Below, one piece after another: positions 1-64,000 of a stretch of 64,000 bases of DNA (positions are counted from its first letter, which is position 1; every line of letters starts with the position of its first letter). The DNA is from Chitinophagales bacterium. Its GTDB lineage: Bacteria; Bacteroidota; Bacteroidia; Chitinophagales; Chitinophagaceae. Below the pieces are notes generated by a model that worked only from the letters and a program-made list of their open reading frames with translations, was not told the origin of the DNA and ran no database searches. The DNA lies in NCBI GenBank assembly GCA_013298665.1, contig JAAFIK010000001.1:62001-126000 (forward strand). Direction: 5' to 3'. The position numbers were made by a program, and so were the translations under genes.

Positions 1-477
1 CGCGCACCCGAGTTGTTGTTCAGAAAAATTGATGATGCAGAAGTCATGGAGCAGGTGGAAAAGCTAAAAGCCAAGGCTGCCGCGCTCAGTACAGCAGCCG
101 GAGATACGTCTGCTGCAATACCCGCCGCAACGGAAGTGGCACCTGTAAAAGCAGAAATCCAGTATGATGACTTTGCAAAGCTCGATCTGCGCGTGGGCAC
201 GATTGTATCGGCGGAAAAGGTGGCTAAAGCGGATAAATTGCTGAAGCTGGAAGTAGATCTTGGCTTTGAGAAACGAACCATTGTTTCGGGTATTGCGATG
301 CACTTCAGCCCGGAAGAAATTGTGGGCAAACAGGTAACTGTGGTGGTGAATCTCGCGCCGAGGAAGATGAGGGGTATTGAGAGTGCAGGGATGATCCTGA
401 TGGCCGGAGATGCGGATGGGAAGCTAAAATTTGTCAATCCCGATGAACCGGTGGCCAATGGTTCGGAAGTGAGTTAG
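1..477 (+). CDS. metG: Methionyl-tRNA synthetase, C-terminal part (5' end outside window)
   Basis: This is the 3' part of a gene that is already open at base 1, so the start lies upstream. A linker of about 45 residues rich in Ala and Lys is followed by an EMAP/Arc1p-type tRNA-binding OB-fold with the usual 'KLDLRVGTI' entry, a 'VSGIA' strand and 'NLAPRKMRGIESAGMIL' near the end. This domain is found as the C-terminal dimerisation and tRNA-binding module of many bacterial MetRS proteins. The residues before it (LLFRKIDDAEV) fit the end of the MetRS body rather than a free-standing tRNA-binding protein. The frame ends in TAG at 475-477. Confidence 0.9.
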   Translation, partial: RAPELLFRKIDDAEVMEQVEKLKAKAAALSTAAGDTSAAIPAATEVAPVKAEIQYDDFAKLDLRVGTIVSAEKVAKADKLLKLEVDLGFEKRTIVSGIAMHFSPEEIVGKQVTVVVNLAPRKMRGIESAGMILMAGDADGKLKFVNPDEPVANGSEVS

Positions 478-637
478 GTGGTTGTCGGGGTGATGCAATA
501 GAAATCGTAACAAGCACTGGAAGCGCATTAAGCAGCGGTTTCCGGAATAGAATGGGGGCTGATCTTCAGCCGCAACCTGAAGCCTGGCAGATGTATGGCG
601 GTGTACCGTATGGTGAAAGATTCAGTGTGTAAGTGAG

Positions 638-1288
638 TTAATCAATCAGTTGGTTCTTCATGGCGTAAAATACTAATCCAACCGAGTTTTTTACCCCGAA
701 CCGCTCCATCAGCCTGTCTTTGATGGCCTCTACTGTACGGGCACTGATGCCCATTTTTAATGAAATTTCGCTGGCGGTAAATTCCATACAAACAAGGGTA
801 AGCACTTCTTTTTCCCTGTCGCTCAGCACGGTTTCGCTGGTGAGGCTGGGGTTAACCTTTTGCTTGGAGAAATTTTTCTTGATCAGTACTTTATTGACAA
901 ATGGGTTGAGGTAAAATCCGGTGCGCATCACATCGGTCACAGCCCGTTTGATTTCTGCGGGATCGGTACTCTTGAGCAGGTAACCCGCAGCACCGCAGTC
1001 CATCAGGTGCCCGACAAAACGTTCATCCTCATACATGGTAAGGATAATCACCCTGATTTGAGGCCAGGTTTTTGCAATGTGCTTGGTGGCGTCTATGCCG
1101 TCCTTAACAGGCATTTTCAGGTCGCACAATACCACATCCGGTTGCGCTTCGGGTATTTTATTGAGCAGGTCTTCTCCATTTTCGGCCTCCATGACAAACT
1201 TTATCTGGCTGTATGGCCTGAGAGAAAGAATGACACCTTTCCTGAAAATTTTATGGTCGTCTGCTATAGCTACTTTTATTATACTCAT
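638..1288 (-). CDS. NarL/LuxR-family response regulator
   Basis: A 216-residue two-component response regulator. The receiver domain spans residues 1-120, with the acidic pair D10-D11, phospho-acceptor D56 in 'LCDLKMP' and the conserved Lys at 106. A LuxR-type helix-turn-helix covers about residues 150-216 (LSDREKEVL, ISARTVEAIKDRL). It lies 133 bp downstream of a histidine kinase on the same strand and is its likely partner. It is a paralogue of the regulator at 4196, sharing 'IADDHKIFR', 'ILTMY' and the 'TDP.EI' segment. The ATG at 1288 gives a complete receiver domain. Targets cannot be told from the sequence. Confidence 0.93.
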   Translation of the reverse strand: MSIIKVAIADDHKIFRKGVILSLRPYSQIKFVMEAENGEDLLNKIPEAQPDVVLCDLKMPVKDGIDATKHIAKTWPQIRVIILTMYEDERFVGHLMDCGAAGYLLKSTDPAEIKRAVTDVMRTGFYLNPFVNKVLIKKNFSKQKVNPSLTSETVLSDREKEVLTLVCMEFTASEISLKMGISARTVEAIKDRLMERFGVKNSVGLVFYAMKNQLID

Positions 1289-1421
1289 AAGTTATAGTAA
1301 AAATACAATAGTTTTAGTGGAAATTGACAACGGTCGCATGCATATTTTCTAAGGTTGCGTACAATATATTCACAAATTGAGAATAGCCGGAGCTTCATGA
1401 ACGACAGGGCAGGCATGCTGC

Positions 1422-2252
1422 TTACCCCTTGCTGTAATCTACTGGTACTTCTAAAGTAACCTTGTAATAAGTTTTGTTGGCATCAATTTCAAAGAAAATA
1501 CTGCCATTGAGGACCTTGGTCCTGCTGGAAATGTTTTTCAGGCCAAGCCCGAGCGCACTGTGGTTGAGTTTTTCAAATTCGGCCTGAACCAGGCCTACAC
1601 CATCATGGTGCAACCTGAAAAACATCGAGCCATTTGAAATGTTCTGTGTCAGGTGAATAAAGCCGGCATTACTGTGCTTAATAACGTTGTTTACAAGTTC
1701 CTGCACAATTCTGAATACGAGTGATTCCTGTTCTACTTTAAGCCGCATCTTATAATCATGAAAACGCGCGCTGGCATGTACACTGCCGCTGCCGGTTATT
1801 TTCTGAAAAAGGTCATTTACCGCACTTTCCAGCCCAAAGTTCTTAAGTGTGGGGGGCATCAGGCTGTGGCTGATGTTGCGGATCAATTGTATTGCATCGT
1901 CAATCAACTGTTTGGCGTTGTAAATGCTCTGTAGTTGGGTAGGGGGATCCTGGTTGATCAGGTTTTCGTTGAGGTAGAGCCTGATTGTAGCGAGGAGGGG
2001 ACCGGCATCATCGTGCAGGTCGGCGGCAATCCGCTGTCGCTCCTCTTCCTGAAAGCGGATAGAGGCATTGAGCATGGCCTGTTGCTTTTCCTCTTCTACC
2101 TGCTGGAGTTTTTTATTGAACCGGTACACCCGCTGCTGGTAAAAGATTACAAATACAATAATGGTGAGCACCAGTGCCAATACAACTACTGTACCCAGAA
2201 GGATGGTCCAGCGGGTATCGCTTGCCGAAGTAGTTAATTGAAGAATAATCAT
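1422..2252 (-). CDS. Membrane-anchored sensor histidine kinase (HisKA_3 type)
   Basis: A 276-residue kinase of the NarX/LiaS/DesK group. One membrane segment (about residues 15-40) is followed by a coiled-coil linker and a HisKA_3 dimerisation helix with phospho-acceptor H80 in 'ADLHDDAGPLL'. A GHKL ATPase domain carries the N-box 'VQELVNNVIKHS' and a G-box 'LGLGLKNI'. There is almost no extracytoplasmic sensor, so the input probably comes from the membrane or from another protein. The polytopic membrane protein encoded 33 bp upstream (2286-2939) is a candidate partner. The cognate regulator is probably the NarL-type gene at 638-1288. Confidence 0.9.
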   Translation of the reverse strand: MIILQLTTSASDTRWTILLGTVVVLALVLTIIVFVIFYQQRVYRFNKKLQQVEEEKQQAMLNASIRFQEEERQRIAADLHDDAGPLLATIRLYLNENLINQDPPTQLQSIYNAKQLIDDAIQLIRNISHSLMPPTLKNFGLESAVNDLFQKITGSGSVHASARFHDYKMRLKVEQESLVFRIVQELVNNVIKHSNAGFIHLTQNISNGSMFFRLHHDGVGLVQAEFEKLNHSALGLGLKNISSRTKVLNGSIFFEIDANKTYYKVTLEVPVDYSKG

Positions 2253-2285
2253 ATAGAAATTTAGCCCAGGTATTAGCTGAGCTAC

Positions 2286-2939
2286 TTATAATGCTAGTTT
2301 TTTGTTTTCCTTAATGGGTTTGGAACTGAGCCACACCGCAATACTAAACAGTAAATTTTTAATAATATTGCAAACAAACATGATTTTCCAGAAATTATCG
2401 CGTTCTTCTTTCTCTCCAAGCTGCGTGGCAAAAGCAAAAACAAAGAAGGCACCGGCAAGATAAATCAGCATACCCACAATCAGCCAAAACTTATAGGAAT
2501 TGTAAATAAATTCAATTTGAGGGTTAAATATCTGCTCGGCAAGGAAAAAAAGACAATAACTGATGATAATAATGCTTTCGTAAGAAGTCTGGATCGAATC
2601 AAAGTGCTTCATTTTTCCGGCGCTGATCTTTACGATGCAAAAAATGACAAATCCCAGTGAAAAACCAATCAGTAGTAGTTTTGCGAGCTTATTGCGCAAA
2701 AGGAAGTAAATGACAGTGGCAAAAGTGAGGTATTCAAAGAGGGTGAAGTATTGAAGGTTGTCGCTGATGGACAATGCCCGGTCATCGCGGTAGATGATGA
2801 CCTGGTTATTGATAAAGGAGTATATGCAGAATAAAAAAATTACCCATATCGGTACTATTTTTATTCTCCTGAAGAACAATAATATTACCAATACGGGTAA
2901 CAGGTCAAAGTAAACACTGATATCTTCTAATTTGGGCAT
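2286..2939 (-). CDS. Polytopic membrane protein of unknown function, linked to a two-component system
   Basis: A 217-residue protein with about six or seven hydrophobic stretches and short polar loops. I recognise no family motif. It is the first gene of a probable minus-strand operon with the histidine kinase 33 bp downstream and the response regulator after it. The kinase has only one membrane span and no sensor domain, so this protein may supply or modulate the signal, which is an inference from context. A good Bacteroidota -7 box lies upstream at 2960-2967 (minus strand), with an inverted repeat over the presumed start of transcription. Confidence 0.7.
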   Translation of the reverse strand: MPKLEDISVYFDLLPVLVILLFFRRIKIVPIWVIFLFCIYSFINNQVIIYRDDRALSISDNLQYFTLFEYLTFATVIYFLLRNKLAKLLLIGFSLGFVIFCIVKISAGKMKHFDSIQTSYESIIIISYCLFFLAEQIFNPQIEFIYNSYKFWLIVGMLIYLAGAFFVFAFATQLGEKEERDNFWKIMFVCNIIKNLLFSIAVWLSSKPIKENKKLAL

Positions 2940-2945
2940 TTATAG

Positions 2946-2967
2946 TTTGAGATCTGTCTCAAATATA
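2946..2967 (-). promoter_or_regulatory. Promoter -7 box with overlapping inverted repeat, upstream of the membrane protein/kinase operon
   Basis: On the minus strand TATATTTG (2967-2960) matches the Bacteroidota -7 consensus TAnnTTTG. A perfect 7-bp inverted repeat (2946-2952 and 2957-2963, TTTGAGA/TCTCAAA, 4-nt loop) covers the end of the box and the predicted start of transcription, as an operator would. The ATG follows at 2939. Confidence 0.55.
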
Positions 2968-2998
2968 TAAAATGCTTTTTACTTGTGGTAAAATAAAA

Positions 2999-3388
2999 TT
3001 AGATACCAAACAGTGTACGCATTACTTCTTCCCAAAACTCTTCAACGGATTGTTGTGTCCGAACCCTGTCGGCAACAATACCATCTTTTTGCTCTAATTG
3101 ACCAGCGAGGTTAACTACAGGATAGCTAAGGATGGCAGCACCATCAGTATCAACACCTGTGATTACCAGTGTTCTTTCGCCGTTTACTTTGGCAGCGCTG
3201 GCAATATTAATACCTGCACAACCGGGTTGAGCGAGCAATTGCTCTAAAATGTCCCGGCCAATAACGTGACTTGCGGTGTCCGTTGGATTTGCATCGCGGT
3301 AAGCTTTAACCATAGACGCACCTTCATTCAAGCCGATGTCTTCACCGACTTCTGCAATTGGTTTGATTGCGAGTTTGTTTTGGATCAT
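2999..3388 (-). CDS. Conserved hypothetical protein, 129 residues
   Basis: A small soluble protein whose family I recognise only as conserved and hypothetical in Bacteroidota. It has a Cys-Ala-Gly-Ile-Asn segment ('QPGCAGINIASA'), a strand pattern 'TLVITGVDTDG' and no signal peptide or membrane span. I chose the ATG at 3388; the frame stays open upstream to 3457 but that extension (MHRRGFKMMF...) is basic and unlike the rest. The gene stands alone, divergent from an 800-bp AT-rich gap and the orphan response regulator at 4196. Confidence 0.6.
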   Translation of the reverse strand: MIQNKLAIKPIAEVGEDIGLNEGASMVKAYRDANPTDTASHVIGRDILEQLLAQPGCAGINIASAAKVNGERTLVITGVDTDGAAILSYPVVNLAGQLEQKDGIVADRVRTQQSVEEFWEEVMRTLFGI

Positions 3389-3572
3389 AATCGAATTTTT
3401 AGTGGTTTTAAGTAAATTTCGGACTGTAAACATCATCTTAAAACCGCGCCTGTGCAAGCCCTATTTCACATGATACAAAGGTTTAAATTGAATGAAATGC
3501 ACGGCAATCGTGGGTTTAAACCTTGTCGGATTCAAAAAGAGCGTTAAAATTTTGGTAAATATACGAACAAAA

Positions 3573-3625
3573 AATAGTAAAATTACTATCCAAGATTTCG
3601 TACCTTGGGTCGTATTTTTACTATT
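3573..3625. repeat. Nested inverted repeat (two-part hairpin)
   Basis: The outer arms AATAGTAAAA (3573-3582) and TTTTACTATT (3616-3625) are perfect complements. Inside them CCAAG (3590-3594) pairs with CTTGG (3604-3608) around a 9-nt loop, so the element folds as two stacked stems separated by an internal loop. No adjacent gene end explains it as a terminator. Confidence 0.6.
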
Positions 3626-3805
3626 CAATTCTTTGTGTGGTCCGAAATACCACGCTGAGGATTGTATCAGGTATCAACCAGGAAAGCAAATTTACTTAAA
3701 ACCGGGCATTTTCACAGATTTGGACTGAGGTGCTGGTCATTCAGGTTACTATCGACAGTTTAACTGCGGTATTGGATTTTTAAAACGGGGTTCTTATTAA
3801 AAATA

Positions 3806-3933
3806 GTTGATTGACACTGGTAACTCAAGCACAAACAGGTTTTTAAAGGACTATTGGTTTACTTCGTTTTTCTTGTTTATTGGATTTGTTGGATTTGTTG
3901 GATAAATAAACTAACGAACCAATGTCAATCAAC
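3806..3933. repeat. Imperfect 15-bp inverted repeat, arms 98 bp apart
   Basis: The arm at 3806-3820 (GTTGATTGACACTGG) is the reverse complement of 3919-3933 (CCAATGTCAATCAAC) with one mismatch. The enclosed 98 bp are AT-rich and include the TTGGATTTG tandem units. It could be the ends of a small non-autonomous element, but I see no clear target duplication. Confidence 0.45.
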
Positions 3934-4195
3934 TGGTACAAAAGTAATATGCCTTGCATACCCTTGCAATAGGATAACTGCCCGATTTTGAGGCTGTAAT
4001 TATTACTTTTTATCAAGTACAAGTGCAGAAAGAGCAGGTAAATAAACGTGTACAAATAATCGTAAAAATACGTAGTGCATTTCCGCATTATTTTCGCTTG
4101 TACACAGTATATAAACCAGAAATGTGAATTTGAATTATATCGTAAACAATGTTGTAAATTGCGCATATTAACGACAACCCAATACCAACAATACT

Positions 4196-4861
4196 ATGAG
4201 TGCCTCTTTTTCAATTAAGATCGCAATCGCCGATGACCACAAAATCTTCCGGGATGGGATAAAAATGGCGCTTTCCGGTAAGGATAACCTCAAAATGCTC
4301 TGGGAAGCTGAAGATGGCAAGGATATGATGCATAAAATAGCCATTAAAAAACCCGAGGTATTGTTAATGGATATCCGTATGCCCGAAATTGACGGGATAA
4401 ATGGTATACAGCTCATTCGTAAAGAGTATGAAGACATCAAGATTATTGTACTGACCATGTACGATGACCAGCAGATGATCAGCAAAATGATGGAAATGGG
4501 CGCAAATGCCTATCTGACAAAAACGACAGACCCAGAGGAAATATACGAAGCGATTCTTACCTGTATGAATGATGATTTCTACTTTAATGAACTGGTCAAT
4601 AAAGCAGTAATGGGCAAGTTGATGCAGAAGAAGAACGTTCGTCAGCATTACGGGAGTTCGATGCCGATCAACTTCAGTGAGAAGGAAATCAAGATATTGC
4701 AGTTGCTGGCGGAGGATAAAACAACTGAAGAAATATCAAAAATCATCTTTTTAAGTCCACGCACCATAGAAACCATCCGTCAGAATATGAAAACAAAAGT
4801 GGGAGCCAAAACGATCGGTGGCCTGATTATGTATGGTATGCGCAATAAACTGATCGAGTAA
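4196..4861 (+). CDS. Orphan NarL/LuxR-family response regulator
   Basis: A 221-residue regulator with receiver domain residues 1-125 (acidic D13-D14, phospho-acceptor D59 in 'LMDIRMP', Lys 109 in 'YLTKTTDP') and a LuxR helix-turn-helix at about 155-221 ('FSEKEIKILQLLAEDKTTEE', 'LSPRTIETIRQNMK'). It is a paralogue of the regulator at 638-1288 but has no kinase beside it. It may take phosphate from the kinase at 1422-2252, which is speculation. The 800-bp upstream region is unusually long and full of inverted repeats, including paired TGTACA sites. Confidence 0.92.
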   Translation: MSASFSIKIAIADDHKIFRDGIKMALSGKDNLKMLWEAEDGKDMMHKIAIKKPEVLLMDIRMPEIDGINGIQLIRKEYEDIKIIVLTMYDDQQMISKMMEMGANAYLTKTTDPEEIYEAILTCMNDDFYFNELVNKAVMGKLMQKKNVRQHYGSSMPINFSEKEIKILQLLAEDKTTEEISKIIFLSPRTIETIRQNMKTKVGAKTIGGLIMYGMRNKLIE

Positions 4862-4907
4862 AAAGGGGGCAACGCACTGGAGTTTGATTTGCCGGACTAT
4901 CGTGGCA

Positions 4908-5519
4908 TTAATGCACCCGGTCTCCACGGGCTTCTATACTGTCCATAACTAAAGCCTCATACGCCAGCCATTCACTCCAGCGCTTTCTTACGCGTGCTTT
5001 GGGCATATAATGCTCAGCAAGGGTAATGAACAGGGTGTAGTGACCGGCTTCGCTCTCCATAAAACGACGGTAAAAGCTTCGCATATACGCGTCATCCAGT
5101 CCCTCACTCAGGCGTTTAAACCGTTCGCAACTCCTGGCTTCAATAAGTGCCATTGTGAGCAGCCGGTCGAGAAAACGCTCTTCCGGGTTGCCGCCCTTCA
5201 GTTGAAATTCCAGCAGCCGGTTGACGTACTCATCCTTTCTTTGTTTCCCCAATTGCAGCCCTCTTTTTTTCAGTTCTGCTAAAACTGCACGGAAATGACC
5301 CCATTCTTCGGTTACGATCGGACTCAGTTCTTCAACCAGCAGCTCCCTGTCGGGGTATCGCTGGATCAGTGATATGCAGGTAGTGGCGGCTTTTTGCTCG
5401 CAGTAAGCATGATCGGTCAGTATTTCTTCCAGTTGTATGCCGGCCAGGTTTACCCATCGGGGGTCTGATGGCAACCGCAGGCCAAGAATATTTTTTGTGT
5501 CGTCGCTCAGGATCTCCAT
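4908..5519 (-). CDS. miaE: tRNA-(ms2io6A)-hydroxylase (MiaE-type diiron protein)
   Basis: A 203-residue ferritin-like helical protein matching the MiaE family, which hydroxylates the isopentenyl group of 2-methylthio-N6-isopentenyladenosine at position 37 of tRNAs reading UNN codons. Diiron ligand patterns are visible: an early Glu ('LEEILTDHAYCEQKAA'), 'EEWGHFRAV', 'IEARSCERF' and 'ESEAGHYTLF'. Length is normal. I start at the ATG at 5519 (MEILSDD); a second upstream Met adds six residues. A perfect TATTTTTG box on the minus strand (5531-5524) ends five bases before this ATG, so the mRNA is predicted to be leaderless. Confidence 0.9.
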   Translation of the reverse strand: MEILSDDTKNILGLRLPSDPRWVNLAGIQLEEILTDHAYCEQKAATTCISLIQRYPDRELLVEELSPIVTEEWGHFRAVLAELKKRGLQLGKQRKDEYVNRLLEFQLKGGNPEERFLDRLLTMALIEARSCERFKRLSEGLDDAYMRSFYRRFMESEAGHYTLFITLAEHYMPKARVRKRWSEWLAYEALVMDSIEARGDRVH

Positions 5520-5619
5520 GCTGCAAAAATAGTGCATCAGTTGTATATGACGGCGCCGGTAGGCAGGCGTGCTTGGACTAGTGATTGGTTGTTGTGTCAG
5601 GGACGTTGATGAGATTGGC

Positions 5620-5627
5620 TATATTTG
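5620..5627 (+). promoter_or_regulatory. rnpB promoter -7 box
   Basis: TATATTTG is an exact TAnnTTTG match. It ends 5-6 nt before the first base of the P1 helix of the RNase P RNA (5633), which independently fixes the spacing between -7 box and transcription start in this genome. Confidence 0.75.
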
Positions 5628-5632
5628 TACTT

Positions 5633-5991
5633 CTATCAGCCAGGCTATCGTTCCGCGAAGGCGGGAAGGAAAGTCCGGACAGCACAGGGCAACACACCGG
5701 TGAACAGCCGGATAAGCAGGCGAAAGCAGGCTTAATAGACAGTGCCACAGAAAATAACTACCCTGCTCAGCGGGGAAAAGGTGAAAACGTGAGGTAAAAG
5801 CTCACGGGGCGGGTGGGTAACCATCCGCCGGGGTAAACCTTGTGTGCTGAAATGCCATGTATATCAGTGGTTGAGGGCGGCCCGCCCGATTCTGCAAAGG
5901 AACGCTGAAGGGTAGGCAGCAAGATTCTTTTAGTAATAAAAGAACCAGATAAATGATAGCCCACGACAGAATCCGGCTTACCGGCTGATAG
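5633..5991 (+). ncRNA. rnpB: RNase P RNA, class A
   Basis: The catalytic RNA of RNase P, which removes 5' leaders from pre-tRNAs. The ends pair as helix P1: CTATCAG at 5633-5639 with CTGATAG at 5985-5991. The 5' conserved core 'GGAAAGTCCGGAC' lies at about 5667-5680 and the 3' core 'CCCACGACAGAATCCGGCTTACCGG' pattern (5960-5983) closes P4 and the CCA-binding loop. Intermediate conserved parts such as 'ACAGTGCCACAGAAAATA' are also present. Length, about 359 nt, is normal. It stands alone between miaE (divergent) and aat (convergent, stop codon 7 nt away). Confidence 0.96.
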
Positions 5992-5997
5992 ATTTTT

Positions 5998-6657
5998 TTA
6001 CTCATTTTCGCGCACGCCGGCATCCCGCAGACAGGTGATAAAATGATTTCTCGGAATCATCTTTGCGCCAAGGCTTTGCAGGTGTTCGGTATATACCTGG
6101 CAATCAATCATTACGACACCCTCCTTTTGCAACAACTTTACATAGCGGATAAAAGCGTATTTGCTCGCATTACTCGTTTTGCTGAACATGCTTTCGCCGA
6201 AAAAAACATTACCCAGCCTTATGCCGTACAATCCTCCAACCAATTCACCATCCAGCCATGCTTCGGCGCTATGGCCATAGCCCATTTCATGCAGCCGGTT
6301 GTACGTAGCCACGATATCCGGATTGATCCAGGTGCCCGTCTGCCCATGGCGCGGCTGGTCGCGGCAATTTGACAGCACTTGCGCAAATGCCCTGTTTACT
6401 GTAAACTTGAAGGCCGACCTGTTCAGTAACGGCTTCATGCTTTTGCTTATTTTCAACGCTTCAGGGAAAAGTACAAATCGTGGATCCGGGCTCCACCAGC
6501 AGGGCGGTTCGTTTTCATTGTACCAGGGAAAAATGCCCAACCGGTAGGCTTGTAACACCCTTTCGGTATTCAATGATCCCCCTATGGCCAGTAAGCCATC
6601 CTCATCGGCCGCCTCCACAGGAGGAAATGACACTGTACTGTCGCTTATCCAAAACAT
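5998..6657 (-). CDS. aat: Leucyl/phenylalanyl-tRNA--protein transferase
   Basis: A 219-residue aminoacyl transferase that attaches Leu or Phe to the N-terminal Lys/Arg of proteins, marking them for ClpS-ClpAP. Family landmarks are 'GLLAIGGSL', 'AYRLGIFPWYNENEPPCWW', 'PDPRFVLFP', 'TWINPDIVATYNRLHEMGYGHSAEAW', 'GGLYGIRLGNVFFGESMFS' and 'IDCQVYTEHLQSLGA' (quoted in parts). It lies 26 bp downstream of clpS on the same strand, so the two halves of the bacterial N-degron pathway are co-encoded. A TATTTTTA box (one mismatch) ends 4 nt before the ATG. Confidence 0.95.
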   Translation of the reverse strand: MFWISDSTVSFPPVEAADEDGLLAIGGSLNTERVLQAYRLGIFPWYNENEPPCWWSPDPRFVLFPEALKISKSMKPLLNRSAFKFTVNRAFAQVLSNCRDQPRHGQTGTWINPDIVATYNRLHEMGYGHSAEAWLDGELVGGLYGIRLGNVFFGESMFSKTSNASKYAFIRYVKLLQKEGVVMIDCQVYTEHLQSLGAKMIPRNHFITCLRDAGVRENE

Positions 6658-6683
6658 GTGTAAAAATAGGAAAGATAGGGTGG

Positions 6684-7004
6684 CTATACAGGTACGGTTT
6701 CAATAGTCGCTCCGATACCCCGTTCTGTAATGGCCTCGCACATGGGTTTCAGTTCATCGTATGCACCTTCTTTTACGGCGTACTTCCCTTTGTGGTGAAT
6801 GATCATTGCACACTGTTCCGCCTGCTCAAAACTATGGCCACAAATGTCTATCAGGGTTTCAATCACCCATTCAAAAGTATTGACTTCATCATTCCATACA
6901 ATAAGGCTGTATGGTGCATCTGTGAGGGTAAGCACATCAGTGTCTTCGAGTAATTTGGTATCGGTATGTGGGCGTACTGCTTTCAAAACCAGGTTTTCCT
7001 GCAA
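6684..7004 (-). CDS. clpS: ClpS, adaptor for N-degron proteolysis by Clp protease
   Basis: The adaptor that delivers substrates with N-terminal Leu, Phe, Tyr or Trp to the Clp unfoldase. The core is clear: 'LIVWNDEVNTFEWVIETL' with the Asn-Asp-x-x-Asn-Thr substrate-pocket motif, the 'EQAEQCAMIIHHKGK' helix and the 'GIGATIE' C-terminal strand. No ATG is available: the frame is closed upstream at about 7020 and the first usable start codons are TTG at 7004 and TTG at 6986. A perfect TACTTTTG box on the minus strand (7009-7002) overlaps the first, which favours the second. It is followed by aat after 26 bp. Confidence 0.88.
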   Translation of the reverse strand: MQENLVLKAVRPHTDTKLLEDTDVLTLTDAPYSLIVWNDEVNTFEWVIETLIDICGHSFEQAEQCAMIIHHKGKYAVKEGAYDELKPMCEAITERGIGATIETVPV

Positions 7005-7122
7005 AAGTAAATGTAAATTTTATATCAATTCCTACTTCGGTGCAACATTTCAGGCATCGTTTTTGTCTTAAACATGAGAGTTTTATATATTATTAACCCG
7101 TTTCAACAAGTTACCAGGACTG

Positions 7123-9156
7123 ATGCTGCGCATAACCCGGAAAAAGAAGGAGGTTTCACATACATCCCCTGCACGACAGCAGGCTCCGGTGCTTCCGTTG
7201 CATTCCGGTAGCCGCAGTTTATTTTTCCTGGTGGAGTTTATTAAAAAAATACGCCCTTCACATCCCCGCAATTTTGAACAGGCCGAACTCCGTTTTAAGG
7301 CAGTATTGTATCAACTTACCCAGGATAAGAGTATGTTGTTCTCCCTGCGTAAATCGCTGCTTTCGCAGTTTCTGCATAGCAACATTGTAATTGCGCTTTC
7401 CGAAAGCGGTATTGTAAGCAGCCGTGGATTTGTGCAGGAACTGATGGGTAAGCTTAAGCATAAGCTGATTCCTGAATTGCAGAACCCCGATAATTTCCTG
7501 TATGTTATCAATAAGGTTTTCTACAAGCAACGCGATCATATCTGGGTAAGCGGGATTGATAAAAATCTGTGGGCACAGTTTTTTGAAGTATTGGGTATCC
7601 AGGTCAACCTTACTGAATCACAATTGATCGGCCAGTTACAGCAGGCCCTGCAGATATTGAGTCATCGTGTAACCACACTCGGACTAGAAAAAGAGCTTAC
7701 CCAGCGTTATGAAAACGTTGAGGGTGCCATCTATCCTTTTTACGAGCAGAACCGCCTTGTTACTGAATACATCACGGTTAAAAATATTGCCGGGCAGGAG
7801 GAACAGATAAAATCCCTGCTCACTAATATTACTGAAACCCTTTACAATTGTAATCAAAGCATACAGTGGATCAAAGAGCATCGACGAGTATCCGGCACCA
7901 GTCTTGCGCAAACCTATGTCCTCAGTCGTCTTCAGCAGCAACTGGAACGGATGTTTATCATTCTGGATGTTCTTGACAGCAACAACCAGTTCAACACAGA
8001 ACGCTTTGTTGATTACTTTCACGTGGTGGTTAAAAACGAAAACCGTAAAAACTCAATCAAAGAATTCCTTAGTGAGAATACGGGCTATCTGGCTTACCAG
8101 ATTACCGAGCATGGCAGTCGTACGGGAGAAAGGTATATCACCAGTTCAAAAAAAGAGTTTTGGCGCATGTTCAGGAGCGCAGCCGGCGGTGGTGTAATTA
8201 TTTCTTTTATTGCCATTATCAAAAACCTGCTGGGGAAAATGAAGCTTGCCCCGTTTTGGCAGGGGTTTTTGTACAGCAGTAACTATTCTTTAGGCTTCAT
8301 ACTGATACAGGATACGGGCTCAACACTGGCTACCAAGCAGCCAGCATACACAGCCAGTAATCTCGCCTCTTCGTTTGATAGTAAGAAACATCGTGAGGGT
8401 CCCGATCTTCGCAATCTTGCCATTACCATTGCTAAGGTGAGCCGTACGCAGTTGGCTTCTTTTGCCGGTAACCTTTTGGTGGTGTTTCCCCTCACTTACC
8501 TGCTTGCGGTATTATTTTTTCAAATGACAGGTCTTAAGCTGGCAGAAGACGCAGCGGCCCGCCAAATGCTCAAAGACCAGCAGCCTTTCCACAGCCTCGC
8601 CTGGGTGTATGCCTGTTTTACCGGATTTTTTCTTTTCCTGAGCGGTCTTATCGCGGGTTATGTCGAAAACCATGTTGTATATGGCAGGATACCAGAACGC
8701 ATTAAGCAGCTCTCTTCTTTCAGAAATGCTTTTGGCGAAAAACGGCAATATAAAATTGTACATTACATAGAGAACAACCTTGGTGCACTCGTGGGGAATA
8801 TTGCGCTGGGTTTCTTTCTCGGAATGGCCGGTTTTCTTGGTAAAACTTTTGGTATTCCATTTGATATCCGTCACATCACCATCTCGGCAGCGAATACGGC
8901 CATAGCCTTTTTTGGCCTCGACCATAGCGTCTCTGCCGGTCAGATGGCTTATACGCTTTTGGGTGTTTTTGGGATAGGGTTCCTTAATTTCGCTGTGAGT
9001 TTTGGATTGGCATTCTACCTTGCTGTTAAGAGCCGTGGTGTCCGTCTCCGCAACTATCCCGAATTGCTGGGTATTATTTATCGGTACCTGCGGCGTTTCC
9101 CTTCCGATTTTATCCGGCCGCATACCCATATGCGCCGCCCGGAAGAATTACAATAG
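7123..9156 (+). CDS. Gcr/'SpecificRecomb'-family membrane protein
   Basis: A 677-residue protein of the family named 'site-specific recombinase, Gcr'. The name is old and misleading: no serine or tyrosine recombinase motif is present. The N-terminal half (to about 340) is soluble and helical, with 'LRKSLLSQFLHSNIVIALSESGI'-like segments. The C-terminal half has about six membrane spans ('GGGVIISFIAIIKNLLG', 'LLVVFPLTYLLAVLFF', 'GFFLFLSGLIAGYV', 'GNIALGFFLGMAGFLG', 'FGIGFLNFAVSFGLAFYLAV'). Family length is about 650-700, so it is complete. Biochemical function is unknown. It belongs to the core chromosome, not to the element that starts after it. Confidence 0.75.
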   Translation: MLRITRKKKEVSHTSPARQQAPVLPLHSGSRSLFFLVEFIKKIRPSHPRNFEQAELRFKAVLYQLTQDKSMLFSLRKSLLSQFLHSNIVIALSESGIVSSRGFVQELMGKLKHKLIPELQNPDNFLYVINKVFYKQRDHIWVSGIDKNLWAQFFEVLGIQVNLTESQLIGQLQQALQILSHRVTTLGLEKELTQRYENVEGAIYPFYEQNRLVTEYITVKNIAGQEEQIKSLLTNITETLYNCNQSIQWIKEHRRVSGTSLAQTYVLSRLQQQLERMFIILDVLDSNNQFNTERFVDYFHVVVKNENRKNSIKEFLSENTGYLAYQITEHGSRTGERYITSSKKEFWRMFRSAAGGGVIISFIAIIKNLLGKMKLAPFWQGFLYSSNYSLGFILIQDTGSTLATKQPAYTASNLASSFDSKKHREGPDLRNLAITIAKVSRTQLASFAGNLLVVFPLTYLLAVLFFQMTGLKLAEDAAARQMLKDQQPFHSLAWVYACFTGFFLFLSGLIAGYVENHVVYGRIPERIKQLSSFRNAFGEKRQYKIVHYIENNLGALVGNIALGFFLGMAGFLGKTFGIPFDIRHITISAANTAIAFFGLDHSVSAGQMAYTLLGVFGIGFLNFAVSFGLAFYLAVKSRGVRLRNYPELLGIIYRYLRRFPSDFIRPHTHMRRPEELQ

Positions 9157-9254
9157 ATTAACCTGCTCATGTTGCTTTCCAGGCGTTTTTTTTATGTTCA
9201 GTTTGTTGATGCTCCTGTTTGCGGGCGGGGAATAAAATTATTTCGTAAAAAATT

Positions 9255-9283
9255 TTGTAAAAATAAATTAGCCCTTATCTTTG
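9255..9283 (+). promoter_or_regulatory. tRNA-Val promoter
   Basis: TTG at 9255-9257, an 18-nt spacer and TATCTTTG at 9276-9283 form a near-ideal Bacteroidota promoter. Transcription should begin about 9288, some 30 nt before the mature tRNA 5' end. Confidence 0.7.
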
Positions 9284-9319
9284 CACTCCTTTAAATGTAG
9301 CAATTGCTGCAACTATTAA

Positions 9320-9397
9320 GGGAGCTTAGCTCAGTTGGTTTAGAGCATCTGCCTTACAAGCAGAGGGTCATAGGTTCGACTCCTATAGCTCCCACCA
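9320..9397 (+). tRNA. tRNA-Val(TAC)
   Basis: The cloverleaf is complete. Acceptor GGGAGCT (9320-9326) pairs with AGCTCCC (9387-9393). The anticodon stem TCTGC/GCAGA (9348-9352, 9360-9364) closes a loop with anticodon TAC at 9355-9357. The T-arm contains GGTTCGACTCC. Discriminator A9394 is followed by an encoded CCA (9395-9397). The gene is the presumed integration target of the adjacent element: the recombinase on the opposite strand reads through the 3' half of the tRNA and ends in its anticodon loop. If the proposed core CCAC (9392-9395) is right, the CCA was brought in by the element and the empty site encoded only the discriminator. Confidence 0.97.
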
Positions 9398-10961
9398 AAG
9401 CGGCAGTATCATCATCTTGATTGAAACTGCCGCTTTTTTCATGCCCCGTAATGCCCGCCAGTGTTGATATGTAGCGGAAAACGCCATTTACTTTCGGGGT
9501 TCGACACCCCTCATTTTTCCGGTTATAATATATCCCGTCGGGAAACACCAGATTTTGAAGCACCTGCTTGCCTGCATAATCGCTGTGTTCCCACAGGGGC
9601 GTGAGTTTGGCGGCATAGTCAATCGCCTTGTCTATACATTTATCAAGGTTCGACACCCCAGTTTGGCTTTGCTGCAATTGCGCCAGTATTTCGGTCCTTT
9701 CGGCCTTGTATTTTTCAGAGTATTTGGCATACATCGCCTTGTCAATTTCCTCCTCTATGAAGCGTTCTTCCAATCGTTCCAGTTTCTTTTCTACATCCTT
9801 CAATTGTGCCTCAAGGCTTGCCATTGTGTCCTGTTGTTCTTTGCTTAGTTGCAGGTAAGTTGCCTTCATCTGCCGGGCAATCAGGTACTTCATATCGGCG
9901 TTCAGTGTTACCGTAAAATTGCCCAGTATTGAGCGGAATTTTTCATGCAGCACATCGGCCCTTTTGTTGCAGTTGCAGCCCACGGTATTGCACTTGTAAT
10001 AGTATTGCTGGTTTTTGTATGCCTTATATGCCCGCAAATAACTACCACAGTTTTCACACTTTATAAAACGTTTCAGGGGCGCATCGTCATTTTCGGGCTT
10101 TATGTGGTAGCCTTGTTTGTTTTGCGCAAGTATGCCGTTTACCTGTAAAAACAGTTCCCTTGATACGGCCCTTTCCTGTATGCCTTCCACTATTTCACCA
10201 TTGAGGGCATTGTGGGCAATTAGGCCGCAATAAAATGGGTTGCGCAGAATATCGGACACACGCTGGTGGCAAATATTGATGCCTTGCGCTGCCAGCCTGT
10301 TCCTTATGTCAATGATGGCCATTCCCTGTGCCTTCCACATAAAGGCTTTTGCAATCAACCTGCCTTTTGCATTTACCACAAACTGTTTCCTGCCTTCGCT
10401 CCTTACAATGTCGTAACCCAATGGCGGTGAGGAACACCAGATGCCCTTTGACAGTTTTTCCCTTACGCCTGCCATGCACTTTTCCCGGCGTAACTGGTTA
10501 TCGTATTCGGAGAATATGAATTGTATGTTCTGTTGAAGGCTGCCGCTGGCCGTGCTTGCATCGGTGGGCTGTGTAACCGCAAAAAGGGCAATCCCTTCTT
10601 TGCGCAGTTTTTCTGCAATGTAAATGGCATTGCCACCCGAACGGCTGAACCTGTCAACGCTGTAAACAATGATGTAGGAGATTTTGTCCCGGCTTTTTTT
10701 GATGAAGGTGAGCATGTTGTTGAACTGCTTTCGTTCATCTGTTTTGGCACTTTCATAAGTACCGCCAAAATAGCCCAGTATCGGGTAACCGCTTTTCATG
10801 GCAAACTGTTCACATGCCTTACGTTGTATCTCAAGGCTCTGGTTGTTATCCGACTGCTCTTTGGTGGACACCCTCGTGTAGATGACACAGTTGCCCCCTT
10901 TGTTTTTCTGTACCTGCCTGCCCCTTGCAAAGGGTTGGAACAATACAAGTCCTTTTTCCAT
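9354..10961 (-). CDS. Large serine recombinase (integrase) reading into tRNA-Val
   Basis: A 535-residue site-specific recombinase. The N-terminal resolvase domain (about residues 24-165) has the nucleophile in 'YTRVSTKEQ' and the catalytic Arg region 'VDRFSRSGGNA'. A 'recombinase' DNA-binding domain follows (about 175-285, with 'PPLGYDIV' and 'NPFYCGLI'), then a zinc ribbon with 'CENCG' and 'CNTVGCNC', and a long coiled coil (about 370-430), the usual layout of large serine integrases. I start at the ATG at 10961; a TTG start would add 12 residues. The last residues (GAIGVEPMTLCL) are antisense tRNA, and the stop TAA uses anticodon bases, so the tail was created by integration. It probably catalyses integration and, with a partner, excision. 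Confidence 0.92.
   Translation of the reverse strand: MEKGLVLFQPFARGRQVQKNKGGNCVIYTRVSTKEQSDNNQSLEIQRKACEQFAMKSGYPILGYFGGTYESAKTDERKQFNNMLTFIKKSRDKISYIIVYSVDRFSRSGGNAIYIAEKLRKEGIALFAVTQPTDASTASGSLQQNIQFIFSEYDNQLRREKCMAGVREKLSKGIWCSSPPLGYDIVRSEGRKQFVVNAKGRLIAKAFMWKAQGMAIIDIRNRLAAQGINICHQRVSDILRNPFYCGLIAHNALNGEIVEGIQERAVSRELFLQVNGILAQNKQGYHIKPENDDAPLKRFIKCENCGSYLRAYKAYKNQQYYYKCNTVGCNCNKRADVLHEKFRSILGNFTVTLNADMKYLIARQMKATYLQLSKEQQDTMASLEAQLKDVEKKLERLEERFIEEEIDKAMYAKYSEKYKAERTEILAQLQQSQTGVSNLDKCIDKAIDYAAKLTPLWEHSDYAGKQVLQNLVFPDGIYYNRKNEGCRTPKVNGVFRYISTLAGITGHEKSGSFNQDDDTAALVGAIGVEPMTLCL
9392..9395. other. Proposed left attachment core (attL)
   Basis: CCAC spans the last two bases of the acceptor stem, the discriminator and the first C of CCA in tRNA-Val. 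It is the only sequence shared, in the same recombinase reading frame, with the proposed right end. Large serine recombinases need only a very short identical core, so the lack of a longer repeat does not argue against it, but it makes the exact crossover uncertain. Confidence 0.4.
9398..9439 (+). terminator. Rho-independent terminator downstream of tRNA-Val
   Basis: A 10-bp perfect stem AAGCGGCAGT/ACTGCCGCTT (9398-9407 and 9426-9435) with an 18-nt loop is followed by a run of T to 9439. It serves the tRNA on the + strand yet lies inside the C-terminal codons of the recombinase on the other strand. If the element ends are right, this terminator belongs to the element and replaces the displaced host terminator now at 39850-39879. 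Confidence 0.8.
9498..9659. repeat. Two 13-bp direct repeats GGTTCGACACCCC inside the recombinase gene
   Basis: Identical copies lie at 9498-9510 and 9647-9659, in different codon frames of the recombinase gene. Both begin with GGTTCGAC, which also occurs in the T-arm of the adjacent tRNA (9373-9380); GTTCGAC recurs inside the right end (39820-39826). The first copy is itself an interrupted palindrome (GGGG-TTCGACA-CCCC, 9496-9510). They may be recombinase or accessory-factor sites, or simple coincidence. Confidence 0.4.
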
Positions 10962-11001
10962 TTTTTTCGTTTTTTCATTTGCCTTTAAAAGTACCAACCA
11001 C

Positions 11002-11205
11002 CTAAGCTGTTTTTCTGCCCATACAGGCGAAGAATACCACCTGTGTAAATGTTTTCAGTGTTGCGGCCATTTCTGCTGCCTGCTCCCTTGAAAGTTCCCT
11101 GAAGCTGTCCAGCTCCAGCACATCTTCAGCGGTAATATCCAGCATCTGTGTTTCAGCATTTATAGTCGTTGCTACTTTTAAAGGGTTGTTATTATTTGTT
11201 TCCAT
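11002..11205 (-). CDS. Small hypothetical protein upstream of the recombinase
   Basis: A 67-residue acidic protein starting at the ATG at 11205 and ending 40 bp before the recombinase ATG, so the two are probably co-transcribed. It has a helical centre ('ELSREQAAEMAATLKTF') and no recognisable domain. Its place next to the integrase would suit a small accessory or directionality factor, but no winged-helix or AlpA-like motif is visible. A TTGATAATCAA near-palindrome at 11225-11235 lies just upstream of the start. Confidence 0.5.
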   Translation of the reverse strand: METNNNNPLKVATTINAETQMLDITAEDVLELDSFRELSREQAAEMAATLKTFTQVVFFACMGRKTA

Positions 11206-11452
11206 GTCTAAGATAAATAACTAATTGATAATCAACAAATTAAATTTCCAAAATGATGATTTTCAGTGATTTTGGGTGGGTTAAAAAGAGACTTTTGAGG
11301 GTTGTTGCCGGTTTAGCCGGGCGCTGCCAAAAGGGGGGCAATTGCGGCATGGCAGGTGCTTAAAATATGCTGCCTTTTGCAGTATTTTCGGGCATGGGTC
11401 TTGACTGCTTTTCCTTTCGGGGTGTTCCTTGTTTTCATAACAGATTGATTTT

Positions 11453-11479
11453 GCTTTACGTAATGATTTTACGCAAAGC
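11453..11479. repeat. 11-bp inverted repeat, 5-nt loop
   Basis: GCTTTACGTAA (11453-11463) and TTACGCAAAGC (11469-11479) pair with one mismatch around TGATT. No T-run follows, so it is not an ordinary terminator. Confidence 0.6.
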
Positions 11480-11508
11480 TAGATGCCCTTTTTGGGGTAG
11501 GGGAAAAT

Positions 11509-11524
11509 TTGGGGGTACCCCCAA
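11509..11524. repeat. Perfect 16-bp palindrome TTGGGGGTACCCCCAA
   Basis: All eight base pairs are exact, in an otherwise AT-rich stretch; the GC core stands out. A G-rich lead-in (GGGG-TA-GGGG) precedes it. It lies 300 bp upstream of the small gene and recombinase and 120 bp downstream of the 11647 gene. A dyad-binding regulator or an origin-type site are both possible. Confidence 0.65.
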
Positions 11525-11646
11525 TTAGATATTTTTTTGGGATATAAAGAAGTGTTTTGTGAAACGTTATTCTCCAAAACGGCTATTCATGGTAGAACGG
11601 TACAGGCAATTTTTTACCTGAGATGTAAGGGGCTATATAAGGATTG

Positions 11647-12468
11647 TTATTTTTCCTTCTGCTCCCTGGCTATTTCAATGTCAATCTGCTTTACCACTCC
11701 GTCAAGGCCGAGTTCCGCAAAGTAGGAGCGGATGTAGAGCAGGTCTGCAATCAGCCCTGGCCCTTTTTTAAAATTGGGCATGTGGCGGTATTTTTTGTAA
11801 ATCTCCGAGTTTTGAAGGCTGGTGTATGGTGTGCCTGTTAGCAGGTGTGCAAGCCGGGCAAGGCTGCTGGTGTCCGGCCCACTATGCGGCCCAAGCCCAA
11901 AGCCGCCCTGCAGGAGGTAATGGATGGCCAGCAATTGCCGGGCCCTTGTAAATTCGTGGCCGGTTTCTGGCTTAGTATCATCGGTATTCGTTTCCGTTAA
12001 TCCTGCAGATTTTTCAGGTGTTGTTTGCAGCATAATATAGGGCAGACTTACTTCCAGAAGGCGGATGCAATTTTTGGCAAATGCCGAGGCTTCTGTGGGT
12101 TGCAGGGATTGCTCCGCTTCTTCCAGGCTGTTGTATTGCTCAACTGTGAATACTTCCTTTTCGGCAAGCACATGGCCGAAATCAAAGTATTGGGTAAATT
12201 TTTTCTGCCAGTAAGCGGCCAGTCGGTTGCCGTATTTTTTCAGCAGGCTTTTTTCGCCTTCAATTACGGCTTCATAAACGCAGCTATCCATATTCTGCTC
12301 AGCATACTCTGCAAGCTGCTCTAGAAGCCCCTTCAGGTGTTCGGTCAGTTCTGCCTGCGTGTCAGCAGGGTACTGGGCCATTGTTTCCTGGTACTCTTTG
12401 CTGAACCGTGCGGTCAATTTATGTACTACCTGTTTGCTGATTGTTGCGGGTTGATTGTTTGCCTCCAT
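11647..12468 (-). CDS. Hypothetical protein of the integrative element, 273 residues
   Basis: A soluble, largely helical protein without signal peptide or membrane span. The C-terminal part has a distinctive conserved-looking block ('LLTGTPYTSLQNSEIYKK', 'MPNFKKGPGLIADLLYIRSYF') that I associate with uncharacterised proteins of Bacteroidota mobile elements, without a known function. I start at the ATG at 12468 (MEANNQ); a GTG would add nine residues. It is one of several minus-strand element genes between the recombinase and the XRE regulator. Confidence 0.55.
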   Translation of the reverse strand: MEANNQPATISKQVVHKLTARFSKEYQETMAQYPADTQAELTEHLKGLLEQLAEYAEQNMDSCVYEAVIEGEKSLLKKYGNRLAAYWQKKFTQYFDFGHVLAEKEVFTVEQYNSLEEAEQSLQPTEASAFAKNCIRLLEVSLPYIMLQTTPEKSAGLTETNTDDTKPETGHEFTRARQLLAIHYLLQGGFGLGPHSGPDTSSLARLAHLLTGTPYTSLQNSEIYKKYRHMPNFKKGPGLIADLLYIRSYFAELGLDGVVKQIDIEIAREQKEK

Positions 12469-12658
12469 GTGGCAAAGATATGAAGCAAGGGACACCAGCG
12501 TTATAACAAAATGTGCATGGGGAAATTTTTAACATTGCCTTACAGTCCTTGTTTTGGAACGTTAGGAAGCAAATGGACACAAACAGGTAACTTTTTTCCA
12601 CCTTTTTCACATGAAAGTTTCCTGTGGAACATTTGTGGAACCCAAAAAAGGTCAGGTT

Positions 12659-13141
12659 TCAGTACAGCATTTTCAGGTACTCCAATTCCAGCACATTGTC
12701 TTTCATCCAATGGGGCAGGCAATAATAATAGCCCCTTGTACCGGGCTGCTTGTGCTTGCCTATCAGTTTGCGTTTTGCCGCATTGGTAAGGTATGCTGAG
12801 AGAAAACCGACCGGATTGGTGTTGTGCCTGAAATTATCATCCAACTTTTGTAACTGGGTAATCAGTTCCTGCGATAGCATGGGCCTGTTTTCATTTTTCA
12901 GTAGCCAGGTAATTTTCTTGTACCAATGCCAACTACTTTTATAGCCATCGGGCGAACCGTCCTGCAAGTTCAGTTTTGCCCTTAATACCTGATTTTCCGA
13001 CAACAGTTCTTTGCAGTAATCGGTAAGCAGTTTTATTTCTTTTGCCTGCTGTGCCAATTGCTGCTCCAGTTTTGCATTTTGCCGGGCCAATTCGGGCAAA
13101 GTTTGGCCGATTACTACTGGTTGCTGCTTATTATTATCCAT
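12659..13141 (-). CDS. Hypothetical coiled-coil protein, 160 residues
   Basis: An N-terminal coiled coil (about residues 14-55: 'LARQNAKLEQQLAQQAKEI', 'LLTDYCKELLSENQVLRAKL') is followed by a compact helical domain ending in 'YYYCLPHWMKDNVLELEYL'. The layout, a leucine-heptad oligomerisation region plus a small basic domain, would suit a DNA-binding or adaptor protein, but I recognise no family. The ATG at 13141 is used; an upstream TTG adds two residues. It belongs to the element's minus-strand gene group. Confidence 0.5.
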   Translation of the reverse strand: MDNNKQQPVVIGQTLPELARQNAKLEQQLAQQAKEIKLLTDYCKELLSENQVLRAKLNLQDGSPDGYKSSWHWYKKITWLLKNENRPMLSQELITQLQKLDDNFRHNTNPVGFLSAYLTNAAKRKLIGKHKQPGTRGYYYCLPHWMKDNVLELEYLKMLY

Positions 13142-13414
13142 TTTCAACGGCTTTTTGGGTATATAATTGCCGCAAAGCTACAAAACCGGGTTTATGTTCT
13201 AATCGAAATCTAAACATGTTCTTAGTGAATTCTTTTCCATCTCTTTTTAAATTCTTGCGAAATCTAAATAGTTTCTTGATTTTTTCAATTGCTCCACAAT
13301 CGATTTGTGTGTCGTCGGGTGTATCGTCCTGAAATAAGTTGACAGTTGTTACTGTTAATCCTGACTTTGGTTGTCAGGTGAACATTTAAATGTACAGTAT
13401 CTGATGCAAAGCCT

Positions 13415-13645
13415 TCAAACATCCTCAGCTTTCCCCAATTCAGGGAAAAGGTATGTTTCCCGCAGATTGTAAACCCTGGCAATGGCCTGCTTTTCGGCAA
13501 TCGTCAGGAATTTCTCCGGGTTTTTGATTTTCCTGTAAAAGGCCGATTGGGAAATACAGAGTACCCTTTCTATTTCGGCCTTGTATTTTTTTGAAACTTC
13601 ACCGGCCAGGCTGTCGTGATATTCTTTCCATTTATTGAGCTGCAT
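13415..13645 (-). CDS. Small putative HTH DNA-binding protein
   Basis: A 76-residue protein from the ATG at 13645. The segment 'EIERVLCISQSAFYRKIKNP' followed by 'LTIAEKQAIARVYNL' has the spacing of a helix-turn-helix of the Cro/phage-regulator kind, with Ser-Gln-Ser-Ala-Phe-Tyr-Arg-Lys as recognition helix. This is a motif reading, not a family match. It lies between two coiled-coil genes of the element and could regulate them. Confidence 0.5.
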   Translation of the reverse strand: MQLNKWKEYHDSLAGEVSKKYKAEIERVLCISQSAFYRKIKNPEKFLTIAEKQAIARVYNLRETYLFPELGKAEDV

Positions 13646-13760
13646 GGAGTATGTTTTGGTCAATAATTTGTTTAAAAGTGGTGTGCCGGGTATTTACATT
13701 CAGGCAATGGTAATTCTTGTAATTCCGTGAAAATTGCTTCTCACTTTTATATCGGTACTG

Positions 13761-14036
13761 CTAAGACAGGCTGTTTACATCTGCCAATGTGCTTTGCATC
13801 TGCTGCTCCAGTTGGTTTACAGAATTAAACAGCCTGGTAAATATAGCGGCCTGTAATGCTAATTGCTTCCTTTGCTGGATGATGGTTTCCCGTTGCGACC
13901 GGATTAGCTGCTCATGCCCGGTGATAATCAATTGCTGCCTTTCGATGGTTTCCACATTCCGGCCATTAAGGTCGGCTATTTCGTTTAGCTCCTTTTCCTG
14001 CGCCCGGATTTTGGCGGCCTGCTTTTTGCTGTCCAT
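13761..14036 (-). CDS. Small coiled-coil protein, 91 residues
   Basis: Almost the whole protein is predicted heptad coiled coil, rich in Gln, Glu and Arg ('QLIRSQRETIIQQRKQLAL', 'NSVNQLEQQMQSTL'). There is no signal peptide or membrane span. It starts at ATG 14036, divergent from the XRE regulator (14144), so the 107-bp gap probably contains both promoters and perhaps the regulator's operator. Confidence 0.45.
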   Translation of the reverse strand: MDSKKQAAKIRAQEKELNEIADLNGRNVETIERQQLIITGHEQLIRSQRETIIQQRKQLALQAAIFTRLFNSVNQLEQQMQSTLADVNSLS

Positions 14037-14143
14037 GCAGTGTATTTTTTAGCAAATTATTTACATTATCTTGCAGAACGGCTATATTTGAGGTGGTTTC
14101 ATGTTCACAATTATTAATTTCATGTAATAAAACTAAACATACA

Positions 14144-14539
14144 ATGCAAATAGGCGAAAAAATTAGAAAAATACGGGAACTGAAAGGGTTGAAACAGGAA
14201 AACATTGCTACCGCCTTGGGCATGAGCGTAACGGCTTACGGCAACTTAGAAAGAGGAGATACAAATTTAACTTACGATAAGTTGGAGGAAATAGCTAAGG
14301 CTATGGAAGTAACAGTTTCGGACATCATCAATTTGCCAGAGGAGTTTACTATTCATAACATTACCAATTCTCATGTAGCTGTTGCTCAGTTAGGATGTAA
14401 TTATGGTAATATCAACAACCCGGAAGTAGAAGGTTACAAAATTGCCATCGAAAAACTGGATGCACAAGTAGAATATTTAAAGCGGCAAAATGATGCACTG
14501 CTTTCGGCGATGATGGTTGAAAAGAATAAGGGTACATAG
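14144..14539 (+). CDS. XRE-family transcriptional regulator
   Basis: A 131-residue repressor-like protein. Residues 1-60 are a canonical XRE helix-turn-helix ('IGEKIRKIRELKGLKQENIA', 'MSVTAYGNLERGDTNLTYDK'). The rest is a linker and a C-terminal coiled coil ('AIEKLDAQVEYLKRQNDALL') probably used for dimerisation. I take the ATG at 14144; the frame is open upstream to 14093 but the HTH begins directly after this Met. It is divergent from the minus-strand small genes and is the likely controller of the element's maintenance genes. Confidence 0.85.
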   Translation: MQIGEKIRKIRELKGLKQENIATALGMSVTAYGNLERGDTNLTYDKLEEIAKAMEVTVSDIINLPEEFTIHNITNSHVAVAQLGCNYGNINNPEVEGYKIAIEKLDAQVEYLKRQNDALLSAMMVEKNKGT

Positions 14540-14613
14540 TGTTTTGTGCTATAGAAATAATGGTACAAAAGTTTATTTATAAACGGCAATATAAAATCTT
14601 CAAGGAGATAAAC

Positions 14614-14642
14614 TATATAAAGATGTCTGGCATCTTTATATA
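14614..14642. repeat. Perfect 12-bp inverted repeat with 5-nt loop
   Basis: TATATAAAGATG (14614-14625) and CATCTTTATATA (14631-14642) are exact complements around TCTGG. It lies 75 bp after the XRE gene. No T-run follows on either strand, so a standard terminator is unlikely; a regulator dyad or the trace of a small mobile sequence are alternatives. Confidence 0.65.
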
Positions 14643-14964
14643 ATGTTTACACAGTTACATAATCTTTGTTTCACAAGCAATAAGATATTTTATACAGATG
14701 ATGAAAATATGCCGCACACTCAAAGTGGAATTTTCTGCTTTTTATTAAATCAACCGTTCATTTTTTAGATATTGCAATTAACCGAATGAGGCTTTTGGGA
14801 TGCTGGCGAACAGTATGGCAGGCTGCTTTGCTTCAATAATTAAATATACAATAGTTGGCTGTATCCGCTTTACTTATCATTTTGCAAGGAGCTGCATATG
14901 TTTTTGGCAAGATGTATATTAAGGCAGGCTGGAGATTTTTGTCTGCCACCATAATGTTTTTAAG

Positions 14965-15021
14965 TTTAATCAATTTTTAATCTTCCTTTAATGAAATATA
15001 GCCCGGCTGCTGCTAACTTCA
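14965..15021 (+). promoter_or_regulatory. Triple TTTAAT operator and promoter of the NhaD-type antiporter
   Basis: TTTAAT occurs at 14965, 14976 and 14987, exactly 11 bp apart. A possible -7 box TAACTTCA (15014-15021) follows 21 bp after the last copy, the same gap as at the two UspA promoters. Start codon at 15034. Confidence 0.65.
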
Positions 15022-15033
15022 CCCGAAAAGAAT

Positions 15034-16311
15034 ATGATGTACATACTGATAGCGTCACTTTTTATTATCGGGTACCTCGCTATTATATTTGAACATAAAA
15101 TTCATCTGAATAAAGCAGCCAGTGCACTTATTACGGGCGTATTGTGCTGGACGGTATATGCCCTTTTTCAAACAACTCAAAGCCATGCCAGCGAACTTGT
15201 ACTAAAACACCTGGGAGAAATAAGCAATATCTTATTTTTTTTGTTAGGGGCGATGACAATTGTTGAATTGATAGATTCGCATGACGGATTTGAATTTATT
15301 ACTGAGAGAATCTCAACAAATGAGATAAGAAGACTACTATGGGTCGTCGGTCTTATTACTTTTTTTCTTTCTGCAATTTTAGATAACCTCACTACAACTA
15401 TTGTAATGATTTCACTGTTGCGAAAAATTATCATTGACAAAAAACAAAGATTGATTTTTACAGGATTGGTAGTTATCGCAGCCAATGCAGGTGGGGCATG
15501 GTCGCCTTTGGGTGATGTATCAACAACCATGTTATGGATTGGGGGGCAGATTACTCCTGCCAAGACGATTACGGGCCTGTTTTTACCCTCTATGGTTTGT
15601 CTGTTAGTGCCGCTGCTGATTCTGCACTTTAAAAGCAGAGGGCAGGTTTTTCAAAGAGTAACTGCAATACCATCTTCAGGTAGTATGCCAAGGAAAGACA
15701 GGGACTTGATATTATTGTCAGGCATTGGTGTATTATTAATGGTGCCTGCTTTTAAAACGATTACTCATTTGCCTCCCTGCATGGGTATGTTGTTTGGCCT
15801 TGGTATTATGTGGATAGTTACAGCAATATTGCATCATGGCAAAGAGGAGGCGGACAAGGATATGCTTTCTGTTTCTTATGCCATGCGTAAAATTGATACA
15901 CCAAGTATATTATTTTTTCTTGGGATATTGTTAGCCGTGGCAGTGTTACAGGAAACTGGTCAGTTAAAATACACAGCAGACTGGCTTAGCAGTAATATAA
16001 AAAGTGAAACCGTAGTAATTTCAATAATAGGTTTGCTTTCATCATTGGTAGATAATGTTCCTTTGGTAGCGGGCTTGCAGGGAATGTACAGTCTGGACCA
16101 ATACCCAACCGACCATTTTTTCTGGCAGTTTCTGGCTTATTGTACCGGCACCGGCGGCAGTGCATTAATTATAGGCAGTGCTGCTGGTGTAGCTGCAATG
16201 GGCATGGAAAAAATAGGTTTTTTTTGGTATTTAAAAAATATAAGCCTTTTGGCAATTTCGGGTTATGTTGCCGGAGCTTTGGTTTATTTACTGCAGCAAA
16301 TGCTCTTTTAA
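15034..16311 (+). CDS. nhaD: NhaD-type Na+/H+ antiporter
   Basis: A 425-residue inner-membrane antiporter with about 11-12 spans, exchanging Na+ (or Li+) for protons. The NhaD signature is 'AANAGGAWSPLGDVSTTMLW' (about 152-171), with 'LDNLTTTIVMI' before it and a second 'LVDNVPLVAG' Asp-Asn pair near residue 343. Length fits the family. It is the first cargo gene, monocistronic, with the element's triple TTTAAT operator 42 bp upstream. Two adjacent ATGs (15034, 15037) are possible starts. Confidence 0.88.
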   Translation: MMYILIASLFIIGYLAIIFEHKIHLNKAASALITGVLCWTVYALFQTTQSHASELVLKHLGEISNILFFLLGAMTIVELIDSHDGFEFITERISTNEIRRLLWVVGLITFFLSAILDNLTTTIVMISLLRKIIIDKKQRLIFTGLVVIAANAGGAWSPLGDVSTTMLWIGGQITPAKTITGLFLPSMVCLLVPLLILHFKSRGQVFQRVTAIPSSGSMPRKDRDLILLSGIGVLLMVPAFKTITHLPPCMGMLFGLGIMWIVTAILHHGKEEADKDMLSVSYAMRKIDTPSILFFLGILLAVAVLQETGQLKYTADWLSSNIKSETVVISIIGLLSSLVDNVPLVAGLQGMYSLDQYPTDHFFWQFLAYCTGTGGSALIIGSAAGVAAMGMEKIGFFWYLKNISLLAISGYVAGALVYLLQQMLF

Positions 16312-16343
16312 GAGTTGTATTGAACACTCACTTATTCGCCAGG

Positions 16344-16400
16344 TTTAATTGAATTTTAATCGTCTTTTAATCACTTCTATAATCTCTGCCTGCATCTTTG
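16344..16400 (+). promoter_or_regulatory. Triple TTTAAT operator and promoter of the first UspA gene
   Basis: TTTAAT at 16344, 16355 and 16366 with exact 11-bp steps, then CATCTTTG (16393-16400, one mismatch to TAnnTTTG) after a 21-bp gap. The first two copies and the spacer between them are identical to those at 33940. A 12-codon open frame (MSNALRIISLTK, 16429-16467) lies in the leader before the UspA start at 16475. Confidence 0.68.
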
Positions 16401-16474
16401 CAGTTCGGGTACTAAACTGACAAATATTATGAGTAACGCACTGAGAATTATATCATTGACCAAATAATAAAAAA

Positions 16475-17392
16475 ATGAAATCTTTTCTTCAAAACATTCT
16501 TGTTGCCACAGATTTTTCAAAAACGGGAAATCATGCACTGGAAATAGCCGTTGAGCTCTGCCAAAAAAATGAAGCTGTATTGCATCTCCTGCATGTGGTT
16601 GAGAGCAGGTATATCATTGCGTCCCCAGGACCAGAAATTTCTTTGCCTGATATAGCCAGCGAAATTGATTCGGAAGCAAGAACAAAGCTTTATAATATTT
16701 ACGAAACCATCATGCGTTCATCAGGTATAGCTGTGCAAATTCACATGCCTACCGGCATTCCTTATGATGAGATATGCAAAGCAGCAGACGAAATGCCCAT
16801 TGACCTGATTATAATTGGTAAGCATGGAGCATCCGGGTTTAGGGATTTTTTTATGGGCACAACCGCCTATAGCGTAATAAAAAATACTACCAAGCCGGTG
16901 CTCACTATCCCGGAAAGCTATGCCAAATCGGGGTTTGAAAAAATCCTTTTCCCGGTGAGGCCAAAACAGGAAATAAAAGAGAAATTTGACTACATGAAGC
17001 CCTTTCTCCCCTCAACGAATTCAGGGGAAATTCATATTGCTGTACTTGCTAAAGATAGCATGGAGGAAGATTTATTGGGTAACAAAGACAAGCTGTATGA
17101 TATATTATGTTTTTTAAAGGAAAACCATATTCAGCATACAAAAGAATTCTACACCTGCGATAATTTTGCTGCTAAGGTACTTGAACTGGCATCGCTGCAA
17201 GCCGCCGATCTTATAGTAATTAATGCTTCACTTGATTATAAATGGACACAGTTTTTTGTTGGCCCATATACACAGCAGGTAGTCAATCATGCCAAAGTGC
17301 CTGTTTTGAGCTTCCGGCAGGCTATCAATGTGCCCAAAGAAATACAAAAAGAAGAAGATGCCGCATTTCTTAAAAAAGCCAATAGTTTATAA
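16475..17392 (+). CDS. Universal stress protein, tandem UspA domains
   Basis: A 305-residue cytoplasmic protein with two Usp domains. The first (about 1-148) keeps the ATP-binding pattern G-x2-G-x9-G in 'IIIGKHGASGFRDFFMGTTA'. The second (about 155-285) has lost it ('VINASLDYKWTQFFVGPYT'), as is common in tandem Usp proteins. It ends in a charged tail. It is transcribed alone from a promoter with the element's triple operator. A second tandem UspA is encoded at 34018. The family binds ATP and modulates stress survival; targets are unknown. Confidence 0.88.
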   Translation: MKSFLQNILVATDFSKTGNHALEIAVELCQKNEAVLHLLHVVESRYIIASPGPEISLPDIASEIDSEARTKLYNIYETIMRSSGIAVQIHMPTGIPYDEICKAADEMPIDLIIIGKHGASGFRDFFMGTTAYSVIKNTTKPVLTIPESYAKSGFEKILFPVRPKQEIKEKFDYMKPFLPSTNSGEIHIAVLAKDSMEEDLLGNKDKLYDILCFLKENHIQHTKEFYTCDNFAAKVLELASLQAADLIVINASLDYKWTQFFVGPYTQQVVNHAKVPVLSFRQAINVPKEIQKEEDAAFLKKANSL

Positions 17393-17607
17393 ATTTTTAG
17401 CCGCTTTTATTGTGGCCCAAACATTATTTTGGAAGGCTCAAAACGGTATATATATATACTTGTTATAAACGGTGCAGCATAATTGTGGCAGCTTCCATTT
17501 TTAGAGAAACAAGCGTTAAATTAGGCGAGAATGCCCAGTTGGAAGGAATAATAGCTATGTTGAGTTGAGAATACCCTATTAAAAGCTTATTTTTAAAAAA
17601 AAGGATA

Positions 17608-18933
17608 ATGAACTGGCTTCAAAAAGTTTTTTATATAAAAGATGGTACAGATTATACACAAACTGCTGTGTCTATTTCTGATGGCATTAAAGTTAAAGGT
17701 CTGAATGTATGGCTGATGATATGCTCGGCCTTGCTTGCCTCAATTGGCCTTGATACGAACTCAACAGCGGTGATTATTGGCGCCATGCTTATCTCACCGC
17801 TGATGTCGCCTATTCTGGGCGCAGGGTATTCAGTTGGCGTACAGGATAAGGAACTGTTTGTCCGGTCCATAAGGAACCTTTTTTATATTACTGTATTCAG
17901 TTTGCTTACTTCTGTTATCTACTTTTGGATAACACCGCTTGGTGAGCCTACTTCAGAAATACTGGCAAGAACACAACCTACGCTCCTGGATATTGGTGTT
18001 GCTTTCTTTGGAGGTGTTGCTGGTATTGTATCTGCCAGCAGAAAGGAAAAAATCAATGCCCTGCCGGGAGTAGCCATCGCCACTGCTTTAATGCCGCCAT
18101 TGTGCGCTGCAGGTTTTGGGTTAGCCACTGGTAGATGGGTGATTTTCGGAGGTGCCTTTTATCTGTTTTTTATCAATGCGGTTTTTATAGCTTTAGCCAC
18201 CTATTTAATTGTAAAATTGCTTCATTTTCCTGTAAAAGAGTATGTGGAAAATGGTAAACAGAAAAGGGTAGCCCGCCTGGCTTTACTTGTTGTATTGCTC
18301 ATAAGTATTCCAAGTTGTTGGTTTTTATATACCGTATATAAAAAAAACAGGATACGTAAAGTGATTCAAAGTCAAATTGTGAACGATTTTCATAATCACG
18401 GAAATGAAATTCTGAAATGGGAAGTTGAAGATCTTGATTCAGTAAAACTCATTAAAACTTTTTTTTCGGGTGCACCTGTTCCTGAAACGGGGAAACAATT
18501 TTACAATAATAAGTTGAAGGAAATGGGTTTTAAAGAGTACCGGGTACAGTTTTTCAGGATGAATCTTTCCAAAACTGAAATGGATAAGATGAGCACCGAA
18601 ATGACGGATAATATCATGAAAAATATTGAATTACAAAATACAAAGATGTTGGATTCCCTCCAGCAGGTTGTAAGCAGTATAGATCAAGGGGTGATTTACA
18701 GTGAAGTAAAAGCACTTTATCCCAATGTGGCAGGGCTAGGTATTTCTCAAACGGAAATTAAAACTACCGGGAAAATAGATACGGTATGGACGGCCTTTTT
18801 GCAATGGGATACCCTTTCCCAAAATATCAATAAGGGTGATGCTGCTCAAACATTACAGCGGTTCCTTAAAAAAAGATTAAAGACAGATACTGTCTGGCTG
18901 CAACAGACAGAACAATCAAAAAAAAATAAATGA
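17608..18933 (+). CDS. DUF389 membrane protein
   Basis: A 441-residue protein. The N-terminal half is a DUF389 domain with about six membrane spans and the conserved entry 'SAVIIGAMLISPLMSPILG'-like block (here 'STAVIIGAMLISPLMSPILG', residues 51-70) and 'GVAIATALMPPLCAAGFGLA'. The C-terminal 210 residues after the last span are soluble and probably periplasmic or cytoplasmic with no family match. DUF389 has no established function. It starts a four-gene operon with an MscS channel (ATGA overlap), an APC permease and a hibernation factor. I found no TTTAAT repeats in the 215 bp upstream. Confidence 0.85.
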   Translation: MNWLQKVFYIKDGTDYTQTAVSISDGIKVKGLNVWLMICSALLASIGLDTNSTAVIIGAMLISPLMSPILGAGYSVGVQDKELFVRSIRNLFYITVFSLLTSVIYFWITPLGEPTSEILARTQPTLLDIGVAFFGGVAGIVSASRKEKINALPGVAIATALMPPLCAAGFGLATGRWVIFGGAFYLFFINAVFIALATYLIVKLLHFPVKEYVENGKQKRVARLALLVVLLISIPSCWFLYTVYKKNRIRKVIQSQIVNDFHNHGNEILKWEVEDLDSVKLIKTFFSGAPVPETGKQFYNNKLKEMGFKEYRVQFFRMNLSKTEMDKMSTEMTDNIMKNIELQNTKMLDSLQQVVSSIDQGVIYSEVKALYPNVAGLGISQTEIKTTGKIDTVWTAFLQWDTLSQNINKGDAAQTLQRFLKKRLKTDTVWLQQTEQSKKNK

Positions 18934-19757
18934 ACGATTTTTGGAAGCAAATAATATTCCGCATAGGAAACTTTACACTTACACCTGCAAAACTCTTTGC
19001 GGTAATAATGATTATTGTTGTTACATGGATTTTAATTTTACTCCTGAAAAGAGTCATTCTCAGTAAAAAGAAACTTACTGTAAGTCAAACTGGGTCCCGT
19101 AACTCTTTATACCAGTTGATTAAATATTTTCTCTGGGTCATTGCTTTTTCATCCTGTATTTCAGTACTGGGGTTTAATATTACCATTTTGGTGGCAAGTT
19201 CTGCCGCCTTACTGGTTGGCCTTGGATTTGGCCTCCAAAATGTTTTCAGCGATCTGGTTTCAGGGTTATTTATGCTGTTTGAGCAGAAAGTAAAGATTGG
19301 TGATGTAATGGAAGTGGATAACATTGTGGGGAGAGTTCAACACATTAACCTTCGTACATCGGTATTGCTGACGAGAGATGGATTTAACATCATTGTCCCC
19401 AATCATAAATTTATTGCCGATAATGTTATTAACTGGACACACCAGGGTTTCCAGCGCCGCTTTCATCTTGAAATTTCGGTTAGTTACACCAGCGATACTG
19501 AACAGGTTACAGCCATTTTGAACAAGTGTGCTGCAGAGCAGGAGGAACTGCTGAAGGACAATGAACATAAAGCCTTTGTGCGATTGCAGGATTTTGGAGA
19601 TAATGCATTGATATTTTACCTGATGTTCTGGACGGCAGACATATTCAGGGTGGAACAGGTAAAAAGTAACTTGCGGTATAAAATAGTAAAAGCATTTCAG
19701 GAAAATAATATTACCATACCTTTTCCTCAAAGAGATATTCGTATTATTCAATCATAA
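18930..19757 (+). CDS. MscS-family mechanosensitive channel
   Basis: A 275-residue small-conductance channel that would release solutes on osmotic downshock. About three membrane spans are followed by the pore-lining signature 'LVGLGFGLQNVFSDLVSGLF' (about residues 93-112) and the cytoplasmic beta/alpha-beta vestibule domains ('KIGDVMEVDNIVGRV', 'NIIVPNHKFIADNVINW'). Size matches E. coli MscS. It overlaps the DUF389 gene by four bases (ATGA), indicating translational coupling, and is followed after 5 bp by the APC permease. Confidence 0.9.
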   Translation: MNDFWKQIIFRIGNFTLTPAKLFAVIMIIVVTWILILLLKRVILSKKKLTVSQTGSRNSLYQLIKYFLWVIAFSSCISVLGFNITILVASSAALLVGLGFGLQNVFSDLVSGLFMLFEQKVKIGDVMEVDNIVGRVQHINLRTSVLLTRDGFNIIVPNHKFIADNVINWTHQGFQRRFHLEISVSYTSDTEQVTAILNKCAAEQEELLKDNEHKAFVRLQDFGDNALIFYLMFWTADIFRVEQVKSNLRYKIVKAFQENNITIPFPQRDIRIIQS

Positions 19758-19762
19758 TTTGC

Positions 19763-21502
19763 ATGTCATCACACAAAAAACTAAACACATGGTTTGCCAC
19801 CGCAATTTGCGGTAACGACATTACATCTTCCTGTTTGTATGTGTCAGCCCTTACCATTGGTATGGCTGGGCAATACGCATGGATAGCATTACTAATGGTA
19901 GCAGCCGTTCTTTTTTTATTTCGTAAAATTTATGGGGAAGTAGTGGGAGCCCTGCCTTTGAATGGCGGCGCATATAATGTACTACTGAATACTACAAGCA
20001 AAAGCAATGCATCTGTTGCCGCCTGTCTCACAATTTTGTCATATATGGCTACGGCAGTTATCTCAGCCAGTGAGGCCATGCATTACCTGCACGAAAGCTT
20101 CAATTCCCTTCCAGTGATAAAGGCTACCTTGATTTTACTTTTCATTTTTTTGTGCCTGACCATTATTGGCATTTCAGAGAGTGCAGTTGTAGCACTGGTG
20201 ATTTTTATTTTTCATCTGGCAACAATGGCCCTGCTGATTATAAGTTGCTGTTACTTTTTATTAATAAACGGCACATCCATCTTTCATGCAAACTTTTCAC
20301 TTCCCATAAAGGGGGGAAGTTTGATTACGGCTTTGTTTTTTGGCTTTAGTGCTGCCATGCTTGGTATATCCGGCTTTGAAAGTTCTGCCAACTTTGTGGA
20401 AGAACAAAAGCGTGGTGTATTCCCGAAGACGTTGCGGAATATGTGGCTGTCTGTTTCTATATTAAATCCCTTAATTGCCCTGCTGGCAATTGCAGTAATG
20501 CCTGTAGCACAGGTAGATGCTCACCAGCAATCGTTACTTAGCTATATGGGCACCTTAACAGGGGGAAGTTGGCTCTCCACACTCATTTCAATTAACGCCG
20601 TAACAGTATTAAGCGGTGCAGTATTAACTTCCTTTGTTGGTGTTAACGGTTTAATCAAAAGAATGACATTAGACAGGGTATTGCCGCAGTTTTTATTAAA
20701 AGTAAACATGCGTGGCAGCAGTTACCGGATATTGATAGCATTTTTCCTTTTATGTGTGTCAGTATTATTTGTGACAAATGGCGAACTGGCACCATTAGCT
20801 GGCGTTTACACTATTTCTTTTTTATTGGTTATGGCTTTTTTTGCTTTGGGAAATCTGATACTCAAGATAAGAAGAGCCCGGCTGCCCAGGCCAGAGTATG
20901 CAACACCTTTTGTAGTGGTAGTAGCATTACTGGCAGTAGGGATTGCTTTATATGGGAATATCAAAATGAAGCCCGAATTCCTGGTTGTTTTTCTTCAGTA
21001 CTTTGTTCCTGCTATGCTTTTGATATATGCAATGCTGAACAGAAACCATATTATGCAGTTTGTTTTGGTGATATTGAGAAACCTGGCCGATAGTGTGCGC
21101 AAACTTTCAGTAATCAGCCGGAAAAAAATCAATAGCTTTATAAATAAATTACACCAGCAGGAATTTGTTTTTTTCTCAAAAGGCGATGATATTGCCACAC
21201 TTAACAAAGTGATGATATATGTGCAGGAAAATGAGATTACACAAAAAATAAGAATTGTAACCATTTTAAATGAACATCAACCAGCGCCAGAGCAATTTTT
21301 GAAGGATTTTGAAGTACTTGACAGGGCTTACCCAAACATCAAAATGGAATATATCATGATAGTGGATGCTTTTGGGCCTGAACTGATAAACCGCTTAAGC
21401 AAAGAATGGAATATTCCAAAAAATTTTATGTTTATCAGTTCGCCGGGAGAGAAATTCAGTTACCGGGTGGAAGAATTGGGAGGGGTAAGGCTGATACTGT
21501 AG
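19763..21502 (+). CDS. APC-superfamily amino-acid permease with C-terminal soluble domain
   Basis: A 579-residue transporter with about 12 spans (residues 10-440) of the APC fold, including the unwound helix-1 pattern 'AICGNDITSSCLYVSALTIG' and 'GEVVGALPLNGGAYNVL'. A soluble tail of about 130 residues follows ('NKVMIYVQENEITQKIRIVT', 'LDRAYPNIKMEYIMIVDAFG'), which resembles the Usp-like tails of some APC permeases. Substrate is not clear. Third gene of the DUF389-mscS-permease-hpf operon. Confidence 0.85.
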   Translation: MSSHKKLNTWFATAICGNDITSSCLYVSALTIGMAGQYAWIALLMVAAVLFLFRKIYGEVVGALPLNGGAYNVLLNTTSKSNASVAACLTILSYMATAVISASEAMHYLHESFNSLPVIKATLILLFIFLCLTIIGISESAVVALVIFIFHLATMALLIISCCYFLLINGTSIFHANFSLPIKGGSLITALFFGFSAAMLGISGFESSANFVEEQKRGVFPKTLRNMWLSVSILNPLIALLAIAVMPVAQVDAHQQSLLSYMGTLTGGSWLSTLISINAVTVLSGAVLTSFVGVNGLIKRMTLDRVLPQFLLKVNMRGSSYRILIAFFLLCVSVLFVTNGELAPLAGVYTISFLLVMAFFALGNLILKIRRARLPRPEYATPFVVVVALLAVGIALYGNIKMKPEFLVVFLQYFVPAMLLIYAMLNRNHIMQFVLVILRNLADSVRKLSVISRKKINSFINKLHQQEFVFFSKGDDIATLNKVMIYVQENEITQKIRIVTILNEHQPAPEQFLKDFEVLDRAYPNIKMEYIMIVDAFGPELINRLSKEWNIPKNFMFISSPGEKFSYRVEELGGVRLIL

Positions 21503-21553
21503 TACGGGTTGTTGAGAAAAAACTTATAAATAGTAATCAAAAAAAAAAATAAC

Positions 21554-21835
21554 ATGGACATTACATTACAGACAGTTAAATTTAAGGAATCAGCAAAGCT
21601 GAGAAAATTTATCAACACCAAGATAAGCGGTATTTCCCGCCAATATCCGGATGCCATACGAATAGACGTAACCTTAAAAAAAGGTGCTGCCAATAACATT
21701 ACAAACTGCTGGTGCCAGATCTATGTTTCACATCCCGGCGAAAATCTATTTGTTAAAAAAAATGCGGCAACTTATGAGGAAAGCATTTCGAAGGCTGTAG
21801 ATGCGATGGAAAAAATAATCCGCCGCCTAAAATAG
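21554..21835 (+). CDS. hpf: Ribosome hibernation factor, HPF/RaiA family
   Basis: A 93-residue beta-alpha-beta-beta-beta-alpha protein of the HPF/YfiA fold, which binds the 30S decoding region and inactivates or protects idle ribosomes. Visible family features are the N-terminal 'ITLQTVKFKESAKLRKFINT' strand-helix and the C-terminal helix 'YEESISKAVDAMEKIIRRLK'. It is the short form without the dimerisation tail. It is the last gene of the operon beginning with DUF389 and would couple ribosome protection to the ion/osmotic stress response. The host genome probably has another copy elsewhere. Confidence 0.85.
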   Translation: MDITLQTVKFKESAKLRKFINTKISGISRQYPDAIRIDVTLKKGAANNITNCWCQIYVSHPGENLFVKKNAATYEESISKAVDAMEKIIRRLK

Positions 21836-21853
21836 AACATGATGTAAACTGTT

Positions 21854-23596
21854 CTAAAACCCCCATATAAGCGGTACCAACCATAATATCAGCAGTAAGG
21901 CAATTAGTGTTAGTATGCCGCCGGTTTTAAGGAAATCTGAAATTTTGTAACTGCCTGGAGTAAATACCAATAGGGAACAAGGTTCAAAAGGAGCAATCAT
22001 TGAGATGGATGCCGAAGTGATGATTGCAATACAAAAAGTACGGACTGGCAGGTGCGTGAGTTCGGCTGTTTGTATTGCAATAGGTAATACAACTAAAGCA
22101 GCGGCTGCATTGCTCATAGGTTGTGTAAGCAGCGCTGTAAGCAACATAAAGCCGGTTAATATTGCATATTTGCCATAAGGTCCCAGCCATTGTACAATTG
22201 TCTCAGCCAAAAATACGTCGGCCCCGGTTTTTTGTAAAGCGGTTCCAAAGGCAGTCATTCCACCAATAAGAATTAATAGCCGCCAGTCAATAGCACTATA
22301 CAAGCCATCTGCCGGAACTGCCTTTATCAATACGACTATAACGGCGGTAATTAAAAATGCAATACTTAGGGGAATGATTTTAAAGGCACCAAGTATAATG
22401 GCCAATAAAAAAAACAATAATGTAAACCACCCTTTGTGCAGGCTTGCGGAATTTGTTTTAGCCATTTCACTGATGATAATAAAATTAGATCGCTGCCGGA
22501 TAAGTTCAAGGTTTTCATTGGTACCTTCCACCAGCAAAATGTCCCCCGCCTTAACTTTTATATCTTTTATCCGTTTATTAATAATTTCATTCTTACGATG
22601 GACCGCTAAGATGCTCACCCGGTTTTGTTGCTGAAAATAGGTTTCGCCTAAAGTTGCGTTTAATAGATACGAAGTAGGTAATACCATTATCTCGGCTACT
22701 TTCAATGTTTTGCTTTCTTCATGTTCTCCACTCTTCTTAATCAATACATTTTGAATGGTACAAAATTTCAGCAGTGCATCCTTATACCCGCTGATGAGCA
22801 GCACATTATTTTCGTTAACAATATCACCATCCTTTAGTTCATTATTTTTGTAAACGTCTATGATAGTAATATCGCCTGATTCTTTCTCAATCTGTGCCCT
22901 CGATTTTCCAATCAGAGCAGAGCCAAAGGTGGCGACAACTTCGGCATGATAGATTCTGTTAAAATTTGCAGCAGCCAAAATATCCTCTTTTTTACCGGGC
23001 AGCAATCTAATGCCAATTGTTACCATATATACAATTCCTGCTGCCAGTATAATGCCGCCAATCGGTAATAACTCAAACATGCCCAGGGGTTCCATTCCGT
23101 GCGAAAGCATATAAGCACTACCGGCTACATTTGTTGACGTGCCTACCAGGGTGCAGGTTCCTCCCATTAGTGAAGCAAATGCCATTGGCATCAGCATTTT
23201 AGAAGGGCTTATGTTAAATCGTTTGCACACTGAAATAATGGGGGCTATGAAAACTGCGGCAACGCTGGTGTTATTCATAAAAGCAGACAAAACTCCCACA
23301 GTGAGCATTATAATGAGCAACAAAACAGTGGTGTTTATCTTTTGAATCCTGTTTATCTTTTCCGCCATAAAATCAATTACACCATTATGCTGCAGGGAAG
23401 AGCTTATTAAGAAAATAGCCGCCAGCATAATAATGAAATCATTACCAAAGCCTTCAAAAGCTTCTTTGGTAGTAATAACGCCTGAAACTACCATTATCAC
23501 AACTGCAATCATTACCACCACATCAAAGGAAACTATGTCCAATGAAAATAAAATCATTGTACCCAATAGTAAGGTAAGTATTAATGTTATGGCCAT
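21854..23596 (-). CDS. SLC13/DASS-type transporter with two central TrkA-C domains
   Basis: A 580-residue sodium-coupled anion transporter. N-terminal membrane half with 'MNNTSVAAVFIAPIISVCKR' (family Asn-Thr motif, about 108-127), then two RCK_C/TrkA-C regulatory domains (about 205-380: 'IGKSRAQIEKESGDITIIDV', 'KVKAGDILLVEGTNENLELI'), then the second membrane half with 'TQPMSNAAAALVVLPIAIQT'. This layout is typical of bacterial sulfate/dicarboxylate or related transporters; the substrate is open. It is convergent with hpf (18-bp gap) and lies 125 bp downstream of the glycosyltransferase-like gene on the same strand. Confidence 0.85.
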   Translation of the reverse strand: MAITLILTLLLGTMILFSLDIVSFDVVVMIAVVIMVVSGVITTKEAFEGFGNDFIIMLAAIFLISSSLQHNGVIDFMAEKINRIQKINTTVLLLIIMLTVGVLSAFMNNTSVAAVFIAPIISVCKRFNISPSKMLMPMAFASLMGGTCTLVGTSTNVAGSAYMLSHGMEPLGMFELLPIGGIILAAGIVYMVTIGIRLLPGKKEDILAAANFNRIYHAEVVATFGSALIGKSRAQIEKESGDITIIDVYKNNELKDGDIVNENNVLLISGYKDALLKFCTIQNVLIKKSGEHEESKTLKVAEIMVLPTSYLLNATLGETYFQQQNRVSILAVHRKNEIINKRIKDIKVKAGDILLVEGTNENLELIRQRSNFIIISEMAKTNSASLHKGWFTLLFFLLAIILGAFKIIPLSIAFLITAVIVVLIKAVPADGLYSAIDWRLLILIGGMTAFGTALQKTGADVFLAETIVQWLGPYGKYAILTGFMLLTALLTQPMSNAAAALVVLPIAIQTAELTHLPVRTFCIAIITSASISMIAPFEPCSLLVFTPGSYKISDFLKTGGILTLIALLLILWLVPLIWGF

Positions 23597-23721
23597 ATAC
23601 CTAAGTTGTTTTTTTAATAGAGTTGCTGTTTATGCCTAAAGATAGCATAAAGGCTTAATATACAGAAAGGCTGCCTACTTAAAAGGGTATATACAAAACT
23701 AGAATTTCGGTTATATAGAAT

Positions 23722-24954
23722 TTAGACCTTAATGATCTTAGTCCACACCTTCTTTGTTTCCTCAAAGGCAGTGAAATGCCTTTGCACATTTTTGTCGTAA
23801 TACTTCAACTCGGCGAGCAATTGCTCAAATTTATTGGTTTTGAAATATCCGCAAAGTTTGGGTAAGGTTTGTAAAAGATTCCGCTTTATTTGTTCGATAA
23901 GTGCAGGGTAATTTTCTTTTTGTGTAATGTAGAGCAATAAGGGTTTATAACGTATCCAGCCCAATGCTGCCCTGATAAACCGGTTTTTTTCAAACTCCGT
24001 ATTGCCATGTACAGGTGAGAAGTGTACAGGAAGGACACCGTTTAAAATGTTGCCGCAGGTGGAGAACCCATCATGAAATGCATAACAGGGAACTTTTAAT
24101 ACTTTTAATTCAGAAAGGCATGTGCTCATAAAAGTATCTTCCCCCCTGGCTCCTGGCGGGTTATAAAACGGTGGTATCTTGCTGTTTTTTTTCAAATTAA
24201 AACAAATATTAGCTCCGGATATAAATTTCATCCCATTTATTTCTGCTACTTCTTTTGTTGCCGGGTTTGTAATTATATCCTCGCTGGCATAGGTAATGCC
24301 ATTGTTTTCAATAATACTTTCCTTTATTTTTTCCCAGGAAATTATATCGTTGCTGATTGTTTCAATAAATAATCTGAAATCAACTTCGCTAAGTGTATCA
24401 TTAAAAACTATACGGGGAATGGGCGAAATATACCCGCAATGATGGCCATGAGTTATATCGGCTTTCGAATTAAATTTCAAATGGGTACCTACGATGCTTT
24501 GCCCCATCCAGAATATCTGCTCTTTGGGGGATTTAAATACAGCAACCGGATACTCATCGTCATCAAGAAAAATAAGCTTATCCATTTTGCTTTTGATGGC
24601 AAAATAAAGGATAGAGTTCCGTTTCTTTGCGTAGCCTTCGCCGAAGACCAATCCTGCCTCCTTTTCATTAACGAGCCCTCTTGCAATCAATATTTCTGCT
24701 TCTTCTTTTGTTTTTTGCTCGCCAATATAAGTAATGCTGGCGAGCATTTCCTTAAGCGAAGGTTCAATATTCCTGTAATCCTCGATCTGTGTATTTTGAT
24801 ACTTCAAATCATAAGCTATAAACAAATGCAGCCTGATACTTTGTTCATTTATTAATCCATATTCAAGCCAGTTGTTAATATATGCTTTTAGCACATTCTG
24901 AAAGTTCTTTCTCCCGGTTGCAAATCCAATTCCTACATTATTTGTCATATACAT
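23722..24954 (-). CDS. Putative glycosyltransferase (GT-A-like), function unknown
   Basis: A 410-residue soluble protein. The strand-helix start 'GIGFATGRKNFQNVLKAY', followed later by 'KMDKLIFLDDDEYPVAVF' (about residues 124-141) with a triple Asp, resembles the nucleotide-sugar and metal-binding DxD region of GT-A glycosyltransferases. 'ITHGHHCGYISPIP' and 'GARGEDTFMSTCL' (acceptor-side Glu-Asp) also fit. I cannot assign a family or substrate. It starts 4 nt after the glycerate kinase stop codon, so the two are one operon. With GpgS also in the element, it may glycosylate a glycerate-based solute or its lipid or polymer derivative, which is conjecture. ATG at 24954 or 24948. Confidence 0.5.
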   Translation of the reverse strand: MYMTNNVGIGFATGRKNFQNVLKAYINNWLEYGLINEQSIRLHLFIAYDLKYQNTQIEDYRNIEPSLKEMLASITYIGEQKTKEEAEILIARGLVNEKEAGLVFGEGYAKKRNSILYFAIKSKMDKLIFLDDDEYPVAVFKSPKEQIFWMGQSIVGTHLKFNSKADITHGHHCGYISPIPRIVFNDTLSEVDFRLFIETISNDIISWEKIKESIIENNGITYASEDIITNPATKEVAEINGMKFISGANICFNLKKNSKIPPFYNPPGARGEDTFMSTCLSELKVLKVPCYAFHDGFSTCGNILNGVLPVHFSPVHGNTEFEKNRFIRAALGWIRYKPLLLYITQKENYPALIEQIKRNLLQTLPKLCGYFKTNKFEQLLAELKYYDKNVQRHFTAFEETKKVWTKIIKV

Positions 24955-24958
24955 TCCT

Positions 24959-26287
24959 TTATTTTATATTTTGAATAAATGCGGCTGCAATGTCCATTAC
25001 ATTTGTTAGTGTTGGCCCGGTTTTAATTAGTGCGTCGTGTTTTTCAAAAAAGGGGTATGCATCGAAATTACGGATGCACTTTTGCAAGTCGACGATATCA
25101 ACCATGCCGCTTTCCAGCATATTGCTGTCAATGATTGCCCCTGTGGCATCGGTTGTACCATCCGTTCCGTCAGTTCCGGCACTAAAAAGTGTTATATGCC
25201 TTTGGAGGCCATGTTGATGCTTTAGCAGTTCATCTAATGCACATAAAACAAAGTGCTGGTTTCGCCCGCCTTTGCCATATCCGGTTACTTTAAGGGTTGT
25301 TTCGCCACCCAGTAAAAAGCAGGTAGCTCTTATTATTTTACAGTTTAAGATGTGCTTTATAAAATTTCTGGCTGCTTCTTCGGTATTTCCTGTCAAGCTG
25401 CTGTTGAGAACGATTGTGTCATACCCTGAGTACCCGGCCTTTTTCTTCGCTGCATGTAATGCCAGGCGGTTACTGCCTATAATTTCTGAGTATATGTTGG
25501 TAAAGAGGATATTACCGGGCTTGGGTGTTTCCTCAGCATTACCTGATATTCCTTTCAAAATATACTCCTTTATACCAGCGCCGGTTTTTTTCCATAAATC
25601 ATACTTTAAGAGGACATTGTATGCGTCATAAAATGTAGATGGATCAGGAAGCGCAGGACCGCTGCCAATACTGCCCATATCATCTCCCGGTATATCGCTT
25701 ATAAGCAAGGAGAATATTTTTGCAGGATATGCTGCTTTAGCGAGTTGCCCACCCTTCAGCTTGCTTATATGCTTTCGGACAACATTTGTTTCCTTAATAC
25801 CGGCTCCACTGTTTATCAGTAATTCAGATAAATGCCGTATTTCGTATAACGAACAATTTTCTGGAATATCTGTGAGCAGTGCTGATGCCCCGCCACTCAA
25901 CAGTATCAGTACTATGTCGGATTTTTTAAGATTCTGTACCATCTTCAGGACTGCTTTTGCTGCCCTCACACTGTTTTCGTCAGGTATAGGGTGCCCTGCC
26001 TCAGTGGTATTGATATATTTCAATGGCAGCAAATGCCCATACTTGGTAACACAGATACCGGATGTAATCAATTTGCCCAGAATTGTTTCTGCTGCTTTGG
26101 CCATAGGTGCTGCTGCTTTGCCCACAGCGATAACAATAATGCGGGTTACTTCGGTTTTTTTGATGGTTTGTCCGCAAATATAAATATACTCCTCATCTGC
26201 GGAAAAATTTGATATGGTTAGCTGCAAAGGGTTAACCGAGTTGATAGCTGCATTTAGAACTGCTGATGTAATATGTTTATCAATCAT
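24959..26287 (-). CDS. Glycerate kinase, MOFRL type
   Basis: A kinase that phosphorylates D-glycerate. Family marks are 'VIAVGKAAAPMAKAAE' (about residue 52), 'LLSGGASALLTDIPENCSLY', 'NVVRKHISKLKGGQLA' and the C-terminal MOFRL domain with 'CFLLGGETTLKVTGYGKGGR' and 'SAGTDGTDGTTDATGAI'. This class is distinct from GarK and often gives 2-phosphoglycerate; which isomer this one makes cannot be told. I take the ATG at 26287; another in-frame start at 26311 adds eight residues. It could recover glycerate from glucosylglycerate breakdown or feed 3-phosphoglycerate supply for GpgS. Confidence 0.88.
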   Translation of the reverse strand: MIDKHITSAVLNAAINSVNPLQLTISNFSADEEYIYICGQTIKKTEVTRIIVIAVGKAAAPMAKAAETILGKLITSGICVTKYGHLLPLKYINTTEAGHPIPDENSVRAAKAVLKMVQNLKKSDIVLILLSGGASALLTDIPENCSLYEIRHLSELLINSGAGIKETNVVRKHISKLKGGQLAKAAYPAKIFSLLISDIPGDDMGSIGSGPALPDPSTFYDAYNVLLKYDLWKKTGAGIKEYILKGISGNAEETPKPGNILFTNIYSEIIGSNRLALHAAKKKAGYSGYDTIVLNSSLTGNTEEAARNFIKHILNCKIIRATCFLLGGETTLKVTGYGKGGRNQHFVLCALDELLKHQHGLQRHITLFSAGTDGTDGTTDATGAIIDSNMLESGMVDIVDLQKCIRNFDAYPFFEKHDALIKTGPTLTNVMDIAAAFIQNIK

Positions 26288-26325
26288 TATAGTAATTTTT
26301 GCCTTCACCAAGGCTATATAAATTT

Positions 26326-26344
26326 AAAAGCAGCCCAAGGCTGC
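26326..26344 (-). terminator. Probable terminator after the first DUF1508 gene
   Basis: On the minus strand a GCAGCC/GGCTGC stem (26330-26344, 3-nt loop) is followed by TTTT (26329-26326). It is short but lies 39 bp after the stop codon at 26383 and before the glycerate kinase start, so it may separate the two transcripts. Confidence 0.45.
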
Positions 26345-26382
26345 CTTATATTAAAAACCACAAGAAAACCAGCTCCCGATAA

Positions 26383-26706
26383 TTATATTTCAATAACTTC
26401 AAGCTGAGGTACAATTTGTTGAATATCATTTATCCATTTATCCCGGTTCGCCGTTGAGTAAAACATGGCGCTTTTGCATATGATTCTGCCATCCGAGCCA
26501 ATAACCAGGAAAAAGTAATCACCTTCTTCAGTCTCGTCTTTTGCTATGCCCGTGGGTGTGCGTACATTTTTCTTTACCGAATTGATAGCATCAAATATTT
26601 TCTCTTTCTCCTTATATGCTTCACTAAGCAGCAGTAAATCGCCATTTTCATCAGCAAGCCGAAAAAAATACTCATTGCTCTGGTCTGTATATATTTCAAA
26701 TATCAT
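26383..26706 (-). CDS. DUF1508 (YegP-type) protein
   Basis: A 107-residue protein with the two-stranded DUF1508 pattern: 'FEIYTDQSNEYFFRLADENG' matching the usual F-x-x-x-x-x-x-x-Y-x-F-x-L-x-x-x-N-G, then 'AINSVKKN' and 'YFFLVIGSDGRIICKSAMFY' in place of the common 'F-x-L-x-A-x-N-x-x-x-I'. The function of the family is unknown. It has a long leader (predicted start about 26862) with a 9-bp hairpin, and its own triple TTTAAT operator. A second, divergent-in-sequence DUF1508-like gene is encoded 205 bp upstream. Confidence 0.75.
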   Translation of the reverse strand: MIFEIYTDQSNEYFFRLADENGDLLLLSEAYKEKEKIFDAINSVKKNVRTPTGIAKDETEEGDYFFLVIGSDGRIICKSAMFYSTANRDKWINDIQQIVPQLEVIEI

Positions 26707-26783
26707 CTCATATTTTTTTAAATTAATAAAAAGCTTTGTCCATGAACAATTTTGCGCCCAAAAAGTGTCTTTGGTTTCAGAAT

Positions 26784-26810
26784 GAGGTGCCCCGCTTTAA
26801 AGGGCACCTC
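26784..26810 (-). repeat. 9-bp hairpin in the leader of the DUF1508 gene
   Basis: GAGGTGCCC (26784-26792) and GGGCACCTC (26802-26810) are perfect complements with a 9-nt loop. There is no T-run on either strand. It sits about 80 nt upstream of the DUF1508 start codon and inside its predicted transcript, so it may act in the RNA (stability or translation) or stop transcripts coming from upstream. Confidence 0.55.
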
Positions 26811-26865
26811 TGTGAGATAACCACTGAGAAAACTAAACTGCCCTGTGCCCAGCACCAGAACTTTC

Positions 26866-26911
26866 CAAAAATCATTCACCGGCATTAAAATTCCATTAAA
26901 ATAAAATTAAT
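26866..26911 (-). promoter_or_regulatory. Triple operator and promoter of the first DUF1508 gene
   Basis: Read on the minus strand: ATTAAT at 26911-26906, TTTAAT at 26900-26895 and 26889-26884, with 11-bp steps. GATTTTTG (26873-26866, one mismatch to TAnnTTTG) follows after 10 bp, one operator unit closer than at the UspA promoters. Confidence 0.6.
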
Positions 26912-27271
26912 TCAGGCAGCAGTGCTGTATCTGGATATGCATTTGCTATTAGTTATATTAGCATTACCTGAATGTAATTGTAAAATGGCAAGCATTCTCA
27001 TCATCAGCTCCGGCTCAGGAAAAATGCGGCTAAGGGCGATTGTTGTACCTTCAGAGGACAATACAGAAAACCAGTAACCAGTTTGATTGTATTTAAAGGC
27101 AATCTTATCAGATAGTATCATACTTTTTTGGATTTCCTTAATTTCTGCAATACAATCGTTTCTCGTAGCATGACTCCTGCCTTGTATGAGCATCGGTTTA
27201 AATCTTGTGTTAAGCACATACCTGAACTTGAATAAGCCATTCTTCGTTATATGTATTACAAACTGTGTCAT
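26912..27271 (-). CDS. DUF1508-like protein
   Basis: A 119-residue protein beginning 'MTQFVIHITKNGLFKFRYVL', followed by 'CIAEIKEIQKSMI' and 'GYWFSVLSSEGTTIALSRIF', which follows the strand-turn-helix rhythm of DUF1508 with weak consensus. Its C-terminal tail (about 25 residues) has no match. It has its own promoter region with four TTTAAT-type repeats 40 bp before the ATG and is divergent from the antiporter/two-component operon at 27398. Function unknown. Confidence 0.6.
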   Translation of the reverse strand: MTQFVIHITKNGLFKFRYVLNTRFKPMLIQGRSHATRNDCIAEIKEIQKSMILSDKIAFKYNQTGYWFSVLSSEGTTIALSRIFPEPELMMRMLAILQLHSGNANITNSKCISRYSTAA

Positions 27272-27311
27272 AGTCTGGTTGTTTATTTATACTGCAATTT
27301 CGTCCACTGGC

Positions 27312-27350
27312 ATTAAGTATAATTTAAAGAAATATTAAAATCACATTAAA
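27312..27350 (-). promoter_or_regulatory. Four-copy TTTAAT operator between a DUF1508-like gene and the antiporter/TCS operon
   Basis: On the minus strand: TTTAAT at 27350-27345 and 27339-27334, TTTAAA at 27328-27323, CTTAAT at 27317-27312, all in 11-bp steps. It points to the minus-strand gene (ATG 27271) but lies only 36 bp from the -7 box of the divergent antiporter-RR-HK operon, so it could control both, including autoregulation of the two-component system. Confidence 0.62.
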
Positions 27351-27385
27351 ACAAAGTAATCTGTGAGTACTACATGGAATTTCAG

Positions 27386-27393
27386 TATTTTTG
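27386..27393 (+). promoter_or_regulatory. -7 box of the antiporter/two-component operon, leaderless spacing
   Basis: TATTTTTG is an exact TAnnTTTG match and ends five bases before the ATG at 27398. By the spacing seen at rnpB, transcription should start on or next to the A of the ATG. Confidence 0.6.
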
Positions 27394-27397
27394 ATTC

Positions 27398-28621
27398 ATG
27401 ACAGAACTGAATTCTTATGCGTTTATTGTGGTAATTTGTTTGCTTATCATAACTTCTTATCTGTACAATATAGTATCCCGAAAAACCGGGATACCCTCAG
27501 TATTGCTTTTGTTATTATCGGGTATTGGTGTAAGGGAATTACTTGTGTACAAAAATGCAGCCTTTGCGATTCCGCAACAGGTTGTGGAAATGTTTGGAAT
27601 TGTTGGACTAATTATGATTATGCTTGAAGCTGGGCTGGATTTAAATGTAAGCAGAAAAAAACTGAAACTTATACGAAATGCTTTTTTATCGGCACTCTTT
27701 ATCCTGTTACTTTCTGTTTTAGCCTGCTCAGGATTATTATTCTGGTATCTTAAAGAAGATTACCTGCGATGTGTTATTTATTCCATACCACTTTCGGTAG
27801 TAAGCAGTGCTATTGTGATACCAAGTATCTCACATCTTAATCAGATGAAACAGGAATTCCTTATATATGAAACATCATTTTCTGATATAATTGGAATTTT
27901 GGTTTTTAACTATATGATTGCAGGCAACCTGATAAGTGGGACTAATATTGCTTGGTTTTTTGGTTCTATTATATTTACAGTTATTATCAGCTTGCTTTTG
28001 TCCTTTTTTATGTTACTAATGCTAACTCGTATAACAACAAAAGTGCGTTTTTTCCTGGTACTGGCAGTACTTATTTTTTTATATGCAGGTGGTAAATTGT
28101 TACACCTCCCTGCCTTGTTTATTATACTCCTGTTCGGTTTGGTTATCAGCAACTGGCAATTGCCCCTTTTTCGCAAGCTTAATAAGTGGATTTCATATAA
28201 CCAGGTAAGCCAGGTAAGCCATCTGATGCATTCCCTGACTGCCGAATGTAGTTTTCTTATCCGCACATTTTTTTTCTTTATTTTCGGGCTTACCATAGAT
28301 GTAAGACTTTTGCTGGATATTGAAGTTGCCCTTACTGGTGCTTCAATCGTACTGCTGCTGCTTGGAATAAGGTATGTGTACCTGAGATTTTTTTTACGGT
28401 CGCATATATTCCCTGAACTATTTTATATGCCAAGGGGCCTTATAACTGTTCTTCTATTTTACAGCATCCCTGAAATCTATAAGTTGACAAAATTCAATGA
28501 AGGCGTTTTATTTTTTGTAATATTGGTAACCAGTATTATTATGCTGTATGGTTCGGTTTTCTGGAAAAAAGCAAAGGTGCAAACCATTAACGATGAAATG
28601 CCATTAATGGATGAAAATTAA
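27398..28621 (+). CDS. Cation:proton antiporter, CPA2/KefB-like membrane domain
   Basis: A 407-residue antiporter with about 12 spans and no C-terminal TrkA-N domain. The early 'VLLLLLSGIGVRELL' and 'MFGIVGLIMIMLEAGLDLN' blocks match the CPA2 inverted-repeat fold, and 'YETSFSDIIGILVFNYMI' (about residues 153-170) holds an Asp at the ion-binding helix. Exchange of K+ or Na+ for H+ is likely; which ion is open. It is the first gene of an operon with an OmpR-type regulator (6-bp gap) and kinase (4-bp gap), so sensing and transport are linked. The mRNA is predicted leaderless. Confidence 0.82.
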   Translation: MTELNSYAFIVVICLLIITSYLYNIVSRKTGIPSVLLLLLSGIGVRELLVYKNAAFAIPQQVVEMFGIVGLIMIMLEAGLDLNVSRKKLKLIRNAFLSALFILLLSVLACSGLLFWYLKEDYLRCVIYSIPLSVVSSAIVIPSISHLNQMKQEFLIYETSFSDIIGILVFNYMIAGNLISGTNIAWFFGSIIFTVIISLLLSFFMLLMLTRITTKVRFFLVLAVLIFLYAGGKLLHLPALFIILLFGLVISNWQLPLFRKLNKWISYNQVSQVSHLMHSLTAECSFLIRTFFFFIFGLTIDVRLLLDIEVALTGASIVLLLLGIRYVYLRFFLRSHIFPELFYMPRGLITVLLFYSIPEIYKLTKFNEGVLFFVILVTSIIMLYGSVFWKKAKVQTINDEMPLMDEN

Positions 28622-28627
28622 GTAAGT

Positions 28628-29317
28628 ATGGAAGAAATAAAAGTATTGCTTATTGAAGATGAAAAGAAAATAGCTGATAGTATTTCAAAAGGGTTGAGGG
28701 AGCTGGATTACCATGTAGAAACGGCTTATGATGGTAAAATAGGTATGCGCCTTTTTGAGAATGGCAGTTTTAATATTGTTATTTCAGATATTAACCTGCC
28801 GGGCATGAATGGCTACGACTTGTGCAAGAACATACGTAGCCGAAACCAGCATGTACCTATCATTATGCTTACAGCCTTGAACTCTACCAACGATAAAATT
28901 GAGGGGTTTGATGCAGGAGCAGATGATTATATGGTAAAGCCATTTGAATTTAAAGAATTGGTTGTACGTATAAGGGCACTGTTGAAACGGACTATGAACC
29001 AGCAATTGCCCACCGGGAATGTGTTAAAAGTAGCCGATTTAGAGTTGAACGTGGACAGTATGGAAGTTACCCGTGCAGGCGAACCTATCAGTCTTACTGC
29101 CAAGGAATTCCAACTGCTTGAATATTTTATGCGCAACCGCAACCGGGTACTTTCAAGGGCAGATATTGCTGAAAAGGTTTGGGACTTTGATTTTGATACA
29201 AAAACGAATGTGATTGATGTATATGTCAATTTTCTCAGGAAAAAGTTAGAAAAAGATTTTGACGGAAGACTCATACATACACAGGTAGGTATGGGTTATA
29301 TTATGAAGGAAAAGTAG
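28628..29317 (+). CDS. OmpR/PhoB-family response regulator, probable master regulator of the element
   Basis: A 229-residue regulator. Receiver domain 1-120 with acidic 'IEDEKK', phospho-acceptor D54 in 'ISDINLPG' and Lys 104 in 'YMVKPFEF'; winged-helix domain about 132-229 with 'LTAKEFQLLEYFMRNRNRVL', 'VIDVYVNFLRKKL' and the wing 'HTQVGMGYIM'. Regulators of this class bind head-to-tail to direct repeats with an 11-bp step, which is exactly the spacing of the TTTAAT repeats at six promoters in this element. The link is inferred. Partner kinase follows after 4 bp. Confidence 0.93.
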   Translation: MEEIKVLLIEDEKKIADSISKGLRELDYHVETAYDGKIGMRLFENGSFNIVISDINLPGMNGYDLCKNIRSRNQHVPIIMLTALNSTNDKIEGFDAGADDYMVKPFEFKELVVRIRALLKRTMNQQLPTGNVLKVADLELNVDSMEVTRAGEPISLTAKEFQLLEYFMRNRNRVLSRADIAEKVWDFDFDTKTNVIDVYVNFLRKKLEKDFDGRLIHTQVGMGYIMKEK

Positions 29318-29321
29318 AGAT

Positions 29322-30704
29322 ATGAGTATAAAATTGAAGATTACATTTTTATTTACCCTGCTGGTAATGCTCATTTGCTTTGTTGTCAGCCTTGCTGTTT
29401 ATTATTTCAGCGCTGCGGAAAGGGAGGCAACCTTTAAAAAAAGGCTGAAAAACAGGGCCCTCAGCACAGCAAAAGTTTATGCTGATATTCCCGATGGCAA
29501 TTTTGCAGCACTGAAGAATATGGATACATCTTCAGTAGCATCATTGTACAATAAAAGTATATCTATAATTGGTTACCTGAACGAGAACCTGTATATGTAT
29601 TCTGACAGGTCAGGGGAATTATTGTACCTTACTCAAAAAACAATAGAAAGGACAAAAATTGAGGATGAATACTATTTTATATACAAAAAAAAACAGGCTT
29701 TAGCATTGCATTACCTGGATAACAATCATAATTTTATTGTAGCTGTAGCAGCGGCAGATATTGACGGCAGCGAGTATCTTCAAGAATTAAAGAAAATATT
29801 GTTACTGGTTTTTTTTCTCTCTGTTTTGTTTTCATTTTTTTCAGGTATTTTGTTTGCAAAGCACCTTTTGCGACCGCTTGGAAAGATAAATGCCGAAATA
29901 AGCCTTATTACTTCTACCAGTTTATCCCAACGTATAAGCGCAGGGAAGAGAAACGATGAACTTTTCCAGGTGGTGCAAAATTTCAATCAACTGTTAGACA
30001 GGCTGCAAGAATCTTTTACTGTACAAAGGCGCTTTATATCCAATGCCTCTCATGAACTTTCCACACCGCTTACATCCATTTCCAGCCAGCTTGAAGTGGC
30101 CATGCAAAAAAGCAGGACAGGGCAGGAGTACCGGGAAGTGCTCCAAAGTGTGTATGATGATGTTAAAGACCTGCAGCAATTAACGAGGAGTCTGCTTGAT
30201 ATTGCAAAAACCGGTTCGCAGGGCAGCATTGATTTAAGTGAAGTACGTATTGATGAAGTGCTGCTGAAAGTTGCAGCCGATGTACAAAAATTGCAAAGTA
30301 GTTATCGTGTTGCAATTAATTTTGAAATTTTGCCAGACGATGCACAAATGCTGACTGTTTATGGCAACAGCAACCTTTTGTATATGGCGCTAAAGAATAT
30401 AATAGAAAACGGTTGTAAATACTCTGACAATCATCATTCGCTGGTTCAGACCTCTTTTAATAAATCGCACATATATATATCAGTATCAAGCAAAGGCGAT
30501 GTTATTGCCGAAGCAGATATTCAGAATATTTTCCACCCTTTTTTTCGTACAGAGTCTGCTTCTTCAAGACCTGGTTTTGGCCTGGGACTAACACTTGCAA
30601 AGCGAATTCTTGGGTTGCATAAGGCAACGGTTACTGTAAGCAGTAATCCCGTAAACGGGACTGTTTTTTTAGTAGAATTGCCGAATATTACAAGGGCTAC
30701 TTAG
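29322..30704 (+). CDS. Sensor histidine kinase, HAMP-HisKA type
   Basis: A 460-residue inner-membrane kinase. First span about 6-30, an extracytoplasmic domain of about 125 residues with no recognised sensor fold, second span about 156-178, HAMP, HisKA with phospho-acceptor His in 'SNASHELSTPLTS' and an ATPase domain with N-box 'NIIENGCKYSDN' and G-box 'GFGLGLTLAKRI'. The DxG F-box region is weak ('SKGDVIAEADI'). Partner is the OmpR-type regulator just upstream. The neighbouring antiporter and the cargo suggest that pH, Na+ or osmotic stress is the signal. Confidence 0.92.
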   Translation: MSIKLKITFLFTLLVMLICFVVSLAVYYFSAAEREATFKKRLKNRALSTAKVYADIPDGNFAALKNMDTSSVASLYNKSISIIGYLNENLYMYSDRSGELLYLTQKTIERTKIEDEYYFIYKKKQALALHYLDNNHNFIVAVAAADIDGSEYLQELKKILLLVFFLSVLFSFFSGILFAKHLLRPLGKINAEISLITSTSLSQRISAGKRNDELFQVVQNFNQLLDRLQESFTVQRRFISNASHELSTPLTSISSQLEVAMQKSRTGQEYREVLQSVYDDVKDLQQLTRSLLDIAKTGSQGSIDLSEVRIDEVLLKVAADVQKLQSSYRVAINFEILPDDAQMLTVYGNSNLLYMALKNIIENGCKYSDNHHSLVQTSFNKSHIYISVSSKGDVIAEADIQNIFHPFFRTESASSRPGFGLGLTLAKRILGLHKATVTVSSNPVNGTVFLVELPNITRAT

Positions 30705-30707
30705 TAT

Positions 30708-30753
30708 TTTAACACTGTTTTAATTCTCCTTTAATCTTGCTGCTTCATCTTAG
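30708..30753 (+). promoter_or_regulatory. Triple operator and promoter of the small-protein/GpgS operon
   Basis: TTTAAC at 30708, TTTAAT at 30719 and 30730, in exact 11-bp steps. The first copy lies just after the kinase stop codon. CATCTTAG (30746-30753) after a 10-bp gap is a weak -7 candidate. ATG of the small protein at 30768. Confidence 0.62.
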
Positions 30754-30767
30754 TGGAAATATTTTCT

Positions 30768-30998
30768 ATGCTCAAAACTTTCTTCCCTTCGGTGATGATT
30801 GTATTACTGATTACGGCAAGCAGTGCCCTCTTTATTACCGTAAGGCATAATAAGCAGTTGAAGCGTGAAAAGGAAGTGCTGCTTCTCAAGAACGATTCAC
30901 TTCACATAGAACAAATACAAATCAGGAAAGAATTAACAACGGTAAAAAAATACCTTGACAGCACGCTTTCAGTCAAGTCAAAATATTCCTTTAAATAA
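30768..30998 (+). CDS. Small single-span membrane protein with coiled coil
   Basis: A 76-residue protein from the ATG at 30768 (an in-frame GTG at 30753 would add five). One membrane span ('SVMIVLLITASSALFITV', about 8-25) is followed by a charged coiled coil ('QLKREKEVLLLKNDSLHIEQ'). No family recognised. It ends 8 bp before gpgS and shares its promoter, which carries the triple operator. Placement suggests a membrane anchor or regulator for the GpgS fusion or the neighbouring kinase; this is a guess. Confidence 0.6.
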   Translation: MLKTFFPSVMIVLLITASSALFITVRHNKQLKREKEVLLLKNDSLHIEQIQIRKELTTVKKYLDSTLSVKSKYSFK

Positions 30999-31006
30999 TA
31001 CATTTT

Positions 31007-32431
31007 ATGATTACAGTTATTATACCCGCTTTAAATGAACAGGACACAATTGCTAAAGTTGTTGAGCATTGTGCTGCCGAGAAGGATGTAACAGAGATTA
31101 TAGTGGTAGATGACCAAAGCACTGACAGTACGAGGATGGTTGCTGAAGGTGCCGGGGCTAAAGTGATTATAAGCGCTAAGCGGGGCAAAGGCATTTCTAT
31201 GAAAGAAGGTATTGCTGCTGCCACTAACCAGGTATTGGTATTTCTTGATGCTGATATACATCCATACCCGACAGAAACGGTAAGGAAATTAACAGCACCT
31301 ATACTCAATAATGAATGTGATTTTGTAAAGGGTGCCTTTGCAAGAAATGCAGGACGGGTTACAGAACTGGTAGCTAAACCCCTGCTTAAAATATTCTATC
31401 CTGAGTTGTCTGATTTTCAGCAACCGTTGAGTGGGATGATTGCTGGAAAAAAAGCATTTTTCAGTAAGATAGATTTTTTTCAGGATTATGGTGTTGATGT
31501 TGGCATTTTGATAGACATGTTCCTTATGCAGGCGAGGGTAAAAGAAGTTAATATAGGGTACATCGAAAATAAAAGTAAACCCTGGCAGATGCTGGGCAAA
31601 ATGAGCAGCGAGGTTTCAAGGGCTATTATACGGCGTGCTACAATGCGAAACGGTAATTCTGTTGGTTTGGATGAACTGGGTACTGTAAATATTATTACAA
31701 GTGAGATGGAACATGTAATGAAAGAAGAGATGGACACTTTGAATAAAATGGTAGTATTTGATATGGACAATACACTGCTTCTGGGGAGATTTATTGATAC
31801 CTGCGCTCAGAAATTCAATTTTGCTGATAAGCTTAAAGACCTTCGTAAAACCGAAAGAAATCCTGCTGTACTTACTAAACGTATTGCTATGCTTATTCGT
31901 GGCCTGTCGCAAGGGGATTTACTCGAAACGGCGGCTAGCATACCAATCGTAGCAGATGCAGAAATGGTGGTAGGGATATTGCAACAAAATGGCGTAAAAG
32001 TAGGTATTATCAGTGATAGCTATCAAATAGTGGTGGAGTATATAAAAAATCAGTTGGGTGCAGATTTCGCTTTTGCCAACAGGCTAGAATTTTTTGAAGG
32101 AAAAGCCACGGGTGAAGTAATTATTCCTGCTATGTTTTATAATAATATTGAAAGCAAATGCGGCCACGCTATATGCAAAACAAATGTGTTGCAGCAAATG
32201 GCAAGGAAGTACAATGTAGCGATGACAAACTGCGTAGCCATTGGAGACAGTGAGAACGATCTTTGCATGATTGAACAGGCAGGACTAGGCATCGCCTTTT
32301 GTACAGATAATGAAAAATTAAAGAAAAGTGCCGACAAGGTTATTGATAAACCCTCATTTACGGGACTATTAAATATGGTAAATATAAACGGGCTTCGCAT
32401 ACAAAAGATTACTGAAAATATACTGACCTGA
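31007..32431 (+). CDS. gpgS: Glucosyl-3-phosphoglycerate synthase fused to a HAD-IB phosphatase
   Basis: A 474-residue bifunctional protein. Residues 1-235 are a GT-A glycosyltransferase with 'VIIPALNEQDTI', 'IIVVDDQSTDST', the DxD motif at D81-D83 and the GT81/GpgS-like block 'QPLSGMIAGKKAFF' with 'YGVDVGILIDMFL'. GpgS joins glucose from a nucleotide sugar to 3-phosphoglycerate. Residues 248-474 are a HAD phosphatase: nucleophile motif 'FDMDNTLLLG' (D252, D254, T256), 'IISDSY' and 'AIGDSENDLCMI'. It would remove the phosphate, giving glucosylglycerate, a compatible solute. The two steps are usually separate proteins (GpgS and GpgP). Mannosyl-3-phosphoglycerate synthase is the main alternative. 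Confidence 0.8.
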   Translation: MITVIIPALNEQDTIAKVVEHCAAEKDVTEIIVVDDQSTDSTRMVAEGAGAKVIISAKRGKGISMKEGIAAATNQVLVFLDADIHPYPTETVRKLTAPILNNECDFVKGAFARNAGRVTELVAKPLLKIFYPELSDFQQPLSGMIAGKKAFFSKIDFFQDYGVDVGILIDMFLMQARVKEVNIGYIENKSKPWQMLGKMSSEVSRAIIRRATMRNGNSVGLDELGTVNIITSEMEHVMKEEMDTLNKMVVFDMDNTLLLGRFIDTCAQKFNFADKLKDLRKTERNPAVLTKRIAMLIRGLSQGDLLETAASIPIVADAEMVVGILQQNGVKVGIISDSYQIVVEYIKNQLGADFAFANRLEFFEGKATGEVIIPAMFYNNIESKCGHAICKTNVLQQMARKYNVAMTNCVAIGDSENDLCMIEQAGLGIAFCTDNEKLKKSADKVIDKPSFTGLLNMVNINGLRIQKITENILT

Positions 32432-32445
32432 TTTATACTCTAAGT

Positions 32446-33852
32446 TTAAAGTGCACGTTCTTTTAAATTTAAAGGAGAAAGCTGGATTTCCTCTATCGTC
32501 CTGTTCAGCCTGCTTCTTTCTGCTGCAAAAGCCATCAGGTGACTTTCAATAGATACTTCAATGCCAGAACTGAGGAGACTTTTATCCTGCTGCGCTACCG
32601 CCTGAACCCAGTCTTTTACCAACTCTTGGTCGCCGCCACCATGCGCATCTGTTTTCATTTTCCAAAGTGTTTGTTTCCTCGTTCTGAAATTCGTCAGTAC
32701 AAATGTTTCCATATCGCCTGAAATATCTCCTTCAGAGCCCATAATCCTGGTTCTCCTTCCTTCGTAAGATACATGGGCTTCCATTGAAAAAGCTGCTGTT
32801 ATACCATTTTCAAATAACATATTTACAGTAAGATGATCTGGCTGGTCGTTATCCATTTTGTAAACGCATCTCCCATAATCTGTTACCTTTAATTGTTCTA
32901 TTATATAATCATCCCAGGCAGCCATATCCTGCGGCATATCAAACACATATAAACGTTTTTTATCCCGAAGGTAAATCTGTATGGCAGAGTAAGGGCAGGT
33001 TTCCTCCACTTTACACCCATCGGTACATCTTTCTGTGCTTCCATCTGGCGCATTACCGCTGGTAAACCATTTCAAATTCCCAAAGCAATGCACATCCTTT
33101 ACCGGGCTGTTGGCCAACCACCTAATTATATCCGTATCATGACAGGATTTTGCTACAACAATCGGTGTGGCATTCCCGCTTCTTTTCCATTTGCCCCTTA
33201 CATACGAGTGGCTCATGTGTATCTGCTCAATAGGCTCCATGTGCTGTATGCTGATGATTTTTCCAATCAGGCCGGCTTCAATCACTTGTCTCAGTTGCCG
33301 GAAGTAAGGAGCATACCGGAGTACATGGCAAACACCCACAATACGGTTGCTTTCAACTGCTTTTTCTAAAATCAGCCTGCACTCTTCTTCTGTAACAGCT
33401 ATCGGTTTTTCAAGCAGTATGTCATACCCCGCTTCAAGGGCAGCAATGCATGGCCGGGCATGGATGTCATCAGGTGTTGCTATTATTACTGCATCTGCAA
33501 ACTTGGCCTGCTTAAAAATGTCTTCCCAATTATCAAAACAGCAGTCTTCAGTAATATCATGCTGTAGATTGAATCTGTTGCGTCTGGCAATATTGGGTTC
33601 CGCTACTGCAACTATTTTTAGCTCTCCGGGATTGTCAATTGCATACCGGGCATAAATATTACCCCGGTGTCCGGCTCCAATCAAGATGGCGGTAACCGGT
33701 TTTATTGGTTTTATGTACCGGGGGTTATCATATACGTCATTTTTAAGTCCGAATAAGGATGCTATCTCTTTCCAGCGCAAGGTCGCATTTCCCGTTACAA
33801 CTGTGAGTGAACGCAGTAATTTCCTGGAACTTATAAATTGACGGAGAGACAT
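32446..33852 (-). CDS. Gfo/Idh/MocA-family oxidoreductase
   Basis: A 468-residue NAD(P)-dependent sugar or polyol dehydrogenase. After an N-terminal extension of about 50 residues comes the Rossmann motif 'ILIGAGHRGNIYARYAI' and the family motif 'EKPIAVTEEEC' with the catalytic Lys. 'KSCHDTDIIRWL' holds the conserved Asp/His of the active site. A Cys-containing insert ('ERCTDGCKVEETCPYSAI') is seen in the subfamily of large members. Substrate unknown. It stands alone on the minus strand inside the cargo, convergent with gpgS (14-bp gap). Confidence 0.85.
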   Translation of the reverse strand: MSLRQFISSRKLLRSLTVVTGNATLRWKEIASLFGLKNDVYDNPRYIKPIKPVTAILIGAGHRGNIYARYAIDNPGELKIVAVAEPNIARRNRFNLQHDITEDCCFDNWEDIFKQAKFADAVIIATPDDIHARPCIAALEAGYDILLEKPIAVTEEECRLILEKAVESNRIVGVCHVLRYAPYFRQLRQVIEAGLIGKIISIQHMEPIEQIHMSHSYVRGKWKRSGNATPIVVAKSCHDTDIIRWLANSPVKDVHCFGNLKWFTSGNAPDGSTERCTDGCKVEETCPYSAIQIYLRDKKRLYVFDMPQDMAAWDDYIIEQLKVTDYGRCVYKMDNDQPDHLTVNMLFENGITAAFSMEAHVSYEGRRTRIMGSEGDISGDMETFVLTNFRTRKQTLWKMKTDAHGGGDQELVKDWVQAVAQQDKSLLSSGIEVSIESHLMAFAAERSRLNRTIEEIQLSPLNLKERAL

Positions 33853-33939
33853 TTGATTAAATTGATAGAGTTAAGAAGGAGAGTTATATGAGGAACAAAA
33901 ATACGGCTAAGAGGTTGTTTTTATTTGTACAACAGCTTT

Positions 33940-33996
33940 TTTAATTGAATTTTAATCTAACCTTAATTACTCTCTTACAACAGGCAGGTAATATTG
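33940..33996 (+). promoter_or_regulatory. Triple operator and promoter of the second UspA gene
   Basis: TTTAAT at 33940 and 33951 and CTTAAT at 33962, in exact 11-bp steps, then TAATATTG (33989-33996, one mismatch to TAnnTTTG) after 21 bp. Start codon at 34018. The first 18 bases match those at 16344. Confidence 0.68.
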
Positions 33997-34017
33997 TAAT
34001 ATAAAAAAATTAACAAC

Positions 34018-34866
34018 ATGCAAAAGTTATTTAATAAAATTTTGGTGCCGGTTGATTTTTCGGGTAAAACAAAAATTGCTGTGGAAAAAGCGATAACAAT
34101 TGCTAAACAATTTAACTGCAGTATCCATTTACTCCATGTTGTAACCCTGGAGCCGTTTGCTGCAGCGGCAATGGCAGAAGGGCACACAATGGTGCCATAC
34201 AACCTGCCTGTCAATAAAAAAGAACTGGATTTTCAATTGGACAAAATATGCAAACATATTAATCTGCTCTCTGCAAATACAATTGAGGTGAATTATAGTA
34301 TTGTGGCAGGCACATGGAACCAGGCAATCATAGATTTCAGCAATGAGCATCAGATTGACGTTATACTTATCGGGCAAAAGGGGCAGGCTTTCAGGAAAAG
34401 GAAAATGGTTTTAAATCCAGACATAATTGCCTCAAAAGCTAATATCCCTGTTATAACGATACCATCCAATAAACGGCTATCACAATTATTTTGCATAGTT
34501 ATTCCTATAACTGATTTTTTGCCAATCCGTAAATTGTTATACGGGATATATTTGGCGGGGGAAAATAATACTACCTTGAAACTGCTGGGAATAGAAAATG
34601 AAAAAACGAGTGAGTTAGTACAATATTACCTCGCTAAATCTTACCGCCTTATAAAGGATAATTGCACTGTTAAAGTAGAAATGGAGACTACTTACAATCA
34701 TAATGTCGCTGCGGCGGTAAACGAGTTTGCAAAGCTGCAATCTGCTGATCTTATTATTGTAAATCCTGGCGCACAAACAAAAATGCCGGGCTTTTTCTCG
34801 TCATTACTGGGCAATATCATTCAAAAATTTTCTATTCCACCAGTACTTACTGTAAACCCAATTTAA
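34018..34866 (+). CDS. Universal stress protein, tandem UspA domains (second copy)
   Basis: A 282-residue paralogue of the protein at 16475. The first domain starts 'FNKILVPVDFSGKTKIAVEK' and has a degenerate nucleotide loop ('LIGQKGQAFRKRKMVLNPDI'); the second ends 'VNPGAQTKMPGFFSSLLGNI'. Neither keeps the full G-x2-G-x9-G pattern, so ATP binding is doubtful. It is under the same triple operator as the first UspA and is followed after 18 bp by a TPR protein on the same strand. Confidence 0.85.
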   Translation: MQKLFNKILVPVDFSGKTKIAVEKAITIAKQFNCSIHLLHVVTLEPFAAAAMAEGHTMVPYNLPVNKKELDFQLDKICKHINLLSANTIEVNYSIVAGTWNQAIIDFSNEHQIDVILIGQKGQAFRKRKMVLNPDIIASKANIPVITIPSNKRLSQLFCIVIPITDFLPIRKLLYGIYLAGENNTTLKLLGIENEKTSELVQYYLAKSYRLIKDNCTVKVEMETTYNHNVAAAVNEFAKLQSADLIIVNPGAQTKMPGFFSSLLGNIIQKFSIPPVLTVNPI

Positions 34867-34884
34867 TCAATTAATAAAGTTTGT

Positions 34885-36522
34885 ATGAAAAAAGTATCAA
34901 TTATATGTATAAGTTTATTTTTTTTAACCAATATCATAAAAGGGCAGGATATTGCAGATGCGGAAAATCACATATATTACCAGCGTTATGAATCAGCAAA
35001 ACACACTTTGCAATCAGTGACACTTAAGGATGGTGCCCCAATCAATGCGTGGTACCTGCTGGGTGAAATATATATTAAGCAGAAACTTCTTGATTCTGCA
35101 AGGATAGTTTTATTAAATGGCTTGTCTGTCTTTGAGCAAAACCGGCTTTCCAAAAAGGAATACCCGCTTGTTCATATCGGGTGGGCTCATTTATTGTTAG
35201 ATTCTGGCCTGGTTAAGGACAGCAGGAACCAAATGGAAGAAGTACTTGCTGCAAGCAGGTATAAAGATCCTGTTGCGCTGCTGGCTGTGGCGAAGGCCAA
35301 CACAGAAAGTAAAAACGGAGACGCCCAATGGGCCATTGAGTTGCTTCAAAAGGCAATAAAGAAAGATAAGCATAATGCTGTAATTTATACCCAGTTGGGA
35401 GATGCTTACCGGAAAATTATTGATGGAGGGAATGCCATTAGTAGTTATAATAAGGCACTTGAGGCAAACCCTGCTTATGCAGAAGCAATGTTTAAAAAAG
35501 GGCAAATATATAAAACGCAGAATAACCCTGAGATTTATATGGATAGGTTTTCCGCAGCTTTTTCAATTGACAGTAACTATACGCCTGTTTTATACGAGCT
35601 TTATTATTATTACTACTTTCGGAATGTTGTTAAGGCTGCCAAATATCTTGATCTTTATATATTAAATGCCGACCCAAGTCCGCAGCACGCTTATCTGAAA
35701 ACTGATTTGTACTATGTTTCCACAAAATATAACGAAGCTATTTCTTCAGCGAAATTAATACAGGCAAAAGAAGGTGATAATGCACAGCCAAGGTTATTTA
35801 AGCTTATCGCTTACTGTTATGCGGCTATCGGAGATTCGGTATCTGCACTTGCTAATCTTGACTTGTATTTTAAAAATCAAAAACCTTCCGAGTTTGTAGT
35901 TAAAGATTATGAATTAAAAGCAAAGCTGCTTGAAAAATTGAATCCTGATAAATTGCTTGCAATAGAATGGTATAAAAAGGCACTAGCCATGCAAATAGAT
36001 AAAAGAGATAATATCGATTACATGGTAAGTATCGCAGAATTGCAAAAGGAACTTGGCAATAGGGAAAGAGAAGCTGTTTGGAGAGAAAATATTTATGCAC
36101 GTAAGGAACGGCCATCAAACCTTGACCTGTATAAATGGGGTATGGCCCTGTATTCCGCAGAAAATTATGCTAAGGCGGATAGCGTATTTGAAATATATGA
36201 GCAAAAATATCCGGAACAAATTTATGGATATTTATGGCGTGCTAGATGCAACGCTTTAATGGATACTACAATGGAAATGGGGCTGGCTGTGCCGCATTAT
36301 GTAAACCTTGTTAAAGTTGCTGTAAAGGATTCGGTGAAAAATTCCGCCATTTTATTGCGGGCTTACCAATACCTTGGAGCTTACGAAGCCAATATCACAA
36401 AAAATTACAGTGCTTCGCTGGAGTATTATAACAAACTGATTTCCCTCAATCCTGATGATAGTGAGGCACAGAGAAATGCTGCAATTTTAAGGAAACGGAT
36501 TGGGGATAGTAAAGATAAATAA
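34885..36522 (+). CDS. Secreted or periplasmic TPR protein
   Basis: A 545-residue protein with a signal peptide (about residues 1-20, ending 'FFLTNIIKGQ') and a chain of tetratricopeptide repeats, best seen in 'AVIYTQLGDAYRKI', 'AISSYNKALEANPAYAEAMF' and 'ASLEYYNKLISLNPDDSEAQ'. No enzymatic domain. It is co-transcribed with the second UspA gene (18-bp gap), so it belongs to the operator-controlled set. It may act as an envelope scaffold; partner unknown. Confidence 0.8.
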   Translation: MKKVSIICISLFFLTNIIKGQDIADAENHIYYQRYESAKHTLQSVTLKDGAPINAWYLLGEIYIKQKLLDSARIVLLNGLSVFEQNRLSKKEYPLVHIGWAHLLLDSGLVKDSRNQMEEVLAASRYKDPVALLAVAKANTESKNGDAQWAIELLQKAIKKDKHNAVIYTQLGDAYRKIIDGGNAISSYNKALEANPAYAEAMFKKGQIYKTQNNPEIYMDRFSAAFSIDSNYTPVLYELYYYYYFRNVVKAAKYLDLYILNADPSPQHAYLKTDLYYVSTKYNEAISSAKLIQAKEGDNAQPRLFKLIAYCYAAIGDSVSALANLDLYFKNQKPSEFVVKDYELKAKLLEKLNPDKLLAIEWYKKALAMQIDKRDNIDYMVSIAELQKELGNREREAVWRENIYARKERPSNLDLYKWGMALYSAENYAKADSVFEIYEQKYPEQIYGYLWRARCNALMDTTMEMGLAVPHYVNLVKVAVKDSVKNSAILLRAYQYLGAYEANITKNYSASLEYYNKLISLNPDDSEAQRNAAILRKRIGDSKDK

Positions 36523-36584
36523 GTGATAGGCTTTTGCAAGGTATATAAAAGAGCAAGGCATGACGGGTTCTTTGCTATATTTGC

Positions 36585-38384
36585 ATGTTTAAAAAATACA
36601 AATTGAAACTATTCAGGCAGCCTTATCAATATATCTTTGGGTTTGTACGCAGTAAACTTTCCAGGGCTCAATATATCATACTCATTGCTACAATTACAGG
36701 CTTGGTATCGGGCATTGTGGCAGTATTGTTAAAAACAATTGTGCATTACCTGCAAAGGGCTGTGCAATCATCCAATGGCAATTATCTTGTCTTTCCTGTA
36801 ATCGGGCTAATTTTAACAGTGGCCATCACCGTGTTTGCTTTTCGTGGCATACTGGAAAAAGGAATAGGTATGGTGCTGAAATCCATCGCTAAAAAATCGT
36901 CTTATATACCCACCAGCAATATTTATAAGCACTTTATCACAAGTTCGCTTACTGTTGGACTGGGTGGCTCTGCCGGACTGGAGGCACCTATTGTTGCCAC
37001 GGGCTCATCTTACGGATCCCTTTTAGGCAGGGTTAATGACTTAAATTACCAGGAGCGGACTTTGATGATTGCCTGCGGAGCTGCTGCTGGCATTGCTGCT
37101 GTTTTTAATGCACCGGTAGCCGGCGTAATTTTTGCTATTGAAGTTTTATTGGCAGAAACAGTTGTAAGCTACTTCATTCCGCTCATCATATCTTCGGTAG
37201 CCGGAGTATTGTGTTCAAAAATTATCTTAAACGAAACCATTCTTTTCAATTTTGTACTTAAACAGGATTTTAATTACAGGAATGTTCCTTTTTACATACT
37301 GATGGGTATTATGGCTGGTTTCCTTTCCCTGTATTATGCCAAATCATTTAAGAAAACAGAACGCATTATTCATGATTTTAAAATGAACCCCTTTTTAAAA
37401 GCTTTGCTGGGAGGAGGGGTGCTTGCAGTGATTATCTATTTTTTCCCGCCTCTTTTTGGAGAAGGTTACCAAAGTGTTACGCAACTTGCAAATGCAAATG
37501 CTGAGGGTTTTATCGCCCGGAATATTTTTTCGGTTAACAGCAGCAATGCTGCGCTGTTATTGTTTGTGGGCTTTATTATGCTGCTGAAACCTGTTGCGGC
37601 AGCTATAACAATTGGAACAGGTGGTAATGGTGGTAACTTTGCACCCTCTCTTTTTGTAGGTTCTTCTTTAGGTTTCTTTTTTTCCAGAATCATCAACATT
37701 ACCGAATGGTTCAAACTACCCGAAAGCAATTTCAGCCTTACAGGCATGGCGGGTGTATTAAGTGGCGTAATGTATTGCCCACTTACTGCTGTTTTTTTAA
37801 TTGCTGAAATCACCAATGGGTATGGGCTGTTTATCCCTCTGATGATTGTTTCTTCAATTTCCTTCTTTATTGTAAAACATTTTGAGCCTTACTCAATGGA
37901 ATTAAAAAAAATGGCACTTGAAGGGGATGTGTTCACACATAAAAAGGAGCAGAATATACTCACTTCTATTCAGCTTAAATCTATTCTTTCAGGCGACTAT
38001 ATGGCCCTGCCTGCCAATGAGAAGATAAGCTTCTTGCTTGAAATTGTAAAGAAAAGTGAAAAGAATATTTTTGCTGTAATAGATGAAAACGATAACTTTA
38101 TTGGCTTAATTGAGTTAAATGACATCAAAAAAATTCTTTTTGACCCCGGAAATCCCCAGATAACAAAAACTATCAGGAGCATTGCTAAGAAGCCAAGGGA
38201 AATCATATATATAGATGAGCCAATGAAGGAGGTTATGGATAAGTTTGATTCTTCACAAACCTGGTATTTGCCGGTACTTACAAGGGAAAAGAAATTTGTG
38301 AGCTTTGTTTCCAAAACAAAACTTTTTGAGAAATACCGGGAAATTATTGCTACTCAAAATGACTTTTACGAAACTGATAAATAA
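36585..38384 (+). CDS. ClC-family chloride channel/transporter with CBS domains
   Basis: A 599-residue ClC protein. The selectivity motifs are visible: 'GLGGSAGLEAPIVATGSSYG' (about residues 124-143) with the gating Glu in 'GLEAP', and 'GTGGNGGNFAPSLFVG' near 345. A pair of CBS domains fills about residues 465-590 ('IFAVIDENDNFIGLIELNDI', 'WYLPVLTREKKFVSFV'). It probably exchanges Cl- for H+ or conducts Cl-, helping acid or osmotic balance. It overlaps the next antiporter gene (TAATG). A TATATTTG box ends one base before the annotated ATG (36576-36583), so the true start may need checking. Confidence 0.9.
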   Translation: MFKKYKLKLFRQPYQYIFGFVRSKLSRAQYIILIATITGLVSGIVAVLLKTIVHYLQRAVQSSNGNYLVFPVIGLILTVAITVFAFRGILEKGIGMVLKSIAKKSSYIPTSNIYKHFITSSLTVGLGGSAGLEAPIVATGSSYGSLLGRVNDLNYQERTLMIACGAAAGIAAVFNAPVAGVIFAIEVLLAETVVSYFIPLIISSVAGVLCSKIILNETILFNFVLKQDFNYRNVPFYILMGIMAGFLSLYYAKSFKKTERIIHDFKMNPFLKALLGGGVLAVIIYFFPPLFGEGYQSVTQLANANAEGFIARNIFSVNSSNAALLLFVGFIMLLKPVAAAITIGTGGNGGNFAPSLFVGSSLGFFFSRIINITEWFKLPESNFSLTGMAGVLSGVMYCPLTAVFLIAEITNGYGLFIPLMIVSSISFFIVKHFEPYSMELKKMALEGDVFTHKKEQNILTSIQLKSILSGDYMALPANEKISFLLEIVKKSEKNIFAVIDENDNFIGLIELNDIKKILFDPGNPQITKTIRSIAKKPREIIYIDEPMKEVMDKFDSSQTWYLPVLTREKKFVSFVSKTKLFEKYREIIATQNDFYETDK

Positions 38385-39616
38385 TGAGTTTATTTGCTAT
38401 CATCACAATACTTGTAGTTATTACTGCCTCATTTGCTTATTTGAATACAAGGTTTTTGAAGTTACCGGAAACTATTGGGATGATGATGATATCCATTATT
38501 TTCTCGTTACTTCTTATTCTAACCGGCCTTTTTTTGCCTGATGTTTCTTCATTTGCAAAAACATTTGTTTCAAATATCAATTTCAGTAAGGTATTGCTTG
38601 AGATTATGCTGAGTTTCCTCCTCTTTGCAGGTGCTTTGCATACCGATGGCTCCTTATTAAAAGCAAACCGGCGTTCAATAACAGTTTTTGCCATTGCCGG
38701 AGTGTTGCTATCTGCATTACTGGTGGGTGGCATTCTATTCTTTGTATTTCAGCTTTTACACACACCGTTTGATTTTTTATACTGCCTGTTATTCGGGGCA
38801 TTGGTTGCACCTACTGACCCTATTGCAGTGCTTGGTATTCTCACAAAAGCTGGAGCCCCTAAAGACGTAGAAATAAAAATAGTAGGCGAATCATTGTTTA
38901 ACGATGGTATTGGAGTTGTTTTATTTTTATCATTGCTGGAAGTTATTGCTATTGGCACGGAGAATATTTCCCTTTGGGAAATAGCTGTCCTTTTGCTAAA
39001 GGAAATCGGAGGGGGGCTACTTTTTGGTTGGGTGCTTGGTAAGGCTGGATACAGTATGATGAAAAAAATTGACCATTACCAAACAGAAATTCTTATTACG
39101 CTGGCAATGGTTATGGGCGGATACCTTGTTGCACAATTGCTGCATGTTTCAGGGCCTTTAGCAATGGTAGTGGCGGGTTTATTTACAGGCAGTAGGTCTA
39201 AAGAACATGCGATGAGTGATAACACCGAACTTTATATTGACAAGTTTTGGGAATTAATAGATGTATTGATGAATGCTATATTATTTGTATTAATCGGCCT
39301 TGAATTGCTGACATTGAAATTTAACCTTTCCTATTTGATAGCCGGGCTTATAGCAGTAGTTGTGACACTGGTGGCAAGGTATATTTCATTGCTAATTCCG
39401 GCAACATTATTTAAAAGGTATATTAAGACTAGCACAAAGACTGTTTGGCTGATGACATGGGGTGGTTTGCGTGGAGGGCTTTCTATAGCTATGGCATTAT
39501 CCTTACCTGACTCCTTACCTAAAACCCAATTTGTTTTTATGATCTATGTTATAGTATTGGTTTCAATTATTGTGCAAGGGCTTACCATTGGCAAACTGGT
39601 TAAAAAATTATTTTAG
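38384..39616 (+). CDS. CPA1-family Na+/H+ antiporter
   Basis: A 410-residue antiporter with about 12 spans. The CPA1 hallmarks are 'GALVAPTDPIAVLGILTKAG' and 'IVGESLFNDGIGVVLFLSL' (about 138-180, with the Asn-Asp ion-binding pair), and 'WGGLRGGLSIAMALSLP' near 362. There is no large cytoplasmic tail. Start and stop codons of this gene and the ClC gene overlap by one base, indicating translational coupling. It is the last gene of the cargo, 227 bp before the proposed right end. Confidence 0.9.
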   Translation: MSLFAIITILVVITASFAYLNTRFLKLPETIGMMMISIIFSLLLILTGLFLPDVSSFAKTFVSNINFSKVLLEIMLSFLLFAGALHTDGSLLKANRRSITVFAIAGVLLSALLVGGILFFVFQLLHTPFDFLYCLLFGALVAPTDPIAVLGILTKAGAPKDVEIKIVGESLFNDGIGVVLFLSLLEVIAIGTENISLWEIAVLLLKEIGGGLLFGWVLGKAGYSMMKKIDHYQTEILITLAMVMGGYLVAQLLHVSGPLAMVVAGLFTGSRSKEHAMSDNTELYIDKFWELIDVLMNAILFVLIGLELLTLKFNLSYLIAGLIAVVVTLVARYISLLIPATLFKRYIKTSTKTVWLMTWGGLRGGLSIAMALSLPDSLPKTQFVFMIYVIVLVSIIVQGLTIGKLVKKLF

Positions 39617-39732
39617 CATTTATTTTTCCGAACCTGCTACATAGACAAATTTTCTAATTTTTCAGGCTCAATTATAGTGAGTCTGAAATTAGTTGCCAAC
39701 CCGTTAAGTTGCTAGTGTCATTTTACTTTCGA

Positions 39733-39846
39733 TTACTTTTTCGGATTTATCTTTTTCTGAGTGTGTGCTTCTGAATATTCCATTATAGTTTCAAAAAACC
39801 TCAATTCTTCCACCGAAAAGTTCGACATTTCGCCGGTTCTCTCCAC
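39733..39846 (-). pseudogene. Detached recombinase C-terminal codons at the right end (proposed)
   Basis: On the minus strand, starting from the GTG at 39846-39844, the frame reads ERTGEMSNFSVEELRFF and on to ...THTQKK-type residues (36 codons) and TAA at 39733. The recombinase frame at the left end reaches the same GTG (9395-9393). In an excised circle the recombinase would therefore end with this tail instead of the tRNA-derived GAIGVEPMTLCL. This is inference from frame and position. Confidence 0.4.
39843..39846. other. Proposed right attachment core (attR)
   Basis: CCAC is shared with the tRNA-Val 3' end (9392-9395) in the same recombinase codon frame. Joining 9391 to 39843 recreates a tRNA-Val with full acceptor stem and discriminator followed at once by a terminator. 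Flanking bases do not extend the match. Confidence 0.4.
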
Positions 39847-39849
39847 ATT

Positions 39850-39879
39850 AAACCGCCTCAAATGGAGGCGGTTTTTTTT
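39850..39879 (+). terminator. Rho-independent terminator with no gene to serve (displaced tRNA-Val terminator?)
   Basis: A 10-bp stem (39850-39859 with 39865-39874, core ACCGCCTC/GAGGCGGT) with a 5-nt loop runs into eight T. The nearest + strand gene ends 234 bp upstream. The position, four bases after the proposed attR core, is where the terminator of an uninterrupted tRNA-Val would be. Confidence 0.8.
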
Positions 39880-40399
39880 ATGTCCTCTTAAGAAACTTGT
39901 AAAATACAGCCATCGTTCCATGTGGTTCCGACGTAAATATGCCTCTTCTGTAAATTTTGATGAATCATTTCAGGAAGATAATGATCAAATGTACAAAGGT
40001 CATGATCTGCCTCCGGAAGGCTATAGATGCCACCGCAATTGCTGCAGACGGGTATAAAAAAGGGCCGGCATAAAAATGCAGCCCCGCTATAAAATCCAAT
40101 ATCCTATGAAAAACCATTGCAAAGGTATGATGTATTATTGATTTTTAAAAGATGAAAAAGTTAAACTATCCCCCTTTTTTGAAAATATTGCTTAAATAGC
40201 AATACAAAAAATAGTGCCATAATGGTATGGGTTCCCGTTATTGTACCAAAAACGCTGTATTCCGACGAGTTACAGGGAATACAACAGGCAACTCGCCGCA
40301 ATGAATTGATGATTAGCCAATAATGATTGTTGCTCAGATCAGGAGTGCCATCCCCTCATAAGTAACCAGAGACCCGCTGTTACAGCCTTCAATCCCGCA

Positions 40400-41404
40400 T
40401 CAATGATTGACCAGTTTCATCGCTCCCTCGCTGTAACGCGCACCTGTGTCAGGGTACTGCTGCAGCAATGCATTTACCGTCTGCAAAGCAGCCTCGTCAA
40501 GACGGATATCCGTAGCAGCAGCGTTCTCTTCAAGGTATTTTCGTTTCTTCGTTCCCGGTATTGGTATCATATCCTCTCCCTGTGCCAATACCCAGGCCAA
40601 TGCCAGTTGGGCAGACGTAGCATTGTTCGCCTTGGCCAATGCTGCAAAAGCTGCTACCAATTGGTTGTTATTCTCCATATGCGTTTCGGAAAAACGCGGC
40701 AGGGTACGCCGGAAATCGTTATCCGCCAGTTGCGTCACAGCCGGCAAGGTAGCGGTTATCAACCCTCTGGCCAACGGGCTGTAAGGCACCAGCGTAATCC
40801 CCAGCTCACGTAATGTGGGCAATACTTCCGCTTCAACATCGCGGGTAAGCAACGAATATTCGCTCTGCAAGGCAGCAATCGGATGTACCGCATGCGCTTT
40901 ACGGATGGAAGCAGCCGATGCCTCCGATAGTCCGAGGTAACGCACTTTTCCCTCTTTTACAAGATCAGCCATGGCTCCAACCATATCTTCTACCGGTATC
41001 CCGGGGTCTATACGATGCGCATAATAAAGATCGATGGTTTCAATATTCAGCCTGCGCAAACTCTTCTCTACCGCTTGCTTCATCCATCCCGGAGAGCCGT
41101 CAAAATAAGTACCCCTCGCACCGGATTGAGCTACCACATTGTCCTTGTAGCGGAAACCAAACTTGGTAGCGATAAAAATCTTATCCCGGTTCGGCACCAG
41201 CACCTTTGCCACCAGTTCTTCGTTTTTACCATCCGCATACATGTCTGCTGTATCCCAGAAATTAATCCCCAGGTCGAGTGCCCGGTGTAGTGTAGCGATA
41301 GATTCTGCATCATCAACCGGGCCATAGGCAAAACTCATTCCCATGCAGCCCAGTCCTGTAGCAGATAATTTTTCACCCGTATTACCCAATATCCTGTATT
41401 CCAT
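40400..41404 (-). CDS. Aldo/keto reductase
   Basis: A 334-residue NADPH-dependent TIM-barrel reductase of the group with YakC and IolS. The catalytic tetrad is visible: Asp and Tyr in 'FWDTADMYADGKNEELV', Lys in 'IFIATKFGF', His in 'YYAHRIDP'. The cofactor region 'IPIPGTKKRKYLEENA' is present. I start at ATG 41404 (MEYRILGNTG); the longer frame adds a hydrophobic stretch foreign to the family. It is the first host gene right of the element. Physiological substrate is unknown. Confidence 0.92.
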   Translation of the reverse strand: MEYRILGNTGEKLSATGLGCMGMSFAYGPVDDAESIATLHRALDLGINFWDTADMYADGKNEELVAKVLVPNRDKIFIATKFGFRYKDNVVAQSGARGTYFDGSPGWMKQAVEKSLRRLNIETIDLYYAHRIDPGIPVEDMVGAMADLVKEGKVRYLGLSEASAASIRKAHAVHPIAALQSEYSLLTRDVEAEVLPTLRELGITLVPYSPLARGLITATLPAVTQLADNDFRRTLPRFSETHMENNNQLVAAFAALAKANNATSAQLALAWVLAQGEDMIPIPGTKKRKYLEENAAATDIRLDEAALQTVNALLQQYPDTGARYSEGAMKLVNH

Positions 41405-41527
41405 AATTGTCAATTTTAGCCAGTAAAGATACGCTGATAATAAGGGCAAAACCAGCATTGTGCCGCGCAAAGACAAGTACAATGCCAGTATGTAAAAAAG
41501 CAGTAGCTTAGCTACAAATCAAACAGG

Positions 41528-43255
41528 ATGAATAAATGGTTAATGTTTTTACTGGTCATCTGTAAGAGTACAGCCATAATGGCGCAGCAATCCCCCTTTG
41601 AGCAATCGGGGGGAAAGGCTACTGCCACCTATACCGAAGCCATCGCCTGGTACCAACAGTTGGATAAAACTTCCCCGATGATTGCCCTTAAGGAAATGGG
41701 CATGACAGATGCAGGCTATCCCTTGCACCTGGTATTGATCAGCAGCGATGGCAGCACCGATCCTGTACGCTGGCGCCGGCAAAACAAAGTGATCATCCTC
41801 ATCAATAACGGCATACACCCGGGTGAGCCAGATGGTATCGATGCCAGTATGCTGCTCGCAAGAGATATTGCTACCCGAAAAATTGTACTCCCACCCAATA
41901 TTGCCCTGGGTATCATTCCTGTTTACAATGTCGGAGGGTGCCTCAACCGGAACCGTACTTCACGTGCCAATCAGGATGGTCCTGTAGAGTATGGCTTTCG
42001 CGGTAATGCCCAGAATCTTGACCTCAACCGCGACTTTACCAAGTGCGACAGCCGCGAAGCCCTCAGTTTTGCTGCTATCTTCCATTGGCTCGATCCTGAT
42101 ATCCTGGTAGATAATCACGTAAGCGATGGCGCTGATTATACCTACACCATGACAATGCTTACTACTCAGTACAACAAATTGGGCGATACACTCGGCACCT
42201 GGCTTCGCAACCAGTTTGAACCGCAATTGTATGCCGGCATGAAAGCCGCAGGTGAGGAAATGTGTCCCTATGTAAACTTTGAAACCACTGATTTCGGCAG
42301 GGGAATGGAGCAGTTTTATGATCCGCCGCGTTATTCAAGCGGATATGCTGCATTGTTTCAAACCATTGGCTTTGTACCCGAAACACATATGCTCAAACCC
42401 TTTGCCGACAGGGTACGTGCCACGTATAGTTTTATGCAGGTACTGCTCAGTAAAGCCGCTACCAATGCTGATGCTCTGCACCAGAAGCGCAGGGAACAAC
42501 GTAATATCGTTACCCGTGCTATCAGCTTCCCCCTGGGTTGGCAGCCGGACAGTACAGCTTTCTCCATGATCTCCTTTAAAGGCTACGAACGCGACAGTGC
42601 CACCAGTGCTGCCACTGGTCTTAGCCGTATGTATTACAACCATGCCAGGCCATTTACAAAAGATATACGCTACTATCATCACTTCCGTCCGGTCAATACT
42701 ATTGCCGCACCGAAGGCTTACCTCATTCCCCAGGGCTGGCATACCGTTATCAATTTGCTTAGAGCCAATGGCGTAAATATCCAAATCCTTCGCAGCGATA
42801 CCACCATACTCGTGGAAGCCTGCTACATAGAAGATTATAAGAGCTATCCTAAACCCTACGAAAAACACCATAAAAATTATGACATAAAAGTAAACCTGCG
42901 GCAGCAACGCATACGCCTGCTCAGGGGCGATGTGGTGGTGCCGATGAACCAGCCAGCTAACCGCTATATTGCAGAAATGCTTGAACCTACCGGGGATGAC
43001 AGTTTTTTTGCCTGGAATTTTTTCGATGCTATTCTCCAGCAGAAGGAAGGATATAGTGATTACCGCTGGGAGGATGTAGCCGCTGAGGTCTTGCGCAACA
43101 ACCCTGCCTTACAACAACAGCTTGCAGAAAAGAAAAAAGCAGATCCGAAATTTGCCGCCAGCAGCAGTGCACAATTAGCTTTTATTTATAAAAACTCACC
43201 CTATTACGAACCCGGGCATATGCGTTATCCCGTTTACCGGTTACCCAAAAACTAA
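41528..43255 (+). CDS. Secreted M14-family zinc carboxypeptidase
   Basis: A 575-residue exported peptidase with a signal peptide (about 1-19, ending 'TAIMAQ'). The zinc site is 'NNGIHPGEPDG' (His and Glu, about residues 96-104) with the third ligand in 'LVDNHVSDGADY'; 'LDLNRDFTKCD' is a further family mark. The C-terminal 250 residues form a second domain without recognised motifs. It probably trims peptides or peptidoglycan fragments in the envelope or outside. It stands alone between the reductase and a beta-barrel gene. Confidence 0.88.
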   Translation: MNKWLMFLLVICKSTAIMAQQSPFEQSGGKATATYTEAIAWYQQLDKTSPMIALKEMGMTDAGYPLHLVLISSDGSTDPVRWRRQNKVIILINNGIHPGEPDGIDASMLLARDIATRKIVLPPNIALGIIPVYNVGGCLNRNRTSRANQDGPVEYGFRGNAQNLDLNRDFTKCDSREALSFAAIFHWLDPDILVDNHVSDGADYTYTMTMLTTQYNKLGDTLGTWLRNQFEPQLYAGMKAAGEEMCPYVNFETTDFGRGMEQFYDPPRYSSGYAALFQTIGFVPETHMLKPFADRVRATYSFMQVLLSKAATNADALHQKRREQRNIVTRAISFPLGWQPDSTAFSMISFKGYERDSATSAATGLSRMYYNHARPFTKDIRYYHHFRPVNTIAAPKAYLIPQGWHTVINLLRANGVNIQILRSDTTILVEACYIEDYKSYPKPYEKHHKNYDIKVNLRQQRIRLLRGDVVVPMNQPANRYIAEMLEPTGDDSFFAWNFFDAILQQKEGYSDYRWEDVAAEVLRNNPALQQQLAEKKKADPKFAASSSAQLAFIYKNSPYYEPGHMRYPVYRLPKN

Positions 43256-43315
43256 AACATGATTACGCACTGTATACACTATCGTATAAGCCGGGTTAAA
43301 AAGACAAGAAATGTA

Positions 43316-43954
43316 CTAAAACAAATAGCCGGCTGTAAAGCTCAGGTTGGTGAATAACGACTTATTCGTTTCAGGCTGATTCTTCGTCAGTGAAGGACTC
43401 AGTTGCATGGTCAACCTTATGTTTTTGTACTGGCTCCGTACCACAACATTGATCCCCATATCAAACCTCCGCAAATCATCATCATCACCATTACCCAGCT
43501 TAAGCTTACCGGAGGTGTTGATCAGTCCCCTGATGGTGCTGACCTCAGATCGGTAGCGGCCAGACAGTCCATAAGCGAGGAAGAAACCTGTACCCGTGCC
43601 AAAAGAAAACCCTTTTTTCGCTTTTGTCATCACCAGTAAGTTCTGGTTGAGTACCAGGTACTGGAGCCGGTAAGCCGTTTTGTAGGTATAATCGGGGATC
43701 AGTGCGGAATGGTAGCGAAAATTGCGCGACTGGAAATTCAACCCACTTTCACCACTCACCCGGCGGAAGATGGTATAATTCGCCGATCCGCCGATCACAA
43801 ACCCTTTTCCTGCATAAAAAGTACCACTGCCGGTGAGTTTTTTCTGGTAATGATTAGTAGTGCTCACCATCCCCGCTTCCGCAGCCCAGCGTACCTGACT
43901 GATCGCCGGAGCGCAAAACAAACAATGGAGGAATAGCATAAAAACAGTTTTCAT
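43316..43954 (-). CDS. Outer-membrane beta-barrel protein, hypothetical
   Basis: A 212-residue protein with a signal peptide (about 1-19, 'LFLHCLFCAPAISQ') and alternating hydrophobic/polar strands ending in an aromatic residue ('LSFTAGYLF'), typical of small outer-membrane barrels of Bacteroidota. No family name can be given. It is convergent with the M14 peptidase (60-bp gap). No operon partner. Confidence 0.65.
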   Translation of the reverse strand: MKTVFMLFLHCLFCAPAISQVRWAAEAGMVSTTNHYQKKLTGSGTFYAGKGFVIGGSANYTIFRRVSGESGLNFQSRNFRYHSALIPDYTYKTAYRLQYLVLNQNLLVMTKAKKGFSFGTGTGFFLAYGLSGRYRSEVSTIRGLINTSGKLKLGNGDDDDLRRFDMGINVVVRSQYKNIRLTMQLSPSLTKNQPETNKSLFTNLSFTAGYLF

Positions 43955-44033
43955 ATATTTTTTTTATTTTGACAGCCACCATGGCTGAAACGTTGCAGCC
44001 ACTATTGCACCCGGAAAAATTTTCAGGGGTACA

Positions 44034-45236
44034 TCATTTTAATCCCTGCCGCCTGGCCAGCCGGTAAGCAATCAGGAGTGTTGATGCAACGACCGCGATA
44101 CTCAGATAACCTACCCATTCATACCTGTATATCCTGCCCGTTTCGTCCTTATATACAATGAGCCCTGCCAGTACTGAAGCAAGGCCGGTAAACAACTGCT
44201 GTACAGACGCATTAAAACTCATAAACAGCCCCCGATGCTCAGGATTAACCACCGTACTGATCATCGCCTGTGCAGGTATCGCTCTCCCTGTGGAAAAGCT
44301 GAACCAGAAGGCAAAAACAATCAGTACAAAGTAGAAAGGAATTGCCGGCATATTGGTAATCAGAAATATTGGCAACAGGGAAGCAGCAGCACTGATGAGG
44401 TAAATCCGCAGCTTACCATGTTTATCTGCCATTCGACCGATCACAAAATTCGCAAACAAGGTGCAGATACCCCCCACCATATAGATCAGGGGGGTCTGGT
44501 CTTTGGTAAAACCTACATTAAATTCCATATAGGGATTGATAAAAGGAATGATCAGGAAATGCCCCATCATCAACAGGGCAGAAAGAGCCAGTGCCAGCAG
44601 TTGTGCCTTGTTTTTAGCCAATTCAATCAATACTGTTCCTGGTCTTGTCGTATCGGCTACCCCGTTTTCGAGGTGTCTTGTCATCGGTGGCAGGAAACGG
44701 ATGATCAGGGGAATCAGCACGATGCCGACAATGCCGATAAACAGAAATGGCGTATGCCAACTGATCAGCTTTGCTAAATAAAGGCTGAACGGCACTCCGA
44801 ATATCGACGATACAGAAAAGGCGGTAAAAATGGCCCCCATGGCTCTGCCCCGCAGTTCGTATTGAAAAGTATCTGCTACTATGCTCAGTATTTGTGCACC
44901 GATAAGACCACCGAATAATCCTGTGAGTACCCTGGCGGCCATTAAAAAGCCAGCATCAGGCGCAATGCCACAACAGATGGTGCCCGCGAGAAAGCCGGTA
45001 TAGGCCAGCAGGAGGACTTTCTTCCGGTCGAAGCGATCCACAAAAAAAGCCGCACTGATACTGGAAAAAAAAGCACTGACGGGGTAGGCGGCCACTATCC
45101 AGCTAAAATAACGCGGGGATATGTTAAAGTGTGGCATCAGGAAGTTTCCCAATGGCATCATGATCATAAAATCGAGTATGGCCGTAAAATTGAGTGCCGC
45201 GAGCAGCAGCAGGATGATTCTTTGTTGCTTTGTCAT
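44034..45236 (-). CDS. MFS transporter, DHA1-like
   Basis: A 400-residue 12-span major facilitator. Motif A is seen in 'FFVDRFDRKKVLLLAYTGFL' (about residues 63-82) and a second loop motif in 'GRMADKHGKLRIYLI'. The layout is that of drug or sugar exporters (AraJ/Bcr type); substrate unknown. A TATCTTTG box on the minus strand (45254-45247) ends 11 bases before the ATG, so the leader is very short. Confidence 0.88.
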   Translation of the reverse strand: MTKQQRIILLLLAALNFTAILDFMIMMPLGNFLMPHFNISPRYFSWIVAAYPVSAFFSSISAAFFVDRFDRKKVLLLAYTGFLAGTICCGIAPDAGFLMAARVLTGLFGGLIGAQILSIVADTFQYELRGRAMGAIFTAFSVSSIFGVPFSLYLAKLISWHTPFLFIGIVGIVLIPLIIRFLPPMTRHLENGVADTTRPGTVLIELAKNKAQLLALALSALLMMGHFLIIPFINPYMEFNVGFTKDQTPLIYMVGGICTLFANFVIGRMADKHGKLRIYLISAAASLLPIFLITNMPAIPFYFVLIVFAFWFSFSTGRAIPAQAMISTVVNPEHRGLFMSFNASVQQLFTGLASVLAGLIVYKDETGRIYRYEWVGYLSIAVVASTLLIAYRLARRQGLK

Positions 45237-45364
45237 AATTTGAGGGCAAAGATACCCCGATTTTGCGCCCGGGCAGTATAACGGAGGCTGAAAACCAGGT
45301 GTTTTACACAGATGGGGGTTGTTGATGCCGTTTTAGGGATAGCCGAAAAGAATTGGAATACCCC

Positions 45365-45394
45365 TTGTATTTCAAGCCGGAATCACTACCTTTG
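45365..45394 (+). promoter_or_regulatory. Promoter of the rpsF operon
   Basis: TTG at 45365-45367, a 19-nt spacer and TACCTTTG at 45387-45394: an ideal Bacteroidota promoter. Predicted start about 45399, leaving a leader of about 73 nt before rpsF. Confidence 0.75.
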
Positions 45395-45437
45395 CAGCCC
45401 CAAATCAGTTTTTGGGTAATCAGAAACAATTTTTTAA

Positions 45438-45455
45438 CCGTCTGCCGCGAGGCAG
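45438..45455 (+). promoter_or_regulatory. Hairpin in the rpsF leader, possible S6:S18 autoregulatory site
   Basis: CTGCC/GGCAG (45442-45446, 45451-45455) is closed by a GCGA tetraloop of the GNRA class, with CCG just 5' of the stem. S6:S18 binding sites in rpsF leaders of other bacteria contain a CCG at a hairpin, but the exact layout cannot be matched by eye. Confidence 0.35.
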
Positions 45456-45471
45456 GCAAAAAATCAGGGAA

Positions 45472-45825
45472 ATGCAGAATTACGAATTGATGGTGATTTT
45501 TACCCCTGTGCTGTCTGACGACGATTTTAAAGCCGCTCAGAAAAAATACGCCGCTCTTGTTACCGACAATGGTGGTGAAATCGTGCACAACAATCCCTGG
45601 GGACTAAAATCACTGGCGTATCCCATTGCCAAGAAGACCACAGGTATCTACTGGGTAATGGAGTACAAAGCGCCAACCAACTTCAATGAGAAGCTGAAAA
45701 CTCAGTTGCTGCGTGACGAAGCAGTTATGCGTCACATGTTCACTGTCCTCGACAAATACGCCGTTGAGTACAATGCCAAAAAGAGAAGCGGCGTATCTTC
45801 AGTAACCGAAAAAGCGGAGGCATAA
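45472..45825 (+). CDS. rpsF: 30S ribosomal protein S6
   Basis: A 117-residue S6 protein beginning 'MQNYELMVIFTPVLSDDD', with 'NPWGLKSLAYPIAKKTTGIY' and the C-terminal 'RHMFTVLDKY'. The ATG at 45472 is chosen; the longer frame from 45412 is the untranslated leader. First gene of rpsF-rpsR-rplI. In the ribosome it pairs with S18. Confidence 0.97.
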   Translation: MQNYELMVIFTPVLSDDDFKAAQKKYAALVTDNGGEIVHNNPWGLKSLAYPIAKKTTGIYWVMEYKAPTNFNEKLKTQLLRDEAVMRHMFTVLDKYAVEYNAKKRSGVSSVTEKAEA

Positions 45826-45828
45826 ATC

Positions 45829-46092
45829 ATGGCAAAAAACGAAATCAAATACCTCACTGCCATCAAGCAGGAGAAGCGTGCCAAGAAATACTGCCGCTTT
45901 AAAAAAATGGGCATCCATTATATCGATTATAAAGATGCTGATTTTCTGAAAAAATTTCTGAACGAGCAAGGTAAATTACTGCCCCGTCGCCTTAGTGGTA
46001 ACTCACTTAAGTACCAGCGCAAGGTAAGCGCAGCAGTAAAAAAAGCACGTCAGATGGCGATATTGCCGTACGTAACCGATCTTTTAAAATAA
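45829..46092 (+). CDS. rpsR: 30S ribosomal protein S18
   Basis: An 87-residue basic protein with the S18 core '[20 protein letters not shown]' and '[20 protein letters not shown]'. It starts 3 bp after rpsF and is followed by rplI after 9 bp, the order found in most bacteria except that priB/ssb is absent here. Confidence 0.97.
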
Positions 46093-46101
46093 GGAGGCGC
46101 C

Positions 46102-46548
46102 ATGCAGGTAATATTAATTCAGGACGTAAATAATTTAGGCGGTGCTAATGAACTGGTAACCGTAAAGAACGGGTATGGCCGCAACTACCTCATCCCTCAG
46201 AAGATGGCCGTAGAAGCCAACCCTTCCAATATGAAAATGCTGGAAGAAAAGAAGAAACAACAGGCCAAGAAAGAAGCCAAGTTGCTGGCTGAAATCAACA
46301 GTGTAATCGCAGTACTGAAAGATGGCACCATTACCTTGGGAGCCAAAACAGGAACAAGTGGTAAGATTTTCGGTAGCGTTACTTCCGTACAGATTGCCCG
46401 CGCCATCCGCGAGCAAAAAGGCTACGAAATCGATCGCCGCAGGATTGTAATTGTTGACGAAGTGAAGGAACTGGGTACTTTTAAAGCGAAAATTGATTTT
46501 GGCAACGGCAACGAAACCGAAATCGACTTTGAAGTCGTTGGTGAATAA
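46102..46548 (+). CDS. rplI: 50S ribosomal protein L9
   Basis: A 148-residue L9 with the N-terminal RNA-binding domain 'MQVILIQDVNNLG', 'VKNGYGRNYLIPQKMA', a long connecting helix and the C-terminal domain ('GKIFGSVTSVQIARAIREQK'). Full length. An SD-like GGAGG lies 8 nt before the ATG, one of few in the window. Confidence 0.97.
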   Translation: MQVILIQDVNNLGGANELVTVKNGYGRNYLIPQKMAVEANPSNMKMLEEKKKQQAKKEAKLLAEINSVIAVLKDGTITLGAKTGTSGKIFGSVTSVQIARAIREQKGYEIDRRRIVIVDEVKELGTFKAKIDFGNGNETEIDFEVVGE

Positions 46549-46572
46549 GCTTTCGCAGGTCTTAAAACTTAT

Positions 46573-46606
46573 AAAAAACGCTTTCCTTCTCTGGAAGGCG
46601 TTTTTT
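46573..46606 (+). terminator. Terminator of the rpsF-rpsR-rplI operon
   Basis: ACGC-TTTCC pairs with GGAAGGCGT around TTCTCT, flanked by A- and T-runs, 25 bp after the rplI stop codon. Confidence 0.85.
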
Positions 46607-46841
46607 ATGAAAAGCCCTCGTTATAGTACGATTTTTTGTATATTTAGCCCAAACAAGCAGGCCCCCAAAGGTCGTGGCAAACTTTTTTCTTTATTTTCTC
46701 GCTAAAACCCCTATCTTTACCCCGCTTTAATGGTTTTAGTTTTTCTGTTTTGGCTGATAAAGCTTCTCTAAGTCATGTTCAGTTCTTTGTAGCAACTAAG
46801 TCATTACGGTTTTATTTTTTTAATTTTTTAAACGTTTTACA

Positions 46842-47273
46842 ATGAACATTTATGTTGGCAATCTGAGCTGGAGCATGACTGACGATGACTTGATGAATCT
46901 CTTCACGCAGTTTGGCACAGTATCAAGTGCAAAAATTCTCAAAGACAAAATGAATGGCCGCAGTAAAGGCTTTGGTTTTGTTGAAATGGACGATGCTGAA
47001 GCAGCTCAGGCAGCTATCAGCAACCTGAACGAAACTGAAGTTCAGGGTCGTAAACTGATCGTTAACGAATCACAGCCCCGTGAAGAGGGTAGTGGTGGTT
47101 ATAAGAAAAGTGGTGGCGGCGGTTATGGCGGCGGCGGAAGTCGTGGCGGTAGCGGCGGCGGCTACAAGAAAAGTGGCGGTTACGGCGGCGGCGGAAGCCG
47201 TGGCGGCGGTGGCGGTTACGGCGGCGGTGGAAACCGTGGCGGTGGCGGCGGTGGCTACAACAGGGATTATTAA
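46842..47273 (+). CDS. Glycine-rich RRM RNA-binding protein
   Basis: A 143-residue protein. Residues 1-80 are one RRM with RNP2 'IYVGNLSW' and RNP1 'KGFGFVEM'. The remaining 60 residues are a Gly/Tyr/Arg-rich tail (repeats of GGGG, YKKSGG and SRGG), like plant and cyanobacterial glycine-rich cold-induced proteins. An unstructured, phase-separation-prone tail is likely. The leader is long (about 140 nt, T-rich at the end), as in cold-shock genes; a TATCTTTA -7 candidate lies at about 46711. The low-complexity codons make long antisense frames that are not genes. Confidence 0.93.
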   Translation: MNIYVGNLSWSMTDDDLMNLFTQFGTVSSAKILKDKMNGRSKGFGFVEMDDAEAAQAAISNLNETEVQGRKLIVNESQPREEGSGGYKKSGGGGYGGGGSRGGSGGGYKKSGGYGGGGSRGGGGGYGGGGNRGGGGGGYNRDY

Positions 47274-47286
47274 TCGTATTCTCTAT

Positions 47287-47316
47287 AAAAAATCCCCCTG
47301 CATGCAGGGGGATTTT
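47287..47316. terminator. Bidirectional terminator
   Basis: The near-perfect palindrome centred on CTGCATGCAG, with five G/C pairs, A-run before and T-run after, lies between the convergent RRM gene and the gene at 47407 and can serve both. Confidence 0.85.
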
Positions 47317-47406
47317 TATTTGTACCAATGTATAAGGCAGAATGCTTATACACGTTTTGCAAAATGACTCTGTTCAGGAAAACTATCGAAGCTAACAGTC
47401 CTAAGG

Positions 47407-48279
47407 CTATTTGTACTCATACTCAATAATGCCTTGAAGATTGCGCTGTCCCGGCGCATACGGATCACGGATCAAGGGATCAGACTTCTTATTGTAGTAA
47501 CATTTTTCCCGCATCTTCAACCCGTTTTCATAAGTATACCGCCAGGTATAATAAAATACAGAGCCTTCCTCCGCTGTAACCATCTGTACCACCTGGTTGC
47601 TGCTGTTATATTCATACATTACAATGGGTAAAAGTTTACGGAGCGAACTGTTGTAGTACACCACATCTGTAAGACGGTTCTTCGCATCATAGTAATAGTA
47701 ATAAGATTTGCCTGATTTTGCTTCCTTTTCTTCCACTACATTTCCTTTTTCGTCCAATATAAAATCAATCACAACACTGTCTTTGTTATTTTTCACCTTC
47801 ACCATTCTGATCGGTTGGGCATTGGCATTATAACTGTAAAGATGTGTTTCAGATGCTTCACTGCTAAAATCCTCATCCGCAGAGCGGGCGCCAGAACGGA
47901 TGGCGACCAGGTTGTCCCGCTCGTCATAACTGTAATCGACCACACCTACTGCAATGGCAGTGGAATCCACACTCTGTAAAAGCTGTCCTTTCTTATTAAA
48001 GTTTGCAGTGAGTATTGAAGCTGTTGTTGCAAAAGACCGGGTCATCGTTTCCATCTGCAGGTAATCCCTTTGTATTTTTTTCTCACAAAAAAAGCCCTCA
48101 CTCGGCTCGTCTTCCCGGTCAAAACTGTTCACTTTAACCGTGCGGATCTTTTGTTCCCGAAGCAATGCCATTTCAGTCATCAATTGCCGGTTGAGGATAA
48201 TGTCTTTGTAGTAATATTGTGCCTGGGCTGCACCGGTTGCCATTAAACCTGCTGCAAAGCATAAGAGAATTCGTTTCAT
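47407..48279 (-). CDS. Secreted YD-repeat-like protein, hypothetical
   Basis: A 290-residue protein with a signal peptide (about 1-20, ending 'GAAQAQ'). Repeated Tyr-x-Tyr-Asp units ('VDYSYDERDNLVAI', 'YYYYDAKNRLTDVVYY', 'YEYNSSNQVVQMV') resemble YD/RHS repeats in short form. Probably surface or periplasmic. Function unknown. TAATTTTA (one mismatch to the -7 box) ends five bases before the ATG. Confidence 0.7.
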   Translation of the reverse strand: MKRILLCFAAGLMATGAAQAQYYYKDIILNRQLMTEMALLREQKIRTVKVNSFDREDEPSEGFFCEKKIQRDYLQMETMTRSFATTASILTANFNKKGQLLQSVDSTAIAVGVVDYSYDERDNLVAIRSGARSADEDFSSEASETHLYSYNANAQPIRMVKVKNNKDSVVIDFILDEKGNVVEEKEAKSGKSYYYYYDAKNRLTDVVYYNSSLRKLLPIVMYEYNSSNQVVQMVTAEEGSVFYYTWRYTYENGLKMREKCYYNKKSDPLIRDPYAPGQRNLQGIIEYEYK

Positions 48280-48455
48280 GCGGTAAAATTAGTATTATTA
48301 ACGGGAACTTAAACTGCTTAAACCATGCCAGGGCTGCTTGTGCTGAACAGCACACGCTATTTTAGCAAATCCTTAAGGTTTTGACATTGCCGTAAAAGGA
48401 TGACCCCGGCGTACCAATAGCCAGGGTCTTATGTTTTGGTAAAACAGTACTACGC

Positions 48456-49706
48456 TTAACTTTTTTCTTCCCAAATCATGCAGAGATGCACAATCGTTTC
48501 GGCGGCCTTGGCCATATCTTTTGTACCCACCCATTCGAGTTTACTGTGTATGTTCTGCATGCCTGTAAAAATATTCGGACACGGTAACCCCATATAACTC
48601 AACCGGCTGCCGTCAGTACCACCACGAATGCTTTCCTTCCGTACGGTAAGTCCGGCGCGCTGTATGGCTTCTTCAGCGTAAGCGGTTACATGCGGGTAGT
48701 GATCGAGTACCTCCTTCATGTTGCGGTACTGTTCCTGTATATCGTACTGCATAGATGCACCGGGAAACTGCGCCACTACTTCTCTTGCAATAGCATCCAG
48801 GCGTTCGTGATGCCGCTGCAGACCCGCTACTGTAAAGTCCCTTACGATGAACTGCAAAGTTGCTTTCTCCGCAATGCCATTCATACCCACAGGATGTACA
48901 AATCCTTCCCGATCAGTTGTGGTTTCCGGGCTCCAGCTTGTTTTAGGAAGGGCGTCAAGTATGGCTCCTGTAACCTTCAGCGCATTCACCAATTTCCCTT
49001 TTGCATAACCGGGGTGTGCAATCACGCCGTAAACAGTGATCGTTGCGGCATCAGCACTAAAGGTTTCATCTTCAATACAACCAGCTTCGCCACTATCCAT
49101 GGTATAACCAAAATCAGCTCCCAACTGTGCAAGGTCAACTTTTGCCGTGCCTTTACCTACTTCCTCATCGGGAGTAAACAATAGTTTTACCGGTCCGTGC
49201 TTTACGGCTGGGTATTGCATGAAATACAATGCTGCTTCCATAATAGCCGTAACGCCACTCTTGTCATCGGCTCCCAGCAATGTCAGACCGCTGGCGGTGA
49301 TCACTCCATGGTTAAGGTGTTCTTTCAGGTAAGGAGATGTACTTACCCTGATTACCTGTTCAGGATCATCTGGTAATACAATATCACTGCCATCGTAATA
49401 GCGGTGGAGTATCGGCTTAACATCAGTACCGCTGCAATCGGGTGTTGTATCAACGTGCGCACAAAAGCAGATTGCCGGGACGCCGGGTTTATCTGTATTT
49501 GCCGGAATAGTGGCATATACATAACCATACTCATCTGTTGATGCATCGGTGATGCCCATGGCACGGAGTTCGTTGAAGAGCAGTCTGCTCAAGTCTTTCT
49601 GTTTGGCCGTGGTGGGGTGTTCAGTACTGTCGGGGCTGCTTTGCGTATCGATACGTACATAGCGCATAAAACGCTCCGCAACCATGTCCTCGCTGATCTG
49701 GATCAT
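48456..49706 (-). CDS. pepT: Peptidase T (tripeptide aminopeptidase)
   Basis: A 416-residue M20-family dizinc peptidase that removes the N-terminal residue of tripeptides. Metal ligands lie in 'CAHVDTTPDCSG', 'LLGADDKSGVTAI', 'FTPDEEVGKG' and the C-terminal 'TGMQNIHSKLEW'. 'RGGTDGSRLSYMGLPCPNIF' is the PepT signature. Length normal; monocistronic. Confidence 0.96.
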   Translation of the reverse strand: MIQISEDMVAERFMRYVRIDTQSSPDSTEHPTTAKQKDLSRLLFNELRAMGITDASTDEYGYVYATIPANTDKPGVPAICFCAHVDTTPDCSGTDVKPILHRYYDGSDIVLPDDPEQVIRVSTSPYLKEHLNHGVITASGLTLLGADDKSGVTAIMEAALYFMQYPAVKHGPVKLLFTPDEEVGKGTAKVDLAQLGADFGYTMDSGEAGCIEDETFSADAATITVYGVIAHPGYAKGKLVNALKVTGAILDALPKTSWSPETTTDREGFVHPVGMNGIAEKATLQFIVRDFTVAGLQRHHERLDAIAREVVAQFPGASMQYDIQEQYRNMKEVLDHYPHVTAYAEEAIQRAGLTVRKESIRGGTDGSRLSYMGLPCPNIFTGMQNIHSKLEWVGTKDMAKAAETIVHLCMIWEEKS

Positions 49707-49800
49707 GTGTATAACATTTAATTGCCGGTGCCGTACAGATCACTGCTGCCTGCAATACCGGTTTTAATCATGAAATCTTTATATTGGCTGAACGGAATCT

Positions 49801-50232
49801 TTATTCGCCGATGCTTACCAGTTCTATATCAAATACCAGTTCCTTACCGGCCAGCATATGATTCGCGTCTAACATAATTACCGACTCCTGTACTTCCAGC
49901 ACCACTACCGGTACGGGACGACCCTGCTGGTCGCTGAGGGTGAGTTGCATACCCGGCTGCAATACCATATCAGCAGGTACATTTTCCTTCGGAAAAGGAA
50001 TGACAGCTTCTTCGCTACGCTCTCCGTAGGCTTCATGCGGAGGAATATTGATGGTTTTCTTATCGCCCACTACCATGCCAGGTATGGCCGTATCAAAACC
50101 TTTGATCATTTGCCCTGCGCCAACCGTAAATGCTAATGGTTCCCGACCGGCAGAAGAATCAAACTGTTCTCCCGTGACTAACTTGCCTGTGTAATGTACC
50201 TTTACCAGGTCGCCGTTTTTTGCTTGCTCCAT
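49801..50232 (-). CDS. FKBP-type peptidyl-prolyl isomerase, SlyD-like
   Basis: A 143-residue isomerase with the FKBP core 'GDLVKVHYTGKLVTGEQFDS', 'GAGQMIKGFDTAIPGM' and an inserted flap ('ERSEEAVIPFPKENVPADM') typical of SlyD, a folding helper. It lacks the metal-binding His-rich tail of E. coli SlyD. It is divergent from the namZ-like gene. Confidence 0.92.
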   Translation of the reverse strand: MEQAKNGDLVKVHYTGKLVTGEQFDSSAGREPLAFTVGAGQMIKGFDTAIPGMVVGDKKTINIPPHEAYGERSEEAVIPFPKENVPADMVLQPGMQLTLSDQQGRPVPVVVLEVQESVIMLDANHMLAGKELVFDIELVSIGE

Positions 50233-50412
50233 GTTGATTTTTTTTGGTAGTGCAAATGGTCAGATGAAAACAGCGTGATCATTTATGGTTTCTGCCCTTT
50301 GCCCTGTTTCGCTGCTTTCCTTGACTGCAAGGTATTACATTCTTCAGACCTTTGGTACCAAATTGACGGGATTTTACCCCTTCCTTTAAAAACTTTTAGT
50401 GAACTTTACCCG

Positions 50413-51666
50413 ATGAAGTTGATCTCCTCTTTTACAGGCGTCTGGCTACTTGTATTATTGGCCTCAGACAGCTTTGCCCAGAACAGTATCCCCGGTGCTG
50501 AACGCATGGATGTTTACCTGCCCCTGCTTAAAGGCAAAAAAGTAGCCGTGTTTGCCAATCCTACCTCCGTGGTGGGTAAGACGCACCTGGTTGATACCCT
50601 TCTGGCATCGGGTATACGCGTGGTAAAGATATTTGGCCCTGAACATGGCTTCCGGGGTGGTGCTGATGCGGGGGAACATGTTAAAGACGCCACGGATACC
50701 CGGACGGGAGTTCCTGTCGTGAGTCTTTACGGCGATCACCGCAAACCCACCCCGGCCGATCTTACAGGTGTGGATGTACTGATATTTGATATCCAGGATG
50801 TAGGTGTACGATTTTACACCTATATCTCCTCGCTCGAATACTTCCTTGAAGCTGCATTGGAAAATCATAAGCCATTACTACTGCTCGATCGCCCCAATCC
50901 TAATGGCTTTTATGTGGATGGACCGGTTCTCGACATGAAGTTTAAAAGTTTTATCGGAATGCGGCCTATACCGATAGTATATGGCATGACCATTGGCGAA
51001 TACGCCATGATGCTGGCAGGCGAAAAATGGCTCTCCCCGGTTGCCAACCAGGTCAATGCGTATAACATTACCACAAAACCCAGCAACGATACACCATTTC
51101 ATTTTCTTGTCATCAAGTGCAAAAATTATGACCACAACAGCCGGTATGTGCTGCCGGTGATGCCCTCACCCAACCTTAAGGAGATGCAAAGCATTTACTG
51201 GTATCCTTCCACCTGTTTTTTTGAGGGTACGGTTTGCAGCGAAGGAAGAGGGACAGACAAACCTTTCCAGTTTTTTGGCCACCCTGCACTACCCAAAAAC
51301 CTGTATGCGTTTACACCCATGCCAAATGCAGGGGCTAAATCCAGCAAATGCTTCGGACAGCAATGCTATGGCTGGAACCTGAGTGGTTCGGTTAGCGAAG
51401 TATTAAAAAAAATTGACGGTAAGATACAGTTGAAATACCTGCTGGATGCGTATAAACTCTTTCCGGGGAAAGACAGTTTTTTCCTCAAATCCAAATCGGG
51501 TAAACCGGAAGACTTCTTCTTCAATAAGCTGGCTGGTAATGCTGCACTGATGACTCAGGTAAAAGCAGGGAGCAGTGAAGCGGATATCCGCAAAACCTGG
51601 ACACCTGCATTGACTAAGTTTAAAAAGACACGCAAAAAATATTTGCTCTATAAGGATTTTGAATAA
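50413..51666 (+). CDS. namZ: DUF1343 / NamZ-family exo-beta-N-acetylmuramidase
   Basis: A 417-residue exported protein from the ATG at 50413 with a signal peptide (about 1-23, ending 'LASDSFAQ'). The DUF1343 marks are 'GKKVAVFANPTSVVGKTHLV', 'FGPEHGFRGGADAG', 'LIFDIQDVGVRFYTYISSLE' and 'LDRPNPNGF'. Members such as NamZ release MurNAc from muropeptide chain ends, so cell-wall recycling is likely. The longer frame starting at 50275 is not used. It is followed after 15 bp by fmt. Confidence 0.85.
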   Translation: MKLISSFTGVWLLVLLASDSFAQNSIPGAERMDVYLPLLKGKKVAVFANPTSVVGKTHLVDTLLASGIRVVKIFGPEHGFRGGADAGEHVKDATDTRTGVPVVSLYGDHRKPTPADLTGVDVLIFDIQDVGVRFYTYISSLEYFLEAALENHKPLLLLDRPNPNGFYVDGPVLDMKFKSFIGMRPIPIVYGMTIGEYAMMLAGEKWLSPVANQVNAYNITTKPSNDTPFHFLVIKCKNYDHNSRYVLPVMPSPNLKEMQSIYWYPSTCFFEGTVCSEGRGTDKPFQFFGHPALPKNLYAFTPMPNAGAKSSKCFGQQCYGWNLSGSVSEVLKKIDGKIQLKYLLDAYKLFPGKDSFFLKSKSGKPEDFFFNKLAGNAALMTQVKAGSSEADIRKTWTPALTKFKKTRKKYLLYKDFE

Positions 51667-51681
51667 ACCGGAGGGAAGAAT

Positions 51682-52653
51682 ATGACAGTACAGGTAAATG
51701 AGATCACCAAAGGCTTACGCATTGTTTTTATGGGTACCCCCGAATTTGCCGCGGCTTCTTTAGACCGCCTCGTGCGTTCGGGGTGTAATGTTGTAGCCGT
51801 GGTAACAGCTCCTGATAAGGCTGCCGGCCGGGGGTTGCAGCTACAGCAGAGTGCGGTAAAGAAATATGCCGTTGAAAAAGGGCTGCCCGTTTTGCAACCT
51901 GAAAAACTACGGGCGCCTGACTTCCTTACTGCGCTACAACAGTTTCACGCCGATCTGCAGGTGGTGGTGGCCTTCCGGATGCTACCCGAAGTTGTCTGGC
52001 AAATGCCACCAATGGGCACGGTTAACCTGCACGGCTCACTCCTGCCGCAATACCGGGGTGCAGCCCCGATCAATTGGGCTGTTATCAACGGAGAAAAGGA
52101 AACAGGAGTAACCACTTTCAAACTCCAGCATGCGATAGATACGGGCGACTTACTGCTCAGTCAACGGATACCGATACCAGGCAATATGACTGCGGGCGAA
52201 CTGCATGATGTGATGAAAGAAGTGGGTGCTGAAGTGCTGGTTCAAACCATAGAGGGTATTGCCAACAATACCATAAAGGCCTTTCCTCAGCAACCACCAG
52301 ACGATACAGTGCTGCGCCATGCCCCCAAGTTATTTACGGCAACCTGCGCAATCAACTGGCATGCCACAACCCATTCAGTATATAACCTTATTCGCGGACT
52401 GTCGCCGTACCCCGCGGCGTTTACCCATCTTGATGGAAAGATGATGAAAATTTATACTGCAGCAACAGGTACGGATAAAGGCGAACCCGGACAGGTTTTT
52501 ACCGACCAGAAAACATTCCTGCGCATCGCGACGGCGGATGGCAGTATTGATATTCTTACGTTGCAAATGGAAGGTAAAAAAAGGATGGCCATTGGAGATT
52601 TCCTGCGCGGTTACCGGTTTATCAACACTGTACTCACCAACCCAGGTGGCTAA
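51682..52653 (+). CDS. fmt: Methionyl-tRNA formyltransferase
   Basis: A 323-residue enzyme that formylates initiator Met-tRNA. N-terminal Rossmann domain with '[17 protein letters not shown]', catalytic Asn/His in '[20 protein letters not shown]' and catalytic Asp in '[12 protein letters not shown]'; C-terminal OB-like domain from about 210. A GGAGG lies 10 nt before the ATG. Its 3' end overlaps the convergent pyrF by 20 bp. Confidence 0.97.
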
Positions 52654-53449
52654 GATAGGTTTTCATTTCCTGCTGGTATTGCAATGCAATAGCTCTGGCC
52701 TCGGCAGCAAAATCCTCTTTTTCAGAAGCATAAATAATAGCACGGCTCACGTTTACCAATAACCCGCAATCTGCATTCATGCCGTAATGACTTACTTCCC
52801 GCAGACTACCTCCCTGGAAACCAACACCAGGTACCAGTAAGAAATGATCGGGTACAATTTTCCGGATATTGGCCAACTGGCCGGCCTGTGTGGCACCTGT
52901 CACAAACATGAGGTTGCCGGGTGTACCCCACCCGCTAACGGTGCGTAATACTTTTTCATACAGCATTTCATTACCTGCCGGTTGCAGCTCAAAATCTGCT
53001 GCCCCTTTATTGCTGGTCAGTCCCAGCACAATGGCCCATTTGCCGGGATAATTGAGAAAAGGGCGTACACTATCTTCACCCATATAGGGTGCTACCGTTA
53101 TGCCATCAAAGGCCAGGCGCTCAAAAAAAGCTTTGGCATACTGATCGGAAGTATTTCCGATATCACCCCGCTTGGCATCGGCAATGATGAAACAGTTTTT
53201 CGGAATATAAGCAACTGTACGCTGCATGACAGTCCAGCCTTCTGCACCCATTGCTTCATAAAAAGCAGAATTGATTTTGTAGGATACGCAAAGATCCTGT
53301 GTTGCGTCAATGATGGCTTTGTTAAAGGCAAAAACTGCATCGGGTTCGTGCCGGAGGTACTCAGGAATTTTACCTGTATCAGTATCCAGGCCTACGCAGA
53401 GAAAGGATTGTTTCTGCCTGATTTGTTCAACAAGTGCGTTTCTGTTCAT
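52634..53449 (-). CDS. pyrF: Orotidine 5'-phosphate decarboxylase (type 2)
   Basis: A 271-residue decarboxylase making UMP. The type-2 form shows '[18 protein letters not shown]' and the active-site '[18 protein letters not shown]' with the Asp-Lys-Asp triad, and '[10 protein letters not shown]' near the phosphate site. A perfect TATCTTTG box (53461-53454, minus) ends five bases before the ATG, predicting a leaderless mRNA. The 3' end overlaps fmt by 20 bp. Confidence 0.96.
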
Positions 53450-53480
53450 GCCGCAAAGATAACCCCGAATATGAAATGGA

Positions 53481-54863
53481 CTAATTTCCGGTAGCGGCGA
53501 GTTTTGAGAGCATCATCGCTTCTATGGTTTCCGTATCCCAAAGGTCTGCTATTCCCGCGGTGGCCATCACTTCCTGCATAATGGCTTCCTGGCGCAGCCC
53601 GTTGCGCAAGGCATCACTGTAACGTATCTGGGGGCTGAAGGTAACCTGTGCATAGGCGGGTATCCATTTATCGGGATGCTTTTGACTGAAGCGGGCTTCT
53701 ATTTTTTTCTGTAGCAAGAAAACGGGGTCAGCCACTTTATCACGCATTTCTATAAAGTTGTTCAGCGCGAGTGTGGCAATGGCATCGGCATCCGGTTTAC
53801 GCAATTGCTGGTAGTCTGTCAGGATAGCCGGCCAGTTGTGCGCGTGGCGGGTAATGAGGCTGTTGAGTATGGCACAGTCTTCAAAACCACAGTTCATCCC
53901 CTGTCCGAAAAAAGGGACAATCGCATGTGCGGCATCACCGATCAGGGCAAAGCGCCCTTCCCTTACCCAGGGAAAACATTTGACCGTAACCAATGATGCT
54001 GTAGGATTGGCAAAAAACTCATCTGCCAGCATCGGCATGAGTGGTACAGTATCGCCAAAAGTTTTTTCGAAAAAAAGGATCACTTTTTCTTTGGTATCAA
54101 GACTGGCGAAAGAGGGTTCTCCATCAAAAGGAAAGAAGAGTGTACAGGTGAAACTGCCATCAGGATTGGGCAGGGCAATCAGCATATAATTACCCCTGGG
54201 CCAGATGTGCAGTGCATTTTTTTCCATCCGGAATGCGCCATTGGGGCCGGGAGGTATATTGAGTTCCTTATAACCAAAATCGATATAGGATTGCTGATAG
54301 TCGAACCTGTCGTGCTGCAATTGGTGTTGCAGCCTTGCCGCAGAAAAAGCCCCGTCTGCACCAAAGATGAGCGCAGGGGTTACCACCACCATATCGCGGG
54401 TCGCCATATTTTCAAAATGAATTTCATTCGTTGTCCAGTTGATGGCGGTACAGCGGTGTTGAAAAACAATACGCACGCCAGCCTGTCCGGCGAGATCCAT
54501 AAGGGTGCAATTGAGTGCAGCCCTGGACACTGAGTTAATGTACTGGCCTTCCTGTCCATATGGCTGGTATGCCGCGGTGCCATCAGCATGGTGTATCTGC
54601 CGCCCGTGCATAGGTATGGCAATGGCTTTGATGGCGGCCATAGCACCTACTTCTTCGAGTGCCCTGATGCCCCTGTCGCTCAACGCAAGATTGATGGAGC
54701 GCCCTGCTGCACCACCGGCAGTACGCATATCATTACGACGTTCGTAAATGGTAACACTGTACCCCTGGCGGGAAAGATAAATAGCCAGGAGGCTGCCAAC
54801 CAACCCGGCGCCGATAATGGCAACCGCTTTGACTGACGCATCGTTTGTTGTCGTATTGTTCAT
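53481..54863 (-). CDS. kmo: Kynurenine 3-monooxygenase
   Basis: A 460-residue FAD enzyme converting kynurenine to 3-hydroxykynurenine. FAD-binding '[20 protein letters not shown]' (about residues 13-32), '[20 protein letters not shown]', '[12 protein letters not shown]' and '[20 protein letters not shown]' (GD motif) match the KMO family. Membrane anchoring at the C-terminus is weak. Start ATG 54863; the longer frame from 54995 runs back over the end of kynU. Last gene of the guaB-RidA-kynU-kmo run, 26 bp after kynU. Confidence 0.95.
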
Positions 54864-54889
54864 GAAAGGATCTGTTGAGTAATTGTTGA

Positions 54890-56167
54890 TCAATTGTCGA
54901 GTACGCTGCTGATGATCTGCCCGAACCGGTAAACATCCGTAAAGCTGTTGTATAGTGGCACAGGTGCTACACGGATAACATTGGGTTCGCGCCAATCGCT
55001 CAGCACGCCCTGCTGTGTAAGGGATTCAAAAATCTCCTTTCCCCGCTGCAGCATCAGCATACTCACCTGGCAACCTCTTTCTGCTGCCGCTCTTGGTGTA
55101 ATGATTTCGATAACGGGCGTCGCGAAGCGGGCATTAACGGCATCCAGCAGGTACATAAGGTAACCACTCAGTAAACGTCCCTTATGCACCAATGCATCTA
55201 TACCCGCTTCATCAAAAATATCTACTGAAGCCAGATGCGCGGCCATGCTGAGTACCGGTGCATTGCTCACCTGCCAGCCCTCGGCTGAGGGTATGGCGCG
55301 GAACCCTTTTTCCATGAGAAAGCGTGTGGCTTTGTCGTGTCCCCACCAACCCGCCAGTCTTGGCAAATCAATATCCGCAATATGACGTTGATGGATAAAT
55401 GCCCCTGCTACTCCTCCGGGGCCGCTGTTGAGGTATTTATAGCTGCACCAGCAGGCAAAGTCGGCTCCCCAGTCGTGGAGATGCAGGGGGACATTACCAG
55501 CGGCATGAGCCAGGTCAAAACCCACAAAGGCTCCGATTTCCCTGGCTGCCGCAGCAATGGCCTGCATATCGAATACCTGGCCACTGTAATAATTCAGTCC
55601 GCCAAACATCACCACCGCTGTCTGATGGCCGTGTGTAGTAATCGTGCTTATGATATCTTCTGTACGCAGGTGATGTTCACCTTCGCGGGGAGCTACTTCA
55701 ATAATGGCATCAGCAGGGTTGTACCCATGGAGCCTCACCTGCGACTCGAGTGCATACTGATCTGACGGGAAAGCCCTGGCTTCACAAATGATTTTATACC
55801 GTTGGTCATCGGGACGGTAAAAGGTTGTCAGCAGCAAGTGGAGGTTGATCGTGAGCTGGTTCATCACCACTACCTCTTCGGGTAATGCACCTACAATCTT
55901 TGCGATTTTTTCCGGGAATAGTTCATGGTAACTGAGCCAGGGTTTGCGGCCATGAAAATGACCTTCAACGCCGAAGTTCGCCCAGTCTTCCAATTCATTG
56001 AGGACATAATCCTGCGTTTTTTTGGGCTGCAATCCCAGCGAATTACCAGTAAAGTAGATACATTCCTGCCCGTTTATCATTGGGATATAGAACCGGTTGC
56101 GGTAACCACAAAGCGGGTCCTTTTCATCCTGTTCGCGGGCAAAACTGGCCGTATTCTCAAATTGCAT
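54890..56167 (-). CDS. kynU: Kynureninase
   Basis: A 425-residue PLP enzyme cleaving 3-hydroxykynurenine to 3-hydroxyanthranilate and alanine. 'IYFTGNSLGLQPKKTQ', 'VVVMNQLTINLHLLLTTFYR', 'FDLAHAAGNVPLHLHDW' and the PLP-lysine motif 'CWCSYKYLNSGPGGVAGAF' are clear. ATG 56167 is chosen; the longer frame to 56272 overlaps the RidA gene. Ten bases separate it from the RidA-family gene upstream. Confidence 0.96.
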   Translation of the reverse strand: MQFENTASFAREQDEKDPLCGYRNRFYIPMINGQECIYFTGNSLGLQPKKTQDYVLNELEDWANFGVEGHFHGRKPWLSYHELFPEKIAKIVGALPEEVVVMNQLTINLHLLLTTFYRPDDQRYKIICEARAFPSDQYALESQVRLHGYNPADAIIEVAPREGEHHLRTEDIISTITTHGHQTAVVMFGGLNYYSGQVFDMQAIAAAAREIGAFVGFDLAHAAGNVPLHLHDWGADFACWCSYKYLNSGPGGVAGAFIHQRHIADIDLPRLAGWWGHDKATRFLMEKGFRAIPSAEGWQVSNAPVLSMAAHLASVDIFDEAGIDALVHKGRLLSGYLMYLLDAVNARFATPVIEIITPRAAAERGCQVSMLMLQRGKEIFESLTQQGVLSDWREPNVIRVAPVPLYNSFTDVYRFGQIISSVLDN

Positions 56168-56177
56168 GTGTATGGGT

Positions 56178-56594
56178 TTAGTCGATTGTGGCAATGACTT
56201 TGAGTTCAATGGCAATCGGGGTAGGCAAACCAACCACTTCAACCGTGGTGCGGCAGGCTTGTACCGTTTCAAAATAACTATTATAAATGGGGTTGTACAC
56301 CGGAAAGTCTTTTTTCATATCCACCAGAAAAACGGTTACGTCCACAATCTTTTCCCAACTGCTTCCACTGGCTTCAAGCACTGCTTTTACATTGGCAAAT
56401 ACGGCATGGCACTCGGCTGCGATATCATAACTCAGGGTTTGACCACCGGTATCAAATACCCGGCCCGGAATGGTATTGTCGATAGGATTGCGTGGCCCGA
56501 TGCCCGACAGAAAAAGCAGGTTACCCACGCGTCTTGAATGGGGATAGGCGCCGAGTGGCTGGGCCGCGCTGGTTGTATGTGTAATGTTGGACAT
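56178..56594 (-). CDS. RidA-family protein, probable 2-aminomuconate deaminase
   Basis: A 138-residue YjgF/RidA-fold protein ('PLGAYPHSRRVGNLLFLSGI', 'YDIAAECHAVFANVKAVLEA', 'TTVEVVGLPTPIAIELKVIA' with the usual Arg near residue 117). Its place directly upstream of kynU and kmo points to the 2-aminomuconate deaminase branch, which degrades 3-hydroxyanthranilate beyond NAD precursors. A general enamine/imine deaminase is the alternative. It lies 29 bp after guaB. Confidence 0.82.
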   Translation of the reverse strand: MSNITHTTSAAQPLGAYPHSRRVGNLLFLSGIGPRNPIDNTIPGRVFDTGGQTLSYDIAAECHAVFANVKAVLEASGSSWEKIVDVTVFLVDMKKDFPVYNPIYNSYFETVQACRTTVEVVGLPTPIAIELKVIATID

Positions 56595-56623
56595 ATTGCG
56601 TATCCTTGTTGCCCCTGCAGCTT

Positions 56624-58114
56624 TTACCGGCTGTAATTGGGCGCTTCTTTGGTAATTTCTATATCATGTGCATGGCTTTCACGCATGCCAGCATTGGTGA
56701 TCTTGATAAAAGTAGCCTGCTGCAGCTCGGCAATGGTTTTGGCGCCGCAATACCCCATACCGGCCCTTAACCCACCGGTAAACTGGTGTACCACTTCGCG
56801 GAGGTGCCCTTTGAAAGCCACACGGCCTTCAATGCCTTCCGGAACAAACTTTTTGATATCATCTTCCACATCCTGAAAATAGCGGTCACTGCTGCCCTGT
56901 GCCATTGCACCAAGCGAACCCATACCCCGGTATTGTTTAAACTTACGGCCTTCGAATATAATGGTTTCACCGGGGCTTTCTTCAGTACCGGCAAATACAT
57001 TACCCATCATCACACAACCGGCACCGGCAGCAAGGGCTTTAACCATATCGCCGGTGTAGCGGATACCACCATCACTGATGATGCCAATATTTTTGCCTTT
57101 CAGCGCGGCGGCAGCTTCCATTACTGCCGTGATCTGCGGTACTCCCGTACCTGCCACGATGCGTGTGGTACAGATAGAGCCTGGCCCTATACCTACTTTA
57201 ACAGCATCGGCACCGGCATCGGCTAAGGCTTTGGCACCGGCACCCGTACCTACGTTACCGGCAATAATCTCCAGCCCTTTAAAGTTCTTACGGATGCTTT
57301 TCAGTGCGTCCATAACACCACGGGTATGGCCATGTGCGCTGTCAAGACAAACCACATCCACACCAAGGTGATGCAGGGCTGCTACCCGGTCAAGTATGTC
57401 GTTGGTGATGCCTACGCCAGCGCCTACCAGTAAGCGGCCAAAACTGTCTTTAGCTGCATTGGGGTGATTGGTTACCTGGAGAATATCGCGATAGGTAATA
57501 AGACCAATGAGTTTACCCTGGCGGTTTACCACGGGTAGTTTTTCGATTTTGTGTTTGCGTAGTATTTTTTCTGCGCCTTTGAGATCGGTACCCTCCGGTG
57601 CGGTGATGAGGTTGGTGCTGGTCATTACCTCGCTAACCAGGCGACGGAGGTTGTCTTCAAAACGGAGATCCCGGTTGGTGAGTATACCTGCCAATTTATT
57701 GTTGGCATCTACAATGGGAATGCCCCCGATTTTATTTTCTTTCATCATCCGCAGGGCATCACCGATGGTGGCATCTTTATGAAGGGTTACGGGATCGATG
57801 ATTAATCCGCTCTCGCTTCGCTTTACCCGTCTTACCTGTTCTGCCTGCTGATCAATAGACATATTTTTGTGCAGGATACCGAGGCCGCCCTCGCGTGCCA
57901 GGGCAATGGCCAATTGTGCTTCTGTAACCGTATCCATCGCGGCGCTGAGCATGGGAACGTTGAGGGTTATTTTTTTGGTAAGCCTGGACGCAATCACCAC
58001 ATCGCGGGGCAGTACCTGCGAATAGGCGGGCTGCAAAAGCACATCATCAAAGGTCAAACCTTCGCCGTAAATTTTTTGGGAATAGACTTTGGTGGGGTTA
58101 ATTATTGTTGCCAT
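56624..58114 (-). CDS. guaB: IMP dehydrogenase
   Basis: A 496-residue enzyme oxidising IMP to XMP, first step to GMP. '[20 protein letters not shown]', two CBS domains (about 95-215), the catalytic Cys loop '[20 protein letters not shown]' and the flap '[19 protein letters not shown]' are all present. ATG 58114 is used. A perfect TACCTTTG box (58125-58118, minus) ends four bases before it, so the mRNA is predicted leaderless. The kynurenine genes follow closely on the same strand and may be read from the same promoter. Confidence 0.97.
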
Positions 58115-58197
58115 GTGCAAAGGTAAGAAGGTTTTCTAAATAATGTACACCATCCGGTAAAGTGGAATGAAAACGCCTGATTTCCCTTTGGGGGTGT

Positions 58198-59298
58198 TTA
58201 TACCAACTGGTAAAGTTTTCCCGGCAATACCCGCACCAGCCCCTGCATTTCAAGCTGCAGGAGGGCGGTGGCTACCGCACTGTTGTTTAACCCGCTCTGA
58301 AAGTGGAGTTCATCTACGGGCAGTGTCGGGTGCTGACTAAGCAGATTTACAATGACGGTTTCGCTTGCACTTAACTCTACAAATAATTTCCGTTGTACTT
58401 GCGGTATTCTGGCGGGTGCGGGTATCCATCCCATACTTTCCAGCAGATCGGCAGTTGTGGTAATGATGCCTGCTTTATTGCTGCGGATCAGGGCATTGCA
58501 GCCTTCGCTTTTAACGTCAGTAGTTTTCCCAGGTACGGCAAACACATCTTTGTTGTAACCATTGGCCAGTGTTGCTGTAATGAGCGACCCGCCCTTAAGA
58601 CCGCTTTCCACCACCACCAGTGCGTCGCACATACCGGCTACGATCCGGTTGCGCCGGGGAAAGTTTTGCCTGTCGGGCGTATGACCACTTTTGAAATCGG
58701 TAAGCAGGCCGCCATTACCGGTCATCTGCCGGGCGAGGGCCTGATTGGCCTGCGGATAAATGCGGTCAAGTCCATGAGCGAGTACGCCAACAGTTGGTGT
58801 CTGGTGTTTGAGTGCGGCACGATGTGCTATGGTATCAATGCCAAACGCAAGTCCGCTGACGATGAGCACATTTTCCTTACTCAGGGCTTCCGTAAGCTGC
58901 TCGGTAAACCATTTGCCGTAACTGGTGTGGCTGCGTGTACCCACAATGGCCACCACACGGCTGGCATTGAGATCGGCATTGCCCCGGTAATAGAGCAGGA
59001 GTGGGCTGTCGCAGCAATGCAGCAGTCGTTGGGGGTAGGCAGGATCAGTGATGAAGAGTGGCGTGATCCGGTATTTTTCGATAAAAGCCATTTCTGCTTC
59101 GGCGCGATCAAAGCCAGTAAACCGCTTGATCTGCCGGGCCCTCGTTTCACCGATGCCTTCAACAGATTCCAATGCACTTCGCTTTGCGGCAAAAACAGCA
59201 AGGGCATCTCCAAAATGATGAATAAGGGCTTTCGCGTGTACGTCGCCAATAGATGGGACAAGTGTCAATGCAATACGGTACAACAAGTCGTTGTTCAT
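58198..59298 (-). CDS. dprA: DNA processing protein DprA
   Basis: A 366-residue protein that loads RecA on incoming single-stranded DNA in transformation. Residues 1-75 are a SAM/HhH-like domain ('ALESVEGIGETRARQIKRF'), then the Rossmann DprA core ('VVAIVGTRSHTSYGKWFTEQ', 'IVSGLAFGIDTIAHRAAL', 'FPRRNRIVAGMCDALVVVES') and a C-terminal winged helix (about 305-366). It lies 83 bp upstream of guaB. Confidence 0.95.
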   Translation of the reverse strand: MNNDLLYRIALTLVPSIGDVHAKALIHHFGDALAVFAAKRSALESVEGIGETRARQIKRFTGFDRAEAEMAFIEKYRITPLFITDPAYPQRLLHCCDSPLLLYYRGNADLNASRVVAIVGTRSHTSYGKWFTEQLTEALSKENVLIVSGLAFGIDTIAHRAALKHQTPTVGVLAHGLDRIYPQANQALARQMTGNGGLLTDFKSGHTPDRQNFPRRNRIVAGMCDALVVVESGLKGGSLITATLANGYNKDVFAVPGKTTDVKSEGCNALIRSNKAGIITTTADLLESMGWIPAPARIPQVQRKLFVELSASETVIVNLLSQHPTLPVDELHFQSGLNNSAVATALLQLEMQGLVRVLPGKLYQLV

Positions 59299-59407
59299 GG
59301 TAGCCGGGGGTTTTCAGGTTCGGGATAAAGGTAAGGTTTTTGCTTATTATGCACCCTGCTTCTCCCGAAAAATTACCGCCGCTTTTTACCCCCCTCAGCA
59401 CATGCGT

Positions 59408-61330
59408 TTAATTACTCACCACTACGAGTTCTGTACGCCGGTTAAGGGCACGCCCGGCCTCGGTTTTATTGTCGGCCACGGGTTTGCCTGCACCAAAGCC
59501 TTTGGCAGCAAGGCGGTTGAGCAGTATTCCCTTCTGCTGCAGATAGGCCACCACGGTTTTTGAGCGGTTGTTGCTCAGCAGGAGATTGTCGGCCGGCTTG
59601 CCGACATTGTCTGTATATCCGGCAATCTGTACGCGTAGTTTTGGGTTGTCATTCATCAACTGTACCAGTTTATCAAGTTCAACCAGCGACTCGGGTTTAA
59701 GGTCTGTTTTTTTGGTATCAAAGAATATATTCTTCAGTACAATAACGGCGCCAGCTTCGATGGGCTGCAGCGGGATGTCGATGGTAAATACAGAGTCGGG
59801 AGTATTGGCGGGCAGCAAAAAATTATCTGAATAAAAAAGATAGCCTTTCCGGTTTACATTGAAAGCATAATCCTGCCCTACAGGAAGGGTGATGAAGTAG
59901 TTGCCTTCTTCATCTGTTTGCACACGGCTGAGCACCTGCCTCTTTTTAACATCAGCCAGCTCTACAGCAGAGGGCAATCCGAGCTTTGTTTTTTTGTCAA
60001 ATACTTTCCCCCTGATCCATAGGGTTTTGGCTGGTCTTATGTCTTCACGGAGGGTAAAGCTGTAAAGGTCGAGTCCGCCACGGGTATCCGTACCCTCACT
60101 GGCATAGATGGCAGTTTTGCCATCAGCCGTTATGATCAGCGAGCCCTGGTCGTCGATGGTATTGATCGGGTAGCCGAGGTTTTCAGGATTGCCCCAGGTA
60201 CTGTCGTTTATTTTTTTACTGAAAAAAAGGTCTGTCTCCCCATAACCGGGATGACCATTACTGTTGAAAAAAAGCGTCTGGTTATCGGCATGTATAAAAG
60301 GACAGCTTTCATCGCCACTGGTATTCACCTGAGGCCCCAGGTTTTCGGGGCGGCTCCACTTGCCGTTAGGGAGCCGGTGCGTGACGAAGATGTCTTTTCC
60401 GCCATAGCCTTCAGGAAAACTGCTGGCAAAATACAGGTCGCGTTTATCGGGCGAAAGAGATGGAGAGGATTCCCAATAATCGGTGTTGACAATACCACCC
60501 AGGTTTTGTGGCTCAGTCCAACTGCCGTTTTTGGTTTGATAAGCGATGTAGAGGTCGCAACTGCCCTGTCCTTCAGGATAATTGCAACCCGTGAAGATGA
60601 GCCATTGCCCATCCTGCGAAATGTTTTGTGCCCCTTCGTTGAGGTTGGTATTGATGCGGCCTTTTAATGCCTGGGCATTGCTCCAGCGGCCGTTGGTCAT
60701 ACGGCTTTCATAAAAATCTTCATCGTTATTTACCCGGCGGGTAAAGATGAGGCGCGATCCGTCAATGGTAAGGGAAGGGAAGTATTCGAGTGAAAGGCTG
60801 TTGATGCTGTCGCCCATATTCTGCGGTGCAAATATGTAATTACCTGCCGGATGCTTACGGGCATAATCGAGGGCGAATGTATAGCAACGTTTGCGATAAG
60901 CGCCTGCGCCTTTGCTTTTATCGTTCAGTTTGGGAATGGCCAGAAAGCGATTGACAGCATTGAGTGCGGCGTCAAAATTGCCGGTACCTGCAAGTGAAAC
61001 AGAATAGGAGAGCAGGAAGATATTGCTATACACGGAGTCGAGCCGGAGACTGGTTTCATAGTCTTTTACGGATTGCGTATAGTTTTTCATATTGGCATAT
61101 ATGCCTGCACGCGACAACCAGGCATCCACCAGTTTCGGATCAATGGCGAGCGCCTCATTGATATGCTGTATGGCATCGGTATACTTACCGTCCTGCGCTT
61201 CTTCAAATGCTTTGCCATAAATATCGCCGGCTTTCTTACCCACTTTTGCGGGATCATACCACTGTGCATGCAGGATGCCGGTATTGATCAACAGGAGCAG
61301 TAATAACTTTATACGCATCTGGTTTCTCAT
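59408..61330 (-). CDS. OmpA-family outer-membrane protein with TPR, PD40 and regulatory-like domains
   Basis: A 640-residue envelope protein. After a signal peptide (ending 'NTGILHAQ') come TPRs (about 30-120), a WD40-like PD40 beta-propeller (about 165-410; 'SLTIDGSRLIFTRRVNNDED', 'SPSLSPDKRDLYFASS'), a CarboxypepD_reg-like domain (about 430-500) and an OmpA peptidoglycan-binding domain (about 525-640; 'IFFDTKKTDLKPESLVELDK', 'LSNNRSKTVVAYLQQKGI'). This layout is common in Bacteroidota, including gliding/T9SS-associated proteins. ATG 61330 or 61318 may be the start. Confidence 0.9.
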   Translation of the reverse strand: MRNQMRIKLLLLLLINTGILHAQWYDPAKVGKKAGDIYGKAFEEAQDGKYTDAIQHINEALAIDPKLVDAWLSRAGIYANMKNYTQSVKDYETSLRLDSVYSNIFLLSYSVSLAGTGNFDAALNAVNRFLAIPKLNDKSKGAGAYRKRCYTFALDYARKHPAGNYIFAPQNMGDSINSLSLEYFPSLTIDGSRLIFTRRVNNDEDFYESRMTNGRWSNAQALKGRINTNLNEGAQNISQDGQWLIFTGCNYPEGQGSCDLYIAYQTKNGSWTEPQNLGGIVNTDYWESSPSLSPDKRDLYFASSFPEGYGGKDIFVTHRLPNGKWSRPENLGPQVNTSGDESCPFIHADNQTLFFNSNGHPGYGETDLFFSKKINDSTWGNPENLGYPINTIDDQGSLIITADGKTAIYASEGTDTRGGLDLYSFTLREDIRPAKTLWIRGKVFDKKTKLGLPSAVELADVKKRQVLSRVQTDEEGNYFITLPVGQDYAFNVNRKGYLFYSDNFLLPANTPDSVFTIDIPLQPIEAGAVIVLKNIFFDTKKTDLKPESLVELDKLVQLMNDNPKLRVQIAGYTDNVGKPADNLLLSNNRSKTVVAYLQQKGILLNRLAAKGFGAGKPVADNKTEAGRALNRRTELVVVSN

Positions 61331-61587
61331 GCTAAAGAATTAAAAGGGAAAGGTAAAACGATTTGTTTATACACGGTGTAGCGGAACTGTTAAATAGACC
61401 ATCTGGGGTCAGGGTCAACCATTCTGCTGCGACGGTGAAAAAATGTAATCCCGTGCGGTTAACGATTGACGCCTGAAGAAATTGTGTCATACACTTTTCC
61501 TCTTCTTCGCTAAAGCTGTGAAGGGTATGCTTTCAGGATTGTTGAGTCCCTTAGCTAACGACATATCAATAGCCGGTTGTCTGATCG

Positions 61588-63999
61588 TTACCTCACCACC
61601 ATAAACGACTGCTGAACCAGCGTGCTGCCATTGGTTACCGAAACAAAATAGCGACCTGCAGCAAGTGCTTTTGCATTTACCCGGATGGTGGTCTGCTGCC
61701 CGGGCACCTGCTGCTGTTGCAGGGTTCTGCCGGCCATATCGCTGATGGTGAGTGTAGCTGCGGCAGCAAGGGGTTGCTGTAACTGCAGGGTAAACTGACC
61801 ATCTACTGGATTGGGGTAAATAAAGGAGCCACTGTATCCATCAAGGCGCAGGCTGAGTATATTGCTGTACCGGAAACTACCATCATTGTCGATCATCTTC
61901 AGCCGGTAATATACCGTACGAACTGCAGGGGGCTGCGCATCAGTAAAATTATAGTTGGTTAAGTTCTGAGCGGTTATGGTACCGATTGCTGCAAAACCAG
62001 CCCCATCGGTACTGCGTTCCACCACATACTGCTTAAAGCCGGTTTCGCGGGTGGCGTACCATTTCAGCAGGATGCTGTTGTTGTAGCGGGTTGCTGTAAA
62101 GTCGATGAGTGTAACGGGGATGGCTCCGCTGCATTGCCAGATCTGTGCAACATACTCGGGGTGGTCAACAAAGGGATTCCGGTTGCCCTGGCGTTTTGTT
62201 GATGCGCCATCGGTTACCAACTGGTAATAGATGGCATTGTTGCGGTCGATTTCTTTCTGGCTTACGGGATCCTGCAGGTGCCATTTGAAAAGCAGCCGGA
62301 TAAACCAGTCGTCATACACCTGTAACTTTCTTTTAACAATATCGGGTTCGTCTGTTGCATTGAGCAACACTTCATTAGCCGTACCATTACCTGCCCAGCC
62401 ATTGATCTGGTCTTCGTAACGCGTGGCCATGTACAACTGGGCACGGGCAAGATCACCCTTGTATTCGTCGCGTGGCTCAAAAACAATATTACCACTGTAC
62501 CCCATAGTGGCAAGTGGGGCACCCCGGTAACTCTCATTCTTGCTCTTGTAGTACTGGGTTGCGCCGGTATTGCCTTTCTGCACTTCACCATAGGGATAGT
62601 TGCCCCGTATATTATTTACTTTCCCGTCCGTCGGGAAAAGGTGGTGCAGATCGGTAACCATGGGCGAAGCATCGTTGAACCAGGATTGGGGGAAGGAATG
62701 TTCGCGGTTATAACAGTCACCTTCATTCGAATAATTACCACACTGGTCGCTGCCGTATGCAAACTGTATCTCATTCGTGCCATTGTAATAAATACTGCCT
62801 GTGGGGAGGTCAGTATAGACGTCCCAGATGATATTTGCCGTATTGGCATCGTTGCGACGAAGATCGGTATATTGATAAGCATTCCACACGCCCGGGGTAT
62901 AGGTAAATACCTGTGTGCCCGCAGAAATAATGTTTTTTAATGCGGTCTTCAGCGGTTGGCAGGTGAGGCCATTGGCGGCATCATAATAACCTGCGGGTAT
63001 GCCACCTGTGCTATTGGTAGTGGTGGCACTTCCGTTGAGTGCAGTGTTGTTGTAAAGGGGCTCGCCACTACAATCGCCACTGGCGGCAAAGACAAAGAAA
63101 TAATAGGTTGTACTCGTGGTAAGTCCGTTGGCTGTAAAAGAGGTACCCGGGGTGTATGTAACAACAGTACCACCACCAAGTGCCTGGCCGGGGGTATAGG
63201 TAACTGCATTGGCCGGATTGGCAGAAAGACTGTTGCTGAGACTGCGTACAATCAGGTAGCGATTGGCTCCGGCGGCGGCCGTAAAGGAGCCCGTGATACT
63301 GTTTCCGGCAGCGTTCAGCACTAAGTTGGCGGGCGATCCCGCTGGCACCACACAAGCGGGAAGGGGTAAGGTATTGATGTTTTGGATCAGTGGTGTGGTG
63401 GTCAAATAATTGGGGCCACCCGAACAGTTTTCGCTGTTGAGGGCAAATACAAAATAGTAATAAGCGGTATTAGGCAGCAGGCCAATATCAGTAAAACTGT
63501 TGCCGGAAGTACTGATCAGTACAATGCCGCCCCCGAACGCCTGACCCGTGTTGTATGCCGTGCCGTCGGCAGGACTGGCGGATATTGTTGGAGAGGTACT
63601 GCGTACAATAAGGTATTCGTCCACAGCAGGTGTTGCCGGGGTAAAGCTGCCGCTGATACTTGTTGGGGTTGGTGTAAGCACAAGATTGGCAGGCTGTGCT
63701 GCCGGTTCTGTGCAAGGAGTAAGCGTTGCGGCGTTAAAGGTGATCGAGAGATCGTCTATCGCAAGACCATCGTCGGCACCGGTAATATTGGCATCTGCCC
63801 AGCGCAGGAAAAAAGTAGCGCCGGCAGGGATATTGAGTCCAGTGATGATGAATGACCTGTTGCTGCGGTTGGCAGCGGCATTGCCATCGAGTGCCCCGGC
63901 GGAGGCTCCTGCTGCCGGTGAGGTAAAGTCAAGATTGTCCTGGTCGATCCAGGTGCCATTGGTGAGGGCCGTAGCGTCTGTGCTGTATTGAAAGTTCAG
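61588..63999 (-). CDS. Secreted endonuclease I with fibronectin-like repeats and T9SS sorting domain (5' end outside window)
   Basis: The frame is open to the window edge, so at least 803 residues. From the edge: a beta-sandwich ending 'DDGLAIDDLSITF', two tandem repeats of about 110 residues each ('YLIVRS', 'FGGG/LGGG', 'AYYYFVFA/TYYFFVFA'), an endonuclease I domain ('NREHSFPQSWFND', 'HHLFPTDGKVNNIRGNYPYG'), a fibronectin III-like domain with 'TLIDFTATRYNNSILLKW', and a C-terminal sorting domain ('YPNPVDGQFTLQL', 'AAGRYFVSV'). It is probably exported by type IX secretion and degrades extracellular DNA. Confidence 0.9.
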   Translation of the reverse strand: MNFQYSTDATALTNGTWIDQDNLDFTSPAAGASAGALDGNAAANRSNRSFIITGLNIPAGATFFLRWADANITGADDGLAIDDLSITFNAATLTPCTEPAAQPANLVLTPTPTSISGSFTPATPAVDEYLIVRSTSPTISASPADGTAYNTGQAFGGGIVLISTSGNSFTDIGLLPNTAYYYFVFALNSENCSGGPNYLTTTPLIQNINTLPLPACVVPAGSPANLVLNAAGNSITGSFTAAAGANRYLIVRSLSNSLSANPANAVTYTPGQALGGGTVVTYTPGTSFTANGLTTSTTYYFFVFAASGDCSGEPLYNNTALNGSATTTNSTGGIPAGYYDAANGLTCQPLKTALKNIISAGTQVFTYTPGVWNAYQYTDLRRNDANTANIIWDVYTDLPTGSIYYNGTNEIQFAYGSDQCGNYSNEGDCYNREHSFPQSWFNDASPMVTDLHHLFPTDGKVNNIRGNYPYGEVQKGNTGATQYYKSKNESYRGAPLATMGYSGNIVFEPRDEYKGDLARAQLYMATRYEDQINGWAGNGTANEVLLNATDEPDIVKRKLQVYDDWFIRLLFKWHLQDPVSQKEIDRNNAIYYQLVTDGASTKRQGNRNPFVDHPEYVAQIWQCSGAIPVTLIDFTATRYNNSILLKWYATRETGFKQYVVERSTDGAGFAAIGTITAQNLTNYNFTDAQPPAVRTVYYRLKMIDNDGSFRYSNILSLRLDGYSGSFIYPNPVDGQFTLQLQQPLAAAATLTISDMAGRTLQQQQVPGQQTTIRVNAKALAAGRYFVSVTNGSTLVQQSFMVVR

Positions 64000-64000
64000 G

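Follow-up and report, generated by a model that had tools for sequence, protein, structure and literature searches.

A predicted OmpR/PhoB-type operator of TTTAAT repeats beside a two-component system of a Chitinophagales bacterium

Arrays of TTTAAT hexamers in steps of exactly 11 bp precede genes of a low-GC block in the window (the whole stretch of 64,000 nucleotides analysed). Taken as a whole, the explanation that we prefer, with a probability of roughly 0.85, is that these arrays form the operator of the adjacent two-component system, a response regulator (28628-29317) and its kinase (29322-30704). Their assignment as a predicted OmpR/PhoB-type operator read by the 28628 regulator is strongly supported, because the arrays stand beside orthologues of this regulator, the second operator base covaries with regulator residue 202, and no other close regulator of this type is present in the genome.

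Arrays and genes of the block

Six predicted operator arrays, with their best placed -7 boxes, were located in the window:

14965..14992, + strand: array of three TTTAAT units at 11 bp, before the gene of an NhaD-like antiporter; -7-like box TAACTTCA at 15014-15021
16344..16371, + strand: array of three units, before a universal stress protein (Usp) gene; -7 box CATCTTTG at 16393-16400
26884..26911, - strand: array of three units, before a DUF1508 gene; -7 box GATTTTTG at 26866-26873
27312..27350, - strand: array of four units, before gene 26912-27271 and likewise upstream, by 48-86 bp, of the divergent exchanger-regulator-kinase row
30708..30735, + strand: array of three units, directly behind the kinase gene; -7-like box CATCTTAG at 30746-30753
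33940..33967, + strand: array of three units, before a Usp gene; -7 box TAATATTG at 33989-33996

These arrays are far above chance. The pattern TTTAAT-N5-TTTAAT-N5-TTTAAT with up to three mismatches had seven matches in the window (the four-unit array counts twice), all at the places given in a preliminary description, whereas 100 dinucleotide shuffles of the window averaged 0.44 matches and never exceeded 3. In the whole genome of the organism (4,828,997 bases in 108 contigs, 98.7% complete), six sites matched the pattern with one mismatch or none, all of them within 19 kb at positions 76965-95967 of the same contig (window positions 14965-33967); the next best matches had two mismatches. With up to three mismatches the pattern occurred at 18 places and the reversed pattern at 16; the signal is therefore limited to near-perfect sites. 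In an ORF scan all six arrays were intergenic and oriented towards the next gene, the start of which is 40-177 bp away for five of them. The small gene behind the 30708 array starts at 30753 or 30768, and the synthase gene (GpgS) starts 271 bp from that array. The ATG at 30768 is the more likely start compared to the GTG at 30753 because the predicted -7 box spans 30746-30753. The first description of six arrays in exact 11-bp steps, each pointing to the next gene, was confirmed, and no further near-perfect copy was found in 4.83 Mb.

The genes concerned are the following:

15034..16311, + strand: NhaD-like Na+/H+ antiporter, CitMHS family (Pfam, 1.2e-33)
16475..17392, + strand: universal stress protein (Pfam Usp, 1e-34)
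26383..26706, - strand: DUF1508 protein (Pfam, 1.8e-15)
26912..27271, - strand: small protein without a Pfam match, resembling the DUF1508 protein weakly at best
27398..28621, + strand: Na+/H+ exchanger, whose gene opens the row that continues with regulator and kinase (Pfam, 4.6e-19)
28628..29317, + strand: OmpR/PhoB-type response regulator (Response_reg, 1.8e-30; Trans_reg_C, 9.4e-27)
29322..30704, + strand: sensor histidine kinase (Pfam HAMP, HisKA, HATPase_c)
30753..30998, + strand: small protein, with a related gene behind an array in loci L078 and L081 of relatives
31007..32431, + strand: glucosyl-3-phosphoglycerate-synthase-like (GpgS-like) glycosyltransferase fused to a HAD phosphatase (Pfam)
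34018..39616, + strand: genes of Usp, TPR protein, CLC channel and Na+/H+ exchanger, in a row that follows the last array (Pfam)

The antiporter scored 149.4 bits with NCBIfam model NF038006 (NhaD_1), over the cut-off of 80, and fell below the cut-off of TIGR00775; the GpgS-like product reached 186.8 bits with PRK13915, below the cut-off of 262. Two genes had been called DUF1508-type. This holds by Pfam for 26383-26706, while the similarity of the 26912-27271 product to the DUF1508 protein is marginal (BLASTP E 8e-4 in a two-sequence comparison). The regulator has the domain order of the OmpR/PhoB family, a receiver followed by a Trans_reg_C winged helix, and the gene of its cognate kinase adjoins it.

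Orthologous regulators and residue 202

The regulator had matches in at least 135 of 195 genomes, and 100 loci were taken for comparison. Several loci on short contigs or contig ends and many weaker matches were left out (e.g., G122:C61, G074:C281, G122:C412, G142:C36, G092:C44, G117:C79, G038:C279, G048:C206, G144:C35). The comparison was restricted to the bacterial family because a phylum-wide regulator search at E 1e-70 matched only 6 of 148 genomes. A kinase homologue was present within 3.5 kb of the regulator in 98 of the 100 loci.

As proposed in the preliminary description, the related genomes were scanned for the array, and TTTAAT arrays were enriched beside the orthologues of the regulator. 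Around the 100 regulator homologues, 45 arrays with at most one mismatch were distributed over 24 loci, and 28 of the arrays lay 2.0-2.5 kb beyond the start of the regulator; spacers of 3, 4, 6 and 7 gave none and a backward unit gave two. At up to two mismatches there were 99 arrays compared to 5, 2, 0 and 3 with the other spacers and 16 with the backward unit, and an array behind the kinase was oriented like the regulator in 27 loci and in the opposite direction in none. A blind search of all hexamers at six periods returned TTTAAT at 11 bp first (18 loci) and TCTAAT at 11 bp next (16 loci); two loci was the most that any other period reached. Like the sites of OmpR/PhoB-family regulators, the arrays are direct repeats spaced by roughly one helical turn.

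The recognition helix of the 28628 regulator (DVYVNFLRKK, residues 197-206) carries Phe202, presumably the equivalent of Arg201 in PhoB. When regulators were typed as Phe202/TTTAAT or Tyr202/TCTAAT, 97 of 103 fitted, and 6 of the 103 had Tyr with T. In the first sample (100 rows, i.e., 99 loci and the window, L173 having been dropped by a length filter) unit position 2 was 80 T to 2 C for Phe regulators and 35 T to 147 C for Tyr regulators. A later sample comprised 40 regulators from newly added genomes, picked before their promoters were seen. Nine of these were untyped (no array or a tie), and residue 202 agreed with the operator in 30 of the other 31; the T:C ratios were 59:1 (Phe) and 15:42 (Tyr). 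Among 13 genomes holding both regulator kinds, 11 fitted (exceptions G008 and G029). Some Phe regulators had no array in the two regions searched, namely 9 of 30 in the first sample, 2 of 18 in the later one and 4 of 6 in a further set, for which 25 of 80 loci were examined. In that set residue 202 of L322 could not be read, and L313-L315 are apparently repeats of genomes already used.

On balance, we lean towards the view that Bacteroidota share a one-residue/one-base code in a large OmpR-type family, in which Phe or Tyr at position 202 would read T or C at repeat position 2. Paralogous systems would thereby keep separate operators in one cell; the code would have switched several times, with the stress regulon kept and its operators rewritten together with the regulator. 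It is unlikely, though not strikingly so, that the association reflects shared descent, the regulator binding the arrays and residue 202 not setting the base. Such descent would fit a tree with only four to five independent Phe/Tyr changes. A first tree test (100 rows) gave three independent pairs on all branches and one on well-supported branches, which was not significant; in an enlarged tree (140 rows) the pairs numbered four and two, and the sign test was again not significant. Weight was therefore placed on the within-genome pairs, the later sample and a published structure. Against shared descent, no independent pair ran in the reverse direction, and column 202 was the best of 229 by mutual information with operator type among the 103 typed regulators (0.70 versus 0.57 for the next column). 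With two letters only it was right in 94% of cases; the next two columns had 17 and 14 letters and were right in 85% and 88%. In the first sample, column 202 had been outranked by residue 4 of the receiver domain. Residue 202 also aligns with Tyr220 of Mycobacterium tuberculosis PhoP, which hydrogen-bonds the second repeat base, a C at the corresponding place (PMC4832192).

Promoter spacing, the reader and known systems

The -7 consensus of Bacteroidota is TAnnTTTG. Scoring of candidate boxes bore out the spacing noted earlier: a -7-like box follows the last unit after 21 bp at the 14965, 16344 and 33940 arrays (4, 5 and 5 of 6 consensus letters) and after 10 bp at the 26884 (minus strand) and 30708 arrays (5 and 4 of 6). 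For the four-unit array (27312-27350, minus strand) the best box had only 3 of 6 letters. Of 36 arrays, 18 had TAnnTTTG exactly 10 bp downstream of the last unit and five had it at 21 bp, and no other offset occurred more than twice.

In the mechanism proposed, the kinase would phosphorylate the regulator upon a signal, which may be salt, pH, osmotic or envelope stress. The covariation suggests that the phosphorylated regulator binds the repeats; its winged-helix domains would lie head to tail on one face of the DNA, one per TTTAAT, with Phe202 of the recognition helix opposite operator position 2, and relatives with Tyr202 would use TCTAAT. With 10 bp between the end of the last repeat and the -7 box, or 21 bp where the array stands one turn further off, the regulator would cover the -33 region or lie immediately above it. 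There it would most likely recruit RNA polymerase as does PhoB, the repeats of which sit on the -35 region of promoters. Putative targets are the antiporter, universal stress proteins, DUF1508-type genes, the compatible-solute-type synthase and the Usp-TPR-CLC-exchanger row.

Half of the 36 arrays end 10 bp before the -7 box, a position that is also open to a repressor, which would cover the -33 region and keep polymerase away until a signal arrives. We regard repression as quite improbable, since arrays at two constant distances (10 and 21 bp), with none found that coincides with the -7 box or follows it, are typical of activators of this kind.

Five Trans_reg_C domains are encoded in the genome, and another host regulator, of OmpR type or of another kind, might read the arrays, the 28628 regulator merely lying among them. 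This is very unlikely, as the four other Trans_reg_C proteins are only 31-34% identical to the 28628 regulator, have different helices and are encoded on contigs without near-perfect arrays, while in other genomes the arrays trail the 28628 orthologues and vary with their residue 202. Regulator-adjacent arrays and covariation support the OmpR/PhoB-type operator and the candidate reader named in the preliminary description. The hexamers are rich in A and T and keep the phase of the helix, but it is hardly credible that they are promoter or UP-like elements or DNA-bending T-tracts without a dedicated reader, given that one hexamer pair was enriched at one period and not with a backward unit or other spacings, that T and C forms occur in one genome beside their own regulator classes, and that Phe-regulator loci are not more AT-rich (GC 0.444 versus 0.427).

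A literature search found no report of a TTTAAT operator with 11-bp steps, and to our knowledge few operators of OmpR-type regulators are described in Bacteroidota. Among NCBIfam subfamilies, regulator and kinase scored highest with the heavy-metal systems CzcR/SilR/CopR and their kinases, both below cut-off (regulator, TIGR01387, 230.4 of 279.2 bits; kinase, 180.4 of 292.55 bits); in contrast to these systems, the array-linked genes of the block are stress and ion-transport genes. Scores with PhoB models were also below cut-off (182.1 of 296.2 bits; Bacteroidota PhoB NF053854, 178.5 of 270 bits). The pho boxes of Escherichia coli PhoB resemble the arrays as tandem direct repeats at 11 bp (PMC4832192), but the motif differs and the block holds no phosphate genes. 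PhoP of M. tuberculosis shares the domain plan and the 11-bp steps (7-bp motifs with a 4-bp spacer), and its Tyr220 contacts the second base (T-C-ACAGC) as predicted for Tyr202 and TCTAAT; it differs in having two-unit sites and another motif, whereas the 28628 regulator has Phe at this position and three or four units. KdpE has AT-rich 6-bp direct-repeat half-sites (PMC3264566); it has other targets, and the 28628 regulator is only distantly related to it (E 6.8e-27 to solved KdpE).

Operator, promoter spacing, reader and base-reading residue were predicted from sequence for the 103 typed regulators. If the predictions are true, regulons of many two-component systems would become predictable, and the family would represent a natural experiment on the joint change in specificity of a regulator and many sites. 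The proposed stress regulon, with Usp, a compatible-solute synthase and antiporters, is directly testable.

Mobility of the block and extent of the regulon

The low-GC block is only a candidate mobile element. Its GC content is 0.36-0.41 per 2 kb compared to 0.39-0.52 around it. Attachment repeats of use were not found at its borders, which are only approximate. A large serine recombinase gene (9354-10997), overlapping a tRNA-Val gene, lies in DNA of ordinary GC content outside the low-GC stretch. A search for an empty site via the flanking genes in 12 genomes of the same genus found none; both flanking genes were matched in three of them (G126, G193, G337), on different contigs. Right-flank DNA compared with 11 genomes of the genus, its own included, gave only short dispersed matches besides itself.

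The regulon, comprising Usp, the GpgS-like synthase, the TPR protein and antiporters, extends beyond the block and is partly unlinked elsewhere. The earlier view of a regulon dedicated to a mobile element is not supported in that form: regulator, kinase, operator and targets recur across the bacterial family, and six relatives have the GpgS-Usp operon with its array either megabases from the regulators or on a different contig. Forty further stretches were chosen among the matches listed, mostly from genomes with a Phe regulator. Among 69 arrays examined outside the window, 44 precede no gene confidently matched to the block. The 28 genomes counted as Phe genomes are those in which the fetched regulators showed Phe, and untyped Phe regulators may also be present among the other 166. 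In Phe genomes, 4 of 15 promoters of close GpgS homologues were without an array and 11 carried one, versus 0 of 10 where only Tyr regulators were typed.

Predicted operator arrays in the genome and beside regulator genes

Sequence comparison argues for a genuine regulon under a two-component system of the OmpR/PhoB type, for which an operator, a promoter geometry and a residue that reads the base are predicted. Systems of this kind are already known; literature searches found no published account of this operator, the Phe/Tyr code described below or the regulon.

The six arrays of TTTAAT hexamers (units) in exact 11-bp steps are present where the preliminary description placed them and clearly exceed chance (seven matches in the window with up to three mismatches against 0.44 expected). 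Its statement that none lies outside the element held in a whole-genome scan: the genome has six sites with no more than one mismatch, every one of them within 14965-33967, and the next best places have two mismatches. The computed probability of six uniformly scattered sites sharing this span is about 6e-12. As regards near-perfect sites, the regulon is self-contained in its own genome. Each array lies between genes and is directed at the gene that follows, as claimed.

Genes downstream of the six arrays (numbers are left-end coordinates)
Array 1: NhaD-like antiporter
Array 2: Usp 16475
Array 3: DUF1508 26383
Array 4 (four units): small gene 26912
Array 5: small gene and GpgS-HAD at 31007
Array 6: row Usp-TPR-CLC-exchanger starting at 34018

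The array geometry had been taken as OmpR/PhoB-type and the regulator encoded at 28628-29317 (+) as its reader. This prediction gained support, as arrays follow its orthologues and residue 202 tracks unit base 2. Up to 20 kb were searched around each of 100 homologues (47-80% identical) from the same bacterial family. At no more than one mismatch, 45 arrays (overlapping units counted) were found, spread over 24 of the 100 loci, versus none with control spacers of 3, 4, 6 or 7 and two with a backward unit; at no more than two mismatches there were 99, versus 5, 2, 0 and 3, respectively, and 16. Twenty-eight of the 45 lie behind the kinase gene, 2.0-2.5 kb past the regulator start, and five just upstream of the regulator. 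Behind the kinase, arrays with up to two mismatches had the regulator's orientation in 27 loci and the opposite one in none. These two regions were also searched blind, with every one of the 4096 hexamers tried at periods from 8 to 13. TTTAAT (with its complement) came out at period 11 in 18 loci and TCTAAT at 11 in 16; any other period occurred in at most two loci.

The claimed spacing of the -7 box was right at five of the six window arrays, the four-unit array being without a good box. Boxes matching TAnnTTTG in at least five of six positions were counted behind 36 arrays that have one mismatch at most (six from the window, 30 from regulator loci). Eighteen arrays have such a box exactly 10 bp past the last unit and five have it at 21 bp; all other offsets from 0 to 49 had at most two boxes each. 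From these fixed offsets the regulator is predicted to sit on the same DNA face, over the -33 region or a helical turn further upstream. PhoB of E. coli is similarly placed, on the -35 region of its promoters. Because of this predicted placement, activation of the array promoters is favoured, and a role of the regulator as repressor there appears improbable.

Regulator residue 202 and operator base 2

The recovery of TCTAAT as second hexamer led to a test of regulator residue against operator base. Recognition-helix residue 202 is Phe in the window regulator (DVYVNFLRKK) and Phe or Tyr among homologues. Near the 100 regulators, unit position 2 was T:C = 80:2 for Phe and 35:147 for Tyr; near 40 regulators from genomes unused before it was 59:1 and 15:42, and 30 of the 31 typable ones agreed with the prediction. 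Altogether 103 of 140 regulators were typed and 97 of these fit (60 Tyr-C, 37 Phe-T), the misfits being six Tyr-T and no Phe-C. Position 202 had the highest mutual information with operator class among 229 columns; in the first sample alone, receiver-domain residue 4 ranked above it, a lead lost in the enlarged set. Thirteen genomes had both regulator kinds typed; in 11 of them each regulator went with the operator class of its kind (exceptions G008 and G029). Base composition does not explain the split, since Phe loci are slightly GC-richer (0.444 vs 0.427).

A further 25 loci came from named or titled records. TTTAAT was present at the two Phe loci that had an array, one from Runella limosa and one from a metagenome bin; among 13 Tyr loci with an array, C was in the majority in ten, tied in three and T in none (best array, counted by eye). 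Arrays were absent from the searched regions in four of six Phe and five of 18 Tyr loci. As this sample includes Pedobacter, Arcicella, Dyadobacter and Phocaeicola, the residue-base rule extends past the family studied. Shared descent limits the statistics: the tree shows about four to five changes of residue 202, and the number of independent pairs, none of them opposite, is too small for a sign test.

Residue 202, which we take to correspond to PhoB Arg201, aligned with Tyr220 of M. tuberculosis PhoP (position counted by hand from alignment and published residue numbers). In the published PhoP-DNA complex the repeat reads T4-C5-ACAGC, and Tyr220 forms a hydrogen bond with its second base, C5 (PMC4832192). 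For PhoB Arg201 a bond to guanine is reported, as cited in PMC3973317. Tyr220 of PhoP thus bonds C as second repeat base, and Tyr202 of the window family goes with C at position 2, a parallel that would strengthen the residue-base reading where descent limits the statistics.

The regulon in relatives and the low-GC block

Genome-wide counts, suggested in the preliminary description, covered 195 family genomes including the window genome. The 28 Phe-regulator genomes had 83 arrays against six backward controls, with at least three arrays in 16; the other 166, which may contain untyped Phe regulators, had 70 against 37, with at least three in four. Of 69 non-window arrays, 25 precede a gene matched in the low-GC block of stress genes. 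As the other 44 do not (including two weak 24% matches left uncounted), some arrays are spurious or another regulator's. In one Phe-regulator group, L134 (14559), L137 (4633) and L138 (4832), arrays of four to six units stand upstream of unrelated genes of about 1500-1750 codons, apparently a separate regulon on the same hexamer.

Block proteins near regulators at least 63% identical (44 loci) were TPR (17), Usp34018 (16), Usp16475 (6), GpgS (6), CLC (5), DUF389 (3), and NhaD, the 38384 exchanger, permease and HPF (one each); GFO-type oxidoreductase occurred in none. In 34 loci with regulators below 57%, it occurred in two, and Usp34018, TPR and MscS in one each. Close GpgS homologues (53-59% identical) in Phe-regulator genomes had a TTTAAT array at 11 of 15 promoters, eight of the 11 distant from the regulator. 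Among the matches listed, the GpgS-Usp operon with array lies on a different contig from the regulators in G029, G162, G002, G102 and G175, and more than 1 megabase from them in G085. Distant GpgS homologues (37-43%) had no TTTAAT array (0/7); in genomes with only Tyr regulators typed, GpgS promoters had TTTAAT in 0/10 and TCTAAT in 1/10.

GC per 2 kb is 0.36-0.41 from about 14 to 40 kb of the window, versus 0.39-0.52 around. The idea of a regulon dedicated to a mobile element gained no support in that form. Near-perfect sites are confined to the block in this genome; a search for attachment repeats at the block gave nothing of use, and no empty site turned up in 12 same-genus genomes, of which the three that match both flanking genes have them on different contigs. 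Acquisition of the block from elsewhere is plausible. Features considered were:

9354-10997 (-): large serine recombinase ORF, overlapping the 3' end of tRNA-Val (9320-9397)
39791-39846: short repeat at the block's right edge, with copies on two other contigs (C84, C47) of the same genome
40056-40128: short repeat at the right edge, with many copies in the same genome and same-genus relatives

The recombinase/tRNA-Val stretch has ordinary GC, and 9320-10997 is possibly an unrelated integrated element. A 410-residue block protein (23722-24954, -) had no match in Pfam, NCBIfam or PHROGs. Regulator homologues, all less than 60% identical, occur on 15 plasmid records of other Bacteroidota (Hymenobacter, Spirosoma, Fibrella, Emticicia, Persicobacter, Parabacteroides).

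Directly past the post-kinase array lies the gene of a small protein (about 80-95 residues), in the window (30753-30998) and in relatives (L078, L081-L085); the window protein was matched in L078 and L081, those of L082-L085 being alike in size and place only. It is maybe a sensor accessory.
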